NCBI RefSeq assembly: GCF_000585395.1
Contig: NZ_KK073875.1
Coordinates: forward strand, 3,261,307 to 3,325,306
Origin: Saccharibacillus sacchari DSM 19268
GTDB taxonomy: Bacteria; Bacillota; Bacilli; Paenibacillales; Paenibacillaceae
Direction of reading: 5' to 3'
Length of the DNA stretch: 64,000 bases
Of this stretch, positions 1 through 64,000 are shown one piece after another. How positions within the stretch are numbered: the first letter of the stretch is position 1; the number at the start of each line of letters is the position of its first letter. A program made the translations under genes and the position numbers. The notes beneath the pieces were generated by a model. It worked only from the letters and a program-made list of their open reading frames with translations, was not told the DNA's origin and searched no databases.

Positions 1-2636
<2,636 letters not shown>

Positions 2637-2741
2637 CAACGTTTTCGTAAGAAAACAACTTCGAATAGACGCGAAGAGATCGTTTCGGATCCGGTTTTCA
2701 AGGTGCAAGCCTTGTGCGTAGTTGAGCTTCAACTACAAATG

Positions 2742-2859
2742 GTTTGGTGGTGATGGCAGAGGGGTTCCACACGTTCCCATCTCGAACACGACCGTTAAGC
2801 CCTCTAACGCCGATGGTACTTGGACCGCAGGGTCCCGGGAGAGTAGGAAGCTGCCAAGC
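2742..2859 (+). rRNA. rrf: 5S ribosomal RNA
   Basis: The stretch of about 118 nt starts with TTTGGTGGTGATGGCAGAGG and ends with GGAAGCTGCCAAGCC; the two ends pair to form helix I. The conserved internal blocks CCCATCTCGAACACG and GATGGTACTTGGACCGCAGG are present. It lies about 105 nt after the 23S 3' end, with no tRNA between or after them, so this is the simple end of an rRNA operon. Confidence 0.97.
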
Positions 2860-2868
2860 CAACGAAGA

Positions 2869-2898
2869 AGTCTTCTCTTAACGGAGAAGGCTTTTTTT
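2869..2898 (+). terminator. Intrinsic terminator of the rRNA operon
   Basis: A nine-pair stem (AGTCTTCTC / GAGAAGGCT, one G-T pair) with a six-base loop is followed by a run of seven T. It lies ten bases after the 5S gene. Confidence 0.9.
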
Positions 2899-3010
2899 CT
2901 TGTTTCCGGAGGCTGTACTTAAACAGGTCGCTACGGGAGAACTCTTATTACTTCCCTGGCTAGCGGATCGCATATCCTTCAAACCTGATTATTTTCGCAA
3001 TTTGAAATCT

Positions 3011-3154
3011 GTAACGGATCGTAGGGCGCCTAAACCGGAAAAATGGATGAAATCGGCACGAAAATCGGCCTTTTTCACCGCTAAGCGTCGCCTCGCTACG
3101 TTAAAAATCTCAATTCCCGAGTTCTGAGCGCTAAGCGCCATATCGATCCGTTAC
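3011..3154. repeat. Long inverted repeat, possible MITE remnant
   Basis: The outer 11 bp GTAACGGATCG (3011-3021) and CGATCCGTTAC (3144-3154) are perfect inverted copies about 120 bp apart. The homology continues inward imperfectly (GGCGCCTAA against the complement of TTAGCGCC), giving arms of about 25 bp. There is no reading frame between them. The shape fits a small non-autonomous element or its relic, but no second copy was seen in this window. Confidence 0.5.
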
Positions 3155-3333
3155 ATGTCCTCTTCTCCGGATTGCGCTAACGCGCTCTATATTGAACGAA
3201 ACGATGTGAAGCAGGTCTTGATGGATGGACCACGCTGAATCTCAAATCTAATGCGGTCAAGGTACTCCTTCAAAAATATCTTTGTTCTATCTTTTCAAAA
3301 GCTCAGACGCTTGAGAGGATTTCGCTTCCCCGC

Positions 3334-3537
3334 CTAGGGCGTGTCTTCAAACCTGCCAATGTGCATCTTTTGCCGCCTTTTCGCCCTCTACTGGAATTGT
3401 ACCTAAACCGTGTACCCTTCCAGCGACGCTTCGTCACTTTCCCTTGACGTGCCCCGGCACGCCTTCGGAAAAGTTCCTTATTGAGAACGAAAATTCGGCA
3501 AAATCTGCTTCCATCGAGGTTTGAAGACACGCCCTAG
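3334..3537. mobile_element. MITE-like element, copy 1 (204 bp)
   Basis: Bounded by perfect 21-bp inverted ends, CTAGGGCGTGTCTTCAAACC plus T, and their complement at 3517-3537. A second copy of exactly the same length lies at 28642-28845 and is roughly 85-90% identical by eye. The outermost CTAG is palindromic and could be a YTAR-type target duplication of the kind used by IS5-family transposases. Nothing inside looks like a transposase, so mobilisation in trans by an IS elsewhere is the likely explanation (inference). Confidence 0.8.
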
Positions 3538-4007
3538 CATGAGCCTTTTTCGAACCGAAGTACCTTTGCCCTTTCCCCCACCTCTAATCTTTTATTCAAA
3601 TGGAGGGTGAGGGACAATGAAGCACAGGTTGAAAAAGGATCATGCCTTGTTACTAAAATTTATGTCGAAATTGTAACTTTTCGAGGGGTTTTATAGTAGA
3701 ATGGACTTTGGGTCTAAACATTGCCTCGCAAGTGGCCGATAATACATAAAGTGGGGCTTTTTCAGAAAACATTATGAATCTTCCACGGACATTGCCCGGA
3801 TCTTGATCACAGATGGAATGGCACCTCGGGTCCCCAGGATTTACGTGCACGCAACGTGGTCCGGAAATAAGAAATAGTCCGGCATTCTCCGTTTATTTCT
3901 TCGCAATAGAGGCAAGACAAATATAGCATGACGGCACGGCTTGAAGTTGTAGGATACAGGCAGACAGTTGTATAGAATCTTCAATCAACCATTTTGGGAG
4001 GTACATC

Positions 4008-5660
4008 TTGAGCAAACGTAAATTTTTCTCCGGCTTGGTAGTTTTATCTTTGGGTATCGGAGCAACTTTGGCAGGAGGCGCAACGGCGGAGGGAGCTGGG
4101 GTTACCCAGACGTACTCGTCTTCAGCAGCATTCGGCACGCCTCAGCAGGGAGCCGGTCAGTGGTATTACGAGAAGCTGTCAGGTAGCGCATATCTTGATT
4201 TAGTTTATGACAAGAAAAATAATCGCTGGGCTGCGCCTAGCGGCTACCCTTGGGTATCGGCAACGGCTCTTCATCCGGATCAGAATTTTGATGCGGTTCG
4301 TAAATGGGTTTCTCCAGGAAAAGGAACCATTTCAATCTCCGGAAACGTGAAAAAAGGCAGCAGCGAAGGTGACGGAGTCGTTGCAACGATCAAAAAAGAC
4401 AATATGAAGCTCTGGAGCACGAGTATTACCAATACAACAGCCGTTACTCCGAAGGGAGTCTCGGCGATTCCTGTAGAAGAAGGCACCGAAATTTCGTTTG
4501 TCGTGAATAAGCTTGGAAATGCGAATCACGATCATACGATGTGGGAACCTGATATTGTGTATACGGGTTCTGCTCCTGCAGCTTTTTCCAGCACAGGAAA
4601 AACAGCTAAAGCTTCTGCATCTGCTCAAAAAAACTCATCGCCGGTTGTATCGGTTCTGGATTATGGGGCAAAAGCTGATGACGCTGTGGACGATTATACC
4701 GCTTTTGTTGCTGCGATCGATGCGGCAAAAACTTCGGGCAAGCCTGTCTATGTTCCTCCGGGTAATTATATCCTCGGTGATATTTTGACCATTGACGGCG
4801 TAAAAGTACAGGGTGCCGGCAAGTTTTTGACTACGATCACTTCGACCAATCCGAAACGCGGCTCGATCGATCTCAAAGGCAACGGCGTAGAACTAAGCAA
4901 CTTAAAGCATGTTTACAAGACGACCGTACCTCGCGGAGACGGATCGAACGAAAAGAACAGCATTACCGTACGCGGAGCGAAAAACTTTAAAATTCAGGAC
5001 GTGTATGTAAGCAAATCCAGTACGGCAGGTATCATGGTTACGTATGGCTCTACAAACGGAACGGTCAGCGGCAATACGCTCGATTCGACAGGTGCCGACG
5101 GCATTCATATGACCGGCGGTAGCAGCCATATTACGGTTGAGAACAATATCGTGCGCCAAGCCGGCGACGATACGATTGCCGTTGTCAGCTATATCGATAG
5201 CGATGTAAATCCGGTCAATAATATTACGATCCGCAAAAACAATGTCGGTTACGGTTCAAAAGCACGGGGAATCGCAGTCGTGGGGGGTACGGATGTGACG
5301 ATCTCCAATAACTCGGTTCAAGATACGAATATGGCAGGGGTTTATGTAGCCGTCGAAGCCTCTTATAATACGCGAAACGTAGATCGGATTACCGTATCGA
5401 ATAACGTCATTAACCATACAGGAATCGCACAACCGCAGAATCATCCAAATGTATTGGTCTATGCTTCTCAAGGCGTTGTGGACAATGTCGTATTTACAGG
5501 GAACATTATTAAAAACGGTGCGCATCGCGGCATTGGCGTATGGGGTGAAGGCAAGATCAAAAACATCACATTCAATAAAAACACATTGATCAATCGCGTA
5601 GGCGCGCCTACTACATTTACGAACGGAACGATCAAACTGAATCAAAACGTAGGATTTTAA
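4008..5660 (+). CDS. Secreted right-handed beta-helix protein with N-terminal beta-sandwich domain
   Basis: A 550-residue protein starting at TTG 4008, chosen because GGGAGG lies about six bases upstream and the next residues form a signal peptide (SKRKFFSGLVVLSLGIGATLAGG). Residues about 32-190 form a domain with the pattern GDGV...W...I...F.VN..GN...W.P.I, known to me as an accessory domain of multidomain carbohydrate-active enzymes. From about 215 to the end comes a pectate-lyase-3/beta-helix region (VLDYGAKADDAVDDYTAF, then many NxIxNN coils). Such proteins bind, cleave or epimerise polysaccharides; no catalytic residues can be assigned by eye. It is followed by a shorter paralogue (5938-7110) and lies just upstream of the exopolysaccharide operon, so the polymer made there is a plausible substrate (inference). 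Confidence 0.85.
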   Translation: MSKRKFFSGLVVLSLGIGATLAGGATAEGAGVTQTYSSSAAFGTPQQGAGQWYYEKLSGSAYLDLVYDKKNNRWAAPSGYPWVSATALHPDQNFDAVRKWVSPGKGTISISGNVKKGSSEGDGVVATIKKDNMKLWSTSITNTTAVTPKGVSAIPVEEGTEISFVVNKLGNANHDHTMWEPDIVYTGSAPAAFSSTGKTAKASASAQKNSSPVVSVLDYGAKADDAVDDYTAFVAAIDAAKTSGKPVYVPPGNYILGDILTIDGVKVQGAGKFLTTITSTNPKRGSIDLKGNGVELSNLKHVYKTTVPRGDGSNEKNSITVRGAKNFKIQDVYVSKSSTAGIMVTYGSTNGTVSGNTLDSTGADGIHMTGGSSHITVENNIVRQAGDDTIAVVSYIDSDVNPVNNITIRKNNVGYGSKARGIAVVGGTDVTISNNSVQDTNMAGVYVAVEASYNTRNVDRITVSNNVINHTGIAQPQNHPNVLVYASQGVVDNVVFTGNIIKNGAHRGIGVWGEGKIKNITFNKNTLINRVGAPTTFTNGTIKLNQNVGF

Positions 5661-5705
5661 AAGGTGGATTTGTTGGGTGGACCAAAGAGGAATTTAACCT
5701 GAGAG

Positions 5706-5740
5706 AAGCGGATGTCGGCGAAAACCGGTGTCCGCTTTTT
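5706..5740 (+). terminator. Intrinsic terminator after the first beta-helix gene
   Basis: The stem AAGCGGA-TGTCGG / CCGGTG-TCCGCTT, with a short loop, is followed by a run of T. It lies about 45 bp after the stop codon and separates the two paralogues into different transcription units. Confidence 0.8.
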
Positions 5741-5937
5741 AATGATTTATTGGGGTTAGTGCTTAGAGAAGAACAATGCGGTTTAAATAACACTAATCCT
5801 GCTTAACCGCTTTTCACCGTTCTGAAACATAAAAGGGAACCTTTTCCGGAATAAAAACTTTGTTTGAACGGATTATTGAAAAAGTTATTAGGTTTGGATG
5901 TCTAGAGTGAGAGTCGAAAAGCGCGAAGGAGGAAACC

Positions 5938-7110
5938 ATGAGAAAAAAAACAAACAGGAAAATTTGGTGGGCCATTTCGATCGTCGTCGTGCTTGCGGCT
6001 GCTCTCGCGATTTGGAGAGGGGCTATTTTTATGAGAGAAGAAGCGCAGATGCCGGAATCCGCAAGTACCGGATCTACAGTCGAGGTGCCGGAAGGTGCAT
6101 TATCGATTGTCGATGAAGGAGCAACGCCGGATGATGATACGGATGATTTGGCAGCTATTCAAGCAACGCTTGATCGAGCAGCCGCAGAACAAGTTGCCGT
6201 ATACATCCCCCCGGGGAACTATCGACTAAGCGGTATTTTGGTTATCGACGGTGTAGAACTTTTGGGAGACGGAGCCGATCAAGCCATTCTGACTTCAACC
6301 AATCCCGAGAACGGTTCGATCGACGTTGAAGGAGACGGTGCAGTGCTTAGCGGCTTTGCTCATGTCTATGAAACAACGGTCGAACGCGGGAACGGAGCTA
6401 ACGATAAGAATAGCATTACATTGCGAGGTGCCACTAACTTTACGATTCAAGGTTTAAAAATCGATAAGTCGAGCACGGCAGGCATTTTTGTAGGCGATGA
6501 ATCTGCGAATGGAACGATACGTGGAAACTCGCTTCAAAATACGGGGGCCGACGGGATACATATCACTAATGGCAGCAGCAACGTGACGGTAGAAGAAAAC
6601 AGTGTCCGTAAAGCCGGTGACGATACGATTGCCGTAGTCAGCTATGAGGAGAACTCGAAGACAACGCAGGATATCACCATCCGAAGAAACGATGTGGGAT
6701 ACGGCTCGAAGGCCCGGGGCATTTCTGTTGTTGGCGGAGAAAACGTGACAATCGAGAACAACCAGATTCGGGATACGGAAATGGCGGGCATCTATATCTC
6801 GGTTGAAAAGGAATGGGATACTCGTAATGTGAAAAATATCGTGATCAACGAAAATACGATCGAGCATACGGGTACGAGACTGGGATCGGAACATCCGAAC
6901 ATTCTGGTTTATGCCTCGCAAGGGATTATCGACGAGGTGAAGTTCAACGGAAATACCATCAGCAACTCGGTGCATGGAGGAATCGGCGTATGGGGAGACG
7001 GGGAGATCGGCAACATCTATTTTGACGCAAACAAACTCGAAAATACGAAAGGATTGGCAACAAATTTCAAAAGCGGGACGATTCATTCCGAAGGAAATAC
7101 AGGGTTTTGA
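5938..7110 (+). CDS. Membrane-anchored right-handed beta-helix protein
   Basis: A 390-residue paralogue of the preceding gene. ATG 5938 is preceded by GAAGGAGG at good spacing. Residues 1-8 are basic and 9-30 form one transmembrane segment (WWAISIVVVLAAALAIW), so the rest is probably held outside the membrane. It lacks the N-terminal beta-sandwich domain of its neighbour but keeps the beta-helix almost colinear: shared blocks include GSIDVEGDG, STAGI, GADGIHIT, RKAGDDTIAVVSY, GYGSKARGI and HPNILVYASQG. These strongly conserved blocks probably mark the substrate groove. A tandem duplication followed by a change from release to anchoring is the simplest history. The enzymatic activity, lyase or otherwise, is unknown. 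Confidence 0.85.
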   Translation: MRKKTNRKIWWAISIVVVLAAALAIWRGAIFMREEAQMPESASTGSTVEVPEGALSIVDEGATPDDDTDDLAAIQATLDRAAAEQVAVYIPPGNYRLSGILVIDGVELLGDGADQAILTSTNPENGSIDVEGDGAVLSGFAHVYETTVERGNGANDKNSITLRGATNFTIQGLKIDKSSTAGIFVGDESANGTIRGNSLQNTGADGIHITNGSSNVTVEENSVRKAGDDTIAVVSYEENSKTTQDITIRRNDVGYGSKARGISVVGGENVTIENNQIRDTEMAGIYISVEKEWDTRNVKNIVINENTIEHTGTRLGSEHPNILVYASQGIIDEVKFNGNTISNSVHGGIGVWGDGEIGNIYFDANKLENTKGLATNFKSGTIHSEGNTGF

Positions 7111-7115
7111 ATTTC

Positions 7116-7151
7116 AAAAAGGAGTCAGGGGTAACTTCCTGACTCCTTTTT
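7116..7151 (+). terminator. Strong intrinsic terminator
   Basis: A perfect 14-pair stem, AAAAAGGAGTCAGG / CCTGACTCCTTTTT, with an eight-base loop lies directly after the stop of the second beta-helix gene. It works in either direction by sequence. Confidence 0.95.
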
Positions 7152-7815
7152 GTTACTTTAGGTTGCTTTCTCTCTTAAAATAGGAAAATGAGTCTGCTTG
7201 CTTGCGAAAAGTGAATAGGCATAAAGAACTAAAAACACATCAAAGAAATTGAATTTGATTCAAGCGAAAAGAGGGGGTTTATAAACTAGCATCGCAAAAG
7301 CAAATAGAAAGGTGTGAGGAGAAAGTTAAGAATTTGAAAATTCTTTGTGAAAGCTTTGTTAACGAATTTTGAACAAAAACAAAGCAGGCTAACGACTTAA
7401 ATGAGCAGCCGAGCAAATTAACGCAGTTCAAAAGCAACAGAAGACGGTCGTCGGAACAAGAAGCGTTTGATAGCAAAAAATCCATATAGGGACTTTTGGC
7501 ATCCGAGCTTACAACTTCTTTTCAATAAGTCGGTGCGTCACATACGGGAGGAGTTGATCGAGAAGCTTGAGCGGACTACATAATCGGAGTATTCACGACA
7601 AATTTCTGAATAGGTTGGTCTCTTGTAGCGAACCCGGAAATCGCCGGATAAACGGCAAAGGTTCGAATTTTCTATTTTCAATTTTGAAAATGTAAGTCGT
7701 TTCCATAACCTTTTTGAAATTAATCCATTTTATTTTCAACATGTAAAGATTGTTCTCATTACTTAAAAGGTTTCGCCTACTGTTAACCATTTCATTGAAC
7801 ACGGAGGGATCGTGC
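7152..7815 (+). promoter_or_regulatory. Promoter and long leader region of the exopolysaccharide operon
   Basis: 664 bp without a gene, AT-rich compared with the operon. A possible SigA promoter is TTGATT (7255-7260), a 17-bp spacer and TTTATA (7278-7283), which would leave a leader of about 530 nt. Two AT-rich palindromes stand out: GAATTT-GA-AAATTC (7330-7343) and ATTTTCAA-TT-TTGAAAAT (7674-7691). No terminator/antiterminator pair or known riboswitch was recognised. The assignment as the operon control region rests on position. Confidence 0.45.
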
Positions 7816-8571
7816 ATGGAGTTAAAAGAATACTTGAGCGTCATTAAGAAAAGATGGTGGGTGCTGGCCCTGACCGTATTAGTGTGCTTCGCTGCCGCGA
7901 TTGCATTCAACTCCAGATATCAGCCCCTCTACAAAGCTTCCGTCGACTTGATCGTCAATGAACCTTCAATCAGCAGTACGGGGCAGGCGCAGGTCGACTC
8001 CAACTCGATTGAGGCCAATCTTAAACTGATCAATACGTATAAAAAGATTATTACATCGGATTCCATCACCAAACTTGTGGTAGAACGCCATCCCGAGTTG
8101 AACCTGACTTCGACGCAGATCGGCGACAAACTTATGATCGACTCGACGCAAAATACCCAAGTCATTAACGTTTCCGTGCAAGATCCTTCGTACGAGACGG
8201 CTGCAACGATCGCCAATTCGACCGGCAACGTATTTATCAGCCAAATTCCGGAGATTATGCAGGTCAACAATGTCAGCGTCTTGAACGCAGCCGACCCGAA
8301 TCTTTCGGCGGCGCCGGTAAACGATCACAGACAGATGGTAATCGTTTTGAGTCTGATCGTGGGACTTATGCTGGGATTCGGGATCCTTTTCCTGATCGAA
8401 TACTTGGACGATTCCGTCAAAACGGAGTTCGACGTGGAAACCGCGCTCGGGCTGCCCGTCTTGGCGAAAGTGGAACGGATCGCGAAAAGCGATTTGAAAA
8501 ACCAGCAAACCAACGATTCAGGGCAGCCTGAAGAAAAAGCCCTTCTTCGTACTGCCAACGAGCAGCGATAA
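7816..8571 (+). CDS. Wzz/YveK-type chain-length determinant (polysaccharide co-polymerase)
   Basis: 251 residues from ATG 7816, preceded by GGAGGG; an upstream in-frame start at 7750 has no such site. The protein has an N-terminal Wzz signature (MELKEYLSVIKKRWWVLALTVLVCF) with a first membrane helix at about 18-36, an extracellular loop, and a second helix at about 174-195 preceded by the proline-containing stretch AADPNLSAAPVNDHRQ. A cytoplasmic tail follows (residues about 200-251). In Gram-positives this protein sits in the membrane, sets polymer length with Wzy and activates a separate tyrosine kinase. Here that kinase is two genes downstream, with a glycosyltransferase between. First gene of the operon. 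Confidence 0.9.
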   Translation: MELKEYLSVIKKRWWVLALTVLVCFAAAIAFNSRYQPLYKASVDLIVNEPSISSTGQAQVDSNSIEANLKLINTYKKIITSDSITKLVVERHPELNLTSTQIGDKLMIDSTQNTQVINVSVQDPSYETAATIANSTGNVFISQIPEIMQVNNVSVLNAADPNLSAAPVNDHRQMVIVLSLIVGLMLGFGILFLIEYLDDSVKTEFDVETALGLPVLAKVERIAKSDLKNQQTNDSGQPEEKALLRTANEQR

Positions 8572-8583
8572 GCGAGGCGAACC

Positions 8584-9798
8584 ATGAAACTCATTCAACC
8601 CGAACTTCCCGTACTCATTTATCGGGATCAAATCTTGCCGCCGTCCGAGACTTTCATCAAGAGTCAGGCTGAACGTTTTGAATCTTTTCATTCGTATTTT
8701 ATGGGTTCTCGTCTCGTGCCGGGGTTACAGATCGAAGCCGATAAGCAGATCATTATCAACACTGGAGGCGTATCGGGGCGAAGAAAAGAGTTGGAATTCA
8801 AGCTAATGGGGCCTGGTCGCGGATTGACGCGCAGACTCAAAGACATTCAACCCAAACTCATTCATGCTCATTTCGGTCCTGAAGGTTGTCTCGCTATGCC
8901 AATCGCGGAAAAATTGAAAATCCCGTTGATTGTAACTTTCCATGGATATGACGCGACAACCAAGGATGAGTACGCCAGAAAATCTTATTATACCCATCGA
9001 AATTATCTGAAACAGCGCTCTAAACTTCAGAAAAAAGGGGATCTGTTTATTGCGGTATCGGATTTCATCCGCAGTAAATTGATCAGCCAGGGTTATCCGC
9101 CGGAAAAAGTTGTTCGTCACTATATTGGAATTAACGTGGAGTCCTTCACGCCGGATCCTGCGATTCAGCGTCAGGAGACGGTTTTGTTTGTCGGACGGCT
9201 TGTTGAGGTCAAAGGCTGTGCGTATCTGATCGAAGCTATGGCTGAAGTCCAACGCAAAAATCCTGAAGCCGAGCTTGTCGTGATCGGAGACGGTCCGCTT
9301 CGCGGGCAACTGGAAAATATGGCGGCACAGCACCTGAAACGTTATCGGTTTCTTGGAACACAGCCGCATCATGTCGTTCGCGAGTGGATGAACAAAGCAA
9401 GAGTGTTCAGTGTTCCAAGTGTCAGAGCCGAGAACGGTGCCGAAGAAGGACTGGGCATGGTGTTTTTGGAAGCTGCTGCAATGGGAGTGCCGGTGGCAAG
9501 TTTTGCTACAGGCGGAATTCCGGAAGCTGTCGAACACGGCAAGAGCGGTTATCTCGCCCCTGAACGGGACTCGCATAGACTGGGCGCGTACATCGAACGT
9601 CTTTTAACGGAGCGCGATCTGTGGAAATCGTTCAGCGAGTACGGTCAGGCCCGAGTCAGTCGTCAGTTTGACCTGCACGAACAGACTCGAAAAATGGAAG
9701 ACCTCTATAAGATGGTCATTTCCAAGCAATGGACCGAGGATCGGCTGCGATCGGATTCGATCATTCCTTCCGTCGGCGAAGCCCAACATGTTTTATAA
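8584..9798 (+). CDS. Glycosyltransferase, GT4 family
   Basis: 404 residues, starting 12 bases after the co-polymerase stop with GAGGCG upstream. A GT-B fold is indicated: an N-terminal acceptor domain (IHAHFGPEGCLAMPIAEKL, VTFHGYDAT) and a C-terminal Glyco_transf_1 domain with LFVGRLVEVKGCAYLIEA and the E-x7-E nucleotide-sugar motif in ENGAEEGLGMVFLEAAAMG. GT4 enzymes are retaining transferases acting at the inner membrane face on undecaprenyl-linked intermediates. The donor cannot be read from the sequence. Its place between the co-polymerase and its kinase is unusual. Confidence 0.9.
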   Translation: MKLIQPELPVLIYRDQILPPSETFIKSQAERFESFHSYFMGSRLVPGLQIEADKQIIINTGGVSGRRKELEFKLMGPGRGLTRRLKDIQPKLIHAHFGPEGCLAMPIAEKLKIPLIVTFHGYDATTKDEYARKSYYTHRNYLKQRSKLQKKGDLFIAVSDFIRSKLISQGYPPEKVVRHYIGINVESFTPDPAIQRQETVLFVGRLVEVKGCAYLIEAMAEVQRKNPEAELVVIGDGPLRGQLENMAAQHLKRYRFLGTQPHHVVREWMNKARVFSVPSVRAENGAEEGLGMVFLEAAAMGVPVASFATGGIPEAVEHGKSGYLAPERDSHRLGAYIERLLTERDLWKSFSEYGQARVSRQFDLHEQTRKMEDLYKMVISKQWTEDRLRSDSIIPSVGEAQHVL

Positions 9799-9854
9799 AA
9801 GCAGATTTACCTTTTAGCATGAACTAATCCCATTAAAGGCAGGCGATGTAATCC

Positions 9855-10496
9855 ATGACTAGAGCCATGAGCAGCGGAACTTACCTGGTGGCCAATAAAA
9901 ACTCAACTGCGGACGCCTCCGAATCCTATCGGACGCTGCGCACGAACATCCGTTTTTCGGCGATGGGTCGTTCCTCCAAAATTTTATTGGTAACCTCGGC
10001 AGGCAGCGACGAAGGCAAAACGACAACCGCAACCAATCTCGCTGTGTCTTATTCGCAAGAAAACAAGAAAGTGCTACTGATTGACGGCGATTTGCGAAAC
10101 CCTTCAATCCAACGAGTCTTTCCCCGCTCCAATAAGCGAGGATTGACGGATGTATTGAGCGGGCAATGCGGGCTGGAAGCCGCAGTATCCACAACAGCGA
10201 TTCCCAATCTGTCCGTGCTTACTGCCGGAACGATACCGCCTAATCCGTCCGAAATTCTCGGCTCAGACCGCATGCAGGAGTTGTTAAAAGAAGTTTCCGC
10301 TTACTATGACGTTGTTCTGATTGATTCGCCGGCCGCATTGGACGTGTCGGATGCGCAGATTCTTGGCACGATGTCGGACGGCGTTGTACTGGTGGCCCAC
10401 CAAGGTAAAGTAACGAAGGAAGAATTGAAGCGAGTGAAGCGCGGCATGGATCATGTGAATGCCCACATTCTAGGCGTTGTGCTGAACAAGGCGTAA
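9855..10496 (+). CDS. CpsD/CapB-family BY-kinase (tyrosine-protein kinase)
   Basis: 213 residues. The P-loop kinase core is complete: Walker A TSAGSDEGKTTTATNLA (residues about 47-63), Walker A' VLLIDGDLRNPS and Walker B VVLIDSPA. The ESYRTLRTNI segment near the N-terminus is typical of these kinases. The protein ends right after the core at GVVLNKA, so the C-terminal tyrosine cluster that most BY-kinases autophosphorylate is absent. It should pair with the Wzz-like protein at 7816 and control polymer assembly. The start is uncertain: ATG 9855 and ATG 9867 are both possible and neither has a strong ribosome binding site. Confidence 0.88.
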   Translation: MTRAMSSGTYLVANKNSTADASESYRTLRTNIRFSAMGRSSKILLVTSAGSDEGKTTTATNLAVSYSQENKKVLLIDGDLRNPSIQRVFPRSNKRGLTDVLSGQCGLEAAVSTTAIPNLSVLTAGTIPPNPSEILGSDRMQELLKEVSAYYDVVLIDSPAALDVSDAQILGTMSDGVVLVAHQGKVTKEELKRVKRGMDHVNAHILGVVLNKA

Positions 10497-10547
10497 AGAC
10501 TGCAAGCTCGACATCCACAGACACCCAAGACAAATGGAGGGGAAACC

Positions 10548-11240
10548 ATGAGTGTAGTCAGAAATGATGCCGAAGCGGCAGAATACAATGAAGCAGCGTT
10601 CAGGGACCTAACCTGGAATCGGGGAATCGTGTTTAACACAACCAAGCGGAGTATGGATCTGGTGGCTTCTCTGATCGGTCTGATTCTGTTATCGCCCGTA
10701 TTTCTGGTATTAGCCGTTCTGATCAAGATCGAAGATCCGAAAGGCCCTGTATTCTTCAAGCAAAAAAGATTCGGGAAAAACTCGAACATGTTCAGTATTT
10801 ACAAGTTCCGTTCGATGGCGACTAATGCGGAGCAGCGTTTAAAAGAAGATCCGGCCCTTTATGAAAAATACGTTGCTAACAACTATAAGCTGGAGCAAGA
10901 CGAAGATCCCCGTATCACGTCCATCGGTCGTTTTCTGCGCAAGACAAGCCTCGACGAGCTGCCGCAACTCTTAAACGTACTCAAGGGTGAAATGAGCCTG
11001 GTCGGCCCGAGGCCGATCGTCGCGCAGGAACTAAAAGAATACAAAGACCGCAAAGACGATTTGCTCTCCGTAAAACCGGGCGTAACCGGATATTGGCAGG
11101 TGAGCGGACGCAGTGAGGTCGGGTATCCCGAACGCGTAGACCTGGAACTCCATTATGTCTATCACCGGACGATCTGGCTGGATATTCGGATTCTGTTTGC
11201 GACTGTCGTCAGCGTATTGCTCAAAAGAGGCGCGTATTGA
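10548..11240 (+). CDS. Priming sugar transferase (undecaprenyl-phosphate sugar-1-phosphate transferase)
   Basis: 230 residues from ATG 10548, behind GGAGGGG. It carries the bacterial sugar transferase domain: one membrane-embedded helix at about residues 36-60 ([24 protein letters not shown]), KFRSM, the [21 protein letters not shown] block and [13 protein letters not shown]. It moves a sugar-1-phosphate, probably glucose or galactose, onto undecaprenyl phosphate and so starts each repeat unit. It lacks the four N-terminal helices of WbaP/WcaJ proteins and matches the short EpsL/PglC-like form. Confidence 0.92.
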
Positions 11241-11283
11241 GGTCGGGCTGACTCCTACATCAGAAGAGAAAGGATGAATCCGA

Positions 11284-12444
11284 ATGAAAGTCGCAATCAT
11301 TCACGACTGGTTGACCAGCTATGCCGGATCGGAAAAGGTCCTTGAACAAATGATTCAAATCTTCCCGGAAGCGGAGATTTATAGCCTTGTGGACTTCATG
11401 CCGGAAAAGGACCGGGGGTTCCTGCAAGGGAAAAAAGTACATACCTCCTTTATTCAGAAATTGCCGCTGGCGAAAAAGCAATATCGTCAATACCTGCCGT
11501 TCATGCCACTTGCGATCGAACAGTTCGATCTCTCGTCCTACGATCTGATTTTGTCCAGCTCCCATGCGGTAGCGAAAGGCGTCATCACCGGGCCGGATCA
11601 ATTGCATATCTCTTACGTGCACTCCCCGATCCGCTATGCCTGGGACATGCAGCCTCAATACCTGAAAGAGTCCGGATTGCAAAAAGGACTCAAAGGCGCA
11701 ATGGCCAAAATCATTCTCAGCCGTATCCGGTTATGGGATTATCGGACTTCGAACGGCGTCGATCATTTTGTCGCCAACTCGCAGTTTATCGCCAACCGGA
11801 TCTGGAAAGTGTATCGTCGCGAAGCTTCGGTTATCTATCCTCCGGTCAATGTGTCAGCATTTACGGCACGCGAGGATAAAGAAGACTTTTACCTGACGGC
11901 ATCACGTATGGTTCCTTACAAAAAAATGGACATGATTGCCGCAGCTTTCGCGCAAATGCCTGACAAGAAGTTGGTCATTATTGGAGACGGGCCGGACATG
12001 GAAAAAGTTCGCAAGCACGAAGCGCCTAACATTCAAATTCTCGGATACCAACCGGATCATGTGCTGGTCGACCATATGCAGCGCGCTCAGGCTTTCGTTT
12101 TCGCTGCCGAGGAGGATTTCGGAATCACGCCGGTTGAAGCACAGGCTTGCGGAACTCCGGTTATCGCTTACGGTAAAGGCGGCGCTTTGGAGACGGTAAA
12201 AGGCTTGGATGAACTGATGCCGACCGGAGTGTTCTATGGTCAGCAGAGTCCGAACGCGATCATCGAGGCCGTGCAGCGCTTCGAATCGGAAAAAGCCAAA
12301 ATCCTGCCGACGAATTGCCGCAAAAACGCGATGCGTTTTTCACCGGAAGTGTTCCGGCAAAATTTGCAGACGCATATCCATAACAAGCAAAGCGAAGAAG
12401 GGCGTCGGTTTGGCGCAGAACGGATGATTTCACGGGTGCTTTAA
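11284..12444 (+). CDS. Glycosyltransferase, GT4 family
   Basis: 386 residues starting at ATG 11284, with AGAGAAAGGATG upstream. N-terminal MKVAIIHDWLTSYAGSEKVLEQM and the HSPIRYAWD block are typical of the WbaZ-like GT4 group, often mannosyl- or related transferases. The C-terminal donor domain has TASRMVPYKKMDMI, LVIIGDGPDMEKV and the E-x7-E motif in AAEEDFGITPVEAQACGTPVIAYGKGG. It adds one sugar to the lipid-linked repeat unit. Mannose as donor would fit the GDP-mannose gene manC in the operon, but this is inference. Confidence 0.9.
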   Translation: MKVAIIHDWLTSYAGSEKVLEQMIQIFPEAEIYSLVDFMPEKDRGFLQGKKVHTSFIQKLPLAKKQYRQYLPFMPLAIEQFDLSSYDLILSSSHAVAKGVITGPDQLHISYVHSPIRYAWDMQPQYLKESGLQKGLKGAMAKIILSRIRLWDYRTSNGVDHFVANSQFIANRIWKVYRREASVIYPPVNVSAFTAREDKEDFYLTASRMVPYKKMDMIAAAFAQMPDKKLVIIGDGPDMEKVRKHEAPNIQILGYQPDHVLVDHMQRAQAFVFAAEEDFGITPVEAQACGTPVIAYGKGGALETVKGLDELMPTGVFYGQQSPNAIIEAVQRFESEKAKILPTNCRKNAMRFSPEVFRQNLQTHIHNKQSEEGRRFGAERMISRVL

Positions 12445-12474
12445 GCCGATTCTCAACTCAAAGGAGACTTCATT

Positions 12475-13815
12475 ATGAAATTGACATTCATCGGGACCGG
12501 CTATGTCGGTCTGGTATCGGGCGTTTGTTTTTCGGAAATCGGCAATCAGGTCACCTGCGTAGATAAAGACCTGGACAAAGTGGAACGCCTGAGCAAAGGT
12601 GAAGTTCCGATCTATGAGCCGGGTTTGCAAGAGCTTATGGAGAAAAATACAGCCTTGGGCAATCTGAAATTCACTTCCGATCTGACGAATTCGGTGAACG
12701 AAGCGGATGTGGTATTCATCTGCGTAGGTACGCCGTCGCTGCCGAGCGGCGAGGCAAATCTCGAATATGTGGAACAGGTTGCCCAAGATATCGCACTGGC
12801 GATGAACGATTACAAGATCGTCGTGACCAAGAGCACGGTTCCGGTCGGCACCAACGATAAAATCAAAAAAATCATCAGCCAGCTCAGCCCGCATGCTTTT
12901 GACGTCGTATCCATTCCGGAATTCCTGCGCGAAGGTTCGGCGGTGAAAGACACGTTGAATCCGGATCGCATCATCATCGGAACGGGCAGCGAACGGGCAG
13001 CGGCTACATTGACCGAGTTGCACCGACCTTTGACGAACGAGATCATGGTCACCGAAGTCCGCAGCGCGGAAATGATCAAGTACGCGTCGAATGCGTTCCT
13101 TGCCACTAAAATTTCGTTCATTAACGAGATTGCGAATATTTGCGAAAAAGTCGGAGCCGACGTGACGCATGTCGCGCAAGGCATGGGCTATGACAAGCGG
13201 ATCGGCTCGTCGTTCCTGCAAGCAGGTATCGGATACGGCGGCTCGTGCTTCCCGAAAGACACGCACGCCTTGATCCAGATTGCAGGCAACGTGGACTACG
13301 AATTCAAGCTTCTGAAATCCGTGGTCGAAGTGAACAACGATCAACGCTTCAATATCATTGCCAAACTGAACCATTCGCTCGGCGATCTGCAAGGCAAAAC
13401 GATCGGCATCTGGGGGCTTGCGTTCAAGCCGAATACGGATGACGTTCGCGAAGCGCCGGCGCTGGATATCATCAAAACGCTGCTGCAAGAAGGCGCGATC
13501 GTCAAAGCTTATGATCCGATTGCAACAGAGAATTTCCGTCGGTTCTTCCGTAACGAATCGGATGTGGAATGGTGCGATTCCGCTATGGATGCCGCGGCAA
13601 GCAGCGATGCGCTTTGCTTGTTGACGGATTGGGCGGAATTCAAAGAAATCGATCTCCAGCAATTGAACGGCGCAATGAAACAGCCGGTGTTGATTGATGG
13701 GCGCAACGTCTACTCCAGAGAACAATTGGCGGACACGACGTTCCAATACTACTCGATCGGACGGCCTGAGCTGGAAAGCCTGTCGCCTTTCCGCAATTCG
13801 GTAGCCTCGGATTGA
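12475..13815 (+). CDS. ugd: UDP-glucose 6-dehydrogenase
   Basis: 446 residues behind AAAGGAGAC. It oxidises UDP-glucose to UDP-glucuronate with two NAD+. The N-terminal Rossmann motif is GTGYVGLVSG, followed by FICVGTPS and TKSTVPVGT. The central helix dimer region and the catalytic block GIGYGGSCFPKD are present, with Cys258 as the thiohemiacetal nucleophile, then the C-terminal UDP-binding domain (GLAFKPNTDDVREAPALDII). The length is normal for the family. With galU downstream it provides the glucuronate donor and so the negative charge of the polymer. The large open frame on the opposite strand is a shadow. Confidence 0.95.
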   Translation: MKLTFIGTGYVGLVSGVCFSEIGNQVTCVDKDLDKVERLSKGEVPIYEPGLQELMEKNTALGNLKFTSDLTNSVNEADVVFICVGTPSLPSGEANLEYVEQVAQDIALAMNDYKIVVTKSTVPVGTNDKIKKIISQLSPHAFDVVSIPEFLREGSAVKDTLNPDRIIIGTGSERAAATLTELHRPLTNEIMVTEVRSAEMIKYASNAFLATKISFINEIANICEKVGADVTHVAQGMGYDKRIGSSFLQAGIGYGGSCFPKDTHALIQIAGNVDYEFKLLKSVVEVNNDQRFNIIAKLNHSLGDLQGKTIGIWGLAFKPNTDDVREAPALDIIKTLLQEGAIVKAYDPIATENFRRFFRNESDVEWCDSAMDAAASSDALCLLTDWAEFKEIDLQQLNGAMKQPVLIDGRNVYSREQLADTTFQYYSIGRPELESLSPFRNSVASD

Positions 13816-13955
13816 TCCGAAGTTACACGTTGATTCATGAAAACGAAGAGCGAAGCGATGCCGATTTGAACGGCTTTCGGCTTTCCGTCAGGAAAACGAG
13901 GGTAGAGAAAAGCGGCATTGCGTAGCGACTCATCGGCAGAAAGGAGGATCGGACG

Positions 13956-15302
13956 ATGGCAAACAACAATCAAGCAAAATCTACGCAAGTTACGACGATT
14001 GAACAGGTACAGCGGATCTGGTGGCTGAATCCGACCGTCATTTTCGCAATCTTGATGACCGTGATCCTGATCGGGGCTTATTACATACCGGCAGACAGTT
14101 ACGTTTCCTTCTACCGGGTCAACAAATTTATCGACTCGTCGAATATCATCTATTCCATTCTTCCGGTCTGCTGCTTTGTACTTGGCGGAGTGCTTGCCTT
14201 TCTGGCCGGAAGAGGAACGAAGCCGTCGCAAGCATTCAGCGAAGTGATGGAGAAAAAAGATTCCTTCATTAAAATGTGGATCGGCTTGCTATTCGGCTTT
14301 ACCATGTTCGGTTACGCGATGTGGTTCCTGGTCATGCTGCGCGGCGGTTTCAGTATCGGACTGTTTATGAGCGTACTGAGCGGAGAGCCGGGAGCGATCT
14401 ACGGAATCAAAGAAAGCTTCGATAACGTAGCAGGCATCACTTCGTTCACCAACTTCAGCATCCCGTTCGTGATCCTGACTAGTTACTACCTTTTTTATAA
14501 CAAGAAAAAGATGTACATATGGATGCTTGCGCTCGTATTCGTCCTGACGATGCTGCGGGCGGTGTTTTTCCTGGAACGTTTGGCCATCATGGAATTCATC
14601 GTTCCGGCCGCCGTCGTATTCTTCTCGATGCGGGCCAAGCTCGGACGCAAAACGCCTTTCGTCGGATTATATCCGTTTATCGGTCTGGTCGCGCTTGTCG
14701 GATTCTTCGGAGTCAGCGAGTATTTCCGATCCTGGCTCAGCTATTACGTCAACTACTATCCTTCGTTTTGGGAATTCATCGTGACGCGTTTCTTCGGTTA
14801 CTACGTGACGGCGATCAATACCGGCACATTGTACTTCCAGCATCTCGGATTCCATTGGCTGCCCTTCCCGAGTTCCACGGCAGAGTTCATCTGGAAATTC
14901 CCGGGCGTACCGGATACGGCTTACGAATCGATTTACGGCTTTGAACCGCAGTCCGTCATTAACAATACATTGGCGACGATGGGGAACCCGGAATTTAACA
15001 ACCCGTCGGGACTGTTGCAGCCTTACAGCGACTACGGATTTAGCGGTGCACTGATCTTCTGGGTCATCGTCGGCTTTTTCACTGGAGTTCTGTATAACCA
15101 CTTCAAAAAAGGCCACACATTCGGCATGATGATCTACCCGATCTGGCTGGTAGGCGTATTGGAAATTCCTCGCTACTTCTACTTTGGCAGCGGACGCTTT
15201 TTCCCATGCTGGATCATCATTCTCGCTTTTACCTTCATTCTGCATTACAACCGGAAGAAACTGACAAGCTGGCGTTTGAAAGGAGTGGGAGCAGGTGACT
15301 AA
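13956..15302 (+). CDS. Wzy-like polysaccharide polymerase (multi-pass membrane protein)
   Basis: 448 residues from ATG 13956 with an excellent AAAGGAGG site. About ten to twelve hydrophobic segments spread over the whole length (for example VIFAILMTVILIGAYYIPA, IIYSILPVCCFVLGGVLAFL, WIIILAFTFIL) and a long loop of about 100 residues in the second half fit an O-antigen-polymerase-type Wzy. These proteins join lipid-linked repeat units on the outer membrane face. They are poorly conserved, so the call rests on topology and on the operon lacking any other polymerase. Its last eight bases overlap the next gene. Confidence 0.75.
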   Translation: MANNNQAKSTQVTTIEQVQRIWWLNPTVIFAILMTVILIGAYYIPADSYVSFYRVNKFIDSSNIIYSILPVCCFVLGGVLAFLAGRGTKPSQAFSEVMEKKDSFIKMWIGLLFGFTMFGYAMWFLVMLRGGFSIGLFMSVLSGEPGAIYGIKESFDNVAGITSFTNFSIPFVILTSYYLFYNKKKMYIWMLALVFVLTMLRAVFFLERLAIMEFIVPAAVVFFSMRAKLGRKTPFVGLYPFIGLVALVGFFGVSEYFRSWLSYYVNYYPSFWEFIVTRFFGYYVTAINTGTLYFQHLGFHWLPFPSSTAEFIWKFPGVPDTAYESIYGFEPQSVINNTLATMGNPEFNNPSGLLQPYSDYGFSGALIFWVIVGFFTGVLYNHFKKGHTFGMMIYPIWLVGVLEIPRYFYFGSGRFFPCWIIILAFTFILHYNRKKLTSWRLKGVGAGD

Positions 15303-16437
15303 GACGCGCATTTACGTTAACGGACGATTCCTCAAGGCTTCCGTAACCGGTGTACAGCGTTATGCTTACGAGCTGCTGCGCACCATAGACCAATTGATCG
15401 GTCGGGATGACCCGGCCGTTCGCGGTTACGAATTTGTGGTACTGGCTCCGACCGGAGACATTCATGAGTTAGGTACCCGGCATATCGAAGTTCGTCAAGC
15501 GGGGCGCTTCAGCGGGCAATTGTGGGAGCAGATCTCGCTGCCGCTATTATCGAAAGACGGCTTCCTCGTCAACTTATGCAATGCGGCTCCGTTGTTCAAG
15601 CGCAAGCAAGCCGTCACGTTACATGATGCTGCCGTGTACTCGGTGCCGGATACGTATTCGTCCGCGTTCAAGATGTGGTACAAGTTGATGTTTCGAACAC
15701 TCGGGCGCACTTCGCCGCTCATCCTGACTTGTTCGGAAAATTCGAAAGACGAATTGATTCGCCACTGCGGCATTCGCGAAGACAAGATCGTAGTTATCTA
15801 CCATGGAAAAGAACATGTGCTTCAAAGTGGAAGTGCTCCCGATTACCCGGCGCAACAGGGGCTGGATCGTCCTTTCGTGCTCGCCGTAAGCAGTCGCAGT
15901 CCCAATAAAAATTTTCGTTCCATCGTTCGTGCAGCCGAGCTGATCGGAGATCAAGGGTTCGACTTCGTGATCGCTGGAGGGACAAACCCGAAGATTTTCA
16001 AATCCGAAGATACGGAGCTGAACGATAACGTTCGGCATGTCGGGTACGTCGAAGACGAAGAATTGCGGACCTTGTACGATCGCGCATCCTGCTTCGTATT
16101 CCCGTCCTTCTACGAAGGGTTCGGGTTCCCGCCGCTTGAAGCCATGGCATGCGGATGCCCGGTTGTCGTATCGGATACGGCGTCATTGCCGGAAGTATGC
16201 GGAGATGCCGTCTTGTACTGCGATCCGAACAGCCCCGAGGATATTGCCGGGAAAATCGCCAAAGTGATGCAAGATCCCGAACTGCAAAATCAAATGAAAC
16301 AAAAAGGTCTTGCGCAAGCAAGTAAGTTTTCTTGGGAAAAATGCGCGTATGAGACGTTAGCCGAAGTGAAGCGGCATGCAATCGGACGTTATGCGGAGAA
16401 AGTTGTCCGCAACGAAAATCGTAAGGCGCAAGCTTGA
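15295..16437 (+). CDS. Glycosyltransferase, GT4 family
   Basis: 380 residues from GTG 15295, inside the end of the polymerase gene and preceded by AAGGAGTGGG, which suggests translational coupling. The N-terminus YVNGRFLKASVTGVQRYAYELL is typical of GT4 transferases of capsule clusters. The C-terminal domain shows VSSRSPNKNFRSIV, GYVEDEELRTLYDRASCFVFPSFYEGFGFPPLEAMACGCPVVVSD with the E-x7-E pair, and LPEVCGDAVLYCDP. It acts on the cytoplasmic side in repeat-unit assembly. Donor and acceptor are unknown. Confidence 0.9.
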   Translation: MTKTRIYVNGRFLKASVTGVQRYAYELLRTIDQLIGRDDPAVRGYEFVVLAPTGDIHELGTRHIEVRQAGRFSGQLWEQISLPLLSKDGFLVNLCNAAPLFKRKQAVTLHDAAVYSVPDTYSSAFKMWYKLMFRTLGRTSPLILTCSENSKDELIRHCGIREDKIVVIYHGKEHVLQSGSAPDYPAQQGLDRPFVLAVSSRSPNKNFRSIVRAAELIGDQGFDFVIAGGTNPKIFKSEDTELNDNVRHVGYVEDEELRTLYDRASCFVFPSFYEGFGFPPLEAMACGCPVVVSDTASLPEVCGDAVLYCDPNSPEDIAGKIAKVMQDPELQNQMKQKGLAQASKFSWEKCAYETLAEVKRHAIGRYAEKVVRNENRKAQA

Positions 16438-16474
16438 GCCGAGAACGTAACGCGAGAAAAGGAGGAGAGTCGGT

Positions 16475-17620
16475 ATGAATATTATGTTTGCGAGCCATAC
16501 GTATATGGGAAGCCCGTTCGTCGTCGGCTCCCATCACTTATCCAGGGAAATGGAGAAGCTGGGGCACTCGGTTATTCACGTCAGTACCCCGCTAAGCCTG
16601 TTTCATCTTTTGAAGTGGAAAGATCGGGATATTCAGGCTCGATTCCGCATCTTGCAAGGGAATAAAGTCGATACGTCGGCCGTAGTCAACTCGGTTCCGA
16701 TGTCACTGTTACCGTGGGAGATTGCCGGACCGATCTTCAAGCGGACGCAGAAAAATTGGATGTTGCCCGCAATAAAAAAGGTAATGCGCGAGCATGAGAT
16801 GCCTTCAGTCGATTTGCTGCTGATCGACCAACCGCGCTTTGTCGGATTAGAGAAGTTGGTGTCGCCCAAAGTGACCATTTACCGACCGACTGATATTTAT
16901 AGCAAAATGACCGGAGATGCTTCGATCGCCACAGCGGAACGAACGTTGATGTCGGTGGTCGACGGATTGGTATCCACTTCGGGACCTGTACTGTCCGAAC
17001 TTCAGGAATACAACCCGGCCGTGCCGACGCTGCTGCTGGAAAACGGCGTCGAATACGAACACTTTTCCGCTCCGGCCGAAGAGCCTGATGATCTTAAACC
17101 GATTCCTTCTCCGCGCGCCGTCTACGTAGGAGCGTTGGACGAGCGGCTTGATTTGAAGGGGCTTAAGCTGTTGGCGAAGGAAAAGCCGAATGTCAGTCTC
17201 GTGATCATCGGTCCTGTAAATGACGAAACCAAGCGGGATTTCTCGGAGTTTGCCAATGTTTATTTTCTCGGGGCAAAAAAGTACGCGACCGTGCCTGCTT
17301 ATCTCCAGCATTCGGACGTGGCGCTGCTGCCGCTCAGCAATCATGCCGCCAATGCGGGACGAAGTCCGATGAAGCTGTATGAATATGCCGCCGCCGGGTT
17401 GCCCGTTGTCGTGACGGAGACGCCGGAGTTGCTCAGACGCCAAGAACGCTTTCTCCATTTTTACCGGGATAGCGCGGAGCTGCCGAGCCAAGTGGAAGCT
17501 GCGCTGTCCGCAAAGCAGGATCGGCTGGCGATCCGCGAAATGGCGCGAAGCCATGCTTGGGAATCCAAAGTGAACACGCTGTTGGATTTTATTGATCAGT
17601 TACAGGTCAAGATCGGATAG
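16475..17620 (+). CDS. Glycosyltransferase, GT-B fold
   Basis: 381 residues behind AAAGGAGGAGAG. The N-terminal half reads as a GT-B acceptor domain (MFASHTYMGSPFVVGSHHLSREMEKLGH); the C-terminal half has AVYVGALDERLDLKGLKLLA and the donor-site signature SPMKLYEYAAAGLPVVVTETPEL. It lacks the full E-x7-E pattern of its GT4 neighbours and looks more like the group that includes glucuronosyltransferase GumK. A glucuronosyl transferase would fit the upstream dehydrogenase, but that is only a suggestion. Confidence 0.8.
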   Translation: MNIMFASHTYMGSPFVVGSHHLSREMEKLGHSVIHVSTPLSLFHLLKWKDRDIQARFRILQGNKVDTSAVVNSVPMSLLPWEIAGPIFKRTQKNWMLPAIKKVMREHEMPSVDLLLIDQPRFVGLEKLVSPKVTIYRPTDIYSKMTGDASIATAERTLMSVVDGLVSTSGPVLSELQEYNPAVPTLLLENGVEYEHFSAPAEEPDDLKPIPSPRAVYVGALDERLDLKGLKLLAKEKPNVSLVIIGPVNDETKRDFSEFANVYFLGAKKYATVPAYLQHSDVALLPLSNHAANAGRSPMKLYEYAAAGLPVVVTETPELLRRQERFLHFYRDSAELPSQVEAALSAKQDRLAIREMARSHAWESKVNTLLDFIDQLQVKIG

Positions 17621-17661
17621 ACAATCTTAGATAGAGAATTGCAAACCTAAGGAGTGGCGAT

Positions 17662-19128
17662 ATGTCTTCATTAAAGAAGAAAGGGATCAAAGCGGCGAAG
17701 TGGTCGAGCATAGCCACGATCGTGACGATCGTGATCCAGCTGCTGCAGCTGGTCGCGTTATCCCGGATCTTGAGTCCGATCGACTACGGTCTGATGAGCA
17801 TGACGATGGTCGTCGTCGCTGCGGCGGTCAACTTGACCGATGCGGGGATCTCGAACGCCATCATTCACCGCCAGGACGTAACCAAAAACCATCTTTCCAG
17901 TCTCTACATACTTAATCTCGTTACGGGAGCGTTTATCGGCGTCGTTATTTTCTTCTCGGCACCGCTCGTCGTCTGGTTCTACCAAGAACCGGAGCTGCTG
18001 AATCCGGTTCGCTGGATGGCGCTGCTATGTCTGCTTCCGGCTTTCGGTCAGCAATTCGAAGTTCTGTTCCGCAAAGAGCTGAAGTTCGATAATATCGCCA
18101 AAATCCAGATCATTTCCTACTTCGTCGGCTTCCTGCTCGCGGTCGGCGGAGCCATGGCAGGCTTCGGCGTCTACGCGCTGGTTCTGTCGAACCTGGGTAA
18201 CGCCTTCGTCAAATCCTTTATGCTTTTGGCGCAAGGATGGAGAAAGTGGACCCCGACGCTGCATTTCGCCAAAAAGGATTTGAAAGGCTATCTGAGCTTC
18301 GGCGTATATCAGATGTCGTCCAACGTGATCCAGTCGCTGATGTCCAATATCGACTATATCCTGATCGGTCGTCTCTACAGCGCCCAGGTTCTGGGTTACT
18401 ACTCGTTCGCGTTCCAGCTCTGCACCATGCCGGTATTGAAGCTGACGCCGCTGATCAATACAGTCAGCCTGCCGCTGTACGCGAAGATGCAAGACAACAT
18501 GGAACGCTTGCGCAGCGGTTATATCAAAACGATCAGTCTTGTCAGTTATCTGAACGCTCCGATCTATCTCGGGCTGCTCGTTACCGCTCCGGTACTCGTG
18601 CCTTTCATTTTCGGAGCCAAATGGGAACCGAGCGTCATTTTGATCCAGGTGCTGTCGGTCGCCATGCTGATGCGTTCCTTGATCGTCCCGATCCAACCGC
18701 TGCTTCAAGCCAAAGGCCGGACCGACATGTACTTCCGCTATACGCTGATGGGCATGTGCATTCAGGTTCCGGGACTTGCGATCGGCACGTATGTCTGGGG
18801 CATCATGGGAACTTGCGTCGCTTACGTCGTGATCCAATTCTTGCTCATGATTATCCAATACCATTACGCTATGCGCCGGATGATCGGGCCTTGCTTGCGC
18901 GATTACCTGCGCAGCATGGCGCCGGGACTGTCTTACGGACTGATCATGGTCGCAGGCGTGCTGTTGATCAACTATTTGTCCGTTGCCGTGTTCTCTCAAG
19001 AAGCGAACTTCGTTATCCAAGTCGCTGTCGGAGCATTAATCTACTTTGCCGTTATTTTTCTTTTTAACAAAGAATTGTTTCAAAACGTCAAGAATAGGCT
19101 TATAAGTAAAACTAAGTTAGCTAAATGA
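17662..19128 (+). CDS. Wzx-type polysaccharide flippase (MOP superfamily)
   Basis: 488 residues from ATG 17662 with AAGGAGTGG upstream. Twelve to fourteen hydrophobic helices cover the protein. The N-terminal signature (KKGIKAAKWSSIATIVTIVIQLLQLVALSRILSPIDYGLMSM) is that of the WzxC/TuaB/AmsL group of polysaccharide transporters. It should flip the undecaprenyl-linked repeat unit from the inner to the outer membrane face, where the Wzy-like protein at 13956 polymerises it. The opposite strand carries a 331-codon open frame that is a shadow. Confidence 0.9.
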   Translation: MSSLKKKGIKAAKWSSIATIVTIVIQLLQLVALSRILSPIDYGLMSMTMVVVAAAVNLTDAGISNAIIHRQDVTKNHLSSLYILNLVTGAFIGVVIFFSAPLVVWFYQEPELLNPVRWMALLCLLPAFGQQFEVLFRKELKFDNIAKIQIISYFVGFLLAVGGAMAGFGVYALVLSNLGNAFVKSFMLLAQGWRKWTPTLHFAKKDLKGYLSFGVYQMSSNVIQSLMSNIDYILIGRLYSAQVLGYYSFAFQLCTMPVLKLTPLINTVSLPLYAKMQDNMERLRSGYIKTISLVSYLNAPIYLGLLVTAPVLVPFIFGAKWEPSVILIQVLSVAMLMRSLIVPIQPLLQAKGRTDMYFRYTLMGMCIQVPGLAIGTYVWGIMGTCVAYVVIQFLLMIIQYHYAMRRMIGPCLRDYLRSMAPGLSYGLIMVAGVLLINYLSVAVFSQEANFVIQVAVGALIYFAVIFLFNKELFQNVKNRLISKTKLAK

Positions 19129-19173
19129 CGGTGATTGCGTTAACTAAGTTTACACATTCCGAGGAGGGCATCA

Positions 19174-20085
19174 ATGATGACTAAAGTTAAAAAAGCAATT
19201 ATCCCGGCGGCCGGCTTAGGAACAAGATTCCTGCCCGCAACGAAAGCCATGCCGAAAGAAATGCTTCCGATCGTAGACAAGCCGACTATTCAATATATTG
19301 TCGAAGAAGCCGTTTCCTCCGGCATCGAAGACATCATTATCGTAACGGGACGCAGCAAGCGGGCCATCGAAGACCACTTTGATAAAAACATCGAGCTTGA
19401 AGCGGACCTGGAAGAGAAGAACAAGGAAGAGCTGCTAAGTATCGTTCGCGAAGTAACCAACCTGGTCGAGATCCACTGCGTCCGGCAAAAAGAACCGCTC
19501 GGTCTCGGACATGCCATCTGGTGCGCACGCAAATTCATCAACGACGAGCCGTTCGCGGTATTGCTCGGCGACATGATCATCGACAGCGAAGTGCCTTGCC
19601 TGAAGCAAATGATGGATGAGCAGGCGCGTACCGGCGGCAATATGATCGCGGTCGAAGCCGTGCCTTGGAAAGACGTAAGCAGCTACGGCGTCATCAAAGG
19701 CGACAAGCTGACCGATAACCTGAACTTGATCACGGACCTCGTGGAAAAGCCGAAAACGGACGCGCCGTCCAACTTGGCGATGATCGGCCGTTATATCCTC
19801 GAACCGAGCATCATGGACATTTTGGAGCATCAGACAGCGGGCGTAGGCGGCGAGATTCAATTGACGGACGCGTTGAAAAAGCTGGCGGAACTGTCCAGAA
19901 TGTACAGTTTCCGTTACGACGGAACCTTGTACGACGTAGGCAGCAAAATCGGTTATCTGAAGGCTAACGTTGATTTCGCGCTCAAACGCAGCGGCCTCGG
20001 CGACGAGCTTCGCGAATACCTGATCGCAAGCCTGGTCGATCCGGCCGCGGCTTCAGAAAAAAAGGATAATCTCAAAATCGTGTAA
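19174..20085 (+). CDS. galU: UTP--glucose-1-phosphate uridylyltransferase
   Basis: 303 residues. It makes UDP-glucose, the substrate of the dehydrogenase at 12475 and a direct sugar donor. The nucleotidyltransferase signature KAIIPAAGLGTRFLPATKAMPKEMLPI, PTIQYIVEEA, QKEPLGLGHA and LGDMIID are intact, with FVEKP-like LVEKP further on. It matches Bacillus GtaB along its whole length. ATG 19174 is directly followed by a second ATG at 19177; AGGAGGG at 19162-19168 suits either, the second having the more usual spacing. Confidence 0.95.
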   Translation: MMTKVKKAIIPAAGLGTRFLPATKAMPKEMLPIVDKPTIQYIVEEAVSSGIEDIIIVTGRSKRAIEDHFDKNIELEADLEEKNKEELLSIVREVTNLVEIHCVRQKEPLGLGHAIWCARKFINDEPFAVLLGDMIIDSEVPCLKQMMDEQARTGGNMIAVEAVPWKDVSSYGVIKGDKLTDNLNLITDLVEKPKTDAPSNLAMIGRYILEPSIMDILEHQTAGVGGEIQLTDALKKLAELSRMYSFRYDGTLYDVGSKIGYLKANVDFALKRSGLGDELREYLIASLVDPAAASEKKDNLKIV

Positions 20086-20142
20086 CATAACGCGCATATC
20101 TTAAAAGACACCGATACGAATCGACAGAATGGAGGGGCAAGC

Positions 20143-21540
20143 ATGAAATTGGTATTACTGTCCGGAGGCTCGGGCAAGCGGCTATGGCCATTGTCGAACG
20201 ACGCCAGATCGAAGCAGTTTTTGAAAGTGTTGGAGAACGAGCGCGGCGAGATGGAGTCGATGGTCCAACGGGTTTGGGGACAAATCAAAGGTGCAGGCCT
20301 CGCCGATTCGGCGGTTATCGCAACGAGTAAAGTTCAAGTCGAAATTTTGCAGAATCAACTTGGCGGCGTGCCGATTATCGTGGAGCCGGAGCGTCGGGAC
20401 ACATTCCCGGCGATCGCTCTTGCGGCGTCGTATCTGTATTCCCAGGGAGTAGGCCTGGACGAGACGGTCTGCATCCTGCCTGTCGATCCGTATGTCGATG
20501 ATCAATTCTTCGACCGGATTCGCGATTTGGAGGGGGCGCTGCACAATTCGGGAGCCAAAATGGCTTTGATGGGCGTCAACCCTACATACCCGTCTTCGAA
20601 ATACGGATATATCGTGCCGGAATCGGATGAAAACAACAGCGATTACAAGAAGGTAGGACGATTTACCGAAAAACCTAGCGAAGATCGGGCCGAGCGGCTG
20701 ATCGAGCAAGGCGCTTTGTGGAACTGCGGCGTGTTCGCCTTTAAGCTGAGCTATATGATGGATCATCTGCTCCGCGCGGGAATGCCGATGCAATACGAGG
20801 ATCTGCTTGCCCGTTACGCGACGCTGGAGAAAATCAGCTTCGATTACGCGGTGGTGGAAAAAGAATCGCATATCGCCGTGATTCCTTACGACGGATACTG
20901 GAAAGATCTCGGTACCTGGAACACGCTCACCGAAAACATGGGCTTGCAGCATATCGGCAAAGGCGCGATCAGCGAAGATTCGCCCAATACGCATCTGATC
21001 AACGAATTGGATATTCCGGTTACGATTATCGGCGTTCCCAACGCGATCGTCGCGGTCAGCCCGGACGGGATTCTCGTATCCGACAAAGAAGCCAGTCCTC
21101 GGGTCAAGGACATGGTCGATCCCGGACAGCGTCCGATGTACGAAGAGCGTCGCTGGGGCTGGTATCGCGTGCTTGATTATTCCAAGTTCGGGGACGGCAC
21201 CGAAGTGCTGACCAAACGCATCGGGCTCAAAGCCGGCAATAATCTGGGGTACCGCAAGCATCTTTATCGCGCAGATACGTGGACGATCATTAGCGGAAAA
21301 GGCATTTTGGTCAAAGAAGGCACGATTACGCCGGTTGCCGCAGGCGATGTGGTCACGATCGAGCCTGGAACGTACCACTGCCTTAAGGCGTTCCACGACA
21401 TGGAATACATCGAGGTGCAAAAAGGCGAAGTCGTGCAAGAAGAAGACTTTGAGGAATTGTTCAGCAGTTGGAACGATATCGAACGCCACTGCGTGGTCAG
21501 CGGCGCGAAGGCGGCCGGAGCCGGCCGAAACGCTTTATGA
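20143..21540 (+). CDS. manC: Mannose-1-phosphate guanylyltransferase (ManC type, with C-terminal cupin)
   Basis: 465 residues behind GGAGGGG. The N-terminal pyrophosphorylase motif is LVLLSGGSGKRLWPLS, followed by FTEKP (residues about 173-177) and WNCGVFAF. The C-terminal third is a cupin of the mannose-6-phosphate isomerase type (YRVLDYSKFGDGTEVLTKRI ... WTIISGKGILVKEG ... VVTIEPGTYHCLKAF). It makes GDP-mannose from GTP and mannose-1-phosphate and may also isomerise fructose-6-phosphate, as bifunctional ManC proteins do. Its stop codon overlaps the next start (ATGA). Confidence 0.93.
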   Translation: MKLVLLSGGSGKRLWPLSNDARSKQFLKVLENERGEMESMVQRVWGQIKGAGLADSAVIATSKVQVEILQNQLGGVPIIVEPERRDTFPAIALAASYLYSQGVGLDETVCILPVDPYVDDQFFDRIRDLEGALHNSGAKMALMGVNPTYPSSKYGYIVPESDENNSDYKKVGRFTEKPSEDRAERLIEQGALWNCGVFAFKLSYMMDHLLRAGMPMQYEDLLARYATLEKISFDYAVVEKESHIAVIPYDGYWKDLGTWNTLTENMGLQHIGKGAISEDSPNTHLINELDIPVTIIGVPNAIVAVSPDGILVSDKEASPRVKDMVDPGQRPMYEERRWGWYRVLDYSKFGDGTEVLTKRIGLKAGNNLGYRKHLYRADTWTIISGKGILVKEGTITPVAAGDVVTIEPGTYHCLKAFHDMEYIEVQKGEVVQEEDFEELFSSWNDIERHCVVSGAKAAGAGRNAL

Positions 21541-22520
21541 AGCGCTGGGCGAAGATCGTGATTTCCGGCGTCGCCGTTCTGGCAATCGGCGTCGGAGCTT
21601 ACGCGTACTCTATCTATCGCCCGGTTGTCGATACGATGGCATCCATTTATGAACCGCTGGAATCGGACGTGGCCGCAGGCTCCGCCGATCCGGCGGCTCA
21701 AGGCGGAAGCGTAACCGCTTCGGTTGGAAATGCCGGCGCGCAGCAGGCCGCACAGGAGCTTCCAGCCGATCTGAGCGAGACCAAGCCTTTCAATCTGCTG
21801 GTCCTCGGCGTCGACGAACGGGAGAATGACGTAGGCCGTTCCGACGCGATCATGATGCTGGCCGTCAATCCTCAGAAGCGTTCGGTCCTGATGTTCAACA
21901 TTCCCCGCGATACGCGCACGGAGATTGTTGGCCGAGGCACGGTCGACAAAATCAATCACGCTTATGCTTTCGGCGGCGTGAACATGTCGGTAAATACGGT
22001 CGAGCAATTTCTGGACGTTCCGGTCGACTATTACGTGAAAGTCAACATGGAAGGCTTGGAGCGGATCATCGATATTTTGGGCGGCGTAACCGTGGACAAC
22101 CCGTTCGAGTTCGATTTTGAAGGAACCGATTACAAAAAAGGCCTGATCGACATGAACGGACATGAAGCACTGATGTACTCCCGCATGCGTTACGACGATC
22201 CCAAAGGCGATATCGGCCGCAATGACCGTCAACAGCTGGTATTGTCCGCCCTGATCGAAAAAGGAAAAAATATCTCGAATTTGACCAAAGTCAACGCGTT
22301 GTTGGACGCGGTCAAAGATAACGTCAAAACGAATCTGACCAAGGACGATATGATGGACATTGTAACCAAATATCGGACGGAAATCGATTCGGTCGAGAAG
22401 GACGAAGTACAAGGCAGCGGCAAAAAGATCGACGGAATCTACTATTATATCGTGGACGATGCGGAGAAGACTCGTATTCGTGCCGAGCTGACAAATCAGC
22501 TTCAAAACGGTGACTCTTAA
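21537..22520 (+). CDS. LytR-CpsA-Psr (LCP) family glycopolymer ligase
   Basis: 327 residues from ATG 21537, which overlaps the manC stop as ATGA and begins a clean signal-anchor (MKRWAKIVISGVAVLAIGVGAYAYSIY); the longer frame from 21468 adds only residues encoded within manC. The extracellular LCP domain shows GRSDAIMML, FNIPRDTRTEI, KINHAYAFGG and the arginine-rich block MYSRMRYDDPKGDIGRNDRQQ, which bind the polyprenyl pyrophosphate substrate. LCP enzymes transfer lipid-linked glycopolymers to peptidoglycan. Its place in the operon suggests that part of the polymer is fixed to the wall as a capsule. Confidence 0.92.
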   Translation: MKRWAKIVISGVAVLAIGVGAYAYSIYRPVVDTMASIYEPLESDVAAGSADPAAQGGSVTASVGNAGAQQAAQELPADLSETKPFNLLVLGVDERENDVGRSDAIMMLAVNPQKRSVLMFNIPRDTRTEIVGRGTVDKINHAYAFGGVNMSVNTVEQFLDVPVDYYVKVNMEGLERIIDILGGVTVDNPFEFDFEGTDYKKGLIDMNGHEALMYSRMRYDDPKGDIGRNDRQQLVLSALIEKGKNISNLTKVNALLDAVKDNVKTNLTKDDMMDIVTKYRTEIDSVEKDEVQGSGKKIDGIYYYIVDDAEKTRIRAELTNQLQNGDS

Positions 22521-22542
22521 GGAAACGGAGGAGCAGGCGGCA

Positions 22543-23262
22543 ATGGCAGTTAATCTTTTTTTCATCCCCCATCAAGATGACGAAGCGCTGACGTTCGGAG
22601 CGGGCATTCGCAATCATCTGAACGTCGGCGACGAGTGTCATGTAATTTTGTACACGGACGGTTCGTCTTCCAACGTCGTTCGACAATTGAACGGTCAGAC
22701 CAAAAGCAATATGCACCGCAAGCTGCTGGACCCGAAGCGGGAAGGCTATACGCCATTGGATCGCACAGATCTGGTCCGTTACCGCAACGATGAATTTCTG
22801 CGTTCCTGCATAGCCTTGGGACTCCCCGTGGAACATGTGCATTTCGTCCAAGAATTACAGGACGGTACGACGACGGTCGAAGATTGCGAAGAACTGATTC
22901 GCGAATTTACGGACCGTTATCACGGTGCCCGAGTGAAGACGTTCACGGATTTGGGCGATAATCATCGGGACCATGCCAACATGGGCGCGGCGGCGCGAAA
23001 TTTGTATCGACAGGAAAAGATCGCGGATCTGCGGCTTTACGTGGAGCCTTATAATCTGCGTCAAGCCAAAAAAGCGAATCGGGCAGTTCGGGTATTGAAA
23101 GAAAAGCCGGAAACCCATCGCGAATCCGTAGTCGCTTCCTTAAGCGAATATAAAAAATGGAACCCGGCACTTGAGCAATTCGCGATCGGCTATCATTCGG
23201 TTCGAAAAGAAATCGATGCGGCGATCGCGAATCCGGTGTCTTATTATCATAAGCCTTACTGA
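22543..23262 (+). CDS. PIG-L/LmbE-family N-acetylglucosamine-type deacetylase
   Basis: 239 residues. ATG 22543 was chosen over GTG 22510 because GGAGGAG ends eight bases before it. The zinc-site motif PHQDDEA is at residues about 8-14, and a second histidine cluster (GDNHRDHANMG) lies near 138. The C-terminal half (SLSEYKKWNPALEQFAIGYHSV) is typical of the family. PIG-L proteins deacetylate N-acetyl-hexosamine conjugates. In this operon it could free an amino group on a repeat-unit sugar, which would give the polymer positive charges beside glucuronate and pyruvate (inference). Confidence 0.85.
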   Translation: MAVNLFFIPHQDDEALTFGAGIRNHLNVGDECHVILYTDGSSSNVVRQLNGQTKSNMHRKLLDPKREGYTPLDRTDLVRYRNDEFLRSCIALGLPVEHVHFVQELQDGTTTVEDCEELIREFTDRYHGARVKTFTDLGDNHRDHANMGAAARNLYRQEKIADLRLYVEPYNLRQAKKANRAVRVLKEKPETHRESVVASLSEYKKWNPALEQFAIGYHSVRKEIDAAIANPVSYYHKPY

Positions 23263-23308
23263 TTGTTTTGCCCGTTGGACAAAAATCGGATAAAGGAGCT
23301 GCGACTGA

Positions 23309-24574
23309 ATGAGCAAAATTTTGATTGTAGGCGGACAGATGGAAAATAAGGGTGCACAGGCGATGACTTTCACGGTGATCAACGAGATCAAGAAGCGTTA
23401 TCCCGACAAAGAAATCCTGGTGAACTGTATCGATCCGGATCGGGGATACGCATTCGACATCATCAAGATCGGCAAAAAGCTTAAAATCGAAATGTTGGGT
23501 GGGGTATTCGGCACATTGGGCAAGCTGATTCCGAATGCCGAGCATGTCAACGTGACCCGCGGGGACATGGAGCGAATCATGAAGGATACGGACATGATGA
23601 TCGACATCAGCGGCTTTGCTTTATCTTCCCAATTTACGATTCGTCACTCCGTGAACTATCTGGTCAATATTATGTTGGCCAAGCGTTATAAAGTACCTAT
23701 GGTGCTCATGCCGCAATCGTTCGGACCTTTTGAATACGAAAGCAAGTATAAGTCGGTTATTATGGCGCTGATTAAAAAGTACATCACTTATCCGACCTAC
23801 ATATATGCGCGCGAGGATGAAGGGATGCAGTTTTTAAGCCGCTTCACGACCCGCAACCTGAAACGTTCGATGGATTTGGTGCTTCAAGGCAGCAGTGCAT
23901 ACGATCTGAATGTGCTGTTCAAACCGGGTGCTTACCAGCCGAATGAACGCGTCGACATCCAACCCAATTCGGTAGGGATCGTGCCCAACGTCAAAACGAT
24001 GAAATACGGCTCCCGCGAGGACCTGCTTCAGGCTTATCGCAAAATGACCGACCACCTGCTGAAATCCGGCAAAAATGTGGTTCTGCTGCGTCATTCGACG
24101 GAAGACTTGGAGATTTGCAAAGGCATCAAGCAATATTATCCTAATGATGAGCGGGTTGTGCTGCTGGAAGATGAATATGATTGCATCGAGATCCATCATA
24201 TTCTGGAACAATTCGAATTCATTATCGCGTCGCGCTACCATTCCATCATTCATGCGTACAAGGACGGCATTCCGGTCTTGGCACTTGGATGGGCAACCAA
24301 ATATCAGGAACTGCTCGGACGATTCGGACAAAAAGAGTATATGTTCGATGTTCGCGACCTTGCGCATGTGGAGAGGGAAATCGAACGCAAGATTGACCTG
24401 ATGATTGCTCGCCGCGAAGATGAATCGAAGAAGATCAAAGAAGTCACCGCAGAGATTCAGAGTCAAACGATCTTCAATGAAGTATTCGGCGAACTTCCCG
24501 TGACGGAACGAGCAAAGACGGAGATATCCGCGGAGCTTGAAGACGTCGAGAACGCAACGCTGCAAATCGGTTAG
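23309..24574 (+). CDS. Polysaccharide pyruvyl transferase family protein
   Basis: 421 residues behind AAAGGAGC; last gene of the operon. It shows the PS_pyruv_trans layout: N-terminal GGQMENKGAQAMTFTVI, central MPQSFGPFE and IYAREDEGMQFL, and C-terminal FIIASRYHSIIHAYKDGIPVLALGWATKYQELL with the RYH motif used for phosphoenolpyruvate binding. It attaches pyruvate as a ketal to a sugar, adding negative charge. The last 45 residues are charged and helical with no clear role. A hairpin terminator follows within 30 bases. Confidence 0.9.
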   Translation: MSKILIVGGQMENKGAQAMTFTVINEIKKRYPDKEILVNCIDPDRGYAFDIIKIGKKLKIEMLGGVFGTLGKLIPNAEHVNVTRGDMERIMKDTDMMIDISGFALSSQFTIRHSVNYLVNIMLAKRYKVPMVLMPQSFGPFEYESKYKSVIMALIKKYITYPTYIYAREDEGMQFLSRFTTRNLKRSMDLVLQGSSAYDLNVLFKPGAYQPNERVDIQPNSVGIVPNVKTMKYGSREDLLQAYRKMTDHLLKSGKNVVLLRHSTEDLEICKGIKQYYPNDERVVLLEDEYDCIEIHHILEQFEFIIASRYHSIIHAYKDGIPVLALGWATKYQELLGRFGQKEYMFDVRDLAHVEREIERKIDLMIARREDESKKIKEVTAEIQSQTIFNEVFGELPVTERAKTEISAELEDVENATLQIG

Positions 24575-24599
24575 GGTAGCGCTGCGGGGCTGTGTGAAG

Positions 24600-24645
24600 A
24601 AACCTTTATTGAGCAGGCCGCAAGGTCTCCGGTAAAGGTTTTTTT
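24600..24645 (+). terminator. Terminator of the exopolysaccharide operon
   Basis: An outer stem AAACCTTTA / TAAAGGTTT encloses a small inner hairpin (GGCC-GCAA-GGTC), and the 3' arm runs into seven T. It is the first convincing terminator after the start of the operon. Confidence 0.85.
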
Positions 24646-24733
24646 GCGGTGAGCAGACATAGGCAAAGTTCAGGTTTTGTGCTACCCTTACGGAATATAT
24701 GGAGAAGATCAAGCGGAAGGGAAGAATGCGCGT

Positions 24734-25105
24734 ATGCAACAATTGTTTATTGGCGACATCTCGCTCAGCGACGGAACGATCGAATCGGTGCTGCTGCTTG
24801 AATCCGCTGCGAGAGTCGAGTTTCGGATGTGGGACGGCGGCAAAGCAATTTTTCGTTTCAAAGGCGTAATCGGCGTTCGGGACCGCAATGCAGCCGGGCA
24901 GGAAGTGGAATCGTTGGAGACGGAGGATGTGCTGCCGATTCGGAGTGTTCCAACCGACCCGTTTATAGCCGAGCTGTTGGAAGAACGGCCCGAAGGTCGA
25001 GCGGAAGGCGTAACGCGTTACGCTTTTATCGGTTCGTGGACGATGCGTCCGATCCTTGAAGTTTACGCGGAGGAAGTTGAAGCGGAACGTGCATACGCTC
25101 TTTAA
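24734..25105 (+). CDS. Conserved-looking hypothetical protein (123 aa)
   Basis: I do not recognise a family. ATG 24734 is preferred over ATG 24677 because the purine-rich GCGGAAGGGAAG stretch lies before it and the first 19 residues of the longer frame look non-coding. The protein (MQQLFIGDISLSDGTIESVLLLESAARVEFRMWDGGKAIFRFKGVIGVRDRN) is acidic, mostly beta by appearance, and has no signal or membrane segment. It stands alone between the operon terminator and a short convergent region. Confidence 0.6.
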   Translation: MQQLFIGDISLSDGTIESVLLLESAARVEFRMWDGGKAIFRFKGVIGVRDRNAAGQEVESLETEDVLPIRSVPTDPFIAELLEERPEGRAEGVTRYAFIGSWTMRPILEVYAEEVEAERAYAL

Positions 25106-25287
25106 AAAAGGGTTGGGAACCCATGGTTTTCACGCTTGAGATTTTGCTTCTCGGAACGGTTTAGGATGAAAAAAATGTGTTTATTTACCGCATGTGGACA
25201 AATTGCGCACTCGGCGCCGGATCGAAGCTGCTCCTGCCGCGTTCGTGCAAAAAATTCTCATTCTTTCAATCGAAGGAGCTGAAGCGT

Positions 25288-25416
25288 ATGTCGATCGACC
25301 GTTTTATTTGGACCAAGTTAAGCCGCGCAGACAACGAAAAAACGAAAAAAAATCTGGCCAAGCTGTTGGCGATTCGGATTCGCAAAGCCGAGAAAGCCGA
25401 GCGGTTGACATCGTGA
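25288..25416 (+). CDS. Possible small basic protein (42 aa)
   Basis: ATG 25288 follows GAAGGAG at about 11 bases. The peptide MSIDRFIWTKLSRADNEKTKKNLAKLLAIRIRKAEKAERLTS is amphipathic and lysine/arginine-rich, like many small unannotated Bacillales proteins. The open frame continues upstream to 25177 but without a better start. Without a homologue this remains a weak call. Confidence 0.35.
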   Translation: MSIDRFIWTKLSRADNEKTKKNLAKLLAIRIRKAEKAERLTS

Positions 25417-25445
25417 CCCGAGCGTAATTGTCTGAAGACGTACAA

Positions 25446-25469
25446 AGGAGGTTCCTCTCGGAACCTCCT
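25446..25469. terminator. Hairpin between convergent genes
   Basis: A perfect ten-pair stem AGGAGGTTCC / GGAACCTCCT with a TCTC loop. It touches the stop codon of the HxlR gene on the minus strand. T-runs are weak on both sides, so it may slow or end transcription in both directions. Confidence 0.6.
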
Positions 25470-25863
25470 ATTCGGCCTTTGTGCCGGCCGCGGCTTTTTC
25501 GCAATCTTCGTCGGAGAAGTGCAGGACTTCTTCTTCGGATTCCGAATGCTGCGGTTCGTTGATCCACTCGTCCGACCAGCCTTGAATGCAGGCGATCGTC
25601 GACTGGAGAGCGTGTCCTTTTTCGGTCAATTCGTATTCGATCCGGACCGGCGTCTCGGCATACACGTGGCGTACGACGATGCCTTCTTTCTCCAAATCTT
25701 TCAAGCGTTCCGACAACAGTCGTCCGCTAACCGGGAAAGCCGATTGAATGTTACAAAAACGCTGCGGTCCCGACAGCAAACGATAGATGATCAGACCGTT
25801 CCAGCGTTGCGACAGAATCTGCATGCCCCGTTCGAATCGAGGACAAAGCGTTGAGTTCTTCAT
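25468..25863 (-). CDS. HxlR-family transcriptional regulator, YodB-like
   Basis: 131 residues read right to left, behind GGAGGTG. A single HxlR winged-helix domain fills residues about 7-105 (CPRFERGMQILSQRWNGLIIYRLLSGPQRFCNIQ ... LLSERLKDLEKEGIVVRHVYAETPVRIEYELTEKG). It resembles Bacillus subtilis YodB very closely, including a single N-terminal cysteine (Cys7) in the place of YodB Cys6, the residue that senses quinones and diamide. I therefore infer a repressor of quinone/electrophile-detoxifying genes. Its own upstream region carries a palindrome (25878-25894) that could be its operator. The C-terminal tail is longer and acidic. Confidence 0.88.
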   Translation of the reverse strand: MKNSTLCPRFERGMQILSQRWNGLIIYRLLSGPQRFCNIQSAFPVSGRLLSERLKDLEKEGIVVRHVYAETPVRIEYELTEKGHALQSTIACIQGWSDEWINEPQHSESEEEVLHFSDEDCEKAAAGTKAE

Positions 25864-25877
25864 GGGTTCACCTCCAA

Positions 25878-25894
25878 ACTTTCCAAAGGAAAGT
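25878..25894 (-). promoter_or_regulatory. Palindrome upstream of the YodB-like gene, candidate operator
   Basis: ACTTTCC-AAA-GGAAAGT is a perfect seven-base inverted repeat that ends just before the ribosome binding site of the HxlR gene. Autoregulation is common in this family. The assignment is inference; no transcription start is known. Confidence 0.4.
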
Positions 25895-26108
25895 CACTGC
25901 CTGTAAGTTTCCTTGATCGCCTTGATTATATCACGAATTGCAGATGGAATGCGGATTTCCGTCATTATTTTCCGTCGGATCGTGAAATTAAGGAAGAACC
26001 TTTCTTTTTGCGCAGTAGCTCTTTATAAAAAAAGCGAATCTGACGAAAATAAATAGTGAGCAGCTACTACATCAACGGCGATCCTGCCAGAGGGAAGAAG
26101 GGAACTAC

Positions 26109-26948
26109 ATGAATATTTTGGAAGCGCTCGTACTCAGCATCCCGTATTTAAAAAAAATCACCAACGAAGACTTTATGATCGGCATTACGGATACGCAAAA
26201 ATTCCTTTATTACGCGCCGTCCTCCGATCTTGATTTCGGCTTGTCCGTCGGTTCGCCGATTCCGCCGGATGACGCCAATTTGAAAAAAGCGCTTGCTGGA
26301 CACTTATCCAGCACCCGCATTCCGGCTTCGGCCTACGGTGCCGAGCTTGAAGCAAAAGGCATCCCCGTCTTTAATGAAGAAGGAAAGGTTATTGGTGCAT
26401 TGGCCGTTGCTTATACACGGAAGAACGAAGACTTCTTGCATGGATTCGGCGATCGGATGGAATCGGTTAGCCGGTCGTTAACGGATTTCGTCGCTTCGAT
26501 TGCAGCGCAATCCCAGCAGCTGGCCGCCGCAACGACCGAAATCCGGGAAAATTCGGGTCGGGCCGTAAGCGATGCGCGCGAGGTGAACAAAGTCACTTCG
26601 TTCATTCGCGAAATTTCCGAACAAACAAATATGTTGGGACTGAACGCTGCGATCGAGGCCGCGCGCGTCGGTGAGTTGGGTGCGGGATTCCAGGTGGTGG
26701 CGAGTGAAGTGCGCAAGCTGTCCGTGGATACGAAACAGGCTACTCAGAGCATTGAACAGGCGCTCAACAACGTACAAGAAAGTATTGTACGAATGCAGCA
26801 GGAAATCACGTCGATCTCCGACGCGTCCAACGAACAGGCGCATTTGCTTGGCGAATTCAGCAGCCTGACGGACCAACTTAATCATCTGAATATTGAATTT
26901 TCCGAATTCACGCGAAAAATGTTGGATGAACGCGGTCGCATGAATTAA
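26109..26948 (+). CDS. Soluble methyl-accepting chemotaxis-like protein (YfmS type)
   Basis: 279 residues with no membrane segment. Residues 1-100 form a small sensor-like domain ([28 protein letters not shown] ... [23 protein letters not shown]) resembling the N-terminus of Bacillus YfmS. The rest is a short MCP signalling coiled coil with the kinase-contact hairpin [41 protein letters not shown]. It is cytoplasmic and should couple an internal signal to CheA/CheW. The methylation helices are shorter than in membrane receptors. Confidence 0.88.
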
Positions 26949-27024
26949 CAAAAAGCAATCAGCACTGCGTGCGGCGAGGAAGCAGTGCCGCATGATGATC
27001 ATACAATAAGCCGGTAAAACATGA

Positions 27025-27057
27025 AAAAAGACATTCCGCAAACCGGAATGTCTTTTT
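27025..27057. terminator. Bidirectional intrinsic terminator
   Basis: A perfect 14-pair stem AAAAAGACATTCCG / CGGAATGTCTTTTT with a five-base loop, placed between the convergent chemoreceptor gene and the small gene at 27089. Confidence 0.93.
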
Positions 27058-27088
27058 ATGTACCGCTGCTGATGCCGCGCCACTCTTA

Positions 27089-27331
27089 TTAGTAGAGGGA
27101 CAGAGCGAGCGTGTCGCTTTCGCGGTACGAATGCAGAATGGCTTCGGAGCCGACAATTTCAATACTAATCAGGGAACCGATACAATTTTTCAAGGCACGT
27201 TTACCGTTGCTTAACTTATTATCTAATGCGCTGGTCAGCAGTCTGAGCATTTTCTGAGCGGGTTGAGTATTCTCGGCGTCAATGTAAACGGGAACCAGTT
27301 TTTCTTGAACCGTAATCGTCGTCGTTTTCAT
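27089..27331 (-). CDS. Hypothetical small protein (80 aa)
   Basis: Read on the minus strand from ATG 27331, chosen because GAGGTGAT lies just upstream; the longer frame to 27394 has no such site. The sequence MKTTTITVQEKLVPVYIDAENTQPAQKMLRLLTSALDNKLSNGKRALKNCIGSLISIEIVG has no signal or membrane helix and no domain I recognise. A TATAAT hexamer on the minus strand (27368-27373) fits a -10 element at the right distance. Confidence 0.6.
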   Translation of the reverse strand: MKTTTITVQEKLVPVYIDAENTQPAQKMLRLLTSALDNKLSNGKRALKNCIGSLISIEIVGSEAILHSYRESDTLALSLY

Positions 27332-27704
27332 TACAATCACCTCGTCATGTTCTTTATCCTTGTTTGTATTATAAACTCGCTTCCTTAAAAACAAATTAAA
27401 AAAGGCTTAAATTTCTTCGTAAATATTACTATTTTCTCGGTTTTTTTTGAAAAACTCTCGATTCCTCCTTAATAGTTAGCCTATCGGCAGCGATCGCCGC
27501 TTGATTTTAATAGTTTTTACCCTGCCTTGCCTATTTATGAAAACCTTTTTGCGTGAATAATTAATCAATTTTCAAAAAAGGATTGAAAAAGCGGAAAATG
27601 ATTGAATGCAAGAACTTTTCGGGTAATGAATACCTGGATTGGAGCAGCCGTCTAACTGCCTCCAAAAAGGTATTTACTTTCTGAAAACGAAGGAGTGGAT
27701 CGCC
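27332..27704. other. Divergent AT-rich intergenic region
   Basis: 373 bp between a minus-strand and a plus-strand gene. It carries the likely -10 of the minus-strand gene at 27368-27373. Nothing else stands out except overall AT-richness, as expected for a divergent promoter region. Confidence 0.5.
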
Positions 27705-28502
27705 ATGACGGCACCGCGTTTTGAAGGCAGAACCGTGATTGTGACAGGAGCAGGTTCAGGAATAGGACTGGCAGCGGCCGTGAAATTCGCGCAGGAAGGC
27801 GCGAATGTCGCGTTATTCGAGCTTGACCCGCTTCGCGCGGAATCGGCGCGCGCAGAATTGGAAAGTATCCGGGGCGGCTCGGGCTTTGTCCAAATCGTAG
27901 ATGTCTCCGACCCGGACGGCATGGAAGCGGCTTACCGGAATGTGAACGAGCATTTCGGAGGATTGGATGCCGTATTTGCGAATGCCGGAATCAACGGAGC
28001 AAAAGGTCCTATTGAGCATATGGAACTCGATGAGTTTAAAAAGACCATAGACGTGAATCTGGGCGGCATGTTTTTATCCGTGAAATACGCCATTCCTTAT
28101 ATGAAGAAACGCGGCGGGGGAAGCATCGTGATTACCAGCTCCGTAAACGGCAACGGAAGGTACTCCAGCGTCGGCATGTCTCCTTACAGCACATCCAAAG
28201 CCGGACAAGTCGCTTTCGCCAAAATGGCGGCATTGGAACTGGCTCGCTATCGGATTCGCGTCAATGCCATCTGTCCCGGCGCGATCTCGACGAACATCGA
28301 CGAGACGACCGAAGAAGACGCCCGCATGGACGAGATCGCGATCCCGCTCGAATTTCCCCGGGGCGGCGATCATCCGCTCGCCGGACGTCACGGATTGCCG
28401 GAAGAGGTGGCCGACTTGGCGGTATTCCTCGCTTCTTCGGAGTCGCGCCATGTGACGGGGACTTCGATCACGGTGGACGGCGGGGAGTCTTTGTTGTTCT
28501 GA
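27705..28502 (+). CDS. SDR-family oxidoreductase
   Basis: 265 residues from ATG 27705, with AAGGAG nine bases upstream. It is a classical short-chain dehydrogenase: cofactor motif TGAGSGIG (residues about 13-20), ANAG-type FANAGINGA, the catalytic serine in VITSSVNGNG and YSTSK with the catalytic tyrosine and lysine, and the C-terminal VTGTSITVDGG. An acidic residue after strand 2 (ALFELDP) suggests NAD rather than NADP. The substrate is unknown. It stands alone, followed by hairpins and a MITE. Confidence 0.9.
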   Translation: MTAPRFEGRTVIVTGAGSGIGLAAAVKFAQEGANVALFELDPLRAESARAELESIRGGSGFVQIVDVSDPDGMEAAYRNVNEHFGGLDAVFANAGINGAKGPIEHMELDEFKKTIDVNLGGMFLSVKYAIPYMKKRGGGSIVITSSVNGNGRYSSVGMSPYSTSKAGQVAFAKMAALELARYRIRVNAICPGAISTNIDETTEEDARMDEIAIPLEFPRGGDHPLAGRHGLPEEVADLAVFLASSESRHVTGTSITVDGGESLLF

Positions 28503-28510
28503 GGACGCTC

Positions 28511-28642
28511 GCCCGATTCCGCCCCTTCGCTCGGGTTGTTTCCCTTGCGGGAAGCCAAAAGTCGCTCAGGTGCGGAATCGGGCTCGCTGGGTCAGAGCAT
28601 GGCGTGTAGGTAGGGCGCCCGGCCCTTTTGCATAGGCCGGGC
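28511..28642 (+). repeat. Two consecutive hairpins after the SDR gene
   Basis: The first is a perfect 12-bp inverted repeat, GCCCGATTCCGC (28511-28522) / GCGGAATCGGGC (28572-28583), enclosing a smaller hairpin (GTTTCCC-TTGC-GGGAAGC). The second is GCCCGGCC (28617-28624) / GGCCGGGC (28635-28642), which abuts the MITE. There is no T-run, so they are not standard terminators. Confidence 0.65.
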
Positions 28643-28845
28643 TAGGGCGTGTCTTCAAACCTGCCAACGTGCATCTTTTACCGCCTTTTCGCGCTGCCCC
28701 GGATTCGTACCTAAAGCGTGTACGATTCCGGCAACGCAGCGTCACTTTCCCTTGACGTGCCCCGGCACGCCTTCAGAAAAGTTCCTTATTCAGCACGAAA
28801 ATTCGGCAAAATCTTCTTCCGTCGAGGTTTGAAGACACGCCCTAG
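28642..28845. mobile_element. MITE-like element, copy 2 (204 bp)
   Basis: The same length, the same 21-bp inverted ends and the same CTAG boundaries as the copy at 3334-3537. The middle differs at scattered positions. Both copies lie in intergenic DNA and have no coding capacity of their own. The two copies define the element ends precisely, which is why I am confident it is a discrete mobile unit. Confidence 0.82.
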
Positions 28846-28994
28846 GTAGCTGCTTTGCAGGCTGCGGGAAAGCGGATTAGTGAGCTTTTTTATGCCGGAA
28901 GACTATGTAGCGGTTTAAGTCGCTTGTTAGTTCTTATCTTAAACGAGCAAACCCAATGCTGGTCGAGCAAGCCTTTTTAATAACTTTAAGCAGA

Positions 28995-29093
28995 CGGCGG
29001 AGGGAGAAGTTCGGTGAAAGACGCCTTTGAACGAAGAAAGCTGAAAGCTTTCTTCGTGAGACAGCATCTTGAACGAATTTCTCTCTCCGCCTT
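28995..29093 (+). repeat. Dispersed hairpin element, copy A
   Basis: Outer stem GCGGAGGGAGAAGTTCG / CGAATTTCTCTCTCCGC, a short middle stem (AAGACGC / GCATCTT), then a perfect 12-bp apical stem ACGAAGAAAGCT-GAA-AGCTTTCTTCGT. Between the stems lie the strands GCCTTTGAAC and GTGAGACAGC, which recur unchanged in the other three copies. It lies upstream of the DUF1992 gene. Confidence 0.75.
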
Positions 29094-29253
29094 CAAGCTT
29101 CTCCCAACGAATAGGAATTGCTTGGAATTTGAGCCCCGCCAAAGGATAGCCAAGGCAGGGCTTTTTGTCACGGAAAAGAGAGCCTGCTGCCCAAGGCAAA
29201 AAGAATCAGGTATAATGGAACGACAAAAGTCGATGGGATCGGGAGGGATTCGG

Positions 29254-29628
29254 ATGGGTTGGTTATCGTGGTTGGCGGAGCAGAAGATCGACGAAGCGGC
29301 GCGCAACGGGGAGTTTGACGACTTGCCGGGAAACGGGAAACCGATTGAATTGGAAGATATGTCAGGAGTGCCTGAAGAACTTCGGGTTCCTTATCGGATT
29401 TTGAAAAATGCGGGGATGTTGCCGCAGGAGATTGTGTTGCGAAAAGAATGTTTGGAGTTGGAGGATTTGCTTGCGGCTTGCCGCTCGGATGAAGATCGTG
29501 AGGAAATTGGACGTCGATTGAATACGCAAAGGCTCAAACTTCGGATGGTTGAAGAAGAACGAGGCTGGAGCGGAGGCGCGTATTCGGAATATGCGGACAA
29601 GATCAAGGATCGGTTAGGCGGCGATTAA
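29254..29628 (+). CDS. DUF1992 (DnaJ-C28-like conserved domain) protein
   Basis: 124 residues from ATG 29254, preceded by GGGAGGG; a TATAAT hexamer at 29211-29216 fits its promoter. The whole protein is the DUF1992 domain, with its hallmark EQKIDEAARNGEFDDLPGNGKPIELED followed by RVPYRILKNAGMLPQEI. The family is widespread, and in animals this region is part of the DNAJC28 protein, but the bacterial versions have no J domain and no proven function. The stop codon abuts the repeat at 29629. Confidence 0.85.
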   Translation: MGWLSWLAEQKIDEAARNGEFDDLPGNGKPIELEDMSGVPEELRVPYRILKNAGMLPQEIVLRKECLELEDLLAACRSDEDREEIGRRLNTQRLKLRMVEEERGWSGGAYSEYADKIKDRLGGD

Positions 29629-29810
29629 TGCAGAAATCCAGTTATTTGATTTTTGCTCAAGCTTAAGTTTGAAATACCTGCAAATCTCCATTTATTTTTG
29701 AAAAAGCGTCTGAATTTTGGCTTACGCTTGCTCATTTAAATGGATAAATGCAGGTATTTCGGTGAATATGGAACATATCGAGTCGGATAAATGGATATTT
29801 GCAGTTATTT
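29629..29810. repeat. Short-unit inverted/direct repeat cluster
   Basis: AAATACCTGCAAATCTCCATTTA (29672-29694) and AAATGGATAAATGCAGGTATTT (29738-29759) are imperfect inverted copies. A related unit follows at 29785-29810 (GGATAAATGG, then ATATTTGCAGTTATTT), and another imperfect unit (TGCAGAAATCCAGTTATTTG) lies at 29629-29648. The units fill the convergent gap between DUF1992 and gluQ. A structural or terminator role is possible; I know of no name for it. Confidence 0.6.
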
Positions 29811-29823
29811 GTTCTTGCAAACC

Positions 29824-30771
29824 TTATAAATCAGGCACGTCCACGACGACGGGTTCTCGCGGAATCAAAGACAGATCGAAAGAGCTCACCAGCTCCGCGG
29901 CCGCTACCGCTTCCGGACGGTCGATTAATCCGCTCGCATGAGCCAGCCAGCCGACAAGCTGTTCAGGCGAAGTGCCGCGTTCGCGGAAGGACGAGATCGC
30001 GATGCCGCCGTGACGTTTGGCCAAGCGTTTGCCGTCCGATCCGTTCAATAGAGGGACATGCAGGAAATTCGGCGTTTCGAGTCCCAAAGCTTCATACAAC
30101 AGGATTTGTCTCGGCGTCGAATCCAATAAGTCGTATCCGCGCAGGACGTCAGTGATCTTCATGTCCGCGTCGTCCATCACGACCGACAACTGGTACGAAT
30201 GCAGGCCGTCGGCACGACGAACGACGAAGTCGCCTCCGCTGCCCGGCGCGAAGGATCGGGTTCCGGCGATGCCATCTTCAAAACGAACTTCACGACCTTC
30301 AGGCAGGGCGAAGCGGAGCGAAGGATCTTTATGCAGCGCTTTTTCGGCACGCTGCGCGGCCGTCAGATGCCGGCATGTTCCTGCGTAGGCAGGACCTTCG
30401 GAGGTCAATCCGTGGGGAGCGCTGGCAGCGGACAGAATGTCTGCACGACTGCAAAAGCAGGGATATAGTGCGCCTGCCGCTTCCAACTTCAGCAAGCCTG
30501 CTTCGTATCGTTCCAAACGCTCGCTTTGCGTATAGGGCGCGCAGGGACCGCCGACGTCGGGGCCTTCGTCCCAGTCCAGACCGAGCCAGCGCAGATCGAG
30601 CAGCGCGAGTTCGGCCCATTTTTCACGGGAACGCTCGGTGTCGATATCTTCCATGCGGAGTATGAATTCGCCGTTTAACGAACGCATATGGAGCCAGGAA
30701 ATCAGTGCGGTGCGGGCATTGCCCAAATGCATTTTGCCGGACGGCGTAGGCGCAAAACGTCCGCGTCTCAT
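29824..30771 (-). CDS. gluQ: Glutamyl-Q tRNA(Asp) synthetase
   Basis: 315 residues on the minus strand. It is a truncated glutamyl-tRNA-synthetase-like enzyme that attaches glutamate to queuosine in tRNA(Asp) and does not bind an anticodon. Seen: N-terminal RFAPTPSGKMHLGNARTALISWLHM (HIGH equivalent), RMEDIDTERS, the zinc ligands in CFC and YAGTC, and KRLAKRHGG as the KMSKS equivalent. The C-terminal anticodon-binding domain is missing, as expected for this family, and the length is normal. Confidence 0.93.
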   Translation of the reverse strand: MRRGRFAPTPSGKMHLGNARTALISWLHMRSLNGEFILRMEDIDTERSREKWAELALLDLRWLGLDWDEGPDVGGPCAPYTQSERLERYEAGLLKLEAAGALYPCFCSRADILSAASAPHGLTSEGPAYAGTCRHLTAAQRAEKALHKDPSLRFALPEGREVRFEDGIAGTRSFAPGSGGDFVVRRADGLHSYQLSVVMDDADMKITDVLRGYDLLDSTPRQILLYEALGLETPNFLHVPLLNGSDGKRLAKRHGGIAISSFRERGTSPEQLVGWLAHASGLIDRPEAVAAAELVSSFDLSLIPREPVVVDVPDL

Positions 30772-31000
30772 TATCGTTCACTTCCTTGTTGGGGCGTGCA
30801 CGCAAACCGGTACCTTGCGTTGCTTCAAGGTTTGCATGCAGGCCTTAGTATCGATCAGTAACAAAAGCGTCGCATGAATTCGAATGAATCGGATCAGACA
30901 TACAGGCGAGCTTGACATGATCCATTATACGACACATTTTCTGTAGGCTGAAATTGCATGTTCGAATCAGTCTACTTATAAGGAAAGGGAACTGCCCAAC

Positions 31001-33589
31001 ATGAAAGAAGATCAAGTCCGAAACGCGAAAAAAGAAAGCGATTCCGGCGAAAGGTTCTCCGAAGCTCCTTTTTCCAAAAATAACGCGATAACGTTTCCCG
31101 TCGACTCCGCCCTGCCTGAGCTGAAACGAAGCCTTGCCGCAAATCGTCCCGCGATCCTGATTGCTCAGCCGGGAGCCGGCAAAACGACACGGGTCCCTCC
31201 TGCGCTGCTGCATGAACCTTGGCTGGAAGGGCGCAAGATTCTGATGCTGGAACCCCGGCGGCTTGCGGCGGTATCGGCAGCCGATTACATCGCGGAATCG
31301 CTCGGCGGGAAAACGGGAGAAATAGTCGGTTACCGGATTGCTTTGGATAGCAAATCCAGCTCTCGAACAAGGATCGAAGTTGTGACTGAAGGCATATTAA
31401 CACGGATGCTGCAATCCGATCCTTCCCTGGAAGAAGTAGGTCTGGTCATTTTCGACGAGTTCCATGAGCGCAATCTGCAGGCGGATCTGGGATTGGCTCT
31501 TGCCTTGCAAAGCCGCGCCGTGCTGCGGGAAGATCTGCGTATTCTCGTGATGTCGGCGACGATCGATCCCGAGCCGTTGTCCGGCGTATTGGGCGGGGCG
31601 GACGTGATCCGCAGCGAAGGCAGAGTCTATCCGGTCGAGACGGCGCATCTCGGCGCTGCGCGGGAACTTCCGTTGGAACGCAAGGTGGCGCAGGCCGTGC
31701 GCCGGGCTTGGGAAGAGACGGAGGGAGGAATTCTCGTATTCCTGCCGGGGGTGCGCGAGATTTCGCGCGCGCGGGAAGAGCTGGTCCGCGGCGGAGGACT
31801 GACGGGCGCGGAGATTTTGGCCCTGCACGGCGGGCTGGGGCGCGAAGAACAGCGTCGCGCCGTTCGGGCTTCCGCGGACGGGAAGCGGAAGATCGTGCTC
31901 TCGACCACGCTGGCCGAGTCCAGCATTACGGTCGAGGGGGTGACGGCCGTCGTCGATAGCGGCCTGATGCGGACGCAGGTGTTTTCTCCGCGCACAGGCA
32001 TGTCGCGGTTGGTCACGTTGACCGAATCGCTGGAGTCGGCGGATCAGAGGAGAGGGCGCGCGGGGCGGACTGCGCCGGGTATGTGTTATCGGTTGTGGAG
32101 CCGCGAAGAAGAGTCGGGCATGCCGACTTCCCGGATTCCCGAGATCCTGCAAAGCGATCTCGCGCCGCTTGCGCTCGAACTGGCAGCATGGGGCGTTCGC
32201 GATCCGAAGGAACTGGATTGGGTCGACGCGCCGCCGGAAGCCGGCTATGCGGAGGCGCAGACGCTGCTTCGGCGGCTGCATGCACTGGGCGAAGAAAATC
32301 ATATTACGGAAGAAGGCCGGGCGATGAGCGACCTCGGCGTGCATCCTCGATTGGCCCGGATGATCCGGCGTGCTGCCGGTCTCGATATTGGCTTGCAGGG
32401 CCTTGCCTGCGATCTGGCGGCGCTGCTTCAGGAACAAGCTTCTTCTGCTGCGCCCGCCGGCGGAACGGTGACGGACACCGTGTCCTTGCTGCCGCGTTTG
32501 GAGGCTCTGCTTGCCGCCTCCGGTAAACGGAATTCAGGCACGCCGCGGACGCCGGAAGACCGGGCGGCGGAGCGTGCTGCCAGGCTGCGCCGAATTGCCG
32601 GCGTGACGGAAAGTTCGGATGGCGATCTCCATCGGGCAGGGTTGCTGCTTGCTTACGCTTTCCCCGATCGGATCGGGCGTCTTAGAGGAGGAGGACGATT
32701 CTTGCTTAGCGGCGGACGCGGCGTGTATATGCCCGAGCGGGAACTGCTGTCGAGGGAAGAATACGTGGTCGCCGCCGATATTGACGATCAGGGAAGCGAG
32801 GGACGAATATGGCTTGCGGCTCCGATCGAAGCGGACGATTTGAACCTTTTTGCTGCTGAAGAAGGGATCGAAGAAACATGCGTAGAGTGGGATTCGGACC
32901 GATCCGCCGTATCCGCGCTGCGGATCCGACGGATCGGTGCTGTCATTTTACAGTCGGCGCAAGCTTCTTCGCCCGATCCGGAAGCTGTCGGAGCCGCTTT
33001 GCTGGAAGGAATTCGGGCTGCTGACGGCCGGATTCTTCCATGGGGCAAGGAGGCGAGGGAACTGCAAAACCGCATGATGTTCATGCATCTGGCAGACTCG
33101 GAATTCCCCGCCGCCGACGATGTGACGTTGTTGGCAGAACTGGAAGAGTGGCTGCTTCCTTACGCATCGGGCATTCGCAATGAAGCGCAGCTCAAAAGGC
33201 TTAACCTCCCGCAACTGCTGGAACAGCGTTTAACCTGGGAGCAGCGACGGACGCTGGACGCGGAAGCTCCAACCCGTCTAAGCGTGCCCAGCGGTTCGCG
33301 TATTGCCGTTGATTACAGCGACCCCGAACGTCCTTTCATGGCGGTAAAGCTTCAAGAAATGTTCGGCCAAACCGAGACGCCCCGCATCGGACGCGGACGT
33401 GTGCCGATCACGTTACAATTGCTTTCTCCAGCCCGTCGTCCGGTACAAATCACGTCGGACTTGGCTAATTTTTGGAAAGAAACCTATTTCGAAGTAAAAA
33501 AGGATCTGAAGGGCCGTTACCCGAAACATTACTGGCCGGATGACCCGAACGGAGCCGAAGCGACAAGGCATGTCCGTCCCCGCAACTAA
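31001..33589 (+). CDS. hrpB: ATP-dependent helicase HrpB
   Basis: 862 residues. DEAH/RHA-type helicase: Walker A AQPGAGKTT (residues about 52-60), Walker B box DEFHERNLQ (about 152-160), motif III MSATID, motif V/VI STTLAESSITVEGV and DQRRGRAGRTAPG, then a ratchet-like HA2 region and the HrpB C-terminal domain ending in ARRPVQITSDLANFWKETYFEVKKDLKGRYPKHYWPDDP, the diagnostic HrpB tail. It is probably an RNA or nucleic-acid helicase; the physiological role in bacteria is not settled. The many large open frames in other frames and on the opposite strand are shadows caused by its high GC. Confidence 0.95.
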   Translation: MKEDQVRNAKKESDSGERFSEAPFSKNNAITFPVDSALPELKRSLAANRPAILIAQPGAGKTTRVPPALLHEPWLEGRKILMLEPRRLAAVSAADYIAESLGGKTGEIVGYRIALDSKSSSRTRIEVVTEGILTRMLQSDPSLEEVGLVIFDEFHERNLQADLGLALALQSRAVLREDLRILVMSATIDPEPLSGVLGGADVIRSEGRVYPVETAHLGAARELPLERKVAQAVRRAWEETEGGILVFLPGVREISRAREELVRGGGLTGAEILALHGGLGREEQRRAVRASADGKRKIVLSTTLAESSITVEGVTAVVDSGLMRTQVFSPRTGMSRLVTLTESLESADQRRGRAGRTAPGMCYRLWSREEESGMPTSRIPEILQSDLAPLALELAAWGVRDPKELDWVDAPPEAGYAEAQTLLRRLHALGEENHITEEGRAMSDLGVHPRLARMIRRAAGLDIGLQGLACDLAALLQEQASSAAPAGGTVTDTVSLLPRLEALLAASGKRNSGTPRTPEDRAAERAARLRRIAGVTESSDGDLHRAGLLLAYAFPDRIGRLRGGGRFLLSGGRGVYMPERELLSREEYVVAADIDDQGSEGRIWLAAPIEADDLNLFAAEEGIEETCVEWDSDRSAVSALRIRRIGAVILQSAQASSPDPEAVGAALLEGIRAADGRILPWGKEARELQNRMMFMHLADSEFPAADDVTLLAELEEWLLPYASGIRNEAQLKRLNLPQLLEQRLTWEQRRTLDAEAPTRLSVPSGSRIAVDYSDPERPFMAVKLQEMFGQTETPRIGRGRVPITLQLLSPARRPVQITSDLANFWKETYFEVKKDLKGRYPKHYWPDDPNGAEATRHVRPRN

Positions 33590-33678
33590 AGCGATTTTGC
33601 GCGGGAAAAGTCGGTTTTCCGCATAAAAGAATCGCTCGCCTCAATAGACCTGCATCCCTGGCGCGCCGATAACTCCGC

Positions 33679-33703
33679 GTTTCGCCTGCCCTGCATCGGG
33701 TAA
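33679..33703 (+). promoter_or_regulatory. SigB-like promoter upstream of the stress protein gene
   Basis: GTTTCG (33679-33684), a 13-base spacer and GGGTAA (33698-33703) match the Bacillus SigB pattern GTTTAA-N12-15-GGGTAT with one change in each hexamer's tail. It lies 60 bp before a gene of the YflT stress family, the kind of gene SigB controls in Bacillus. Whether this organism has a SigB is not visible here. Confidence 0.45.
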
Positions 33704-33762
33704 TAAAGAAACGAACACGAATCCCAAGTCAGTTGGGAACAACGATGAAGGAGGAGTTTAAC

Positions 33763-34446
33763 ATGGCGAAAAAAATTGTAGGGGTATTCGAAAACGAGCG
33801 GGAAGCTTCGCTGGCGATTCAGAACCTTCAGGAGCGAGGGTTTACTTCAGACGAAATTTCGGTAGTGGCAAAAGATCGCAACGACTTAAGAGCGATAGAT
33901 GAAGAGACAGGCACAAAGGCTCCGGAAGGCTTGGCCGCAGGAGCAGCGACAGGCGGCGTGCTCGGCGGCGTAACGGGTCTGTTGGCCGGAGTCGGCGCGC
34001 TGGCAATTCCGGGGATCGGGCCGATTCTGGCAGCCGGGCCTCTGGCAGCGGCAATTGCGGGCATGGCGGTAGGAGCCGGAGCAGGCGGTTTGGTCGGCGG
34101 TCTGGTAGGACTGGGCATTCCGGAGAACGAAGCGGAAGAATATCAGGAGTATCTGAATCAAGGGAATATTTTGGTTCTGGTCGATGAAGACAACCGCAGC
34201 CGCGACGTATACAACTCGTTCCGCGACAACCGTTCGGTAAACGCCAATCGTTACCATTTGACGGAAGAAGGATATGGCAACGAGATGCATACGGGCGGTT
34301 CGGTGAATCCGGAAACGAACATGGAAGCCGAGCAGGTAGGGATTTCAAATCGAAATTCGGCAGATTCGATCAGCGAAGCAGAACGCCGTCGGGCGATTGA
34401 CGATCCGTCGGATACGCTGCCACCGCGCGGGGATCGAGGCATTTAA
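33763..34446 (+). CDS. General stress protein (YflT/GSP17M-like) with glycine-zipper segment
   Basis: 227 residues from ATG 33763 behind GGAGGAG. Residues 1-50 form the YflT-type domain (KKIVGVFENEREASLAIQNLQERGFTSDEISVVAKDRND). Residues about 60-125 are glycine/alanine-rich and hydrophobic (AAGAATGGVLGGVTGLLAGVGALAIPGIG ... GAGGLVGGLVGLGIP), as in glycine-zipper membrane-inserting segments. IPENEAEEYQEYLNQGNILVLVDED completes the family pattern. The last 70 residues are hydrophilic and probably disordered. A SigB-like promoter precedes it. Confidence 0.85.
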   Translation: MAKKIVGVFENEREASLAIQNLQERGFTSDEISVVAKDRNDLRAIDEETGTKAPEGLAAGAATGGVLGGVTGLLAGVGALAIPGIGPILAAGPLAAAIAGMAVGAGAGGLVGGLVGLGIPENEAEEYQEYLNQGNILVLVDEDNRSRDVYNSFRDNRSVNANRYHLTEEGYGNEMHTGGSVNPETNMEAEQVGISNRNSADSISEAERRRAIDDPSDTLPPRGDRGI

Positions 34447-34518
34447 AAAGAATAACGCGAGAGGGTCTGCTGCGCATCGGCAGCGATAAGCATGATCCTA
34501 CATCAGAGTTTCATTCAA

Positions 34519-34543
34519 AAGGCGCCTTCGGGCGTCTTTTTTT
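34519..34543 (+). terminator. Intrinsic terminator
   Basis: AAGGCGCC-TTCG-GGCGTCTT is a short GC-rich stem with a stable TTCG loop, followed by seven T. Confidence 0.9.
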
Positions 34544-34640
34544 GGTTGGCACGGCCGTTCGAATCGAAGATCGCGTGAATCAAGGCCTGTCTTCATTTAT
34601 AATAGAGCAACAATAAAGCACAGAAAGAAGGGAAATGTAG

Positions 34641-35254
34641 ATGGCTTCATCGTCGGAGAGAAAGCTTCGCAAACCCGATATATCGACTCTGTTCCATGCG
34701 CCGACCGGCGGCGAGGGATTACGCTGGCTTGAACAGGGAGATAAACGGCAGCGGGGATTGGCAGCTTAATGGAGCAGCTTGCCTTGTACCGTCCTTCGAT
34801 AGCGGGTACGTTTCCGATCGGGATCGATATTCCGGGCAGCGATCTGGACGTGTTATGCGAAGTTCATAACCATGAGGAATTTTTGCGGATATGCGCAAGC
34901 CGATATGGGCATTTGGACGGATTTGAAGCCGATCGGCGCAGCGCGGAGGGGGAAGAACGCTCGGTTGTGCGATTTTTATGGGAACAGATCCCGATCGAGT
35001 TGTTCGGACAGGGACGACCTCCCGCTTTGCAGAACGGATGTCGGCATATGATTGTAGAGCGTCGGCTGTTGGCGTTGGACGAACCTTCGGTAGCGGAGTC
35101 TATTCGTACTCTTAAGCAGGCAGGATTGAAGACGGAACCTGCGTTTGCCTCTTTTTACAAGTTGCCCGGCAATCCTTACGAGGTCATGTATCGACTGGCT
35201 GAAGCTGATGAGCAAGAGCTTCGCCGGATTGTTTTAAAGCGTCAAATTAACTAA
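34641..35254 (+). pseudogene. DUF4269 family gene interrupted by a one-base frameshift
   Basis: Two frames together encode one DUF4269 protein. The first, ATG 34641 with GAAGGGAA upstream, gives 42 residues ending LRWLEQGDKRQRGLAA at TAA 34767. The second starts at ATG 34769 inside that stop (TAATG) and gives 161 residues beginning MEQLALYRPSIAGTFPIGIDIPGSDLDVLCEV, the family's nucleotidyltransferase-like core. Adding one T at 34767 would read AA-L-MEQL straight through, which matches how complete DUF4269 proteins run. So either a T was lost (mutation or sequencing error) or the second part is made by reinitiation at TAATG. The function of the family is unknown. Confidence 0.7.
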
Positions 35255-35465
35255 TTATTTTATCAAGTGAAAAATTCACAATAGTAAACATGAGCTTATC
35301 GCTTCTTACCAACATATGCATTGGTCTTTGCTCTCCCTCTGAAAAAAGGAGAAAAGCGCCGCTTCGCTCTTTTTCACAAAAAAACCGGGTCAAAAGATGT
35401 GAAAACGCAAAAATTCAGTTATAATGAAAGGGAACAAACGTTCACCCGAAAAGGAGGAGGAAAGC

Positions 35466-35831
35466 ATGGCCTTCATGATCGCCCAACGGGCATTTATCAA
35501 ACTGTACCTCATCACCATGGTTGAGCAGCAACGCGGATACGGATACCAGATGCTCGAAGAGATGAAGGAGAACTTCAAGCCCTTCGGGTACGTGCCTCCA
35601 CAGAGCGAAATTTACCGTGCGCTGCACGAGCTGGTGCACGAAGGCGTCTTTTACCGGACCAAGCAGCTCAAAGGCAACGATCCCCGCGTCGATTTCCAGG
35701 AAATCGTGCTGTATCATTTTACGGAAGACGGACCGGAGAAAGCTAATTTATACAAAAAACAGGTCAAAACCGATCTGGATCGCTGCTTGGGAATGTTGAA
35801 CAAAGCGGCTGAAGATAATTACGGAGTTTGA
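35466..35831 (+). CDS. rtp: Replication terminator protein (RTP) homologue
   Basis: 121 residues from ATG 35466 behind AAGGAGGAGG; the length equals that of Bacillus subtilis RTP (122). The winged-helix protein follows RTP along its whole length: QRAFIKLYLITMVEQQRGYGYQMLEEM, EIYRALHELVHEGVFYRTKQ, EIVLYHFTEDG and the C-terminal dimer helix ANLYKKQVKTDLDRCLGMLNKAAEDN. RTP dimers bind Ter sites and stop replication forks by contact with DnaB. I found no convincing Ter sequence nearby, so a changed role as an ordinary transcription regulator is possible. A TATAAT (35420-35425) lies upstream. Confidence 0.82.
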   Translation: MAFMIAQRAFIKLYLITMVEQQRGYGYQMLEEMKENFKPFGYVPPQSEIYRALHELVHEGVFYRTKQLKGNDPRVDFQEIVLYHFTEDGPEKANLYKKQVKTDLDRCLGMLNKAAEDNYGV

Positions 35832-35839
35832 TTCGCTCA

Positions 35840-35880
35840 AAAGATACGCGCCGAACAGGCTTAATGCGTATCTTTTTTTA
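35840..35880 (+). terminator. Intrinsic terminator after the rtp homologue
   Basis: The stem AAAGATACGC / GCGTATCTTT encloses a 16-base loop and runs into a T tract. Confidence 0.85.
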
Positions 35881-35960
35881 CGGGGAAAGAAAGGCGATTG
35901 GCAGAGCAATAAGAAAGCGTTATCATGATAATGGATAGGTTATTTAAAGGAGGGAACGAT

Positions 35961-36962
35961 ATGGTTCGAACGCTGCGATGGGGAATTGTCGGAACGGCGG
36001 CGATCGCGGAAAGTGCTTTTATACCGGCGGTGCAGGAGTCCGAGCGAGGAATCGTGCGAGCCATAGCCAGCCGAAATGCGGACAAAGCCAAGCAGATGGC
36101 AGAGCGTGCGGGCGTGGAGCGGCATTACGGCAGTTACGAAGAATTATTGGACGACCCGGAGATCGACGCCGTTTATATTCCGCTGCCGAACCATTTACAT
36201 AAGGAATGGACCATTCGGGCAGCGCGGGTGGGCAAGCATGTCTTATGCGAAAAACCGGCGGCTTTGGATGCGCAAGAGACGATGGAGATGCTGGCGGCGT
36301 GCGAAGAGCATCATGTCGTATTTTCGGAAGCATTCATGTATCGATACGGAGAAAAGCATCGTCGGGTACGCGAAATCATCGCGTCCGGCGAGATCGGGGA
36401 CATTCGCTCGATGCGGGGCGTGTTCAACTATTGTACGCCTGATGATACGGGGAATGTGCGTTTTAATCGGGCGATGGGCGGCGGTTCGATTTACGATATC
36501 GGCGTGTACCCGATCTCTGCCGCGCGAATGATCATGGGAAGCGAGCCGTTATGGGCATCCGCGCACGCTTTTTTCTCGCCGGAGCATGATGACGTGGATA
36601 TGTCCGCTTCGGGCCTGCTTGCCTTTTCCGGAGGCGTGGCGTTGTCGTTCGAGTGCGGGATGTGGGCGTATAATCGCTCCTACTTCGAGGTAACGGGGAC
36701 AAAAGGACGCATCGAACTTCCGCATATGTTCGGCTGGCGGGAGAATCCGCAGATTATCGTCGATACGGATCGGCATAAGCGCGAGGAAAAGCTGCATTGC
36801 GTCAACCATTATATTTTGCAGTCGGATGCGTTCGCGCGTGCCGTCTTCGGCGAAGAGCCGCTTCCGTTTCCCGCGTCGGATGCTTTGCGTGACATGCGGG
36901 CGGTGGATGCTTGTCTTCGTTCCGCGCGGGAAGGCGTCAAGGTTGAGATCGGGCAGGATTAA
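35961..36962 (+). CDS. Gfo/Idh/MocA-family oxidoreductase
   Basis: 333 residues from ATG 35961, with AAGGAGGG upstream; the longer frame to 35925 reads through that site. The N-terminal Rossmann domain shows LRWGIVGTAAIAESAFIPAV, then DAVYIPLPNHLHKEW and the catalytic VLCEKPAAL lysine region. The C-terminal alpha/beta domain has GGGSIYDIGVYPISAARMIMG. These enzymes oxidise or reduce sugars, inositols or related polyols with NAD(P). The substrate is unknown; it is monocistronic. Confidence 0.9.
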   Translation: MVRTLRWGIVGTAAIAESAFIPAVQESERGIVRAIASRNADKAKQMAERAGVERHYGSYEELLDDPEIDAVYIPLPNHLHKEWTIRAARVGKHVLCEKPAALDAQETMEMLAACEEHHVVFSEAFMYRYGEKHRRVREIIASGEIGDIRSMRGVFNYCTPDDTGNVRFNRAMGGGSIYDIGVYPISAARMIMGSEPLWASAHAFFSPEHDDVDMSASGLLAFSGGVALSFECGMWAYNRSYFEVTGTKGRIELPHMFGWRENPQIIVDTDRHKREEKLHCVNHYILQSDAFARAVFGEEPLPFPASDALRDMRAVDACLRSAREGVKVEIGQD

Positions 36963-36982
36963 AAACATCAGGCAACGAGAAG

Positions 36983-37016
36983 AAAACGTTCTGTCATACG
37001 GCAGAGCGTTTTTTTG
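36983..37016 (+). terminator. Intrinsic terminator
   Basis: AAAACGTTCTG / CAGAGCGTTTT (with one G-T pair) forms a stem over a short loop, followed by seven T. Confidence 0.85.
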
Positions 37017-37036
37017 TATATCATCGTCAAAAAAAA

Positions 37037-37109
37037 TTTAACGATACCTCTTGAAAAAATATTCGTTATCGTTAAAATAAGATTAACATTAAAAATATTT
37101 TAACGTTAA
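37037..37109 (+). promoter_or_regulatory. Promoter with TTAACG operator array before the MFS gene
   Basis: TTGAAA (37051-37056), a 16-bp spacer and TAAAAT (37073-37078) form a SigA-type promoter. A perfect 10-bp inverted repeat brackets it: TTTAACGATA (37037-37046) and TATCGTTAAA (37067-37076). Two palindromic relatives follow, TTAACATTAA (37083-37092) and TTAACGTTAA (37100-37109). The arrangement would block RNA polymerase if bound by a repressor; the ArsR-like gene two genes on is the obvious candidate. Confidence 0.7.
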
Positions 37110-37129
37110 TAAAAATTTAAGGAGGTATA

Positions 37130-38443
37130 ATGATGCAAGATACGCAAACGGCAACGGCAAAAACCTCAAGCACCGCGACTACGCAGCAGCGCAAGCAACC
37201 GGAAGGAATTCGATCGCTCTGGACCAGCCTTTCGTTTCGCCGACTGTTGATTTCCCGGGTCCTGTCCAACTTCGGGGATTCGGTCGACGTGATCGCTTAC
37301 AGTTGGCTGGTTTACTTGCTTACCGGGTCCAAACTATTGATGGGAACATTGTTTGCCGCGGGAACGCTGCCGACGATCGTATTGGGGATTTTTGCGGGCG
37401 TGTTGGTGGATCGGTGGTCGAACAAAAAAACGGCGATCGTCAGCGCGTTAATCCGAGGCGGAATCGTGACGGGGACGGCGCTGCTTTATGTGACGGGAAC
37501 GATTCAAATATGGCATCTGTTCGCATTATCGATGCTGCTTTCTTCGGTCGCCGCTTTTTCCAATCCGGCCATGATGTCTTGGCTGCCCCGATTGTTATCC
37601 AAAGAACAGATCATGCCGGGGAACTCGCTTATGGCTTCCGCGGCGCAAACGGCCAGGCTGGGCGGGTTCGCGCTGTCCGGCGCATTGATCGCATGGGCCG
37701 GACTCGGAGGAGCGTTCGCGCTGAATGCGTTGATGCTATTGCTATCCGCGCTAACGTTGCTTCGTATTCCGGCGATGCAGCCAGTCAAAAAGGAAACGGA
37801 TAGCGCCAGCGTATCGGTATCCGCATTCGGACAGGAATTGCGATCGGGACTGGTTTATCTGTCTCGTCAAAAAATACTGCTGATCATTATCGGGCTGGCG
37901 GCGTTCCTGAACTTTGCCGTCTCGCCGATCGAAGCTTTGGAAGCGGCTTACGTCGGGGAGCTGCTTAAGCAGGGACCCGGCGCTCTCAGCGCGCTCAGCA
38001 TCGGAATGGCAGCAGGCATGATCGTTGGCGGATTGCTGCTTGGACAGGTCGGATCTCGTGTACGAAAAGGGACGCTGATGGTGTTTGGATTTGTGTTGAT
38101 GGGGATCTCGATCGGATTGATGGTACTGCCGCCTGTCGTTGCTCAGCCGCGATTTGCTTTGATCTTCGCTTCGGCGCTATATTTGCTGCTCGGTTTGTCG
38201 ATCAATCTGATCGCTTCGCCCGCTACCGCCTATGTGATGGAGCAGACGCCGTCCGATATGCTCGGCAGGGTCGGTTCGCTGTTCAACACGCTCTGTTTGG
38301 CCGCTTTCCCGATCGGAAGCGCGTTGTCCGGAGCGGTGGCCGAACGGATACAATTGTCGCCTCTTTATCTGATCGTTTGCGCAATGGTACTGCTGCCTGC
38401 TTTGGCGATGTTGATGATCCCAAAGCTCCGTACTTTGAAATAG
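37130..38443 (+). CDS. MFS transporter, macrolide-efflux-like (MFS_3)
   Basis: 437 residues (ATG 37130, directly followed by ATG 37133, which has better spacing from GGAGGT). Twelve hydrophobic helices are visible. The loop 2-3 signature is VLVDRWSNKKTAIVSALIRGG and the N-terminal SFRRLLISRVLSNFGDSVDVIAYSWLVYLLTGS is typical of the MFS_3 group of drug-efflux proteins. The substrate is unknown. An operator-rich promoter and a following ArsR-type regulator suggest substrate-induced expression. Confidence 0.88.
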   Translation: MMQDTQTATAKTSSTATTQQRKQPEGIRSLWTSLSFRRLLISRVLSNFGDSVDVIAYSWLVYLLTGSKLLMGTLFAAGTLPTIVLGIFAGVLVDRWSNKKTAIVSALIRGGIVTGTALLYVTGTIQIWHLFALSMLLSSVAAFSNPAMMSWLPRLLSKEQIMPGNSLMASAAQTARLGGFALSGALIAWAGLGGAFALNALMLLLSALTLLRIPAMQPVKKETDSASVSVSAFGQELRSGLVYLSRQKILLIIIGLAAFLNFAVSPIEALEAAYVGELLKQGPGALSALSIGMAAGMIVGGLLLGQVGSRVRKGTLMVFGFVLMGISIGLMVLPPVVAQPRFALIFASALYLLLGLSINLIASPATAYVMEQTPSDMLGRVGSLFNTLCLAAFPIGSALSGAVAERIQLSPLYLIVCAMVLLPALAMLMIPKLRTLK

Positions 38444-38538
38444 ATGCTTTTGTGCTGCCGGTCCTTTTTCGCCTATAATGGGAAGATACGAACTTCGCGT
38501 TACGCGGAGCCGATCATGAAAAAGCGGGAGCTGGAGCA

Positions 38539-39147
38539 GTGGATAAACGAGAGAGCAAAACGCTGAACACGGTCGAAGAGATCAAAATCTATTCCGATCC
38601 TTACCGGCTGCGGATATTGAAAACCTTTTTGGATTTCGGGAGACCCGCGACGGTCAAAGAAGTAGCCGACCGGATGGGGGAAGTGCCCGCGAAGGTCTAT
38701 TATCACGTCAAAAAGCTGGAATCGATCGGACTGGTGTCCATCGACCATACCGAGATTATCAACGGGATCGTAGCCAAATATTACGATTCGTATTCCGGCC
38801 AGATCGAGATCAAAGCCGCAGAGATCGAACCGGAAATGCGCAGCGTGTACTGGTCCAACGTGCGCCGCCTGATCGCGGAACAATTCGATCAAACAAAAGA
38901 AACGTTCTTGAACCGGGTAAACGGCGACGGCGATACGGGACGTTTTATGCAGAATATCCTGTACATGAACCCCGAAGAAGCCGAAGAACTGTTCCGTCAG
39001 GTACAGAAGCTGTTCGAGCCCTACGAACGCAAACGCAGCGGCGAAGAAGTGAAAGCTTACGATCTGTTCCTGGCTTTGGGCGCGGAAAAATCCGAAGCCG
39101 ATGCGGAGAAGGATATGCCGAAAGAGGAAAAAGGGGAAGAAGATTGA
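38539..39147 (+). CDS. ArsR-type helix-turn-helix regulator
   Basis: 202 residues from GTG 38539, with GGAG upstream; no ATG exists in this frame nearby. Residues about 12-80 form a winged helix (IKIYSDPYRLRILKTFLDFGRPATVKEVADRMGEVPAKVYYHVKKLESIGLVSIDHTEIINGIVAKYY) of the ArsR/HTH_20 group. The rest is helical, with no metal-binding cysteine pair, and the C-terminus is acidic. A TATAAT (38475-38480) in the 95-bp gap suggests its own promoter in addition to read-through from the transporter gene. It probably represses the transporter through the TTAACG sites (inference). Confidence 0.82.
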   Translation: MDKRESKTLNTVEEIKIYSDPYRLRILKTFLDFGRPATVKEVADRMGEVPAKVYYHVKKLESIGLVSIDHTEIINGIVAKYYDSYSGQIEIKAAEIEPEMRSVYWSNVRRLIAEQFDQTKETFLNRVNGDGDTGRFMQNILYMNPEEAEELFRQVQKLFEPYERKRSGEEVKAYDLFLALGAEKSEADAEKDMPKEEKGEED

Positions 39148-39187
39148 GTCTGTTTTTCTCCGCATGTCGAGAAAGTCCGGCGTAACC

Positions 39188-39358
39188 GGAAGACAGGAGA
39201 CGGAGAGAGAAATTCAGTTCAAGACGCCTTTGAACTCGGAAAATTCCTTAGTTAAATCCAATCCTTTTTCCGAGTGAGACAGCGAATTGTGAAGCATTTC
39301 GAAGAAATGCACTTCGGAAGCGTATGCTGGCAATTTCTCTCGCAGTCTTTTGTCTTCC
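39188..39358 (+). repeat. Dispersed hairpin element, copy B
   Basis: The outer stem is 27 bases long with a few mismatches: GGAAGACAGGAGACGG, then AGAGAGAAATT, pairs with AATTTCTCTCGCAGTC, then TTTTGTCTTCC. Inside are GACGCCTTTGAAC, an apical stem (ACTCGGAAAA / TTTTTCCGAGT) and GTGAGACAGCG. About 50 bases with their own small hairpin (GCATTTCGAAGAAATGC) are inserted in the 3' half. It lies after the ArsR-type gene. Confidence 0.78.
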
Positions 39359-39388
39359 CGCACAAAAGTAACTTTCGAGAGCAACCTC

Positions 39389-39418
39389 AAGACGGTCAAT
39401 CCTGACCGTCTTTTTCTT
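39389..39418 (+). terminator. Intrinsic terminator
   Basis: AAGACGGTCA-ATCC-TGACCGTCTT, a perfect ten-pair stem, is followed by a T-rich run. It lies after the hairpin element B. Confidence 0.92.
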
Positions 39419-39496
39419 TTTCGAATTGAAAGCGCCTCCGCCTACGCGATATAATGAACCTTGAGTGATTCCATCTTGATTTAAAGGAGACTGTAT

Positions 39497-40528
39497 ATGT
39501 CCATGAATCCAAATGCCGGAACTCCTCCGGTATATGAAGCAAAACGCGGCGACTACAATGGAGAAGAGGCCGTTTGGCTGACATACGGCGATTACGAGGC
39601 TGCCGTACTGCCGAATGTCGGCGGCAACCTGATCGCTTTCCGCGATACCAAGCGCGGCTTCCGTTTCCTGCGCGAGCCGGAAGACATGCAGGCTTTCGTG
39701 TCCGATCCGGGCACGCACGGCATTCCGCCGCTATTCCCTCCGAACCGCTATGACGGCGGCAAGCTGAAATGGAACGGCGAAGAGTACACCTTCCCGGTGA
39801 ACGAAGAAGCGACGGGCAACTTCCTGCACGGTTACTTGCATACGCTTCCTTGGGATGTGGAAGCTTTCGGCGCGTCGGAAGCGGAAAGCTTTGTCGTGGT
39901 GGCCCATCATGTCGGCGAAGGCCATAAAATGTATGAATATTTCCCTTATGCGTTCACGCTGCGCATTCGCTATACGCTAAGCTCGCTGGGGCTGGAACAG
40001 GACGTCGCGCTCTTTAACGAATCGGGACGCAAGCTGCCTGCGCTGCTCGCTTTCCATACGGCGCTCAATGCGCCTTTCGCTGAAGAAAGCACGTCGGAAG
40101 ATTGCAAAATAAAAGTGACAATCGGGCAACGGCGCGAGCTGGACGGACGCATGCTGCCGACCGGAGGATTCCAACCGCTGACCGAATGGGAAGAAGAAAT
40201 GCGCGAAAGCGGCGTTAATCCGTATATCGATTCCATGGATAACCATTACACGGCCGTTCCGCAGGGCGGACGCAACCGTGCGGAGATTACCGATTCGCGC
40301 ATCGGCGTCAAAGTTGTGTATGATGTAGGGACGTCCTATCGTCACTGGATGATCTGGAACAGCGGAGCAGGCGGCTCGTTCATCTGTCCCGAACCGCAGG
40401 TCAATCTGGTGAACGCGCCGAATCAATCGCTGCCGAGCGAAGATATGGGATTGTTCGCAATCGAAGCGGGCGAAATTTGGCAGGCGACAAGCCGTATTTA
40501 TGCGGTAGATTTGGCAAGCGGCGTATAA
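39497..40528 (+). CDS. Aldose 1-epimerase family protein
   Basis: 343 residues behind AAAGGAGAC. It shows the galactose mutarotase layout: N-terminal EAAVLPNVGGNLIAFRDTKRGF, GIPPLFPPNRYDGGKLKWNGEEY, the histidine-bearing NFLHGYLHTLPWDV and ALLAFHTALNAPF, and the late catalytic glutamate region CPEPQVNLVNAPN. These enzymes interconvert alpha- and beta-sugars. It is longer at the N-terminus than GalM and more like the YihR/LacX group. It is followed 23 bases on by a nitroreductase gene. Confidence 0.85.
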   Translation: MSMNPNAGTPPVYEAKRGDYNGEEAVWLTYGDYEAAVLPNVGGNLIAFRDTKRGFRFLREPEDMQAFVSDPGTHGIPPLFPPNRYDGGKLKWNGEEYTFPVNEEATGNFLHGYLHTLPWDVEAFGASEAESFVVVAHHVGEGHKMYEYFPYAFTLRIRYTLSSLGLEQDVALFNESGRKLPALLAFHTALNAPFAEESTSEDCKIKVTIGQRRELDGRMLPTGGFQPLTEWEEEMRESGVNPYIDSMDNHYTAVPQGGRNRAEITDSRIGVKVVYDVGTSYRHWMIWNSGAGGSFICPEPQVNLVNAPNQSLPSEDMGLFAIEAGEIWQATSRIYAVDLASGV

Positions 40529-40551
40529 GAATATAAGAAGGAGGAATCGCA

Positions 40552-41136
40552 ATGGAACTGTCAGAAGCGATCCGTACCCGGCGCAGCGTCGGGGCAGTCA
40601 AGGATGAAAGCGTGCCGCGCGAGTTGATCGAACGCATTTTGGAAGCAGGAACGTGGGCACCGACTCACCGCAGAACGCAGCCGTGGCGATTCTTTGTTTT
40701 GCAAGGAGAAGGCCGAACCCGTCTTGCATCCGCATTGGTCGATACGGAAGCGGCGGAGAAAGGCACAAGTCCGTCCGCGGAAGAACGCGAGGAGTTATTG
40801 GCTTCCGCGCAGAAAAAAGTATCGCGTGCTCCCGTGATCATCGCGGTAGGCTGCGAGCCTGTCGACGAACCGAATATCATTCCGTTGGAGGAGACCCTTT
40901 CCGTGGGAGCGGCAATTCAAAACATGCTGCTTGAAGCTCATGCCCTGGGACTGGGGGCAGTATGGAGAAGCGGGAGTTCGTGCTACCATCCCGTGATGGC
41001 AGAGCGCTTCGGTCTGGGACCGAACGGGCAAATGCTGGGCTTTGTCCACCTCGGTTATCCGGCACGCGAACCGGGCGAAGGCAAGCGCGAGTCTTTCGAG
41101 ACGAAAACGGTCTGGATTGACGGCGCAGAAGACTGA
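40552..41136 (+). CDS. Nitroreductase family protein (YdjA-like)
   Basis: 194 residues behind AAGGAGGAA. It has an FMN-binding nitroreductase fold: MELSEAIRTRRSVGAVKDESVPRELIERILEAGTWAPTHRRTQPWRFFVL, then SVGAAIQNMLLEAHALGLGAVWRSG and LGFVHLGYPA. The short length and the THRRTQPW block fit the YdjA/TdsD group. It should reduce quinones or nitro compounds with NAD(P)H; the physiological substrate is unknown. It probably shares a transcript with the epimerase gene. Confidence 0.88.
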   Translation: MELSEAIRTRRSVGAVKDESVPRELIERILEAGTWAPTHRRTQPWRFFVLQGEGRTRLASALVDTEAAEKGTSPSAEEREELLASAQKKVSRAPVIIAVGCEPVDEPNIIPLEETLSVGAAIQNMLLEAHALGLGAVWRSGSSCYHPVMAERFGLGPNGQMLGFVHLGYPAREPGEGKRESFETKTVWIDGAED

Positions 41137-41197
41137 TTGTTTTTTACGGCATGTAAACAGTATCCCGTTTCGAACGTTGAGGGTTTGACCTTTGATC

Positions 41198-41233
41198 GGC
41201 TTCGCGTCTCTTTGGAGGCGCGGAGCCTTTTTA
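41198..41233 (+). terminator. Intrinsic terminator
   Basis: GGCTTCGCGTCTC-TTTG-GAGGCGCGGAGCC is a 13-pair stem with G-T pairs, followed by a run of T. Confidence 0.9.
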
Positions 41234-41315
41234 TTAACTTGCCAGAAACGCACCAGGTCCGGCTTTGGAGATTGTCCGATACGAAGGTATAATGAAAAAC
41301 AAGGAGATGAAGCGC

Positions 41316-42071
41316 ATGCAGGACGTATGGACCGAACCTTTCGTTGCCACGGTGACAGAATCGGACTTTGCCGGACGCATTCGTCCGTCCGCAATTCTGG
41401 CGGCGATGCAAAATGCGGCCGACCGCCATCTGGAGAATGCCGGCGTCCCTGTAGCCCGCCTGCTTGAGCGCGGGTTGGCTTGGGTACTGATGACGACTCG
41501 AGTGAAGTTGGAAAGAATGCCCCGTCTCGGAGAGGCTTTGACATTGGAGACGTGGAATAGCGGAGCGTCCGGGGTATTATGGACGCGCGACTATCGACTT
41601 TTTGGGACGGACGATCTTGAAGTCATGCGAGCTTCTACAGCTTGGACATTGGTCGATATCCATAAACGCCGCATATTGCGGCCGTCCGCGTTTCCGTTTC
41701 CGTTACCGGTCAGCAGCCGCCCTTCTTTATCCGGACCGCCGGAAAAGGTATCCACGCCCGATAAAGGAATCGAGTGGTCGGAGCCTAAGACCTACACGGT
41801 ACCTTATAGTACAGTGGACTGCTACGGTCATATGAATAATGCTCGTTATGCCGATCTATGCACCGATCTGATGAACCCGGAGCAATTACGAAATTTTGAT
41901 CTGGTTGCGTTTCGGATCACCTACAATCAGGAAGCTGCGCTGGGGGACAACATTCAACTTCGCTGCGGGCAACAAGGAAGCGAATGGTTTGTTTTCGGAG
42001 AAACGGAAACGGGACGCAAAACGTTCGAGGCGGTGTGGTCGCTTAAGCCGAAAACGAAACTTTTTAAATGA
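41316..42071 (+). CDS. Acyl-ACP thioesterase family protein
   Basis: 251 residues from ATG 41316, chosen because AAGGAG lies about ten bases upstream; a TATAAT at 41288-41293 gives a short leader. Double hot-dog layout: first hot-dog with SDFAGRIRPSAILAAMQNAADRHLE and WVLMTTRVKLERMPRLGE, second with YTVPYSTVDCYGHMNNARYADLCTDL, which holds the N-x-H type catalytic motif in HMNNARY. It releases fatty acids from acyl carrier protein. The next gene starts 14 bases after its stop. Confidence 0.9.
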   Translation: MQDVWTEPFVATVTESDFAGRIRPSAILAAMQNAADRHLENAGVPVARLLERGLAWVLMTTRVKLERMPRLGEALTLETWNSGASGVLWTRDYRLFGTDDLEVMRASTAWTLVDIHKRRILRPSAFPFPLPVSSRPSLSGPPEKVSTPDKGIEWSEPKTYTVPYSTVDCYGHMNNARYADLCTDLMNPEQLRNFDLVAFRITYNQEAALGDNIQLRCGQQGSEWFVFGETETGRKTFEAVWSLKPKTKLFK

Positions 42072-42085
42072 AAGGAGCACTCGAT

Positions 42086-42988
42086 ATGAAACAAAACAAG
42101 CTTGGCCGCTCGGAGCTTCTCGTAAGCGAGATAGGTTTTGGCTGTATGTCGATAGGCACGGAGGAGAATAAGGCGATCCGTTTGCTGCATGAAGCTCTTG
42201 ATCTCGGTATCAATTTGCTGGACACGGCAGACTTGTACGATGCGGGACGCAATGAAGAACTGGTCGGAAAAGCAATCAAGGGTCGCCGAAGCGAAGTCGT
42301 CTTGGCCACCAAAGTCGGAAACCGTCGCGTGCCGGGGCAGGAAGGTTGGGCCTGGGATGCTTCGAAAGGCTATATTCTGTCTGCGGTGAAGGACAGTCTG
42401 CGTCGGCTGGGAACGGATTATATCGACCTTTACCAACTGCACGGAGGGACGCTCGACGACCCGATCGAAGAAACGATCGAAGCTTTCGAGCAGTTGAAAC
42501 GCGAAGGCGTGATCCGTTATTACGGCATTTCATCGATTCGTCCGAATGTCGTCCGGGAATATGTATCGCGCTCGAATATCGCAAGCGTCATGAGTCAATA
42601 CAGTATTTTGGATCGCAGGCCGGAGGAAGAAATTCTGCCGCTGCTCGAAGCCAACGGCATAGGCCTGATCGCCCGCGGCCCTGTCGCAAGCGGCATGCTG
42701 GCGGAAGAAGGCGAAGGTAAGCTTGCAAAAGGTTACCTGGGGTATGCGGAAACGGAATTACGGGATTTTCGCAAAGGTATCAAGCAGGCGGCAGATCGCC
42801 CATTGACGGAAACCGCGCTGCGTTATCCATTAGCCAATCCGGCAGTCGCTTGCGTGCTGGCCGGCGCAAGTACGTCTGAGCAGCTTCGTGCCAATGCGGC
42901 AGCAGCTTCGCATTCGCCTTTGAGCCGCGCGGAGCTAGATGCGATTCGTTCCGGTGTCCCGGCTAACGTATATGCGCAGCATCGTTGA
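42086..42988 (+). CDS. Aldo/keto reductase
   Basis: 300 residues from ATG 42086 with AAAGGAG at 42071-42077 next to the stop of the thioesterase gene. It is a TIM-barrel AKR: NKLGRSELLVSEIGFGCMSIGT, INLLDTADLYDAGRNEELVGKAI with the catalytic aspartate and tyrosine, VVLATKVGNRR with the lysine and LYQLHGG with the histidine. It is NADPH-dependent by family. The substrate is unknown; co-transcription with the thioesterase is likely. Confidence 0.9.
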   Translation: MKQNKLGRSELLVSEIGFGCMSIGTEENKAIRLLHEALDLGINLLDTADLYDAGRNEELVGKAIKGRRSEVVLATKVGNRRVPGQEGWAWDASKGYILSAVKDSLRRLGTDYIDLYQLHGGTLDDPIEETIEAFEQLKREGVIRYYGISSIRPNVVREYVSRSNIASVMSQYSILDRRPEEEILPLLEANGIGLIARGPVASGMLAEEGEGKLAKGYLGYAETELRDFRKGIKQAADRPLTETALRYPLANPAVACVLAGASTSEQLRANAAAASHSPLSRAELDAIRSGVPANVYAQHR

Positions 42989-43011
42989 AAAACAGAATCA
43001 TAAAAAGAAAA

Positions 43012-43047
43012 AAGTTCCACTTCGCTTAGGTGAAGTGGGGTTTTTTT
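43012..43047 (+). terminator. Intrinsic terminator
   Basis: AAGTTCCACTTC / GAAGTGGGGTTTT forms a stem with G-T pairs over an eight-base loop and runs into seven T. Confidence 0.88.
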
Positions 43048-43188
43048 ATATGGATTAGGATAGGATATAGTTTAACGCCCCGTTAACCGTCGTCGCACGA
43101 CCCGTTAATAGAGTGATGCTAGAATGAATCAGCTTGGCAATTGAGAGACCAAAATGAGCAACGAATAGAGAGGGGAACTCCCAGAAAC

Positions 43189-46100
43189 ATGAAAATGATC
43201 TCGGCAAACAAGAAAAAATGGCCTGCGCTGCTTGCGGCCGCGGTTCTGGTAACCAGCGTCTTCCCGTCGCCTGTTCCGGCATCGGCGACTCCGGCCAACG
43301 ATAATATTGTGATTTCGCAGGTGTACGGAGGCGGCGGAAACAGCGGAGCACCCTATAAAAATGACTTTATCGAGTTGTACAATCCAACCTCTGCAACAAT
43401 CGATGTAACAGGCTGGAAGATTCGGTATGCTTCCGCGACAGCCACTTCTTTCCCAGACGATGGAGATAATATTGCCGTGCTGCAAGGCAGTATCGAATCC
43501 AACGGCTATTATTTGATTGAAGCAAGTGCAGGAACGGGAAATGCGGCTGCACTTCCAACGGCTGATCTTTCTGCGTTGTCCATAAAAATGGCTGGGACAA
43601 ACGGTAAAGTTGATCTGCTTGACAATGCCGGTAATGAAATTGATTTAGTAGGCTACGGAACAGCGAATAAATACGAAGGAACAGCTCCGACTGAAGTTCT
43701 GAGCAATACGACTGCTGCTGTAAGAGGTTCTGTGGATGGATTGGCTCCGGCGAACCGTGCCCTCGATACGGATTCGAATCGCAACGACTTTTCGGTCGCA
43801 TCGCCTGACCCGCGCAACAGCTCTTACGATTCCCTGCGCGTGCAATCCGTCGAAGCGACTCCGGCATCCGGCGCGGTTATTTCCGGAACCCAAGTTTCTC
43901 TGAAAAGCCCGACAGTATCAGCAAGTGTATATGCAGCCGTCTATGGCTCTGGCGGATCGGGAACGTACGAGCCTTATATCGGTCCGATCACCGTTACCGG
44001 CCCGACAGAAATTCGTACCTACGCGCAAGCGGAGGGAATGACGCAGAGCGAAGAGACGACGTATACATACGACTTGATTCAATCCATCAGCGTTGCGGAT
44101 GCGCGTTTGCTCAAAAAAGGCGAAAATGCGCTGACAGCAGGTATTGTAACGTTCATTAACGGCACGGAGACGTACATCCAGGATGAAACAGGCGGTATCG
44201 TTCTATACGGTTACTCGAACGGTAATATTCAAGTTGGCGACCGCGTTCAAGTCGGCGGCGTCATGGAAATCTACAACAATCTGCAAGAACTAAAGCCGGT
44301 AGACGGTTTGCCTTACGAAGTCATTGAGGAAAATACAGGCGTTCCTGATCCGAAAATTTTGACGGCAACCGACTTGTCGCCGGCTAACGGTGAAGCGCAC
44401 GAGGCGGAACTCGTGCAATTGACCGGTATCGAGATCACGGCTAAAAACCCGACCAGCAACGCCTATACGGCTACTCAAGGCGGGGAGACGTTCACGATCT
44501 TCTCCAACTCGCCGAAGCTGGCTGTAGGCAAGACTTTTGAGCGCGTAACGGGTGTCGTCAAGCAATACCAGAACGATTACCAATTAATTCCGCTGGGCGA
44601 AGATGCACTGGTGGAAGAATTGTTCTCGGTAACGGCAAACCCGCAATCCGGTAAAATCATTATCGGCGGCGAAGTTACATTGTCCAGCCCGACGGCGGAA
44701 GCGGAAATTCGCTATACACTGGATGGAAGCGAACCGACTGCATCCGGCTTGCTGTATCAAAACGCGCTCAAAGTCGAGCAAGATACAACGGTAAAAGCCA
44801 TTGCCGTGCTGAACGGCGAGCAAAGTCGCGTATACACGTTCAATTACGAAGCCGTACAACAACCGCGTATCCACGACATTCAAGGCCGTTCCCATACTTC
44901 CGAGTATGACGGTCAGAAAGTCGAAGACATCGAAGGGGTCGTGACCCAGTACGGATACACGTTCTCCAACGGCAATTACAAAGGCTTCTTCCTGCAAGAC
45001 AACAAACCGGACAACGATCCAGCGACATCCGAAGGCATCTTCGTGTATTCGACCAAAGAAGATCTGAAGCCTGCCGTGGGCGATCTGGTTCGGGTATCGG
45101 GTACGGTCAGCGAATATAATGAAGGAAGCAGTACCAACCTGACGTCCACGCAAATCTCCCTATCTTCGATTAAAAAAGTAGAAGGTGCGGTGAAAGGCGT
45201 TGACTACGAGGTTCCTCAGCCAATCGTTTTGGGGAAAGAAGGCCGCGTGATTCCGTCTTCGGTCATTGATGACGACAATATGACGGAATTCGACCCGGAA
45301 CACGATGCGATCGACTTCTACGAATCTTTGGAAGGCATGCTGGTCACGCTGCCGAGCCCAACGATTCTCAGCCCGTATTGGGTGAGCGCAGGCACGTACA
45401 ATATTGCCGCGCGCGTCGAAAACGATAGCAACGAAGTCGTTTCTCCGGCGGGCGGTCTGGTACTCAAAGAGTATCTGAACTACAATCCGCAGCGCCTGAT
45501 TATCGCTTACGGCAATCCAGGGCAAGAAGTGGGAACCGGCGATACCTTCGACGGCGACGTGACAGGCGCAATTGGTTACAATAACGCCAACTTCAAAGTC
45601 ATTCCTGCCAAGGACGGACTACCATCTATTACGGCAAGCACTCGCGGTCAGGAAACAACGGATATTGTGCCGGCAGAAGACAAACTGATAATTGCTTCTT
45701 ACAATATCGAAAACTTCTATCCGGGAACCGGAGATGCGAAAATCAAGAAGTTGGGCGAATCCATTGCCTCGAACATGAAGCGTCCGGATATTATCGGCGT
45801 TGTCGAGATGCAGGATGCGGACGGTCCGGCGAATAACGGAACCGTCGAAGCGGATGCTTCCGCATTGATTCAGGCGATCGCTCAAGCGGGCGGTCCGACT
45901 TATCTGTACACGGACGTCGCTCCGACAAACAATGAGGATGGCGGTCAGCCAGGCGGTAACATCCGCGTAGGTTTCCTTTACAATCCGGATCGCGTTCAAT
46001 TGTCCGATAGCGTCAACGATGCAAAAGGGAATGCCAAGACCGCTGCTGTTTACGATCCGACATCCGGTATGTTGAATTATAATCCGGCACGCGTTGATCC

Positions 46101-47946
46101 GACCAATGCGGCATTTAATGAATCGCGCAAACCTTTGGCCGCCCAATTTGAATTCAAGGGCGAGCAGGTCATCGTCATTGCCAACCATTTCAATTCCAAA
46201 GGCGGCGATAGCGGTCCGTTCGGCAACGTTCAACCGCCGACATTGTCGAGTGAAGTACAGCGTCACGAGATTGCGAAGACCGTCAACGCGTTTATCAAAA
46301 CGGTATTGACTGCAAATCCGAAAGCCAACATCGTCGCATTGGGCGACCTGAACGATTTCCAATTCACGCCGACGGCTGACTTGCTGCGCGGGAACGAATT
46401 GGTGAACTTGATTGACACACTGCCGATCGGTGAACAGTATACGTACACGTACGACGGCAACTCGCAGGTTCTCGATCATATCTTGGCGAGCAAAAACATC
46501 GCGGCTTCCGCAAAAGTGGACGTCGTGCACCTGAACGCGGACTATCCGGAATCGAGAGGGCGGGTATCCGATCACGATCCGGTTGTAGCCCAGTTCGATC
46601 TGAAAGCGGTGGTTCCAACACCGAATCCGAACCCGAACCCGAACCCTAATCCGGGAACGGATCCAGGAACGACGCCGACACCAACGCCTGCTCCGACTCC
46701 AACTACAGGCGGAAATACGACGAATACCGGCAATGGACAAACGGGAACCACCACTCCATCCACAAATCCGAATCCGAATTCGGCTTCGACGACAACGCTC
46801 ACAGCTGCTGATTTGACTGCCCAACTGTCGGAGCTGACAAGCGGTTCCAACGAAGCCAATATCCCGGTAAGTTCGAATTCGGCGGGTGCCGAAATCGTAT
46901 TGCCGGGAGCCGAACTGATGCGCCAAGCGGCTTCGAATCCGAATGCCGTTCTGTCCTTCACATCGGATCAAGCTTCGTATTCGCTGCCATTGAAGCTGTT
47001 GAATGATGCCAATCTGGCTGGACGATTTACCGGCGACTTTGCGATTAAAGTTTCTATGGTTACCGCATCCGGAAGTACAGCAGAGGGCGCAGAGCGCGCG
47101 GCTTCGCAAAACTCGCTCACTCTCGCTGCTCCGATCATGGAGTTCCGTGTGACGGCTGAAGCTGAAGGCAAGACGATCGAGCTGAACAACTTTGGAAATA
47201 CGTACGTGAAGCGCACGATTGCTCTGCCGGACGGCAAGAACACGCAGAATCTGACGGGCGTGCTGTATGATCCGACTACAGGCACATTCTCCTTTGTCCC
47301 TTCCGTGTTTGCGGCAGAAGGCAATAAAGTGACGGCTTCGCTCATGCGTAACGGAAATAGCTATTATACTGTCGTTGAATCGCTCAAGACCTTTAACGAC
47401 ATTAACGGACATTGGGCTCAAGCTTCTATTGAAGAGTTGGCATCGCGTTTGATTGTCGACGGCACGGGCAACGGGGTATTCGCGGCTTCCCGTGATGTCA
47501 CTCGCGCGGAGTTCGCTGCGATTGCAGCGCGCGCTCTCGGTCTGACAACAAATGCCGGCGCAGCCTCGACATTCAGCGATATCGACCAAGGCGCTTGGTA
47601 TGCCGAAGCCGTAGGAACGGCTGTAGGCGCAGGACTGATGAACGGTTATCCGAACAGTACGTTTAAGCCGAATGCTCCGATCACCCGTCAGGAAATTGCC
47701 GTGGTTCTCTCCAAGGCCAGCGGATTTGCCGGAGGAAAGCTGACATCGAATGCTTCTGTTCTCGACCGCTTCAGCGATGCTTCGGATATTCCGGCTTGGG
47801 CGCGCGAATCGCTGACAGAGCTGGCTTCGTCGGGTATTCTGCAAGGAAACGCGAACGGTCGCATTTCCCCTGCACAGGAAGCAACGCGTGCAGAGACGGC
47901 CGTTATGCTGGAGAAACTGCTGCAACACTTGCAATTTATTGATTAA
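43189..47946 (+). CDS. SLH-anchored extracellular nuclease with LTD, OB-fold and endo/exonuclease/phosphatase domains
   Basis: 1585 residues from ATG 43189 (GAGAGGGGA upstream), with a signal peptide (KKWPALLAAAVLVTSVFPSPVPASA). Domains by position: lamin-tail domain (43288-43820, IVISQVYGGGGNSG), two chitobiase-C-like sandwich repeats (about 43850-44080 and 44620-44850, the second with IRYTLDGSEPT), OB-fold nucleic-acid-binding domains of YhcR type (about 44090-44610 and 44870-45650), and the catalytic domain (45680-46610) with SYNIENF, GVVEMQD, ANHFNSKGGD, LGDLNDF and SDHDPVV. A proline/threonine linker (46615-46800) follows, then an unrecognised domain, then three SLH repeats (47390-47930). 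It should digest extracellular DNA at the cell surface, for phosphate, nucleotides or biofilm turnover. Confidence 0.92.
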   Translation: MKMISANKKKWPALLAAAVLVTSVFPSPVPASATPANDNIVISQVYGGGGNSGAPYKNDFIELYNPTSATIDVTGWKIRYASATATSFPDDGDNIAVLQGSIESNGYYLIEASAGTGNAAALPTADLSALSIKMAGTNGKVDLLDNAGNEIDLVGYGTANKYEGTAPTEVLSNTTAAVRGSVDGLAPANRALDTDSNRNDFSVASPDPRNSSYDSLRVQSVEATPASGAVISGTQVSLKSPTVSASVYAAVYGSGGSGTYEPYIGPITVTGPTEIRTYAQAEGMTQSEETTYTYDLIQSISVADARLLKKGENALTAGIVTFINGTETYIQDETGGIVLYGYSNGNIQVGDRVQVGGVMEIYNNLQELKPVDGLPYEVIEENTGVPDPKILTATDLSPANGEAHEAELVQLTGIEITAKNPTSNAYTATQGGETFTIFSNSPKLAVGKTFERVTGVVKQYQNDYQLIPLGEDALVEELFSVTANPQSGKIIIGGEVTLSSPTAEAEIRYTLDGSEPTASGLLYQNALKVEQDTTVKAIAVLNGEQSRVYTFNYEAVQQPRIHDIQGRSHTSEYDGQKVEDIEGVVTQYGYTFSNGNYKGFFLQDNKPDNDPATSEGIFVYSTKEDLKPAVGDLVRVSGTVSEYNEGSSTNLTSTQISLSSIKKVEGAVKGVDYEVPQPIVLGKEGRVIPSSVIDDDNMTEFDPEHDAIDFYESLEGMLVTLPSPTILSPYWVSAGTYNIAARVENDSNEVVSPAGGLVLKEYLNYNPQRLIIAYGNPGQEVGTGDTFDGDVTGAIGYNNANFKVIPAKDGLPSITASTRGQETTDIVPAEDKLIIASYNIENFYPGTGDAKIKKLGESIASNMKRPDIIGVVEMQDADGPANNGTVEADASALIQAIAQAGGPTYLYTDVAPTNNEDGGQPGGNIRVGFLYNPDRVQLSDSVNDAKGNAKTAAVYDPTSGMLNYNPARVDPTNAAFNESRKPLAAQFEFKGEQVIVIANHFNSKGGDSGPFGNVQPPTLSSEVQRHEIAKTVNAFIKTVLTANPKANIVALGDLNDFQFTPTADLLRGNELVNLIDTLPIGEQYTYTYDGNSQVLDHILASKNIAASAKVDVVHLNADYPESRGRVSDHDPVVAQFDLKAVVPTPNPNPNPNPNPGTDPGTTPTPTPAPTPTTGGNTTNTGNGQTGTTTPSTNPNPNSASTTTLTAADLTAQLSELTSGSNEANIPVSSNSAGAEIVLPGAELMRQAASNPNAVLSFTSDQASYSLPLKLLNDANLAGRFTGDFAIKVSMVTASGSTAEGAERAASQNSLTLAAPIMEFRVTAEAEGKTIELNNFGNTYVKRTIALPDGKNTQNLTGVLYDPTTGTFSFVPSVFAAEGNKVTASLMRNGNSYYTVVESLKTFNDINGHWAQASIEELASRLIVDGTGNGVFAASRDVTRAEFAAIAARALGLTTNAGAASTFSDIDQGAWYAEAVGTAVGAGLMNGYPNSTFKPNAPITRQEIAVVLSKASGFAGGKLTSNASVLDRFSDASDIPAWARESLTELASSGILQGNANGRISPAQEATRAETAVMLEKLLQHLQFID

Positions 47947-47978
47947 TATCCAAGGAAAAATCCAGCTGATTGAAAAAG

Positions 47979-48021
47979 AAGCAGGCTCGTGCGGATCTAT
48001 TGCCGCAGAGCCTGCTTTTTC
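47979..48021 (+). terminator. Intrinsic terminator
   Basis: AAGCAGGCTC / GAGCCTGCTT encloses an inner stem (TGCGG / CCGCA) and is followed by T-rich sequence. Confidence 0.92.
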
Positions 48022-48111
48022 TTTTGACTAATAATTACGCGAACTGAACGTTAGATCACGCTGCATTACGGGTAAACAGGAGGAGAAGCCGACTATAGGA
48101 GGTATTAGACG

Positions 48112-48360
48112 ATGGATGCCAAACACGACGAAAAGAAACAACAAGAGCAGAATCAGCAAGACGCAAATCGTGAAGGAGCACTCGATCATCCCGAACAGTA
48201 TCCGACCGAAAACGAAAGCTTGTTCGATATGCACGAAGAGGAACAAAACGTCGATCCGCTGCCGATGGAAGACATTCGATTGGAGCAGCAGGAGGAGAAG
48301 GACAAGGATGCGACCAAGCAGCGTTCTTCGAGCGACGATAAGTATAAAAGCGGTTTTTGA
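48112..48360 (+). CDS. Small acidic hydrophilic protein (82 aa)
   Basis: ATG 48112 follows TAGGAGG at about nine bases. The product (MDAKHDEKKQQEQNQQDANREGALDHPEQYPTENESLFDMHEEEQNVDP) is made almost entirely of charged and polar residues, with no hydrophobic core, and is presumably disordered. I recognise no family. A shifted frame at 48116-48367 gives a basic protein but has no ribosome binding site and is rejected. Confidence 0.65.
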   Translation: MDAKHDEKKQQEQNQQDANREGALDHPEQYPTENESLFDMHEEEQNVDPLPMEDIRLEQQEEKDKDATKQRSSSDDKYKSGF

Positions 48361-48413
48361 CGAATAGGAAAAAACCTGCCGGGGAAGCCGGAGACTTTGC
48401 TTTCTCGTTTAAG

Positions 48414-48459
48414 GTCCTGTTTGTAAAACGGAGGCGCTGCGCAGTTTTACGAACAGGAC
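48414..48459. repeat. 16-bp inverted repeat (hairpin)
   Basis: GTCCTGTTTGTAAAAC (48414-48429) and GTTTTACGAACAGGAC (48444-48459) pair at 15 of 16 positions, the last being G-T, over a 14-base loop with GCGC. There is no T-run. It could be a relic element or an RNA structure. Confidence 0.6.
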
Positions 48460-48470
48460 TCACTCGAAAT

Positions 48471-48502
48471 AAAAGCCTTCCGGAAACCCGGAAGGCTTTT
48501 TG
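48471..48502. terminator. Bidirectional intrinsic terminator
   Basis: AAAAGCCTTCCGG-AAAC-CCGGAAGGCTTTT, a perfect 13-pair stem, lies between convergent genes. Confidence 0.94.
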
Positions 48503-48575
48503 CTGGTTATGTGGGTAGAAGATAGAAGAGCAGACAATGAAAAATAAAGATTAGAAGATCAATAGGCCAAGACGA

Positions 48576-49922
48576 TTAGACTTCTTCGTTCAGCGCGTTG
48601 CGTTCGAGATTTTCGTCGGCTTCTACGGGGTGGCGGACGATCTCGAGTTTACGGTAGCGGCGGGGGCCGCGGCGGAGTACGGTGAATTCGAGGTTTTCGT
48701 ACTGCCATTTTTGGCCGACGGTAAGATCCGGTTTTTGGCCGTATAACCAGCCGCCGATGGTGTTCAGTTCTTCGTCGTCGAGGTCGGTCATCAGGATTTC
48801 GTTGATGCGGTGGATAAAGACTTTGCCGTCGACGACGAGGTCGTCATCCGATAATTGAACGAGCTCCGCTTCTTCGGCTTCGTCGAACTCGTCGCGGATG
48901 TCGCCCACGATTTCTTCCAGAATGTCTTCGATGGTGACCATGCCGGACGTGCCGCCGTATTCGTCGACCAGTACGGCGAGGTGCGTGTTTTCTTTTTGCA
49001 TCTTTTTGAGCAGATCTTTGACCGCCATGCTCTCGGATACGGACATCACCGGGTGTACAAGCTCCGCAACGTCCAAATCCGGGTTCTCTTCCAACGCCAG
49101 GAAATATTGCTTGGTGTTGATCATGCCGACGATATGGTCTTTGCTGGAATCGGCTACCGGGAAGCGGGTGTATTGTTCTTGCAAAATAATGCGCCGGTTC
49201 TCTTCGCGAGATTTGTCCAGATACAGGCAAGCCATATCGGTACGCGGCACCATGATTTCATTAGCCAGCATTTCGTCAAAAGCAAAAATTCGATTAACGT
49301 AACCCAGTTCGCTTTGGTTGATTTTGCCGCCTTCGTAGCTTTCGTTCAAAATCAAGCGCAGTTCTTCTTCGGAAAAGGCTTCGCCGTGCTCGCTGGCCGG
49401 TTTCATGCCGATCAAGCGGCCGATTTGGTTGGCAGAGCCGTTCAGCAGCCAGATAAACGGATACATCACTTTGTAGAAGATAAGCAGCGAACCCGATACC
49501 GCCAATGTCACGGCTTCGGATTTTTGGATCGCCACCGTTTTCGGGAAAAGTTCACCGACTACGACGTGCAGATACGTGATAATCGCGAAGGCCAACACAT
49601 AAGACAACAGTGAGGCAACGGCTTCGGGAATCGCGGGCACAGCCTCGAACACCGGATGAAGCAACAGCTCCATAGTCGGCTCGCCGAGCGATCCGAGGCC
49701 GAGGGCCGTAATCGTGATGCCCAATTGGCAGGCGGACAACGATCCGTCGAGATTGGTAATGACCTTTTTGGCGTTGACGGCCCGTTTATTGCCTTCCATG
49801 ATCAATTGATCGATCCGGCTTCCCCGGACTCGAATGATGGCAAACTCCGTAATAACGAAATAAGCGGTTGCCGCAATCAGCAGCGCAACCAGCGTAAGAT
49901 TGATGGCTATGGTAACTCCCAT
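48576..49922 (-). CDS. CNNM/CorC-type membrane protein (hemolysin family; DUF21, CBS pair, CorC_HlyC)
   Basis: 448 residues on the minus strand from ATG 49922. Residues 1-190 form the DUF21 membrane domain with three to four helices (TIAINLTLVALLIAATAYFVITEFAII, LLSYVLAFAIITYLHVVVGELFPKTVA). A CBS pair follows (about 205-335; MVPRTDMACLYLD ... RFPVADSSKDHIVGMI ... LAVLVDEYGGTSGMVTIEDILEEIVGDI), then the C-terminal CorC_HlyC domain (DDLVVDGKVFIHRINEIL ... NTIGGWL). Such proteins export or regulate Mg2+ and other divalent ions; 'hemolysin' is historical. The length is normal. Confidence 0.93.
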   Translation of the reverse strand: MGVTIAINLTLVALLIAATAYFVITEFAIIRVRGSRIDQLIMEGNKRAVNAKKVITNLDGSLSACQLGITITALGLGSLGEPTMELLLHPVFEAVPAIPEAVASLLSYVLAFAIITYLHVVVGELFPKTVAIQKSEAVTLAVSGSLLIFYKVMYPFIWLLNGSANQIGRLIGMKPASEHGEAFSEEELRLILNESYEGGKINQSELGYVNRIFAFDEMLANEIMVPRTDMACLYLDKSREENRRIILQEQYTRFPVADSSKDHIVGMINTKQYFLALEENPDLDVAELVHPVMSVSESMAVKDLLKKMQKENTHLAVLVDEYGGTSGMVTIEDILEEIVGDIRDEFDEAEEAELVQLSDDDLVVDGKVFIHRINEILMTDLDDEELNTIGGWLYGQKPDLTVGQKWQYENLEFTVLRRGPRRYRKLEIVRHPVEADENLERNALNEEV

Positions 49923-49958
49923 GTGAACAAATTTCTCCCTTCGTGTATGAAACGCTTT

Positions 49959-50246
49959 TCAAGTAAATAAGGAAAAGCGGTCTTCATGCACGTAATTCGA
50001 GAGAAACTTGAGCGGCCGCAGCAGCATTCTTTTCAAATGCAGCAGGACGGCCCACCCGATCAACAGTTCTGTTGCATGCAGCGGGAAAAAGGGATTATAG
50101 GGCGGTGCAGGATCGGATTCCAGCGGAATTCCGCCTGGCGTCCACAGCATCGAGGATAATCCCGAGGGCAATAGCCCTACTCCGGTATCCGCGCTGTTGA
50201 GATTGTCCAGTGCTTCATCCAGATCGATCGGGTCCGCATCTTTCAA
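49959..50246 (-). CDS. Hypothetical small membrane protein; start uncertain
   Basis: The 95-residue frame starts at TTG 50246, but the open frame continues upstream without a stop and encodes a plausible signal or membrane segment (GGNFIFIFLLTLVLCLSPAIL) that no ATG, GTG or TTG codon precedes. So the real start is either a rare codon or the frame is shifted near 50330. The rest reads DPIDLDEALDNLNSADTGVGLLPSGLSSMLWTPGGIPLESDPAPPYNPFFPLHATELLIGWAVLLHLKRMLLRPLKFLSNYVHED, which looks coding and has one further hydrophobic helix. I recognise no family. It lies 36 bp upstream of the CNNM gene on the same strand. Confidence 0.5.
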   Translation of the reverse strand: MKDADPIDLDEALDNLNSADTGVGLLPSGLSSMLWTPGGIPLESDPAPPYNPFFPLHATELLIGWAVLLHLKRMLLRPLKFLSNYVHEDRFSLFT

Positions 50247-50619
50247 GATGGCAGGAGACAGGCACAGAACAAGCGTCAGCAGAAAAATAAAAATAAAGTT
50301 GCCCCCGTTTTTCGCGATGCGAGAAACGTTCCGGGGCCTTCGTATTCGATTAGATATAAGGAAACGACCCCTTTCAATATGTAGGTCTTACGCGCGATTT
50401 CGGGCCGGAAATTCATATATTATGCAAATGCTGAAATATGAAAGTTCAACTACACAAATTGTATGGAGAACAAACGCACATGTCAAATGAACGTTCAAAA
50501 ACGTCATTTTGGTTTATATAATTTTGAAACTGACTTTACAAAAGCAAGCGGGTATGTACGACGGGCGGCAAAACGATCGATGCCTGAGCCTGCATAATCG
50601 GAGAGGAGCTTTCTTTATT

Positions 50620-51531
50620 ATGGTATACGATTGCATCATTATCGGAGGAGGAATTGCCGGTACTCAAGCTGCGATTCAATTGGGACGCTACAGCGGGCAT
50701 AACGTGCTGGTGATCGATGCCGGTCACGGCCGCTCCTCCGTGTGCCATACCTATCATAATATTATCGGTTGGCCCGAAGGCGTGACCGGCGAACATTTGC
50801 GCAAAGTAGGCAGAGAGCAGGCGGAAAGTCTAGGCATCGAGTTTATGGAAGGAACCGTGACCGAAGCCGCGCGCGACGGCGAACGATTTGTTCTGACGAC
50901 AGGCGACGGTAACCGGTTTACCGCGCACACGGTATTGATCGCAACCGGCATGCTGGATCGTTACCCGGATATCGAAGGGCTGCGCCACGCTTTGGGATAT
51001 AGCATTTACATTTGTCCGGACTGCGACGGCTACGAGATCGTGGATCGGAAAACGGTATTGATCGGATCGGGCGAGCACGGATCGGGCATGGCGGTATTGT
51101 TGGCCGAACGGACGCCTCACGTTACCTATATCAATCATGAACGAAAGCCGATCGAACAGCGCTTGCTCGACCATTTGGAAGAGATCGGCGTAACCTACCT
51201 CGAACAGCCTGTAGCGCAAGTGCGTTCGGACGAGCACCACGATATTCAGTCGGTCGTGCTGACGGACGGAACGGTCATCGAAGCGGAACGCGGATTCATC
51301 GCTTTCGGGGGCAACCATGTCCGGTCGGAACTTGCGGAGCAGCTCGGCGTTAAGCTGGAGAGCAATCGTCATATCAAAACCGATTCCCGAACCAAAATGA
51401 CGGACGTCGAAGGCGTGTGGGTAGCCGGGGATATCGGGCTGCATTCCGAACTTTCCACCATCGCCATGGGAGAAGGGACGCAAGCAGCTATTTGGATACA
51501 CAAAAAATTGCGCAAAATTCATAAAAGCTAA
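50620..51531 (+). CDS. Thioredoxin-reductase-like FAD/NAD(P) oxidoreductase
   Basis: 303 residues from ATG 50620, with GAGAGGAGC ten bases before. The FAD motif is CIIIGGGIAGTQAAIQL (N-terminus), the redox-active disulfide is CPDCDGY (residues about 131-137), the NAD(P) site is VLIGSGEHGSGMAVLLAE, and the C-terminal FAD contact is VWVAGDI. The layout is that of low-molecular-weight thioredoxin reductase, though the disulfide context (CPDCDG rather than CATCDG) and the weak glycine pattern of the NAD(P) site place it among the side branches. The partner is unknown. Confidence 0.87.
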   Translation: MVYDCIIIGGGIAGTQAAIQLGRYSGHNVLVIDAGHGRSSVCHTYHNIIGWPEGVTGEHLRKVGREQAESLGIEFMEGTVTEAARDGERFVLTTGDGNRFTAHTVLIATGMLDRYPDIEGLRHALGYSIYICPDCDGYEIVDRKTVLIGSGEHGSGMAVLLAERTPHVTYINHERKPIEQRLLDHLEEIGVTYLEQPVAQVRSDEHHDIQSVVLTDGTVIEAERGFIAFGGNHVRSELAEQLGVKLESNRHIKTDSRTKMTDVEGVWVAGDIGLHSELSTIAMGEGTQAAIWIHKKLRKIHKS

Positions 51532-51649
51532 AACGTTAGGGTTCATATTCGGCTGAGAGGTTAATAATAGTGCAGCAGGTGCTAGACACTTTGAAATGAA
51601 CGCCGTTAGATCCGCTTAAAGAAACCCACAACCGAGAGGAGAACTAACT

Positions 51650-52003
51650 ATGAGCGACAACATCAAAGAACAACAGCATGCGGTAACGAAAGACGGAGAA
51701 TTGCATACGGACAAGGTCGAGCAAACCATCGATCGCATCAGCGACGACAAAAAAGACAAGATCCTGCAGGATTTTGAAGAGTTCAAAAAATACTTGCATA
51801 ACCGGATCAAAATCGGAGAAAGCATCGGGCTGGGCGAAGAGCAATTGGCCAAAGTGGCCGAAAAAGTAGCCGGTTATCTGGCAGCCAACGAAGAACCGCG
51901 CAATAGCGAGGAAAAGCTGCTTCAGGAACTGTGGAAGGTCGGCGACCAGGATCAGCGCCATAAGCTGGCGCATTTGTTGGTTCGCTTGGCTCAAAACTCT
52001 TAA
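51650..52003 (+). CDS. DUF3243 family protein
   Basis: 117 residues behind GAGAGGAGA. The C-terminal 75 residues (FEEFKKYLHNRIKIGESIGLGEEQLAKVAEKVAGYLAANEEPRNSEEKLLQELWKVGDQDQRHKLAHLLVRLAQN) match the DUF3243 fold, as in Bacillus YmfJ. The N-terminal 40 residues are a charged extension not usual for the family. All helical, cytoplasmic, function unknown. A terminator follows about 135 bp on. Confidence 0.85.
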   Translation: MSDNIKEQQHAVTKDGELHTDKVEQTIDRISDDKKDKILQDFEEFKKYLHNRIKIGESIGLGEEQLAKVAEKVAGYLAANEEPRNSEEKLLQELWKVGDQDQRHKLAHLLVRLAQNS

Positions 52004-52139
52004 CATTCGAATGGCTTGATATAAGCGGGCATACCGTTCCTCGCCAAAGAGGCCAACCCGCCGATCAGTCGGTTTTTACAAAAATCGGATCCTTGATCTC
52101 ACACATCTTACGACGCACAACAAAGCAGCCACCGATTTT

Positions 52140-52177
52140 GGGAAAGCCTTCTGGTAGCAGAGAGGCTTTCCCTTTTT
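52140..52177 (+). terminator. Intrinsic terminator
   Basis: GGGAAAGCCT / AGGCTTTCCC over a 13-base loop, followed by five T. It separates the DUF3243 gene from the Hsp70 operon, whose likely -10 (TATAAT) lies at 52208-52213. Confidence 0.9.
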
Positions 52178-52263
52178 CAGTTTTATGGAATTAAAAGGGC
52201 TATGGGTTATAATGAGGAATAAATAGATTCAGGAATACAAAACCGAAGAGCGAGGTGAACGTA

Positions 52264-53964
52264 GTGCCGATTATCGGAATCGATTTGGGAACGACTCACA
52301 GCTTGGTATCCTACCGGACGGAAGAGGGCAGCACGCTGATTCCGAATGCGCTCGGAAACGTGCTGACGCCTTCGGTTGTCGGGGTAGACGATAACGGTCA
52401 GATTTTAGTCGGAGAAATTGCCAAGGAGCGTCTGATTACGCATCCTGAGCGAACGGCTGCGCTTTTTAAGCGATACATAGGCACGGACCGGCGCTACAAG
52501 CTGGGAGAGTATAAATTTTCGCCGGAGGACCTGTCTGCGTTCGTACTGCGCTCATTGAAGCAGGATGCGGAAGCTTTTCTCGGCGAGTCCATAGAAGAAG
52601 CGGTCATCAGCGTTCCGGCTTATTTCAACGATATTCAACGCAAAGCGACCAAACGGGCGGGAGAGCTTGCCGGGCTGCGCGTGGAACGCCTGATCAATGA
52701 GCCGACGGCTGCCGCCGTGGCGTACGGTCTGCATTTGGAACAGGAAGAAAGCCAGTTCCTCGTTTTCGACCTTGGAGGAGGGACGTTCGACGTATCGATC
52801 CTTGACATGTTCGAAGGCATCATGGAAGTGAAGTCGGTGGCCGGGGACGCGTTTCTCGGCGGCGAAGACTTTACGGACATGTTGATTGACCGTTTTTTGG
52901 AACGTTTCGGCCTGGAACGCGATTCGCTCGACAACCGGACGATGGCGGCGCTGCGCAAGCAGGCCGAGCAGGGAAAGCGAATGTTGACCATGCAGCAGGA
53001 CGCGAAGCTTGCTTGCACGGTTGACGGCGAGATCCACGAATGGGTGATTGACCGGGGATTATTCGATCACCTGTCAAAGCCGCTGCTTAACCGTCTGCGC
53101 AATCCGGTAGAACGGGCTTTGAAGGATGCGTCGCTTAGTCCCAAAGAGCTGAACGAGATCATTTTGGTCGGAGGAGCTACGCGGATGCCGCTGATTTACT
53201 CGTTTGCGGCACGGTTATTCGGTCGTCTTCCGGCAGCGCGTATCCACCCGGACGAGACGATCGCGATCGGGGCCGGGATTGTCGCTGCGATGAAGGAACG
53301 CCGCGAAGAACTCAAGGAAGTCGTGCTCACCGATGTTTGTCCGTATACGTTGGGTACGATGGTCACGGTGAAAAACGGGGACGGCGGCTATGATAACGGA
53401 CACTTTTTCCCGATCATCGAACGCCATACCGTAATTCCGGCCAGCCGCGTCGAGCGATTCTATACCGTTAGCGATGATCAGAAGGCGATTCGCATTGAAA
53501 TCTATCAAGGCGAAAACCGTCTGACGCGCAATAATATCAAATTGGGACAGTTGGAGATTCCCGTTCCTGCGAGCCGTGCGGGAGAGGAGGCTGTCGATCT
53601 TCGTTTTACGTATGACATCAACGGAATACTGGAAGTGGAGGCGACGACGCTGTCCACGAACGAGACCCATCGGCTGTTGATCCGCGAAGACGTGAGCGGC
53701 ATGTCGCTGGAAGAAGTCGAGAAAAGGTTCAGCGAGCTGGAAGCGATTAAAATCCATCCTCGCGACAAGGCGGAAAATCGTCTGCTGCTGGCTCGGGGAG
53801 ACCGGATTTACGAAGAGACGCTGGGCAGCGCGCGAACGCGAATTGCCGGAGCGCTGAGACGTTTCGAGACGGCGCTGGGGCGGCAGGACGAACGGGAAAT
53901 CCGCAAGGAAGCGGGGATGCTGAAAGAGCTGCTGGAATTGGCGGAAAAACAGCCGGAGGACTGA
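52264..53964 (+). CDS. hscC: HscC-like Hsp70 chaperone
   Basis: 566 residues from GTG 52264, placed five bases after AGGTGA; GTG 52255 is an alternative. Hsp70 ATPase domain: GIDLGTTHSLVSY, VPAYFNDIQRKATKRAGELAGL, INEPTAAAVAYGL, VFDLGGGTFDVSILD and ILVGGATRMPLI. The substrate-binding domain follows, but the C-terminal lid is short, so the total is nearer HscC (about 556) than DnaK (about 610), and there is no EEVD-like or GGA tail. The next two genes encode a J-domain/TPR protein and a DUF1266 protein, the same kinds of genes that surround hscC in Escherichia coli. This context is the main reason for calling it HscC-like. Confidence 0.85.
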   Translation: MPIIGIDLGTTHSLVSYRTEEGSTLIPNALGNVLTPSVVGVDDNGQILVGEIAKERLITHPERTAALFKRYIGTDRRYKLGEYKFSPEDLSAFVLRSLKQDAEAFLGESIEEAVISVPAYFNDIQRKATKRAGELAGLRVERLINEPTAAAVAYGLHLEQEESQFLVFDLGGGTFDVSILDMFEGIMEVKSVAGDAFLGGEDFTDMLIDRFLERFGLERDSLDNRTMAALRKQAEQGKRMLTMQQDAKLACTVDGEIHEWVIDRGLFDHLSKPLLNRLRNPVERALKDASLSPKELNEIILVGGATRMPLIYSFAARLFGRLPAARIHPDETIAIGAGIVAAMKERREELKEVVLTDVCPYTLGTMVTVKNGDGGYDNGHFFPIIERHTVIPASRVERFYTVSDDQKAIRIEIYQGENRLTRNNIKLGQLEIPVPASRAGEEAVDLRFTYDINGILEVEATTLSTNETHRLLIREDVSGMSLEEVEKRFSELEAIKIHPRDKAENRLLLARGDRIYEETLGSARTRIAGALRRFETALGRQDEREIRKEAGMLKELLELAEKQPED

Positions 53965-53965
53965 C

Positions 53966-56446
53966 ATGAATATTTGGGCTACGTTAGGAATTGAACCGAC
54001 GTCGGAAGTAAAAGCGATCAAGCGTGCCTATGCGCGTCGTTTGAAGGAATGCCATCCGGAAGAAGATCCGGAAAACTTTCAACAGATCCGAAGATCGTAC
54101 GAATCGGCACTGGAAGAAGCCAAAGAGCTTGCCGAGCGCGATATTCGAGCCCAACTGAGCGACAGCGAGCTTGAACAGTTGAGAAGTCCCGAGCCTAGCG
54201 CAGCCAGACCGGGAGACGAGTCTCCGATTACTGTTTTTTTGCGTCGCTGCGAGGAATTGTATGCGGATATTTCCCGGCGCGTCGATCCCGAGGAGTGGCA
54301 AGCTTTGCTTGACGACGAGCTGTTCTGGCCGATCGAGATTCGCGAACGCATCGGAGACGAACTGTTTGGGTTTTTGCTTAAGCATTCCTTTTTGCCCAAG
54401 AAAGTGTTGAATCTGCTTGACGGGCATTTCGAGTGGACAATGAGGGAACGCAGGCTTTACGAAGACTACGACAAAGCGGAAATTACGCTGTTCATGGAAC
54501 GCTTCTCCAGCTTCTGGGAACTGCGTTATGATTCTTTGTGGACGGATGAGCCTTATGATTACGACGCTTTTTTGCGGTTTCGCGAACAGGCGCATTACGC
54601 GCTTGTCGTGAATGACCTGGACCTGGCAGAGAAGGCACTTAAAGGAGCGGCGCTGCTGAACAACCGGGAGCCGGACTGCCTGCGTCTGATCGCTTTATTT
54701 TACATGCGGAAAAATCAGCCGGATTCGGCCCTTCAGGTGTTGGAACAATGGCTGAAGGACGAACCGGACGAGCCGGAAGCAAGACTGATGCGGGCCGATG
54801 CGTTGCTCCGTCGCGAGAACCCCGAGTCTGCATTGGCGGACTATCGGGAATTGTTGGAGCTTCTGCCCGGAAGCATTCATGCTCTAAGCGGCATAGCGGC
54901 CTGCAAGGAAGCGCTGGGCCAACTTTGGGAAGCCAAAAAAGCGTACGAGGACCTCTGCGCGCGCTACCCGGAAGATCTGGATGCCCAGATCCGTCTGCTT
55001 GTCCTCAATGACAAATTGGCCAATGAACTGACTGAAGGCGACGGCGATGCCCTGGCAGGCGCCAGAACGCTGGCCGAGTTGTACTTGGACACCGGAAGGG
55101 AAGCGGAATGCGTGGCTCTGCTGCTTGAAACGGAGCAAGGACAACCGCTGAGCGCCGAACTTAATTTTCTTTTGGGCAAGGCTCTGGGCAAGCTGGAACG
55201 GTATACGGAGAGCGAAGAACGGCTTAACCGCGCGGTGAATCAAACGGAATCCGAACCGCTGAAGCAGTCCGACGTGTTGAAATTGCGCGGCCTGATTCGT
55301 ATCGCGTTGGATCGATTCGAAGAAGCGCGCGACGATCTGAAGCGCGTGCTGCTGTTCCAGCCGTCCGATCCGGAAGCTTTATATCGTTTCGGCGAGTCTT
55401 TGCGGATGGAAGGACGTTATGAAGAAGCGCTTCAACTGCTTAATCATGCCTTGGAGTTGTCCTCGCATTGGTATTATCATTCGGCGCGCGGCGACTGCTT
55501 CTATTCCCTGCGCCGTTATCCGGAAGCCTTGCTGGATTATCTTCGCGTGATCCAATATGATCGGGGATTGACCGAAGCTTGGTTCCGCGCCGGTTACTGC
55601 TTTTTGCGAATCGGCGATTACGCGCACGCCGTGGAATATTTCGGAGAGGCTATGGGACGCGGCTTCCCGGAAGCGATTTTGTTGTTGATCGCGGAGGCTC
55701 ATTTTCGGGCAGGCGATTTCAAGTTGGCGGCGGAACTGGCAGACCGGTATAATCGCGAACGGCCGAACGATTACTACGGACGCATCGTCGAAGGGGATCT
55801 GTATCGGGCGTCCGATCAGGCGGCCGAAGCGCTGGAGCGTTACCGGAGCGCGGCTTTGCTGGCTCCGACGGAATATCTGCCGCTAAGGCTGGTCGCCGAA
55901 ATGCTGCTTCGGCTGGATCGGGCAGAAGAGGCGGAACTGGAATTGGCGGTGCTTGCGGAGCGGCATCCGCATCGAGGCTGGGCGCATTTGCAACGTATCC
56001 GCCTTCTGATCGAAGCGAGACGCTGGAGAGACGCGGAGACGGCGATCGTGCGCTATACCGAGCAGATCGAACCGAAGGAGCAGGACCCGCTTGTTTTGTT
56101 TTACGGAGGCTACATCTTATTCAGGTTGGAGCAGCATGAGCAGGCTATTGAATTTTTGGAAGCGGCTTGCAAAGTTGGGCTTGAGCGCGAGTCCGAGGAG
56201 TATCTGATTCGCTGCTTGGCTGCACTTGGCCGGTACGATCAAGCGGAAGCGCTTGCGTCTCAAGCTCTTGCTGCGGATGCTGCGCGGCCTATGCTGGTTG
56301 AGATCGGGCAAGCGCTGGAACGGCATTCTACCCGCAAATGGAAATTGCTGCGCCGCAGTCGCGAAGCCGAACTGCCCGAAGTCGAGGCTCGCCCGGTTCT
56401 GCCCGAACCTGAGGGAGAGCGACTGCCTGACATTCACGGATTTTAA
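53966..56446 (+). CDS. J-domain protein with long TPR array (DjlB/DjlC-like N-terminus)
   Basis: 826 residues; ATG 53966 lies one base after the hscC stop, so coupled translation is likely. Residues 1-60 form a J domain of DjlB/DjlC type (MNIWATLGIEPTSEVKAIKRAYARRLKECHPEEDPENFQQIRRSYESALEEA), in which the canonical HPD is HPE. Residues about 210-800 are tandem TPR helices (repeated patterns such as AxxLxRRENPESALADYRELLELLPGSIHALSGIA and YRFGESLRMEGRYEEALQLLNHALEL). It should deliver clients to the Hsp70 encoded just upstream. E. coli DjlB and DjlC are much smaller, so the TPR array is an elaboration. Confidence 0.85.
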   Translation: MNIWATLGIEPTSEVKAIKRAYARRLKECHPEEDPENFQQIRRSYESALEEAKELAERDIRAQLSDSELEQLRSPEPSAARPGDESPITVFLRRCEELYADISRRVDPEEWQALLDDELFWPIEIRERIGDELFGFLLKHSFLPKKVLNLLDGHFEWTMRERRLYEDYDKAEITLFMERFSSFWELRYDSLWTDEPYDYDAFLRFREQAHYALVVNDLDLAEKALKGAALLNNREPDCLRLIALFYMRKNQPDSALQVLEQWLKDEPDEPEARLMRADALLRRENPESALADYRELLELLPGSIHALSGIAACKEALGQLWEAKKAYEDLCARYPEDLDAQIRLLVLNDKLANELTEGDGDALAGARTLAELYLDTGREAECVALLLETEQGQPLSAELNFLLGKALGKLERYTESEERLNRAVNQTESEPLKQSDVLKLRGLIRIALDRFEEARDDLKRVLLFQPSDPEALYRFGESLRMEGRYEEALQLLNHALELSSHWYYHSARGDCFYSLRRYPEALLDYLRVIQYDRGLTEAWFRAGYCFLRIGDYAHAVEYFGEAMGRGFPEAILLLIAEAHFRAGDFKLAAELADRYNRERPNDYYGRIVEGDLYRASDQAAEALERYRSAALLAPTEYLPLRLVAEMLLRLDRAEEAELELAVLAERHPHRGWAHLQRIRLLIEARRWRDAETAIVRYTEQIEPKEQDPLVLFYGGYILFRLEQHEQAIEFLEAACKVGLERESEEYLIRCLAALGRYDQAEALASQALAADAARPMLVEIGQALERHSTRKWKLLRRSREAELPEVEARPVLPEPEGERLPDIHGF

Positions 56447-56463
56447 GGAAGGGGCGGGAGCCT

Positions 56464-57159
56464 ATGGAAACGCTGCGTATACGCGAGACCGATCAACGAA
56501 CCCTGCGCATATTTGCGATCGGAGCCGTGTTGTTTCGGATGAACGGACTGCTGGAGGAAACCGGCTTTGCCTGGCCGGCTTCGCGGAAAGACGATCTTCG
56601 CAAACTATTGGCGCATACATGGTCGGTGCAGGACGAAGAGTCCTTGGAAAAGCATCTGAACTGGTTATGGGAAGAAGGCGGGCAAGCCTCTTATCGCAAA
56701 ACCGAATCTTTTCTCGGTACGTTGTCTTTTCGCGATCGGGAGCCTTACTTTGAACGTTTAAACGGCAATGCGGCTCTATTCAACCACGCTCGCCTCGTAC
56801 AGATGTACAGCGGCAAGCTTCCTCCGGCGGGAATTACGGCCTGGGATCTGGGGCAGTACGTTTTTATTTGCCGAACGGCCCACTCCGCTGGATGGATGGA
56901 CGCGGATCGCTCGCTTGAATTAGCGACTGCGGCCGCCCATCGCGCGCAACAGCTCTATCGCGACTGGACCGAATTTGCTGTGGCCTACCTGGCCGGACGG
57001 CAAATATGGACCAATCAACCTTCCGCGGAAGCGGCGAAACCTTATATCGATTGCGTGTCGAAGTTGCTAACCGAATCCAATAGTCTGTGGAAACGTCTGG
57101 ATTGGAATATGGATCTGCTCACAGAACGTTCAATTAACCCAGCGACAGACTCGGAATAA
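56464..57159 (+). CDS. DUF1266 domain protein in the hscC operon
   Basis: 231 residues behind GGAAGGGGCGGG, 17 bp after the J-domain gene. The second half holds the DUF1266 signature: ITAWDLGQYVFICRTAHSAGWMDADRSLELATAAAHRAQQLYRDWTEFAVAYLAGRQIWTNQ. The first half is helical and without known match. In E. coli two DUF1266 genes (ybeR, ybeU) alternate with djlB, djlC and hscC, so their recurrence here suggests that DUF1266 is a functional part of this Hsp70 system. Its biochemical role is unknown. Confidence 0.82.
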   Translation: METLRIRETDQRTLRIFAIGAVLFRMNGLLEETGFAWPASRKDDLRKLLAHTWSVQDEESLEKHLNWLWEEGGQASYRKTESFLGTLSFRDREPYFERLNGNAALFNHARLVQMYSGKLPPAGITAWDLGQYVFICRTAHSAGWMDADRSLELATAAAHRAQQLYRDWTEFAVAYLAGRQIWTNQPSAEAAKPYIDCVSKLLTESNSLWKRLDWNMDLLTERSINPATDSE

Positions 57160-57164
57160 AGGTG

Positions 57165-57225
57165 TTGACTCTCTAACTGAACTGATATATAGTTTATTAC
57201 GAAAAGTTATTTAAAATACTTTCGT
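57165..57225 (+). promoter_or_regulatory. SigA promoter and candidate operator of the nitroreductase gene
   Basis: TTGACT (57165-57170), a 17-base spacer and TATAGT (57188-57193) form a good SigA promoter. Just downstream, ACGAAAAGT (57199-57207) and ACTTTCGT (57218-57225) form an imperfect inverted repeat over the start region. A repressor site is plausible; a thiol- or quinone-sensing regulator would fit the gene. Confidence 0.6.
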
Positions 57226-57248
57226 GAATCGATGAGGAGGATTTTACC

Positions 57249-57851
57249 GTGGCAAAAGAATTTTTCGAGGCGCTTAAATCCAGACGTTCCATCTACGGAA
57301 TCGGCAAGGATGTTTCCGTAAACGAAGCAAAGATTCAAGAAATCGTGGAAGATGCAGTCAAATATACGCCAACTTCATTTAACTCCCAAACTTCCCGCGC
57401 GGTTGTGTTGTTCGGCGAACAGCACGACAAGGTCTGGGATATTACCTTGGCTGAACTGAAAAAAGTAGCAGCATCCGAAGAAGCATTTGCTGCAACAACC
57501 GATAAAATCAACTCGTTCAAAAGCGGCTACGGCACGATCCTGTTCTTCGAAGATCAGGATATCGTGAAGAACCTGCAAAACCAATTCGCTCTGTATGCCG
57601 ACAACTTCCCGATCTGGGCCGATCAATCTTCGGGCATGCTGCAACTGGTAGTATGGACGGCGCTGCACGACGAAGGTCTGGGCGCAACGCTGCAACATTA
57701 CAATCCTCTGATCGACGCAGGCGTGCAAGAAGCTTGGAACCTGCCTTCGAGCTGGAAGCTGAGAGCGCAAATGCCTTTCGGCAGCCCGCTAGCACCTGCC
57801 GGCGAGAAAGCTTTCCAACCTGTGGAAGAGCGCGTTAAAGTGTTTAAATAA
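57249..57851 (+). CDS. Nitroreductase family protein, FRM2/HBN1-like
   Basis: 200 residues from a GAGGAGG-preceded ATG-type start at 57249 (read here as GTG). It belongs to the short Frm2-like nitroreductases: MAKEFFEALKSRRSIYGIGKDVSVNEAKIQEIVEDAVKYTPTSFNSQTSRAVVLFG, GYGTILFFED, FPIWADQSSGMLQLVVWTALHDEGLGATLQHYNPLID and the C-terminal MPFGSP. In Bacillales such enzymes are induced by quinones and diamide and controlled by HxlR-type repressors. It is monocistronic, with its own strong promoter. Confidence 0.9.
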   Translation: MAKEFFEALKSRRSIYGIGKDVSVNEAKIQEIVEDAVKYTPTSFNSQTSRAVVLFGEQHDKVWDITLAELKKVAASEEAFAATTDKINSFKSGYGTILFFEDQDIVKNLQNQFALYADNFPIWADQSSGMLQLVVWTALHDEGLGATLQHYNPLIDAGVQEAWNLPSSWKLRAQMPFGSPLAPAGEKAFQPVEERVKVFK

Positions 57852-57865
57852 GACGACGGATGGTG

Positions 57866-57974
57866 CTGCGGGAGAAATTCGTTCAAGTCGCTGTCTCACC
57901 CGGAAAAACCGATTAGAATTTTAGTGGAAGTTTTCCGAGTTCAAAGGCGTCTTGAACTGAATTTCTCCCTCCGC
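57866..57974 (-). repeat. Dispersed hairpin element, copy D (reverse orientation)
   Basis: Read on the minus strand it begins GCGGAGGGAGAAATTCAGTT, continues AAGACGCCTTTGAAC, has the apical stem ACTCGGAAAA / TTTTTCCGGGT, then GTGAGACAGCG, and closes with ACTTGAACGAATTTCTCCC. It lies directly after the nitroreductase stop and faces copy C, 300 bp away, in inverted orientation. Confidence 0.77.
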
Positions 57975-58016
57975 TTACGTCGCTTCGTTTTGTGTGAGGT
58001 AGTTGAAAAGATAAGA

Positions 58017-58046
58017 AAAGAAGCAGAGATGTCTGCTTCTTTTTTG
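58017..58046 (+). terminator. Intrinsic terminator of the nitroreductase gene
   Basis: AGAAGCAGA-GATG-TCTGCTTCT followed by six T. Confidence 0.93.
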
Positions 58047-58079
58047 ATTGTTTAAAAAGAAAAATAAATCTTTTCTACT

Positions 58080-58122
58080 TTGACAAAGGGCTTTCTATAC
58101 CTTAAAATAGAACATGTGTTCT
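58080..58122 (+). promoter_or_regulatory. Strong SigA promoter with a LexA-type box
   Basis: TTGACA (58080-58085), a 17-base spacer and TAAAAT (58103-58108) are near consensus. Immediately after lies AGAACATGTGTTCT (58109-58122), a perfect palindrome matching the Gram-positive LexA/DinR pattern GAAC-N4-GTTC. The box would cover the transcription start. An AAAGGAG site follows at 58138-58144 but no conventional gene does before 58613. Confidence 0.65.
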
Positions 58123-58209
58123 TGTTTAATTGAGAGAAAGGAGAATTTTTATATAACAGCTCTTATACATAATGAAATTTGCGCAAAATTTGAGGGTTAG
58201 GTTATAGAA

Positions 58210-58269
58210 ATGATAGCGATTGTAGTCGTTTTTTTAAAATCCCTTAAGTACCAACTAACCCCACCGTAA
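58210..58269 (+). CDS. Possible SOS-linked hydrophobic micropeptide (19 aa)
   Basis: ATG 58210 opens a 19-codon frame, MIAIVVVFLKSLKYQLTPP, ending at TAA 58267. Half of it could form a short membrane helix, as in small toxic or division-inhibiting peptides made under SOS control. The upstream GAGGGTTAGG is only a fair ribosome binding site, and a better one (AAAGGAG, 58138-58144) is 65 bases away without a start next to it. The call rests on the LexA-type promoter and is weak; the transcript may equally be non-coding. Confidence 0.25.
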   Translation: MIAIVVVFLKSLKYQLTPP

Positions 58270-58271
58270 CT

Positions 58272-58406
58272 GGAAGCGAGAAGACGGAGAGAGAAAATCA
58301 GTGATAAACGCCTTTGAACTTGGAAAACCTCCAACTAAAATTTCAATCCAGTTTTCCAAGTGAGACAGCGTTTTGAACGAATTTCTCTCGGAGTCTTCTC
58401 GCTTCC
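58272..58406 (+). repeat. Dispersed hairpin element, copy C
   Basis: The outer stem GGAAGCGAGAAGACGGAGAG pairs with its near-complement at 58386-58406 over more than 20 bases. Middle stem AAACGC / GCGTTT is perfect. Apical stem ACTTGGAAAAC / GTTTTCCAAGT is perfect. The conserved strands GCCTTTGAAC and GTGAGACAGC are present. This is the most regular copy of the four. Confidence 0.8.
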
Positions 58407-58612
58407 CCGCTCCCCCCTCCCAAGAATCCCCTTACAAAAAAGTCGATATTGTAAGAACTTCTTTATCGAATCGATACTCTTTTTTTAATACCAGGTCCTA
58501 TAATGAAAGCAAGAACGAAATTTACAAAAAAAGTTTTCGCAAGCAAGCGTTCGGGTAATAAGACTTACCGACAACTTGCACATACAGGAACCTCTGAAAG
58601 GGGAGAGCAACT

Positions 58613-59179
58613 ATGAAAAAAACAACACTCGGCATGATCGGTACAGGTATCTTGGCCTTTATGATCGGATTCGGATATTTCCCGGTTTCCAACGTAATGA
58701 CTCCGGCGGCAGCTGCTCCCGTGGAACAAACAACAGGCGTAAGCGAAGAGAATTCGGCAGAACAAACATATACGGTATTCATTAACTCGGTAGAAAAAGA
58801 TACGGCCGGCGCATTGCAACTCGAAACGGATCGCATTGGTTGGTATACGGGAGAAGCAGCAGACAAGCTTTTCTTGGAAGCTAATCCGGATGCGGCTGAA
58901 GAACTCGGCGGAGCACCGGACGGTTATTACATCGTAAATAATGATCTCACCGAAGTAAAACTGCCTGTTGCGGCAGATGCAGAAGTACTGATGCAAATTT
59001 ACGACCAAACAGGGAACTACGAAGACATGGAGATTAACTGGAACGAACCGATCAGTCCGGATAAGTTCGACGCCCAATACAATAACCCGCTCGGATTGCT
59101 CGACCTCAGTGCTTTCCCTTACCACATTACCGTTAAGGACGGCGTGATCGTCAAGATCGTGCAACAATACATTCCGTAA
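58613..59179 (+). CDS. Secreted hypothetical protein (188 aa)
   Basis: ATG 58613 follows GGGGAGAG. Residues 1-35 form a signal peptide (KKTTLGMIGTGILAFMIGFGYFPVSNVMTPAAAAP). The mature part (QTYTVFINSVEKDTAGALQLETDRIGWYTGEAADKLFLEANPDAAEELGGAPDGYYIVNNDLTEVKLPVAADAEVLMQIYDQTGN) is acidic and has alternating strands, ending in VKDGVIVKIVQQYIP. I recognise no named family, though the pattern resembles small extracytoplasmic proteins of Paenibacillus. A terminator follows directly, so it is monocistronic. Confidence 0.75.
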   Translation: MKKTTLGMIGTGILAFMIGFGYFPVSNVMTPAAAAPVEQTTGVSEENSAEQTYTVFINSVEKDTAGALQLETDRIGWYTGEAADKLFLEANPDAAEELGGAPDGYYIVNNDLTEVKLPVAADAEVLMQIYDQTGNYEDMEINWNEPISPDKFDAQYNNPLGLLDLSAFPYHITVKDGVIVKIVQQYIP

Positions 59180-59201
59180 GTAAAAATGACGGAAAATCAG
59201 C

Positions 59202-59238
59202 AACTTCGGCAGGGATTGTTCCTGCCGAAGTTTTTTGT
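59202..59238 (+). terminator. Intrinsic terminator
   Basis: AACTTCGGCAGG / CCTGCCGAAGTT, a perfect 12-pair stem over a seven-base loop, followed by six T. Confidence 0.95.
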
Positions 59239-59300
59239 TTGTTCACAGAATAGAACGGTTACAAATCGGGTAATAAAAAATTGAGATTTACATGCTATTC

Positions 59301-59331
59301 GAATTCTTATATAGTCATGCTATAAGAATTC
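59301..59331. promoter_or_regulatory. 11-bp inverted repeat, candidate operator or hairpin
   Basis: GAATTCTTATA (59301-59311) and TATAAGAATTC (59321-59331) are perfect inverted copies nine bases apart. It lies about 90 bp before a small membrane-protein frame and has no T-run. An operator for that gene is possible. Confidence 0.45.
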
Positions 59332-59416
59332 AACTTGTCTACGACACACGAGAAATCAGAGATTGCGAGAAGTCTGAAGTTTGTGTGTTCGGAATGGCTG
59401 GAGGCGGATATTCATC

Positions 59417-59575
59417 ATGTCATCAAAAGTCAAAATTGCAGGTTGCGCGCTACTGGTCATTCTGTTCGAAGCTGCGGGAGTGCGGTCATTTTTGTATCCT
59501 GATTATGTTCAGGCTGCGATGTATGCAGGCGCTGGCGTTATACTGGCTTCTTCGCTCGTCCGCCGTAGAGTCTAA
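59417..59575 (+). CDS. Small two-helix membrane protein (52 aa)
   Basis: ATG 59417 follows TGGAGGCGG at about ten bases. The product MSSKVKIAGCALLVILFEAAGVRSFLYPDYVQAAMYAGAGVILASSLVRRRV has two hydrophobic segments (residues about 7-24 and 32-47) with basic ends, consistent with a small inner-membrane protein. I recognise no family. A terminator hairpin follows within 60 bp. A longer overlapping frame (59292-59720) looks non-coding. Confidence 0.5.
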   Translation: MSSKVKIAGCALLVILFEAAGVRSFLYPDYVQAAMYAGAGVILASSLVRRRV

Positions 59576-59634
59576 TCAGCAAAAGGTTCGACATGCGAGG
59601 TTTTTCTTCGAGTGTCGAATACAATCAAGCCGAA

Positions 59635-59677
59635 AACGTTTTTCGATCTCTGCTCGGAGATTGAAAAGCGTTTTTTG
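59635..59677 (+). terminator. Intrinsic terminator
   Basis: AACGTTTTTCGATCTC / GAGATTGAAAAGCGTT (with G-T pairs) over a six-base loop, then six T. A smaller inverted repeat, TTCGACA / TGTCGAA, lies just before it (59587-59618). Confidence 0.8.
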
Positions 59678-59956
59678 TTTGGGCATAATTTATCTTTACA
59701 TGTCGAACGGGAAGGGATAGACTGTGAGACAGACTCGAAAGAGATCCCGGCGCGTGCCAGGGCAAAGAAAAGCTTCTTTTTGCGAATATTGAGCGAAAAT
59801 TCACAAACTTCTTTTATTCGGAAATTTGGAAATCGGTTAAAGTCGCCGAAAGTCGAAGCCTTCTTTTCTCCGGCTAGTCTCGGATTCGATGCGTTGCTTC
59901 ATGAAACGACATCGTCCTAAGGCCGCGCCCACCAAGAGGAAATGGGGAGAAGAAGA

Positions 59957-61192
59957 ATGGAAAATGTTAAGGTACTCAGCAAGCCGAAACGAAGAAGCCT
60001 GCTCAGAAGCGTGGGCATGAGTTGGTTGTTCGATGCAATGGATGTGGCGTTGATTTCGTTCGTCGCCGCGGCTCTTGCGATCGAATGGTCGCTCAATCCG
60101 CAGCAGTTGGGCGTTTTGACTGCGATTAACTCGGTTGGCATGGCGGTAGGCGCCGCTTGCGCCGGCATTCTCGCAGACCGTTTCGGACGTAAGTCGGTCC
60201 TTCTCTGGACGCTATTGATTTTCTCGCTGGCGAGCGGACTGTCCGCCGTCGCAACCGGCTTTGTGATGCTGTGTATCCTCCGGTTTATTTCGGGATTCGG
60301 CCTTGGCGGAGAGCTTCCGGTCGCATCCACGCTCGTGTCGGAATCGGTACCCGCGAACGAGCGCGGCCGAACCGTCGTCCTGCTGGAGAGCTTCTGGGCA
60401 GGAGGTTGGATCGTTGCCGCGTTGATTGCCTACTTCATCATCCCGAACTTCGAATCCGGCTGGCGTATTGCTTTTGCATTGGGCGCATTACCTGCTTTTT
60501 ACGCCCTCTACTTGCGGAGAAAGATCGACGATTCGCCTCGCTTTATTTTGCAACAGAGGAACAAGGCGAAGGCGGAGAAGATCAGTCTCAAAAAGCGCTT
60601 CGCTCAGGTGTGGGCACCCGAGTACCGCAAAACGTCGATCATGCTCTGGATTCTATGGTTTACCGTCGTGTTTTCCTACTACGGCATGTTCTTGTGGCTG
60701 CCGCAGGTCATGGTCTACAAGGACTACAGTCTGACGAAAAGCTTCGAATACGTGCTGATTATGACGCTGGCCCAGCTGCCGGGTTATTTCACGGCTGCCT
60801 ACTTTATTGAAAAGTTCGGCCGCAAGTTCGTTCTGGTCGTCTATCTCGTCCTGACTGCGGCAAGCGCGATCTGGTTCGGACTTGCGGATACGACGGCGAC
60901 GTTGATTGCGGCAGGCATCTGTCTCTCCTTCTTCAATCTGGGAGCTTGGGGCGGCTTGTACGCGTATACACCCGAGCATTATCCGACCAGCATTCGTACA
61001 ACCGGGGCAGGTCTTGCGGCTTCGTTCGGCCGAATCGGCGGGATTATCGCTCCGTTCCTCGTGGGTTGGCTGATCTCGCAGGGTGTTGCTATCACTTGGA
61101 TTTTCGCTATGTTCTGCATCATGATCTTGATCGGAGCTGCCGCTGTCGCGTTCTTGGGGAAAGAAACCAAAGGAACGGAATTGGCAGAGTAA
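59957..61192 (+). CDS. MFS transporter, NiaP/YceI-like
   Basis: 411 residues from ATG 59957, behind GGGGAGA; ATG 59942 is only two bases after its own purine stretch. Twelve membrane helices of the sugar-porter/NiaP type: LLRSVGMSWLFDAMDVALISFVAAALAIEW, the loop 2-3 signature GILADRFGRKSVLLW, FISGFGLGGELPVASTLVSESVPANERGRTVVLLESFWAGGW and ESGWRIAFALGALPAFYALYLRRKIDDSPRF. NiaP proteins import nicotinate; related ones carry aromatic acids. The substrate is not certain and there are no pathway neighbours. Confidence 0.85.
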   Translation: MENVKVLSKPKRRSLLRSVGMSWLFDAMDVALISFVAAALAIEWSLNPQQLGVLTAINSVGMAVGAACAGILADRFGRKSVLLWTLLIFSLASGLSAVATGFVMLCILRFISGFGLGGELPVASTLVSESVPANERGRTVVLLESFWAGGWIVAALIAYFIIPNFESGWRIAFALGALPAFYALYLRRKIDDSPRFILQQRNKAKAEKISLKKRFAQVWAPEYRKTSIMLWILWFTVVFSYYGMFLWLPQVMVYKDYSLTKSFEYVLIMTLAQLPGYFTAAYFIEKFGRKFVLVVYLVLTAASAIWFGLADTTATLIAAGICLSFFNLGAWGGLYAYTPEHYPTSIRTTGAGLAASFGRIGGIIAPFLVGWLISQGVAITWIFAMFCIMILIGAAAVAFLGKETKGTELAE

Positions 61193-61231
61193 CTCTTAAG
61201 GCCCGTTTCCCGCATGAAATACAGGTACAAC

Positions 61232-61262
61232 GGTCCGGTCCCATTAGGGATCGGGCTTTTTT
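61232..61262 (+). terminator. Intrinsic terminator
   Basis: GGTCCGGTCCC-ATTA-GGGATCGGGCT pairs with several G-T pairs and runs into six T. Confidence 0.85.
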
Positions 61263-61451
61263 GTCGTAGACTGAAAAAATAGCGGGTCACGGAATAAGCC
61301 TACTTTTGCCTCAATACCTTTTCCCATTAATCTGGTATTTTTGAAAGGTCCGGTCGAGAACGGGGTAATAATTGGAAGGCGTATCCATCTAAGCGGGTAG
61401 GCTAGAGAAGCGTTAAACGCGCAATTTCAGAAACGTAATGGAGGGGAAAAG

Positions 61452-63347
61452 ATGCAAAAACGTTCATGGAGAAAAGGAGTAAGCGTCATGCTTGCTTTTC
61501 TGCTGGTTGCCGTACTTGTTGCCTGCGCAGGGCCTGGCGGCTGGGCTTCCGCGAAAGAGGCATCCGGCAGCGGCAAAACGGAAAACGGGCAGCTCGCGGC
61601 TTCCAAAGCGTCAGCTCCGGTACATGCGGCAAAAACGTCCGCGTCCAGCGCTGCGAGTTTTGTCGGTACGCATGGGCAGTTGTCGATCCAAAACGGCAAA
61701 CTGACTGATGCTTCCGGGAATCCTGTACAGTTAAAAGGCATGAGTTCGCACGGCATTCAATGGTTTGGTGATTATGTGAACAAGGAGAGTATGAAGTGGC
61801 TGCGTGACGACTGGGGATTGAATGTCTTCCGTGTAGCGATGTATACGGAATCGGATGGCTACATCTCGAACCCTTCTCTGAAAAACAAGGTGAAGGAAGC
61901 GGTCGATGCGGCGATTGAACTGGGCGTCTACGTAATCGTGGATTGGCATATTTTATCCGATGGTGATCCGAACACGCACAAAACGCAATCAAAAGCCTTT
62001 TTCAAAGAGATGGCTCAGACTTACGGAGATACGCCGAATATCATTTATGAGATTGCCAATGAGCCAAACGGCAACGTGAATTGGAACAATCAGATCAAGC
62101 CTTACGCGGAAGAATTGATTGCCACGATTCGTGCCGAAGACCCGGATAATCCGATCATAGTCGGCACGGGTACATGGAGTCAGGATATTCACGATGCTGC
62201 GGCTTCTCCGCTTACCGATGAAAATGTGCTATATGCGGTACACTTCTACGCCGGTACGCATGGCGCATGGCTGCGTGACCGGATCGATGCCGCGATGGCG
62301 CAAGGGCTGGCCGTGTTCGTTAGCGAATGGGGAACAAGCGATGCTTCAGGCAACGGCGGGCCTTTTTTGACGGAAGCCAAACAGTGGACCGACTTTATGG
62401 CTAATCGCGGCATCAGCTGGGCAAACTGGTCGCTGGCCGACAAACAGGAAGCTTCCGCGGCATTGGCGCCTGGGGCAAGCTTTACGGGAGGATGGACGCA
62501 GGCTCAGCTCAGCGCATCAGGTAAATTCGTCCGTGAGCAAATGCTGGCGGGATCGGGCAATACAGGCGGAACCACTCCGGTTGTACAGGTTCCTACGCAG
62601 GTTAAAGGCTTAACGGCGACTGCGGGGAACGCCAAGGTAGCGCTGAAATGGAACGCCACAACCGGGGCCGATAGTTATATCGTGAAACGTGCGGAAGGCG
62701 GAGGAACGTATACGATCTTGAAAAAAGGCATAACTCAAGCTTCTTTTACGGATGCGACAGCAGTAAACGGCAAGACGTATCGCTACAAAGTTGGGGCTGT
62801 CAATACGAAGGGAGCAGGCACGGATTCGACTGAAGTCACGGCCAAGCCCGTTTCGTCCAGCACAACTCCCCCGGTAACGCCGCCTTCGACAGGTAGCGGG
62901 AATTTGAAACTGCTTTATCGAATCTTGGACGATAACGCTTCGGACAACGCTTTGCGTCCCGTTTTTAATATCCGTAATACGGGTTCGAATGCTGTGGATT
63001 TGAAAAACGTTAAAGTTCGCTACTATTACACGAACGAAGGCGGAGTCAGCCAAAATTACTTCTGCGATTGGGCGCAGATCGGAGCTTCCAATGTCAAAGC
63101 CGCTTTCGGTAAAACCAGTGGTTCGCCAACAGGGGCTACCGACTACGTAGAGCTTTCTTTTACAGCAGGAACGATTCCGGCCAATGGAGAAACGGGTGAG
63201 ATTCAGTCACGCATCCACAAGTCGGACTGGAGCAATTACGATGAAACGGATGACTACTCGTATAAAGCCGGGCAAATGCAATTCGGTGAATGGGACCGCG
63301 CTGTAGTCTATGTAAATGACGCAGTTGCTTATGGAATCGAGCCTTAA
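61452..63347 (+). CDS. GH5 endoglucanase with FN3 and CBM3 domains
   Basis: 631 residues behind TGGAGGGG. N-terminal export signal with a lipobox-like LVAC (Cys25), so it may be a lipoprotein, though a type I site (GGWASA) is also possible. GH5 catalytic domain, residues about 75-370: [26 protein letters not shown], acid/base Glu204 in IANEPNG and nucleophile Glu292 in VSEWGTS. One FN3 domain follows (about 383-470, [18 protein letters not shown]), then a CBM3 (about 485-631, [27 protein letters not shown]). It hydrolyses beta-1,4-glucans outside the cell. It fits a plant-associated lifestyle. Confidence 0.94.
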
Positions 63348-63450
63348 CGGATCAGGATTCCAAAGCTTACCCGGGTTGGCATTTTTGCAACGATGAAGAC
63401 TCCGCGTTAGAATAAAGAGGCGGATTCGCGAAGCGGAAACGAAAGACGAT

Positions 63451-63498
63451 AGGCGCGGGCGCATACGGTCGGGATTTTTCCGCCGTCGCCTGCGCCTT
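63451..63498 (+). promoter_or_regulatory. Hairpin upstream of pepF
   Basis: AGGCGCGGGCG (63451-63461) pairs with CGCCTGCGCCTT (63487-63498), one G-T pair, over a 25-base loop. It ends about 25 bp before the pepF start. It could be the terminator of the cellulase gene (weak T-run) or a leader structure. Confidence 0.4.
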
Positions 63499-63522
63499 AT
63501 TTCATGAAGAGGAGTGACGGCA

Positions 63523-64000
63523 ATGAGTGAGAAAGTGTTAACGCGCGCGGAGGTGCCGGAGTCTTCGACCTGGAATCTGGAGCATCTGTTTTTGACGGAA
63601 GAAGACTGGAATAAGGAGCTTGAAGGGGTGCTGGCCAGCGCGGACGAAGTGACCCGGTTCAAGGGACGTCTGGGAGAGGGCGCGGACTTGCTGCTCGACT
63701 GCCTGAATGCCCAGGAAGCCTTGATGGAGAGAGCTCGCAAAGTCGGAGCCTACGCACATTTAAAACAGACCGAAGACGGGACCAATCCGGAAAATCAAGC
63801 ACGTTCGGCCAAGTCCGGCGATGCATTGACCAAGCTGGGTTCGCAATTCACGTTTATCGAGTCGGAGATTTTGGAACTGCCGGAAGGCACGGTGGAACGG
63901 TATTTGCAGGAAGAACCGGGTCTTGCAGAATTCGCGCGTAGTTTGAAACTGCTGCTGGAGCAGAAGCCGCACAGCCTGTCGCCGGAAACGGAAAAGGTAT
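63523..64000 (+). CDS. pepF: Oligoendopeptidase F, N-terminal part (cut by the window end)
   Basis: ATG 63523 follows AGAGGAGTG. The 159 residues visible (MSEKVLTRAEVPESSTWNLEHLFLTEEDWNKELEGVLASADEVTRFKGRLGEGADLLLDCLNAQEALMERARKVGAYAHLKQTEDGTNPENQARSAKSGDALTKLGSQFTFIESEILELPE) are the typical N-terminal helical domain of M3B-family PepF. The zinc motif HEXXH lies beyond the window, so activity cannot be judged. The full protein is usually about 600 residues. Cytoplasmic peptidase acting on short peptides. Confidence 0.88.
   Translation, partial: MSEKVLTRAEVPESSTWNLEHLFLTEEDWNKELEGVLASADEVTRFKGRLGEGADLLLDCLNAQEALMERARKVGAYAHLKQTEDGTNPENQARSAKSGDALTKLGSQFTFIESEILELPEGTVERYLQEEPGLAEFARSLKLLLEQKPHSLSPETEKV

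Follow-up and report, generated by a model that had tools for sequence, protein, structure and literature searches.

In the IS1182 family, IS1272 and TnSha1 insert at terminators and at other stem-loops, showing little preference for particular sequences, and are reported to delete the target stem-loop partly or wholly, with no duplication (PMC5678879, PMC4923244); duplication of the stem-loop is drawn only as an alternative pathway (PMC5678879, Fig 13, pathway b). The hairpin elements that we describe here have in common with IS1272 and TnSha1 the transposase family of their putative partner and the habit of targeting stem-loops. They differ in that they carry no transposase of their own, and in that the whole stem-loop is duplicated rather than deleted, clearly so at 13 of 22 loci. 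Three other groups of dispersed repeats invite comparison. REP, REPIN and BIME elements (PMC3733652) likewise occur as many intergenic palindromic copies and as inverted pairs; the present element is longer, has a conserved internal loop and other ends, and is abundant in two genomes that contain no Y1 transposase. The bcr1 and similar Bacillus repeats, compared by their description in PMC2267715, are alike in dispersion, intergenic place, size and conserved fold. Finally, MRSC-65-2, also compared by description (PMC11109978), shares a covarying long stem, dozens of copies per genome and suspected mobility, and differs in its occurrence in diverse phyla and its UYCCGG repeat; section 13 of that paper mentions neither a partner insertion sequence nor a rule for the target.

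The window, by which we mean the whole 64,000-nucleotide stretch of Saccharibacillus sacchari DSM 19268 that was analysed, contains four copies of the element at the places given by the original prediction, each with both conserved 10-mers exact, and all four are eroded. Copy A (28995..29093, + strand) is a plain core with a short apical hairpin and eroded ends. Copy B (39188..39358, +) has long outer arms around the core and an extra hairpin module in its right arm (GCATTTCGAAGAAATGC at 39294-39310). Its left terminal repeat, TGTCGAGAAAGTC (39165..39177, +), is the sole recognisable intact IS1182-type end among the four copies. Copy C (57866..57974, -), a plain core located 15 bp past the stop codon of an ORF ending at 57851, forms a divergent pair with copy D (58272..58406, +), whose core is extended by the long outer arms GGAAGCGAGAAGAC/GTCTTCTCGCTTCC. 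Two stem-loops that, as read from the sequence, resemble intrinsic terminators with their T-runs accompany these copies, one directly to the right of copy B (39390..39415, +) and one between C and D (58020..58045, +). The stem sequences that had been predicted are present, but the labels C and D had been exchanged in describing them: the pairs ACTTGG/CCAAGT and AAACGC/GCGTTT belong to copy D, while copy C on the reverse strand has ACTCGG/CCGGGT and AAGACGC/GCGACTT. An outer hairpin that lacks the core lies at 48417..48456 (strand not assigned); the orthologous place in S. endophyticus CCM 8702 carries an element inside the hairpin, which could reflect either a loss here or a gain there, the difference being unpolarised. 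The window also holds a second element with inverted repeats, about 200 bp long (AGGGCGTGTCTTCAAACC...GGTTTGAAGACACGCCCT), at 3336-3535 and at about 28644-28844; the latter copy lies in a stretch adjoining copy A, and this stretch is missing at the orthologous place in S. endophyticus.

Further copies are plentiful in the same and in related genomes. In the genome from which the window was taken (G000; 6.08 Mb, one contig) the pattern GCCTTTGAACN{10,40}GTGAGACAGC occurs 65 times on the forward and 106 times on the reverse strand, 171 in all, and in S. endophyticus CCM 8702 (G015) 147 times; read backwards, the same pattern is found in neither genome. It is rare in 57 other relatives, where five of 14 further congeners have 1-3 exact copies each and none of the 43 non-congeners has any. 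A covariance model of the element, R1, is less restrictive, matching all 16 Saccharibacillus genomes (from 2 to at least 150 matches per genome) and 45 of 197 genomes across the window's family, which we take to be Paenibacillaceae. The search of this family by covariance model that had been proposed was also made with a second model, R2, which detects the inner fold: with 21 candidates scored per genome, it matched 168 of the 197 genomes, in 14 of 19 genera, and in the window it gave exactly four matches, copies A, B, C and D. In a sample of the phylum, R2 matched five of 299 genomes, all five in the window's family, and found nothing in the other 294, of which the 20 listed are each from another family. 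Four of 62 stretches with the exact pattern fell outside Saccharibacillus, in Butyrivibrio, Brochothrix, an alphaproteobacterium and a Rhodothermales bacterium, and we regard them as chance matches, to be expected in that collection for 20 bases interrupted by a gap of variable length. The original prediction knew of no named element with these strands, and this agrees with Rfam, where no family reached its gathering score: the only matches in the window were 23S and 5S rRNA, every match around copies C and D up to an E-value of 10 was under the gathering score, and at 20 loci the matches overlapping the element at E-values up to 5 were mir-3155 (30.5 of 70 bits) and mir-5365 (23.5 of 70). The open-licence papers that were found do not describe the family either. 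The hairpins thus belong to a large family of small, folded DNA elements that lie between Saccharibacillus genes and have apparently not been described before.

The organisation of the complete element is most readily seen in another Saccharibacillus genome (G002), where five near-identical copies (L251-L255) define a unit running from TCAACG-TGTCGAGAAAGTC to GGACTTTCTCGACA-GCCTGA. The intact unit is 204 bp long, can be written as TCAACG-TGTCGAGAAAG...folded core...CTTTCTCGACA-GCCTGA, and contains no gene; nor was a gene found inside the hairpin among 203 left halves that we examined for gene-split elements. Outside the unit the five loci differ, save for a flanking stem-loop, which is each locus's own and is duplicated directly outside the element. 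These duplications span 18-25 bp, four being exact and one having a single mismatch, and in most cases an A-run borders them on one outer side, a T-run on the opposite one. Among all DNA fetched, 23 elements had both ends, representing 22 distinct loci (one without the core motif), and at 14 of these the flanking duplication outscored all 3000 mismatched pairings; 13 of the 14 are clear stem-loops, the remaining one (L102, 10 bp) being weak, and eight loci had no duplication above control. The 22 loci are a non-random sample, several of the positive ones having been fetched for their recent appearance. With looser selection, which gave 41 copies, the flanks of the same locus had a mean score of 10.2, compared to 6.3 in the control, and roughly a dozen copies exceeded the control for direct flank similarity.

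The ends of the unit are nearly shared with an insertion sequence. A 1558-bp IS with the ends TCAGA(G/A)TGTCGAGAAAC...GTTTCTCGACAGCCTGA is present in three Saccharibacillus genomes (G000, at C1:3475373-3476930 and hence outside the window, G002 and G003), and the unit is identical to it in 14 of 17 letters on the left and 16 of 17 on the right. These terminal repeats are found in intact copies of the element and, in part, in copy B of the window. Both frames of the IS match the IS1182 profile (NF033551) in G000 and G003, and those in G000 contain DDE and DUF772 domains. Its transposase occupies two frames, 190 and 257 aa long, in L201 (10158-11518) and in L270 (1471-2831), a layout that, being shared, perhaps reflects frameshifting and not chance decay. 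The surroundings of the IS resemble those of the unit: in G003 it is enclosed by a repeated GGAGCGGCCCCCTATGGGGGCCGCTCC, one copy on either side, and in G000 element and IS are found side by side in the order stem-loop, element, stem-loop, IS, stem-loop, while the hairpins to the left and right of the copy in G002 are unlike each other. Another IS1182 member in G000, with a single frame and other ends, also has a duplicated stem-loop at its flanks. CRISPR-like direct repeats (...GGAGCGTGGATTGAAAC; L201 9600-9780, about 3474906-3475086 on C1) immediately precede the terminator in G000 at which hairpin element and IS1182 copy both sit. Across the genus, seven of 16 genomes match the IS1182 profile, four of them over the curated cut-off. 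A match is found in seven of the eight genomes with at least 10 exact terminal repeats and in none of the eight others (p = 0.0014); two of the seven (G008 and G015) have only weak fragments, and when only matches over the cut-off are counted the comparison becomes four of eight against none of eight (p = 0.08). The repeat-rich genome with no match, G007, has 13 exact repeats. G014 combines 109 R1 matches with no exact terminal repeat and no IS1182 match, and one of its copies (L307) has degenerate ends flanked by two similar terminators.

These observations suggest that the intact copies are best read as IS1182-type miniature inverted-repeat transposable elements (MITEs), and we consider it probable that the family as a whole consists of such MITEs, mostly eroded, mobilised now or formerly in trans by a DDE transposase of the IS1182 family. 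The transposase would carry the unit to an intrinsic terminator, whose stem-loop would probably be extruded as a cruciform, and join the unit at the feet of this stem-loop, where the two strands would be cut on opposite sides. Repair would then copy the whole stem-loop, leaving the order stem-loop, element, stem-loop, and the ends would erode afterwards, so that degraded copies such as A-D may descend from units of this kind. The apical hairpin of a resident copy could subsequently be replaced, most simply via gene conversion through the shared arms. The duplicated stem-loops fit the alternative pathway b of PMC5678879 (Fig 13).

Insertion at terminators with duplication would explain why copies tend to lie at the 3' ends of genes with a terminator on both sides. 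We examined the placement of 111 copies from 1.66 Mb of G000 and G015, based on crude gene calls. In this sample 47 copies lie between convergent genes, 57 in tandem contexts and seven between divergent genes, while 21 of the 111 fall inside a called frame, which may be a false call. Considering intergenic stretches of at least 150 bp, a copy is held by 30 of 103 convergent ones and by five of 127 divergent ones. A terminator-like hairpin is found at most 200 nt from the left end of 66 of the 111 copies, from the right end of 43, and on either side of 82, compared to 185 of 1000 random windows; the enrichment is modest, since 261 of 465 element-free intergenic stretches hold such a hairpin too. 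A rule by which copies would be oriented opposite to the genes was also considered and fails in tandem contexts, with 28 copies against 29.

The fold itself is well supported. It is a long imperfect hairpin in which the conserved strands oppose each other across an internal loop, with optional hairpin modules in either arm and a common three-way variant. Folding z-scores are -9.1, -5.3, -6.5 and -8.9 for copies A, B, C and D, respectively, and only -1.8 for a shorter cut of copy B that omits the outer arm. From 97 distinct copies our script retained 69 and excluded 28 (inserted-module copies, one chance match, and some misparsed plain copies, among them copy C of the window), and omitting four orthologous near-duplicates left an alignment, A1, of 65 rows, to which species beyond those of G000 and G015 contribute six; copies A and D are included, B and C are absent. 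With a structure of 33 pairs written by hand, 94.9% of the pair cells in A1 hold standard pairs and 24 of the 33 pairs have changes on both sides; none of 500 shuffles reached either the paired fraction or the double-change count, and sliding the structure along the alignment lowered the paired fraction to 28-47%. A further alignment, A3, of 32 rows (weak matches from five other genera together with Saccharibacillus variants) gave 89.7% paired cells and double changes in 16 of 21 pairs, again with 0 of 500 shuffles, while the number of further pair types was unexceptional (94 of 500 shuffles). The covarying stems that had been predicted from four copies are thus strongly upheld in both alignments. 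In all 32 A3 sequences CGCCTTT and CAGCG are invariant, so the internal loop is constant across genera.

Covariation of this strength, an invariant loop and a location at gene 3' ends are also what one would expect if the copies were transcribed 3'-UTR RNA elements (stabilisers, processing sites or protein-binding sites) under selection where they stand, and the retention of copies between species points in the same direction: among 102 copies of G000 and G015 with usable flanks, 79 have an orthologous copy in the other genome and 23 have none, a further nine being unplaceable. What happens within shared loci is less favourable to this explanation. The apical hairpin could be parsed at 33 shared loci and not at 6 others; its identity is 0.8 or more at 20 of the 33 and lower at 13, compared to a median of 0.62 and a 95th percentile of 0.83 between unrelated copies. 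At the 20 loci with like hairpins, paired sites do show fewer differences than unpaired ones (7.5% and 13.2%, respectively), but single changes break a pair in 145 cases and keep it in 64 (both directions counted), the pair-keeping share being only 31%, compared to 23% expected without selection (p = 0.08); double changes keep the pair in 16 cases and break it in 13. Since single changes mostly break pairs, the covariation lies chiefly between copies and lineages instead of accruing through compensation in place. Wobble pairs, moreover, are rare (G-U in 35 of 1689 cells in A1 and two of 543 in A3), and orientation relative to the gene is not fixed in tandem contexts. We therefore regard selected 3'-UTR RNAs as an unlikely explanation. 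The original prediction had left the choice between a structured RNA and a structure-dependent mobile element; it is the mobile element that finds support, whereas an RNA maintained in place is weakly supported. Since pairing is weakly conserved in place, and since the apical hairpins are unlike each other at 13 of the 33 loci, the fold seems to be tied to mobility.

Those 13 loci, whose right flanks are still 0.86-1.0 alike by local alignment, bear on another possibility, namely that template-switch DNA repair of imperfect palindromes produces the paired changes, which would make the covariation the product of a mutational process and not of selection on the fold. The paucity of wobble intermediates would agree with this, as would one locus at which the element has opposite orientations in the two species (the region of 3347100 on C1 of G000, L195 1825-1920, - strand; L177 16270-16363 of G015, +). 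Such repair should, however, erase a mismatched internal loop, and the two loop strands are invariant in A3. The mismatches themselves give a divided signal: the excess of G.T over A.C in A1 (35 to 8) favours one strand and so speaks against template switching, whereas A3 leans the opposite way (2 to 11). We find it doubtful that template switching accounts for the pattern. Inverted pairs (all 23 neighbours less than 700 bp apart are arranged - then +, with orthologous pairs counted in both genomes), high copy number and hairpin shape might suggest that a Y1 (RAYT, IS200/IS605-type) transposase moves the copies as a REP/REPIN-like element, which is very improbable given that the inverted ends of the unit are of the DDE type, that its target is duplicated and that PF01797 is found in one of 16 Saccharibacillus genomes (G006) and is absent from G000 and G015. 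The Y1 matches in G006 are L118 and L119, one full length and the other a fragment with a stop. Two further candidates were a reverse-transcriptase or group II intron route and the IS1634 family, the latter on account of the long duplications associated with it; IS1634 was dropped when IS1182 copies with matching ends came to light.

A comparison of empty sites in related strains had been proposed. Between G000 and G015, two loci resemble occupied and empty states of one terminator, the direction being unpolarised: in one the element lies between GGAGCCGTTAATGGCTCC and GAAGCCATTAATGGCTCC in G000 and a single stem-loop stands there in G015, and the reverse case is also seen. The unshared copies that were aligned mostly retain a piece of the element and are mostly partial deletions, not fresh insertions.

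Outside Saccharibacillus, the inner fold is found within different ends. Near-identical copies within single genomes (L284-L289 in G204, L290-L293 in G120, L277-L283 in G023 and L256-L262 in G128) show it there without duplicated terminators, as judged by eye, and IS1182 need therefore not be the carrier everywhere. The outer ends are of the IS1182 type in Saccharibacillus and CTATATAAGTTGAAC, GGTGAAA and others elsewhere, with CTATATAAGTTGAAC...GTTCAACTTATATAG in G204. Tandem arrays also occur in other genera (L294 in G168, C15; L159/L166 in G063, C43), the figures being four copies with a period of 151 bp and several copies with a period of 260 bp. One could tentatively speculate that the folded core is an independent selfish module of the whole family, the inherited unit being the fold and not the transposon ends. 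Such a module would be kept by a process acting on the folded strand, to which a host factor or transposase might bind or through which copies might exchange hairpins, and this process would be able to swap the apical hairpin of a resident copy without altering its arms.

A repeat family of this size is missing from Rfam 15, and its history carries a caution, in that RNA covariation of textbook appearance can arise from mobile DNA hairpins. Direct tests of the mechanism are possible in G002, with its near-identical copies, and in G003, where exact ends are numerous. If the proposed mechanism is true, the duplicated stem-loops of Saccharibacillus would be the footprints of a transposase that recognises a terminator hairpin by its structure and duplicates it whole, an outcome so far only drawn as an alternative in the IS1272 model.
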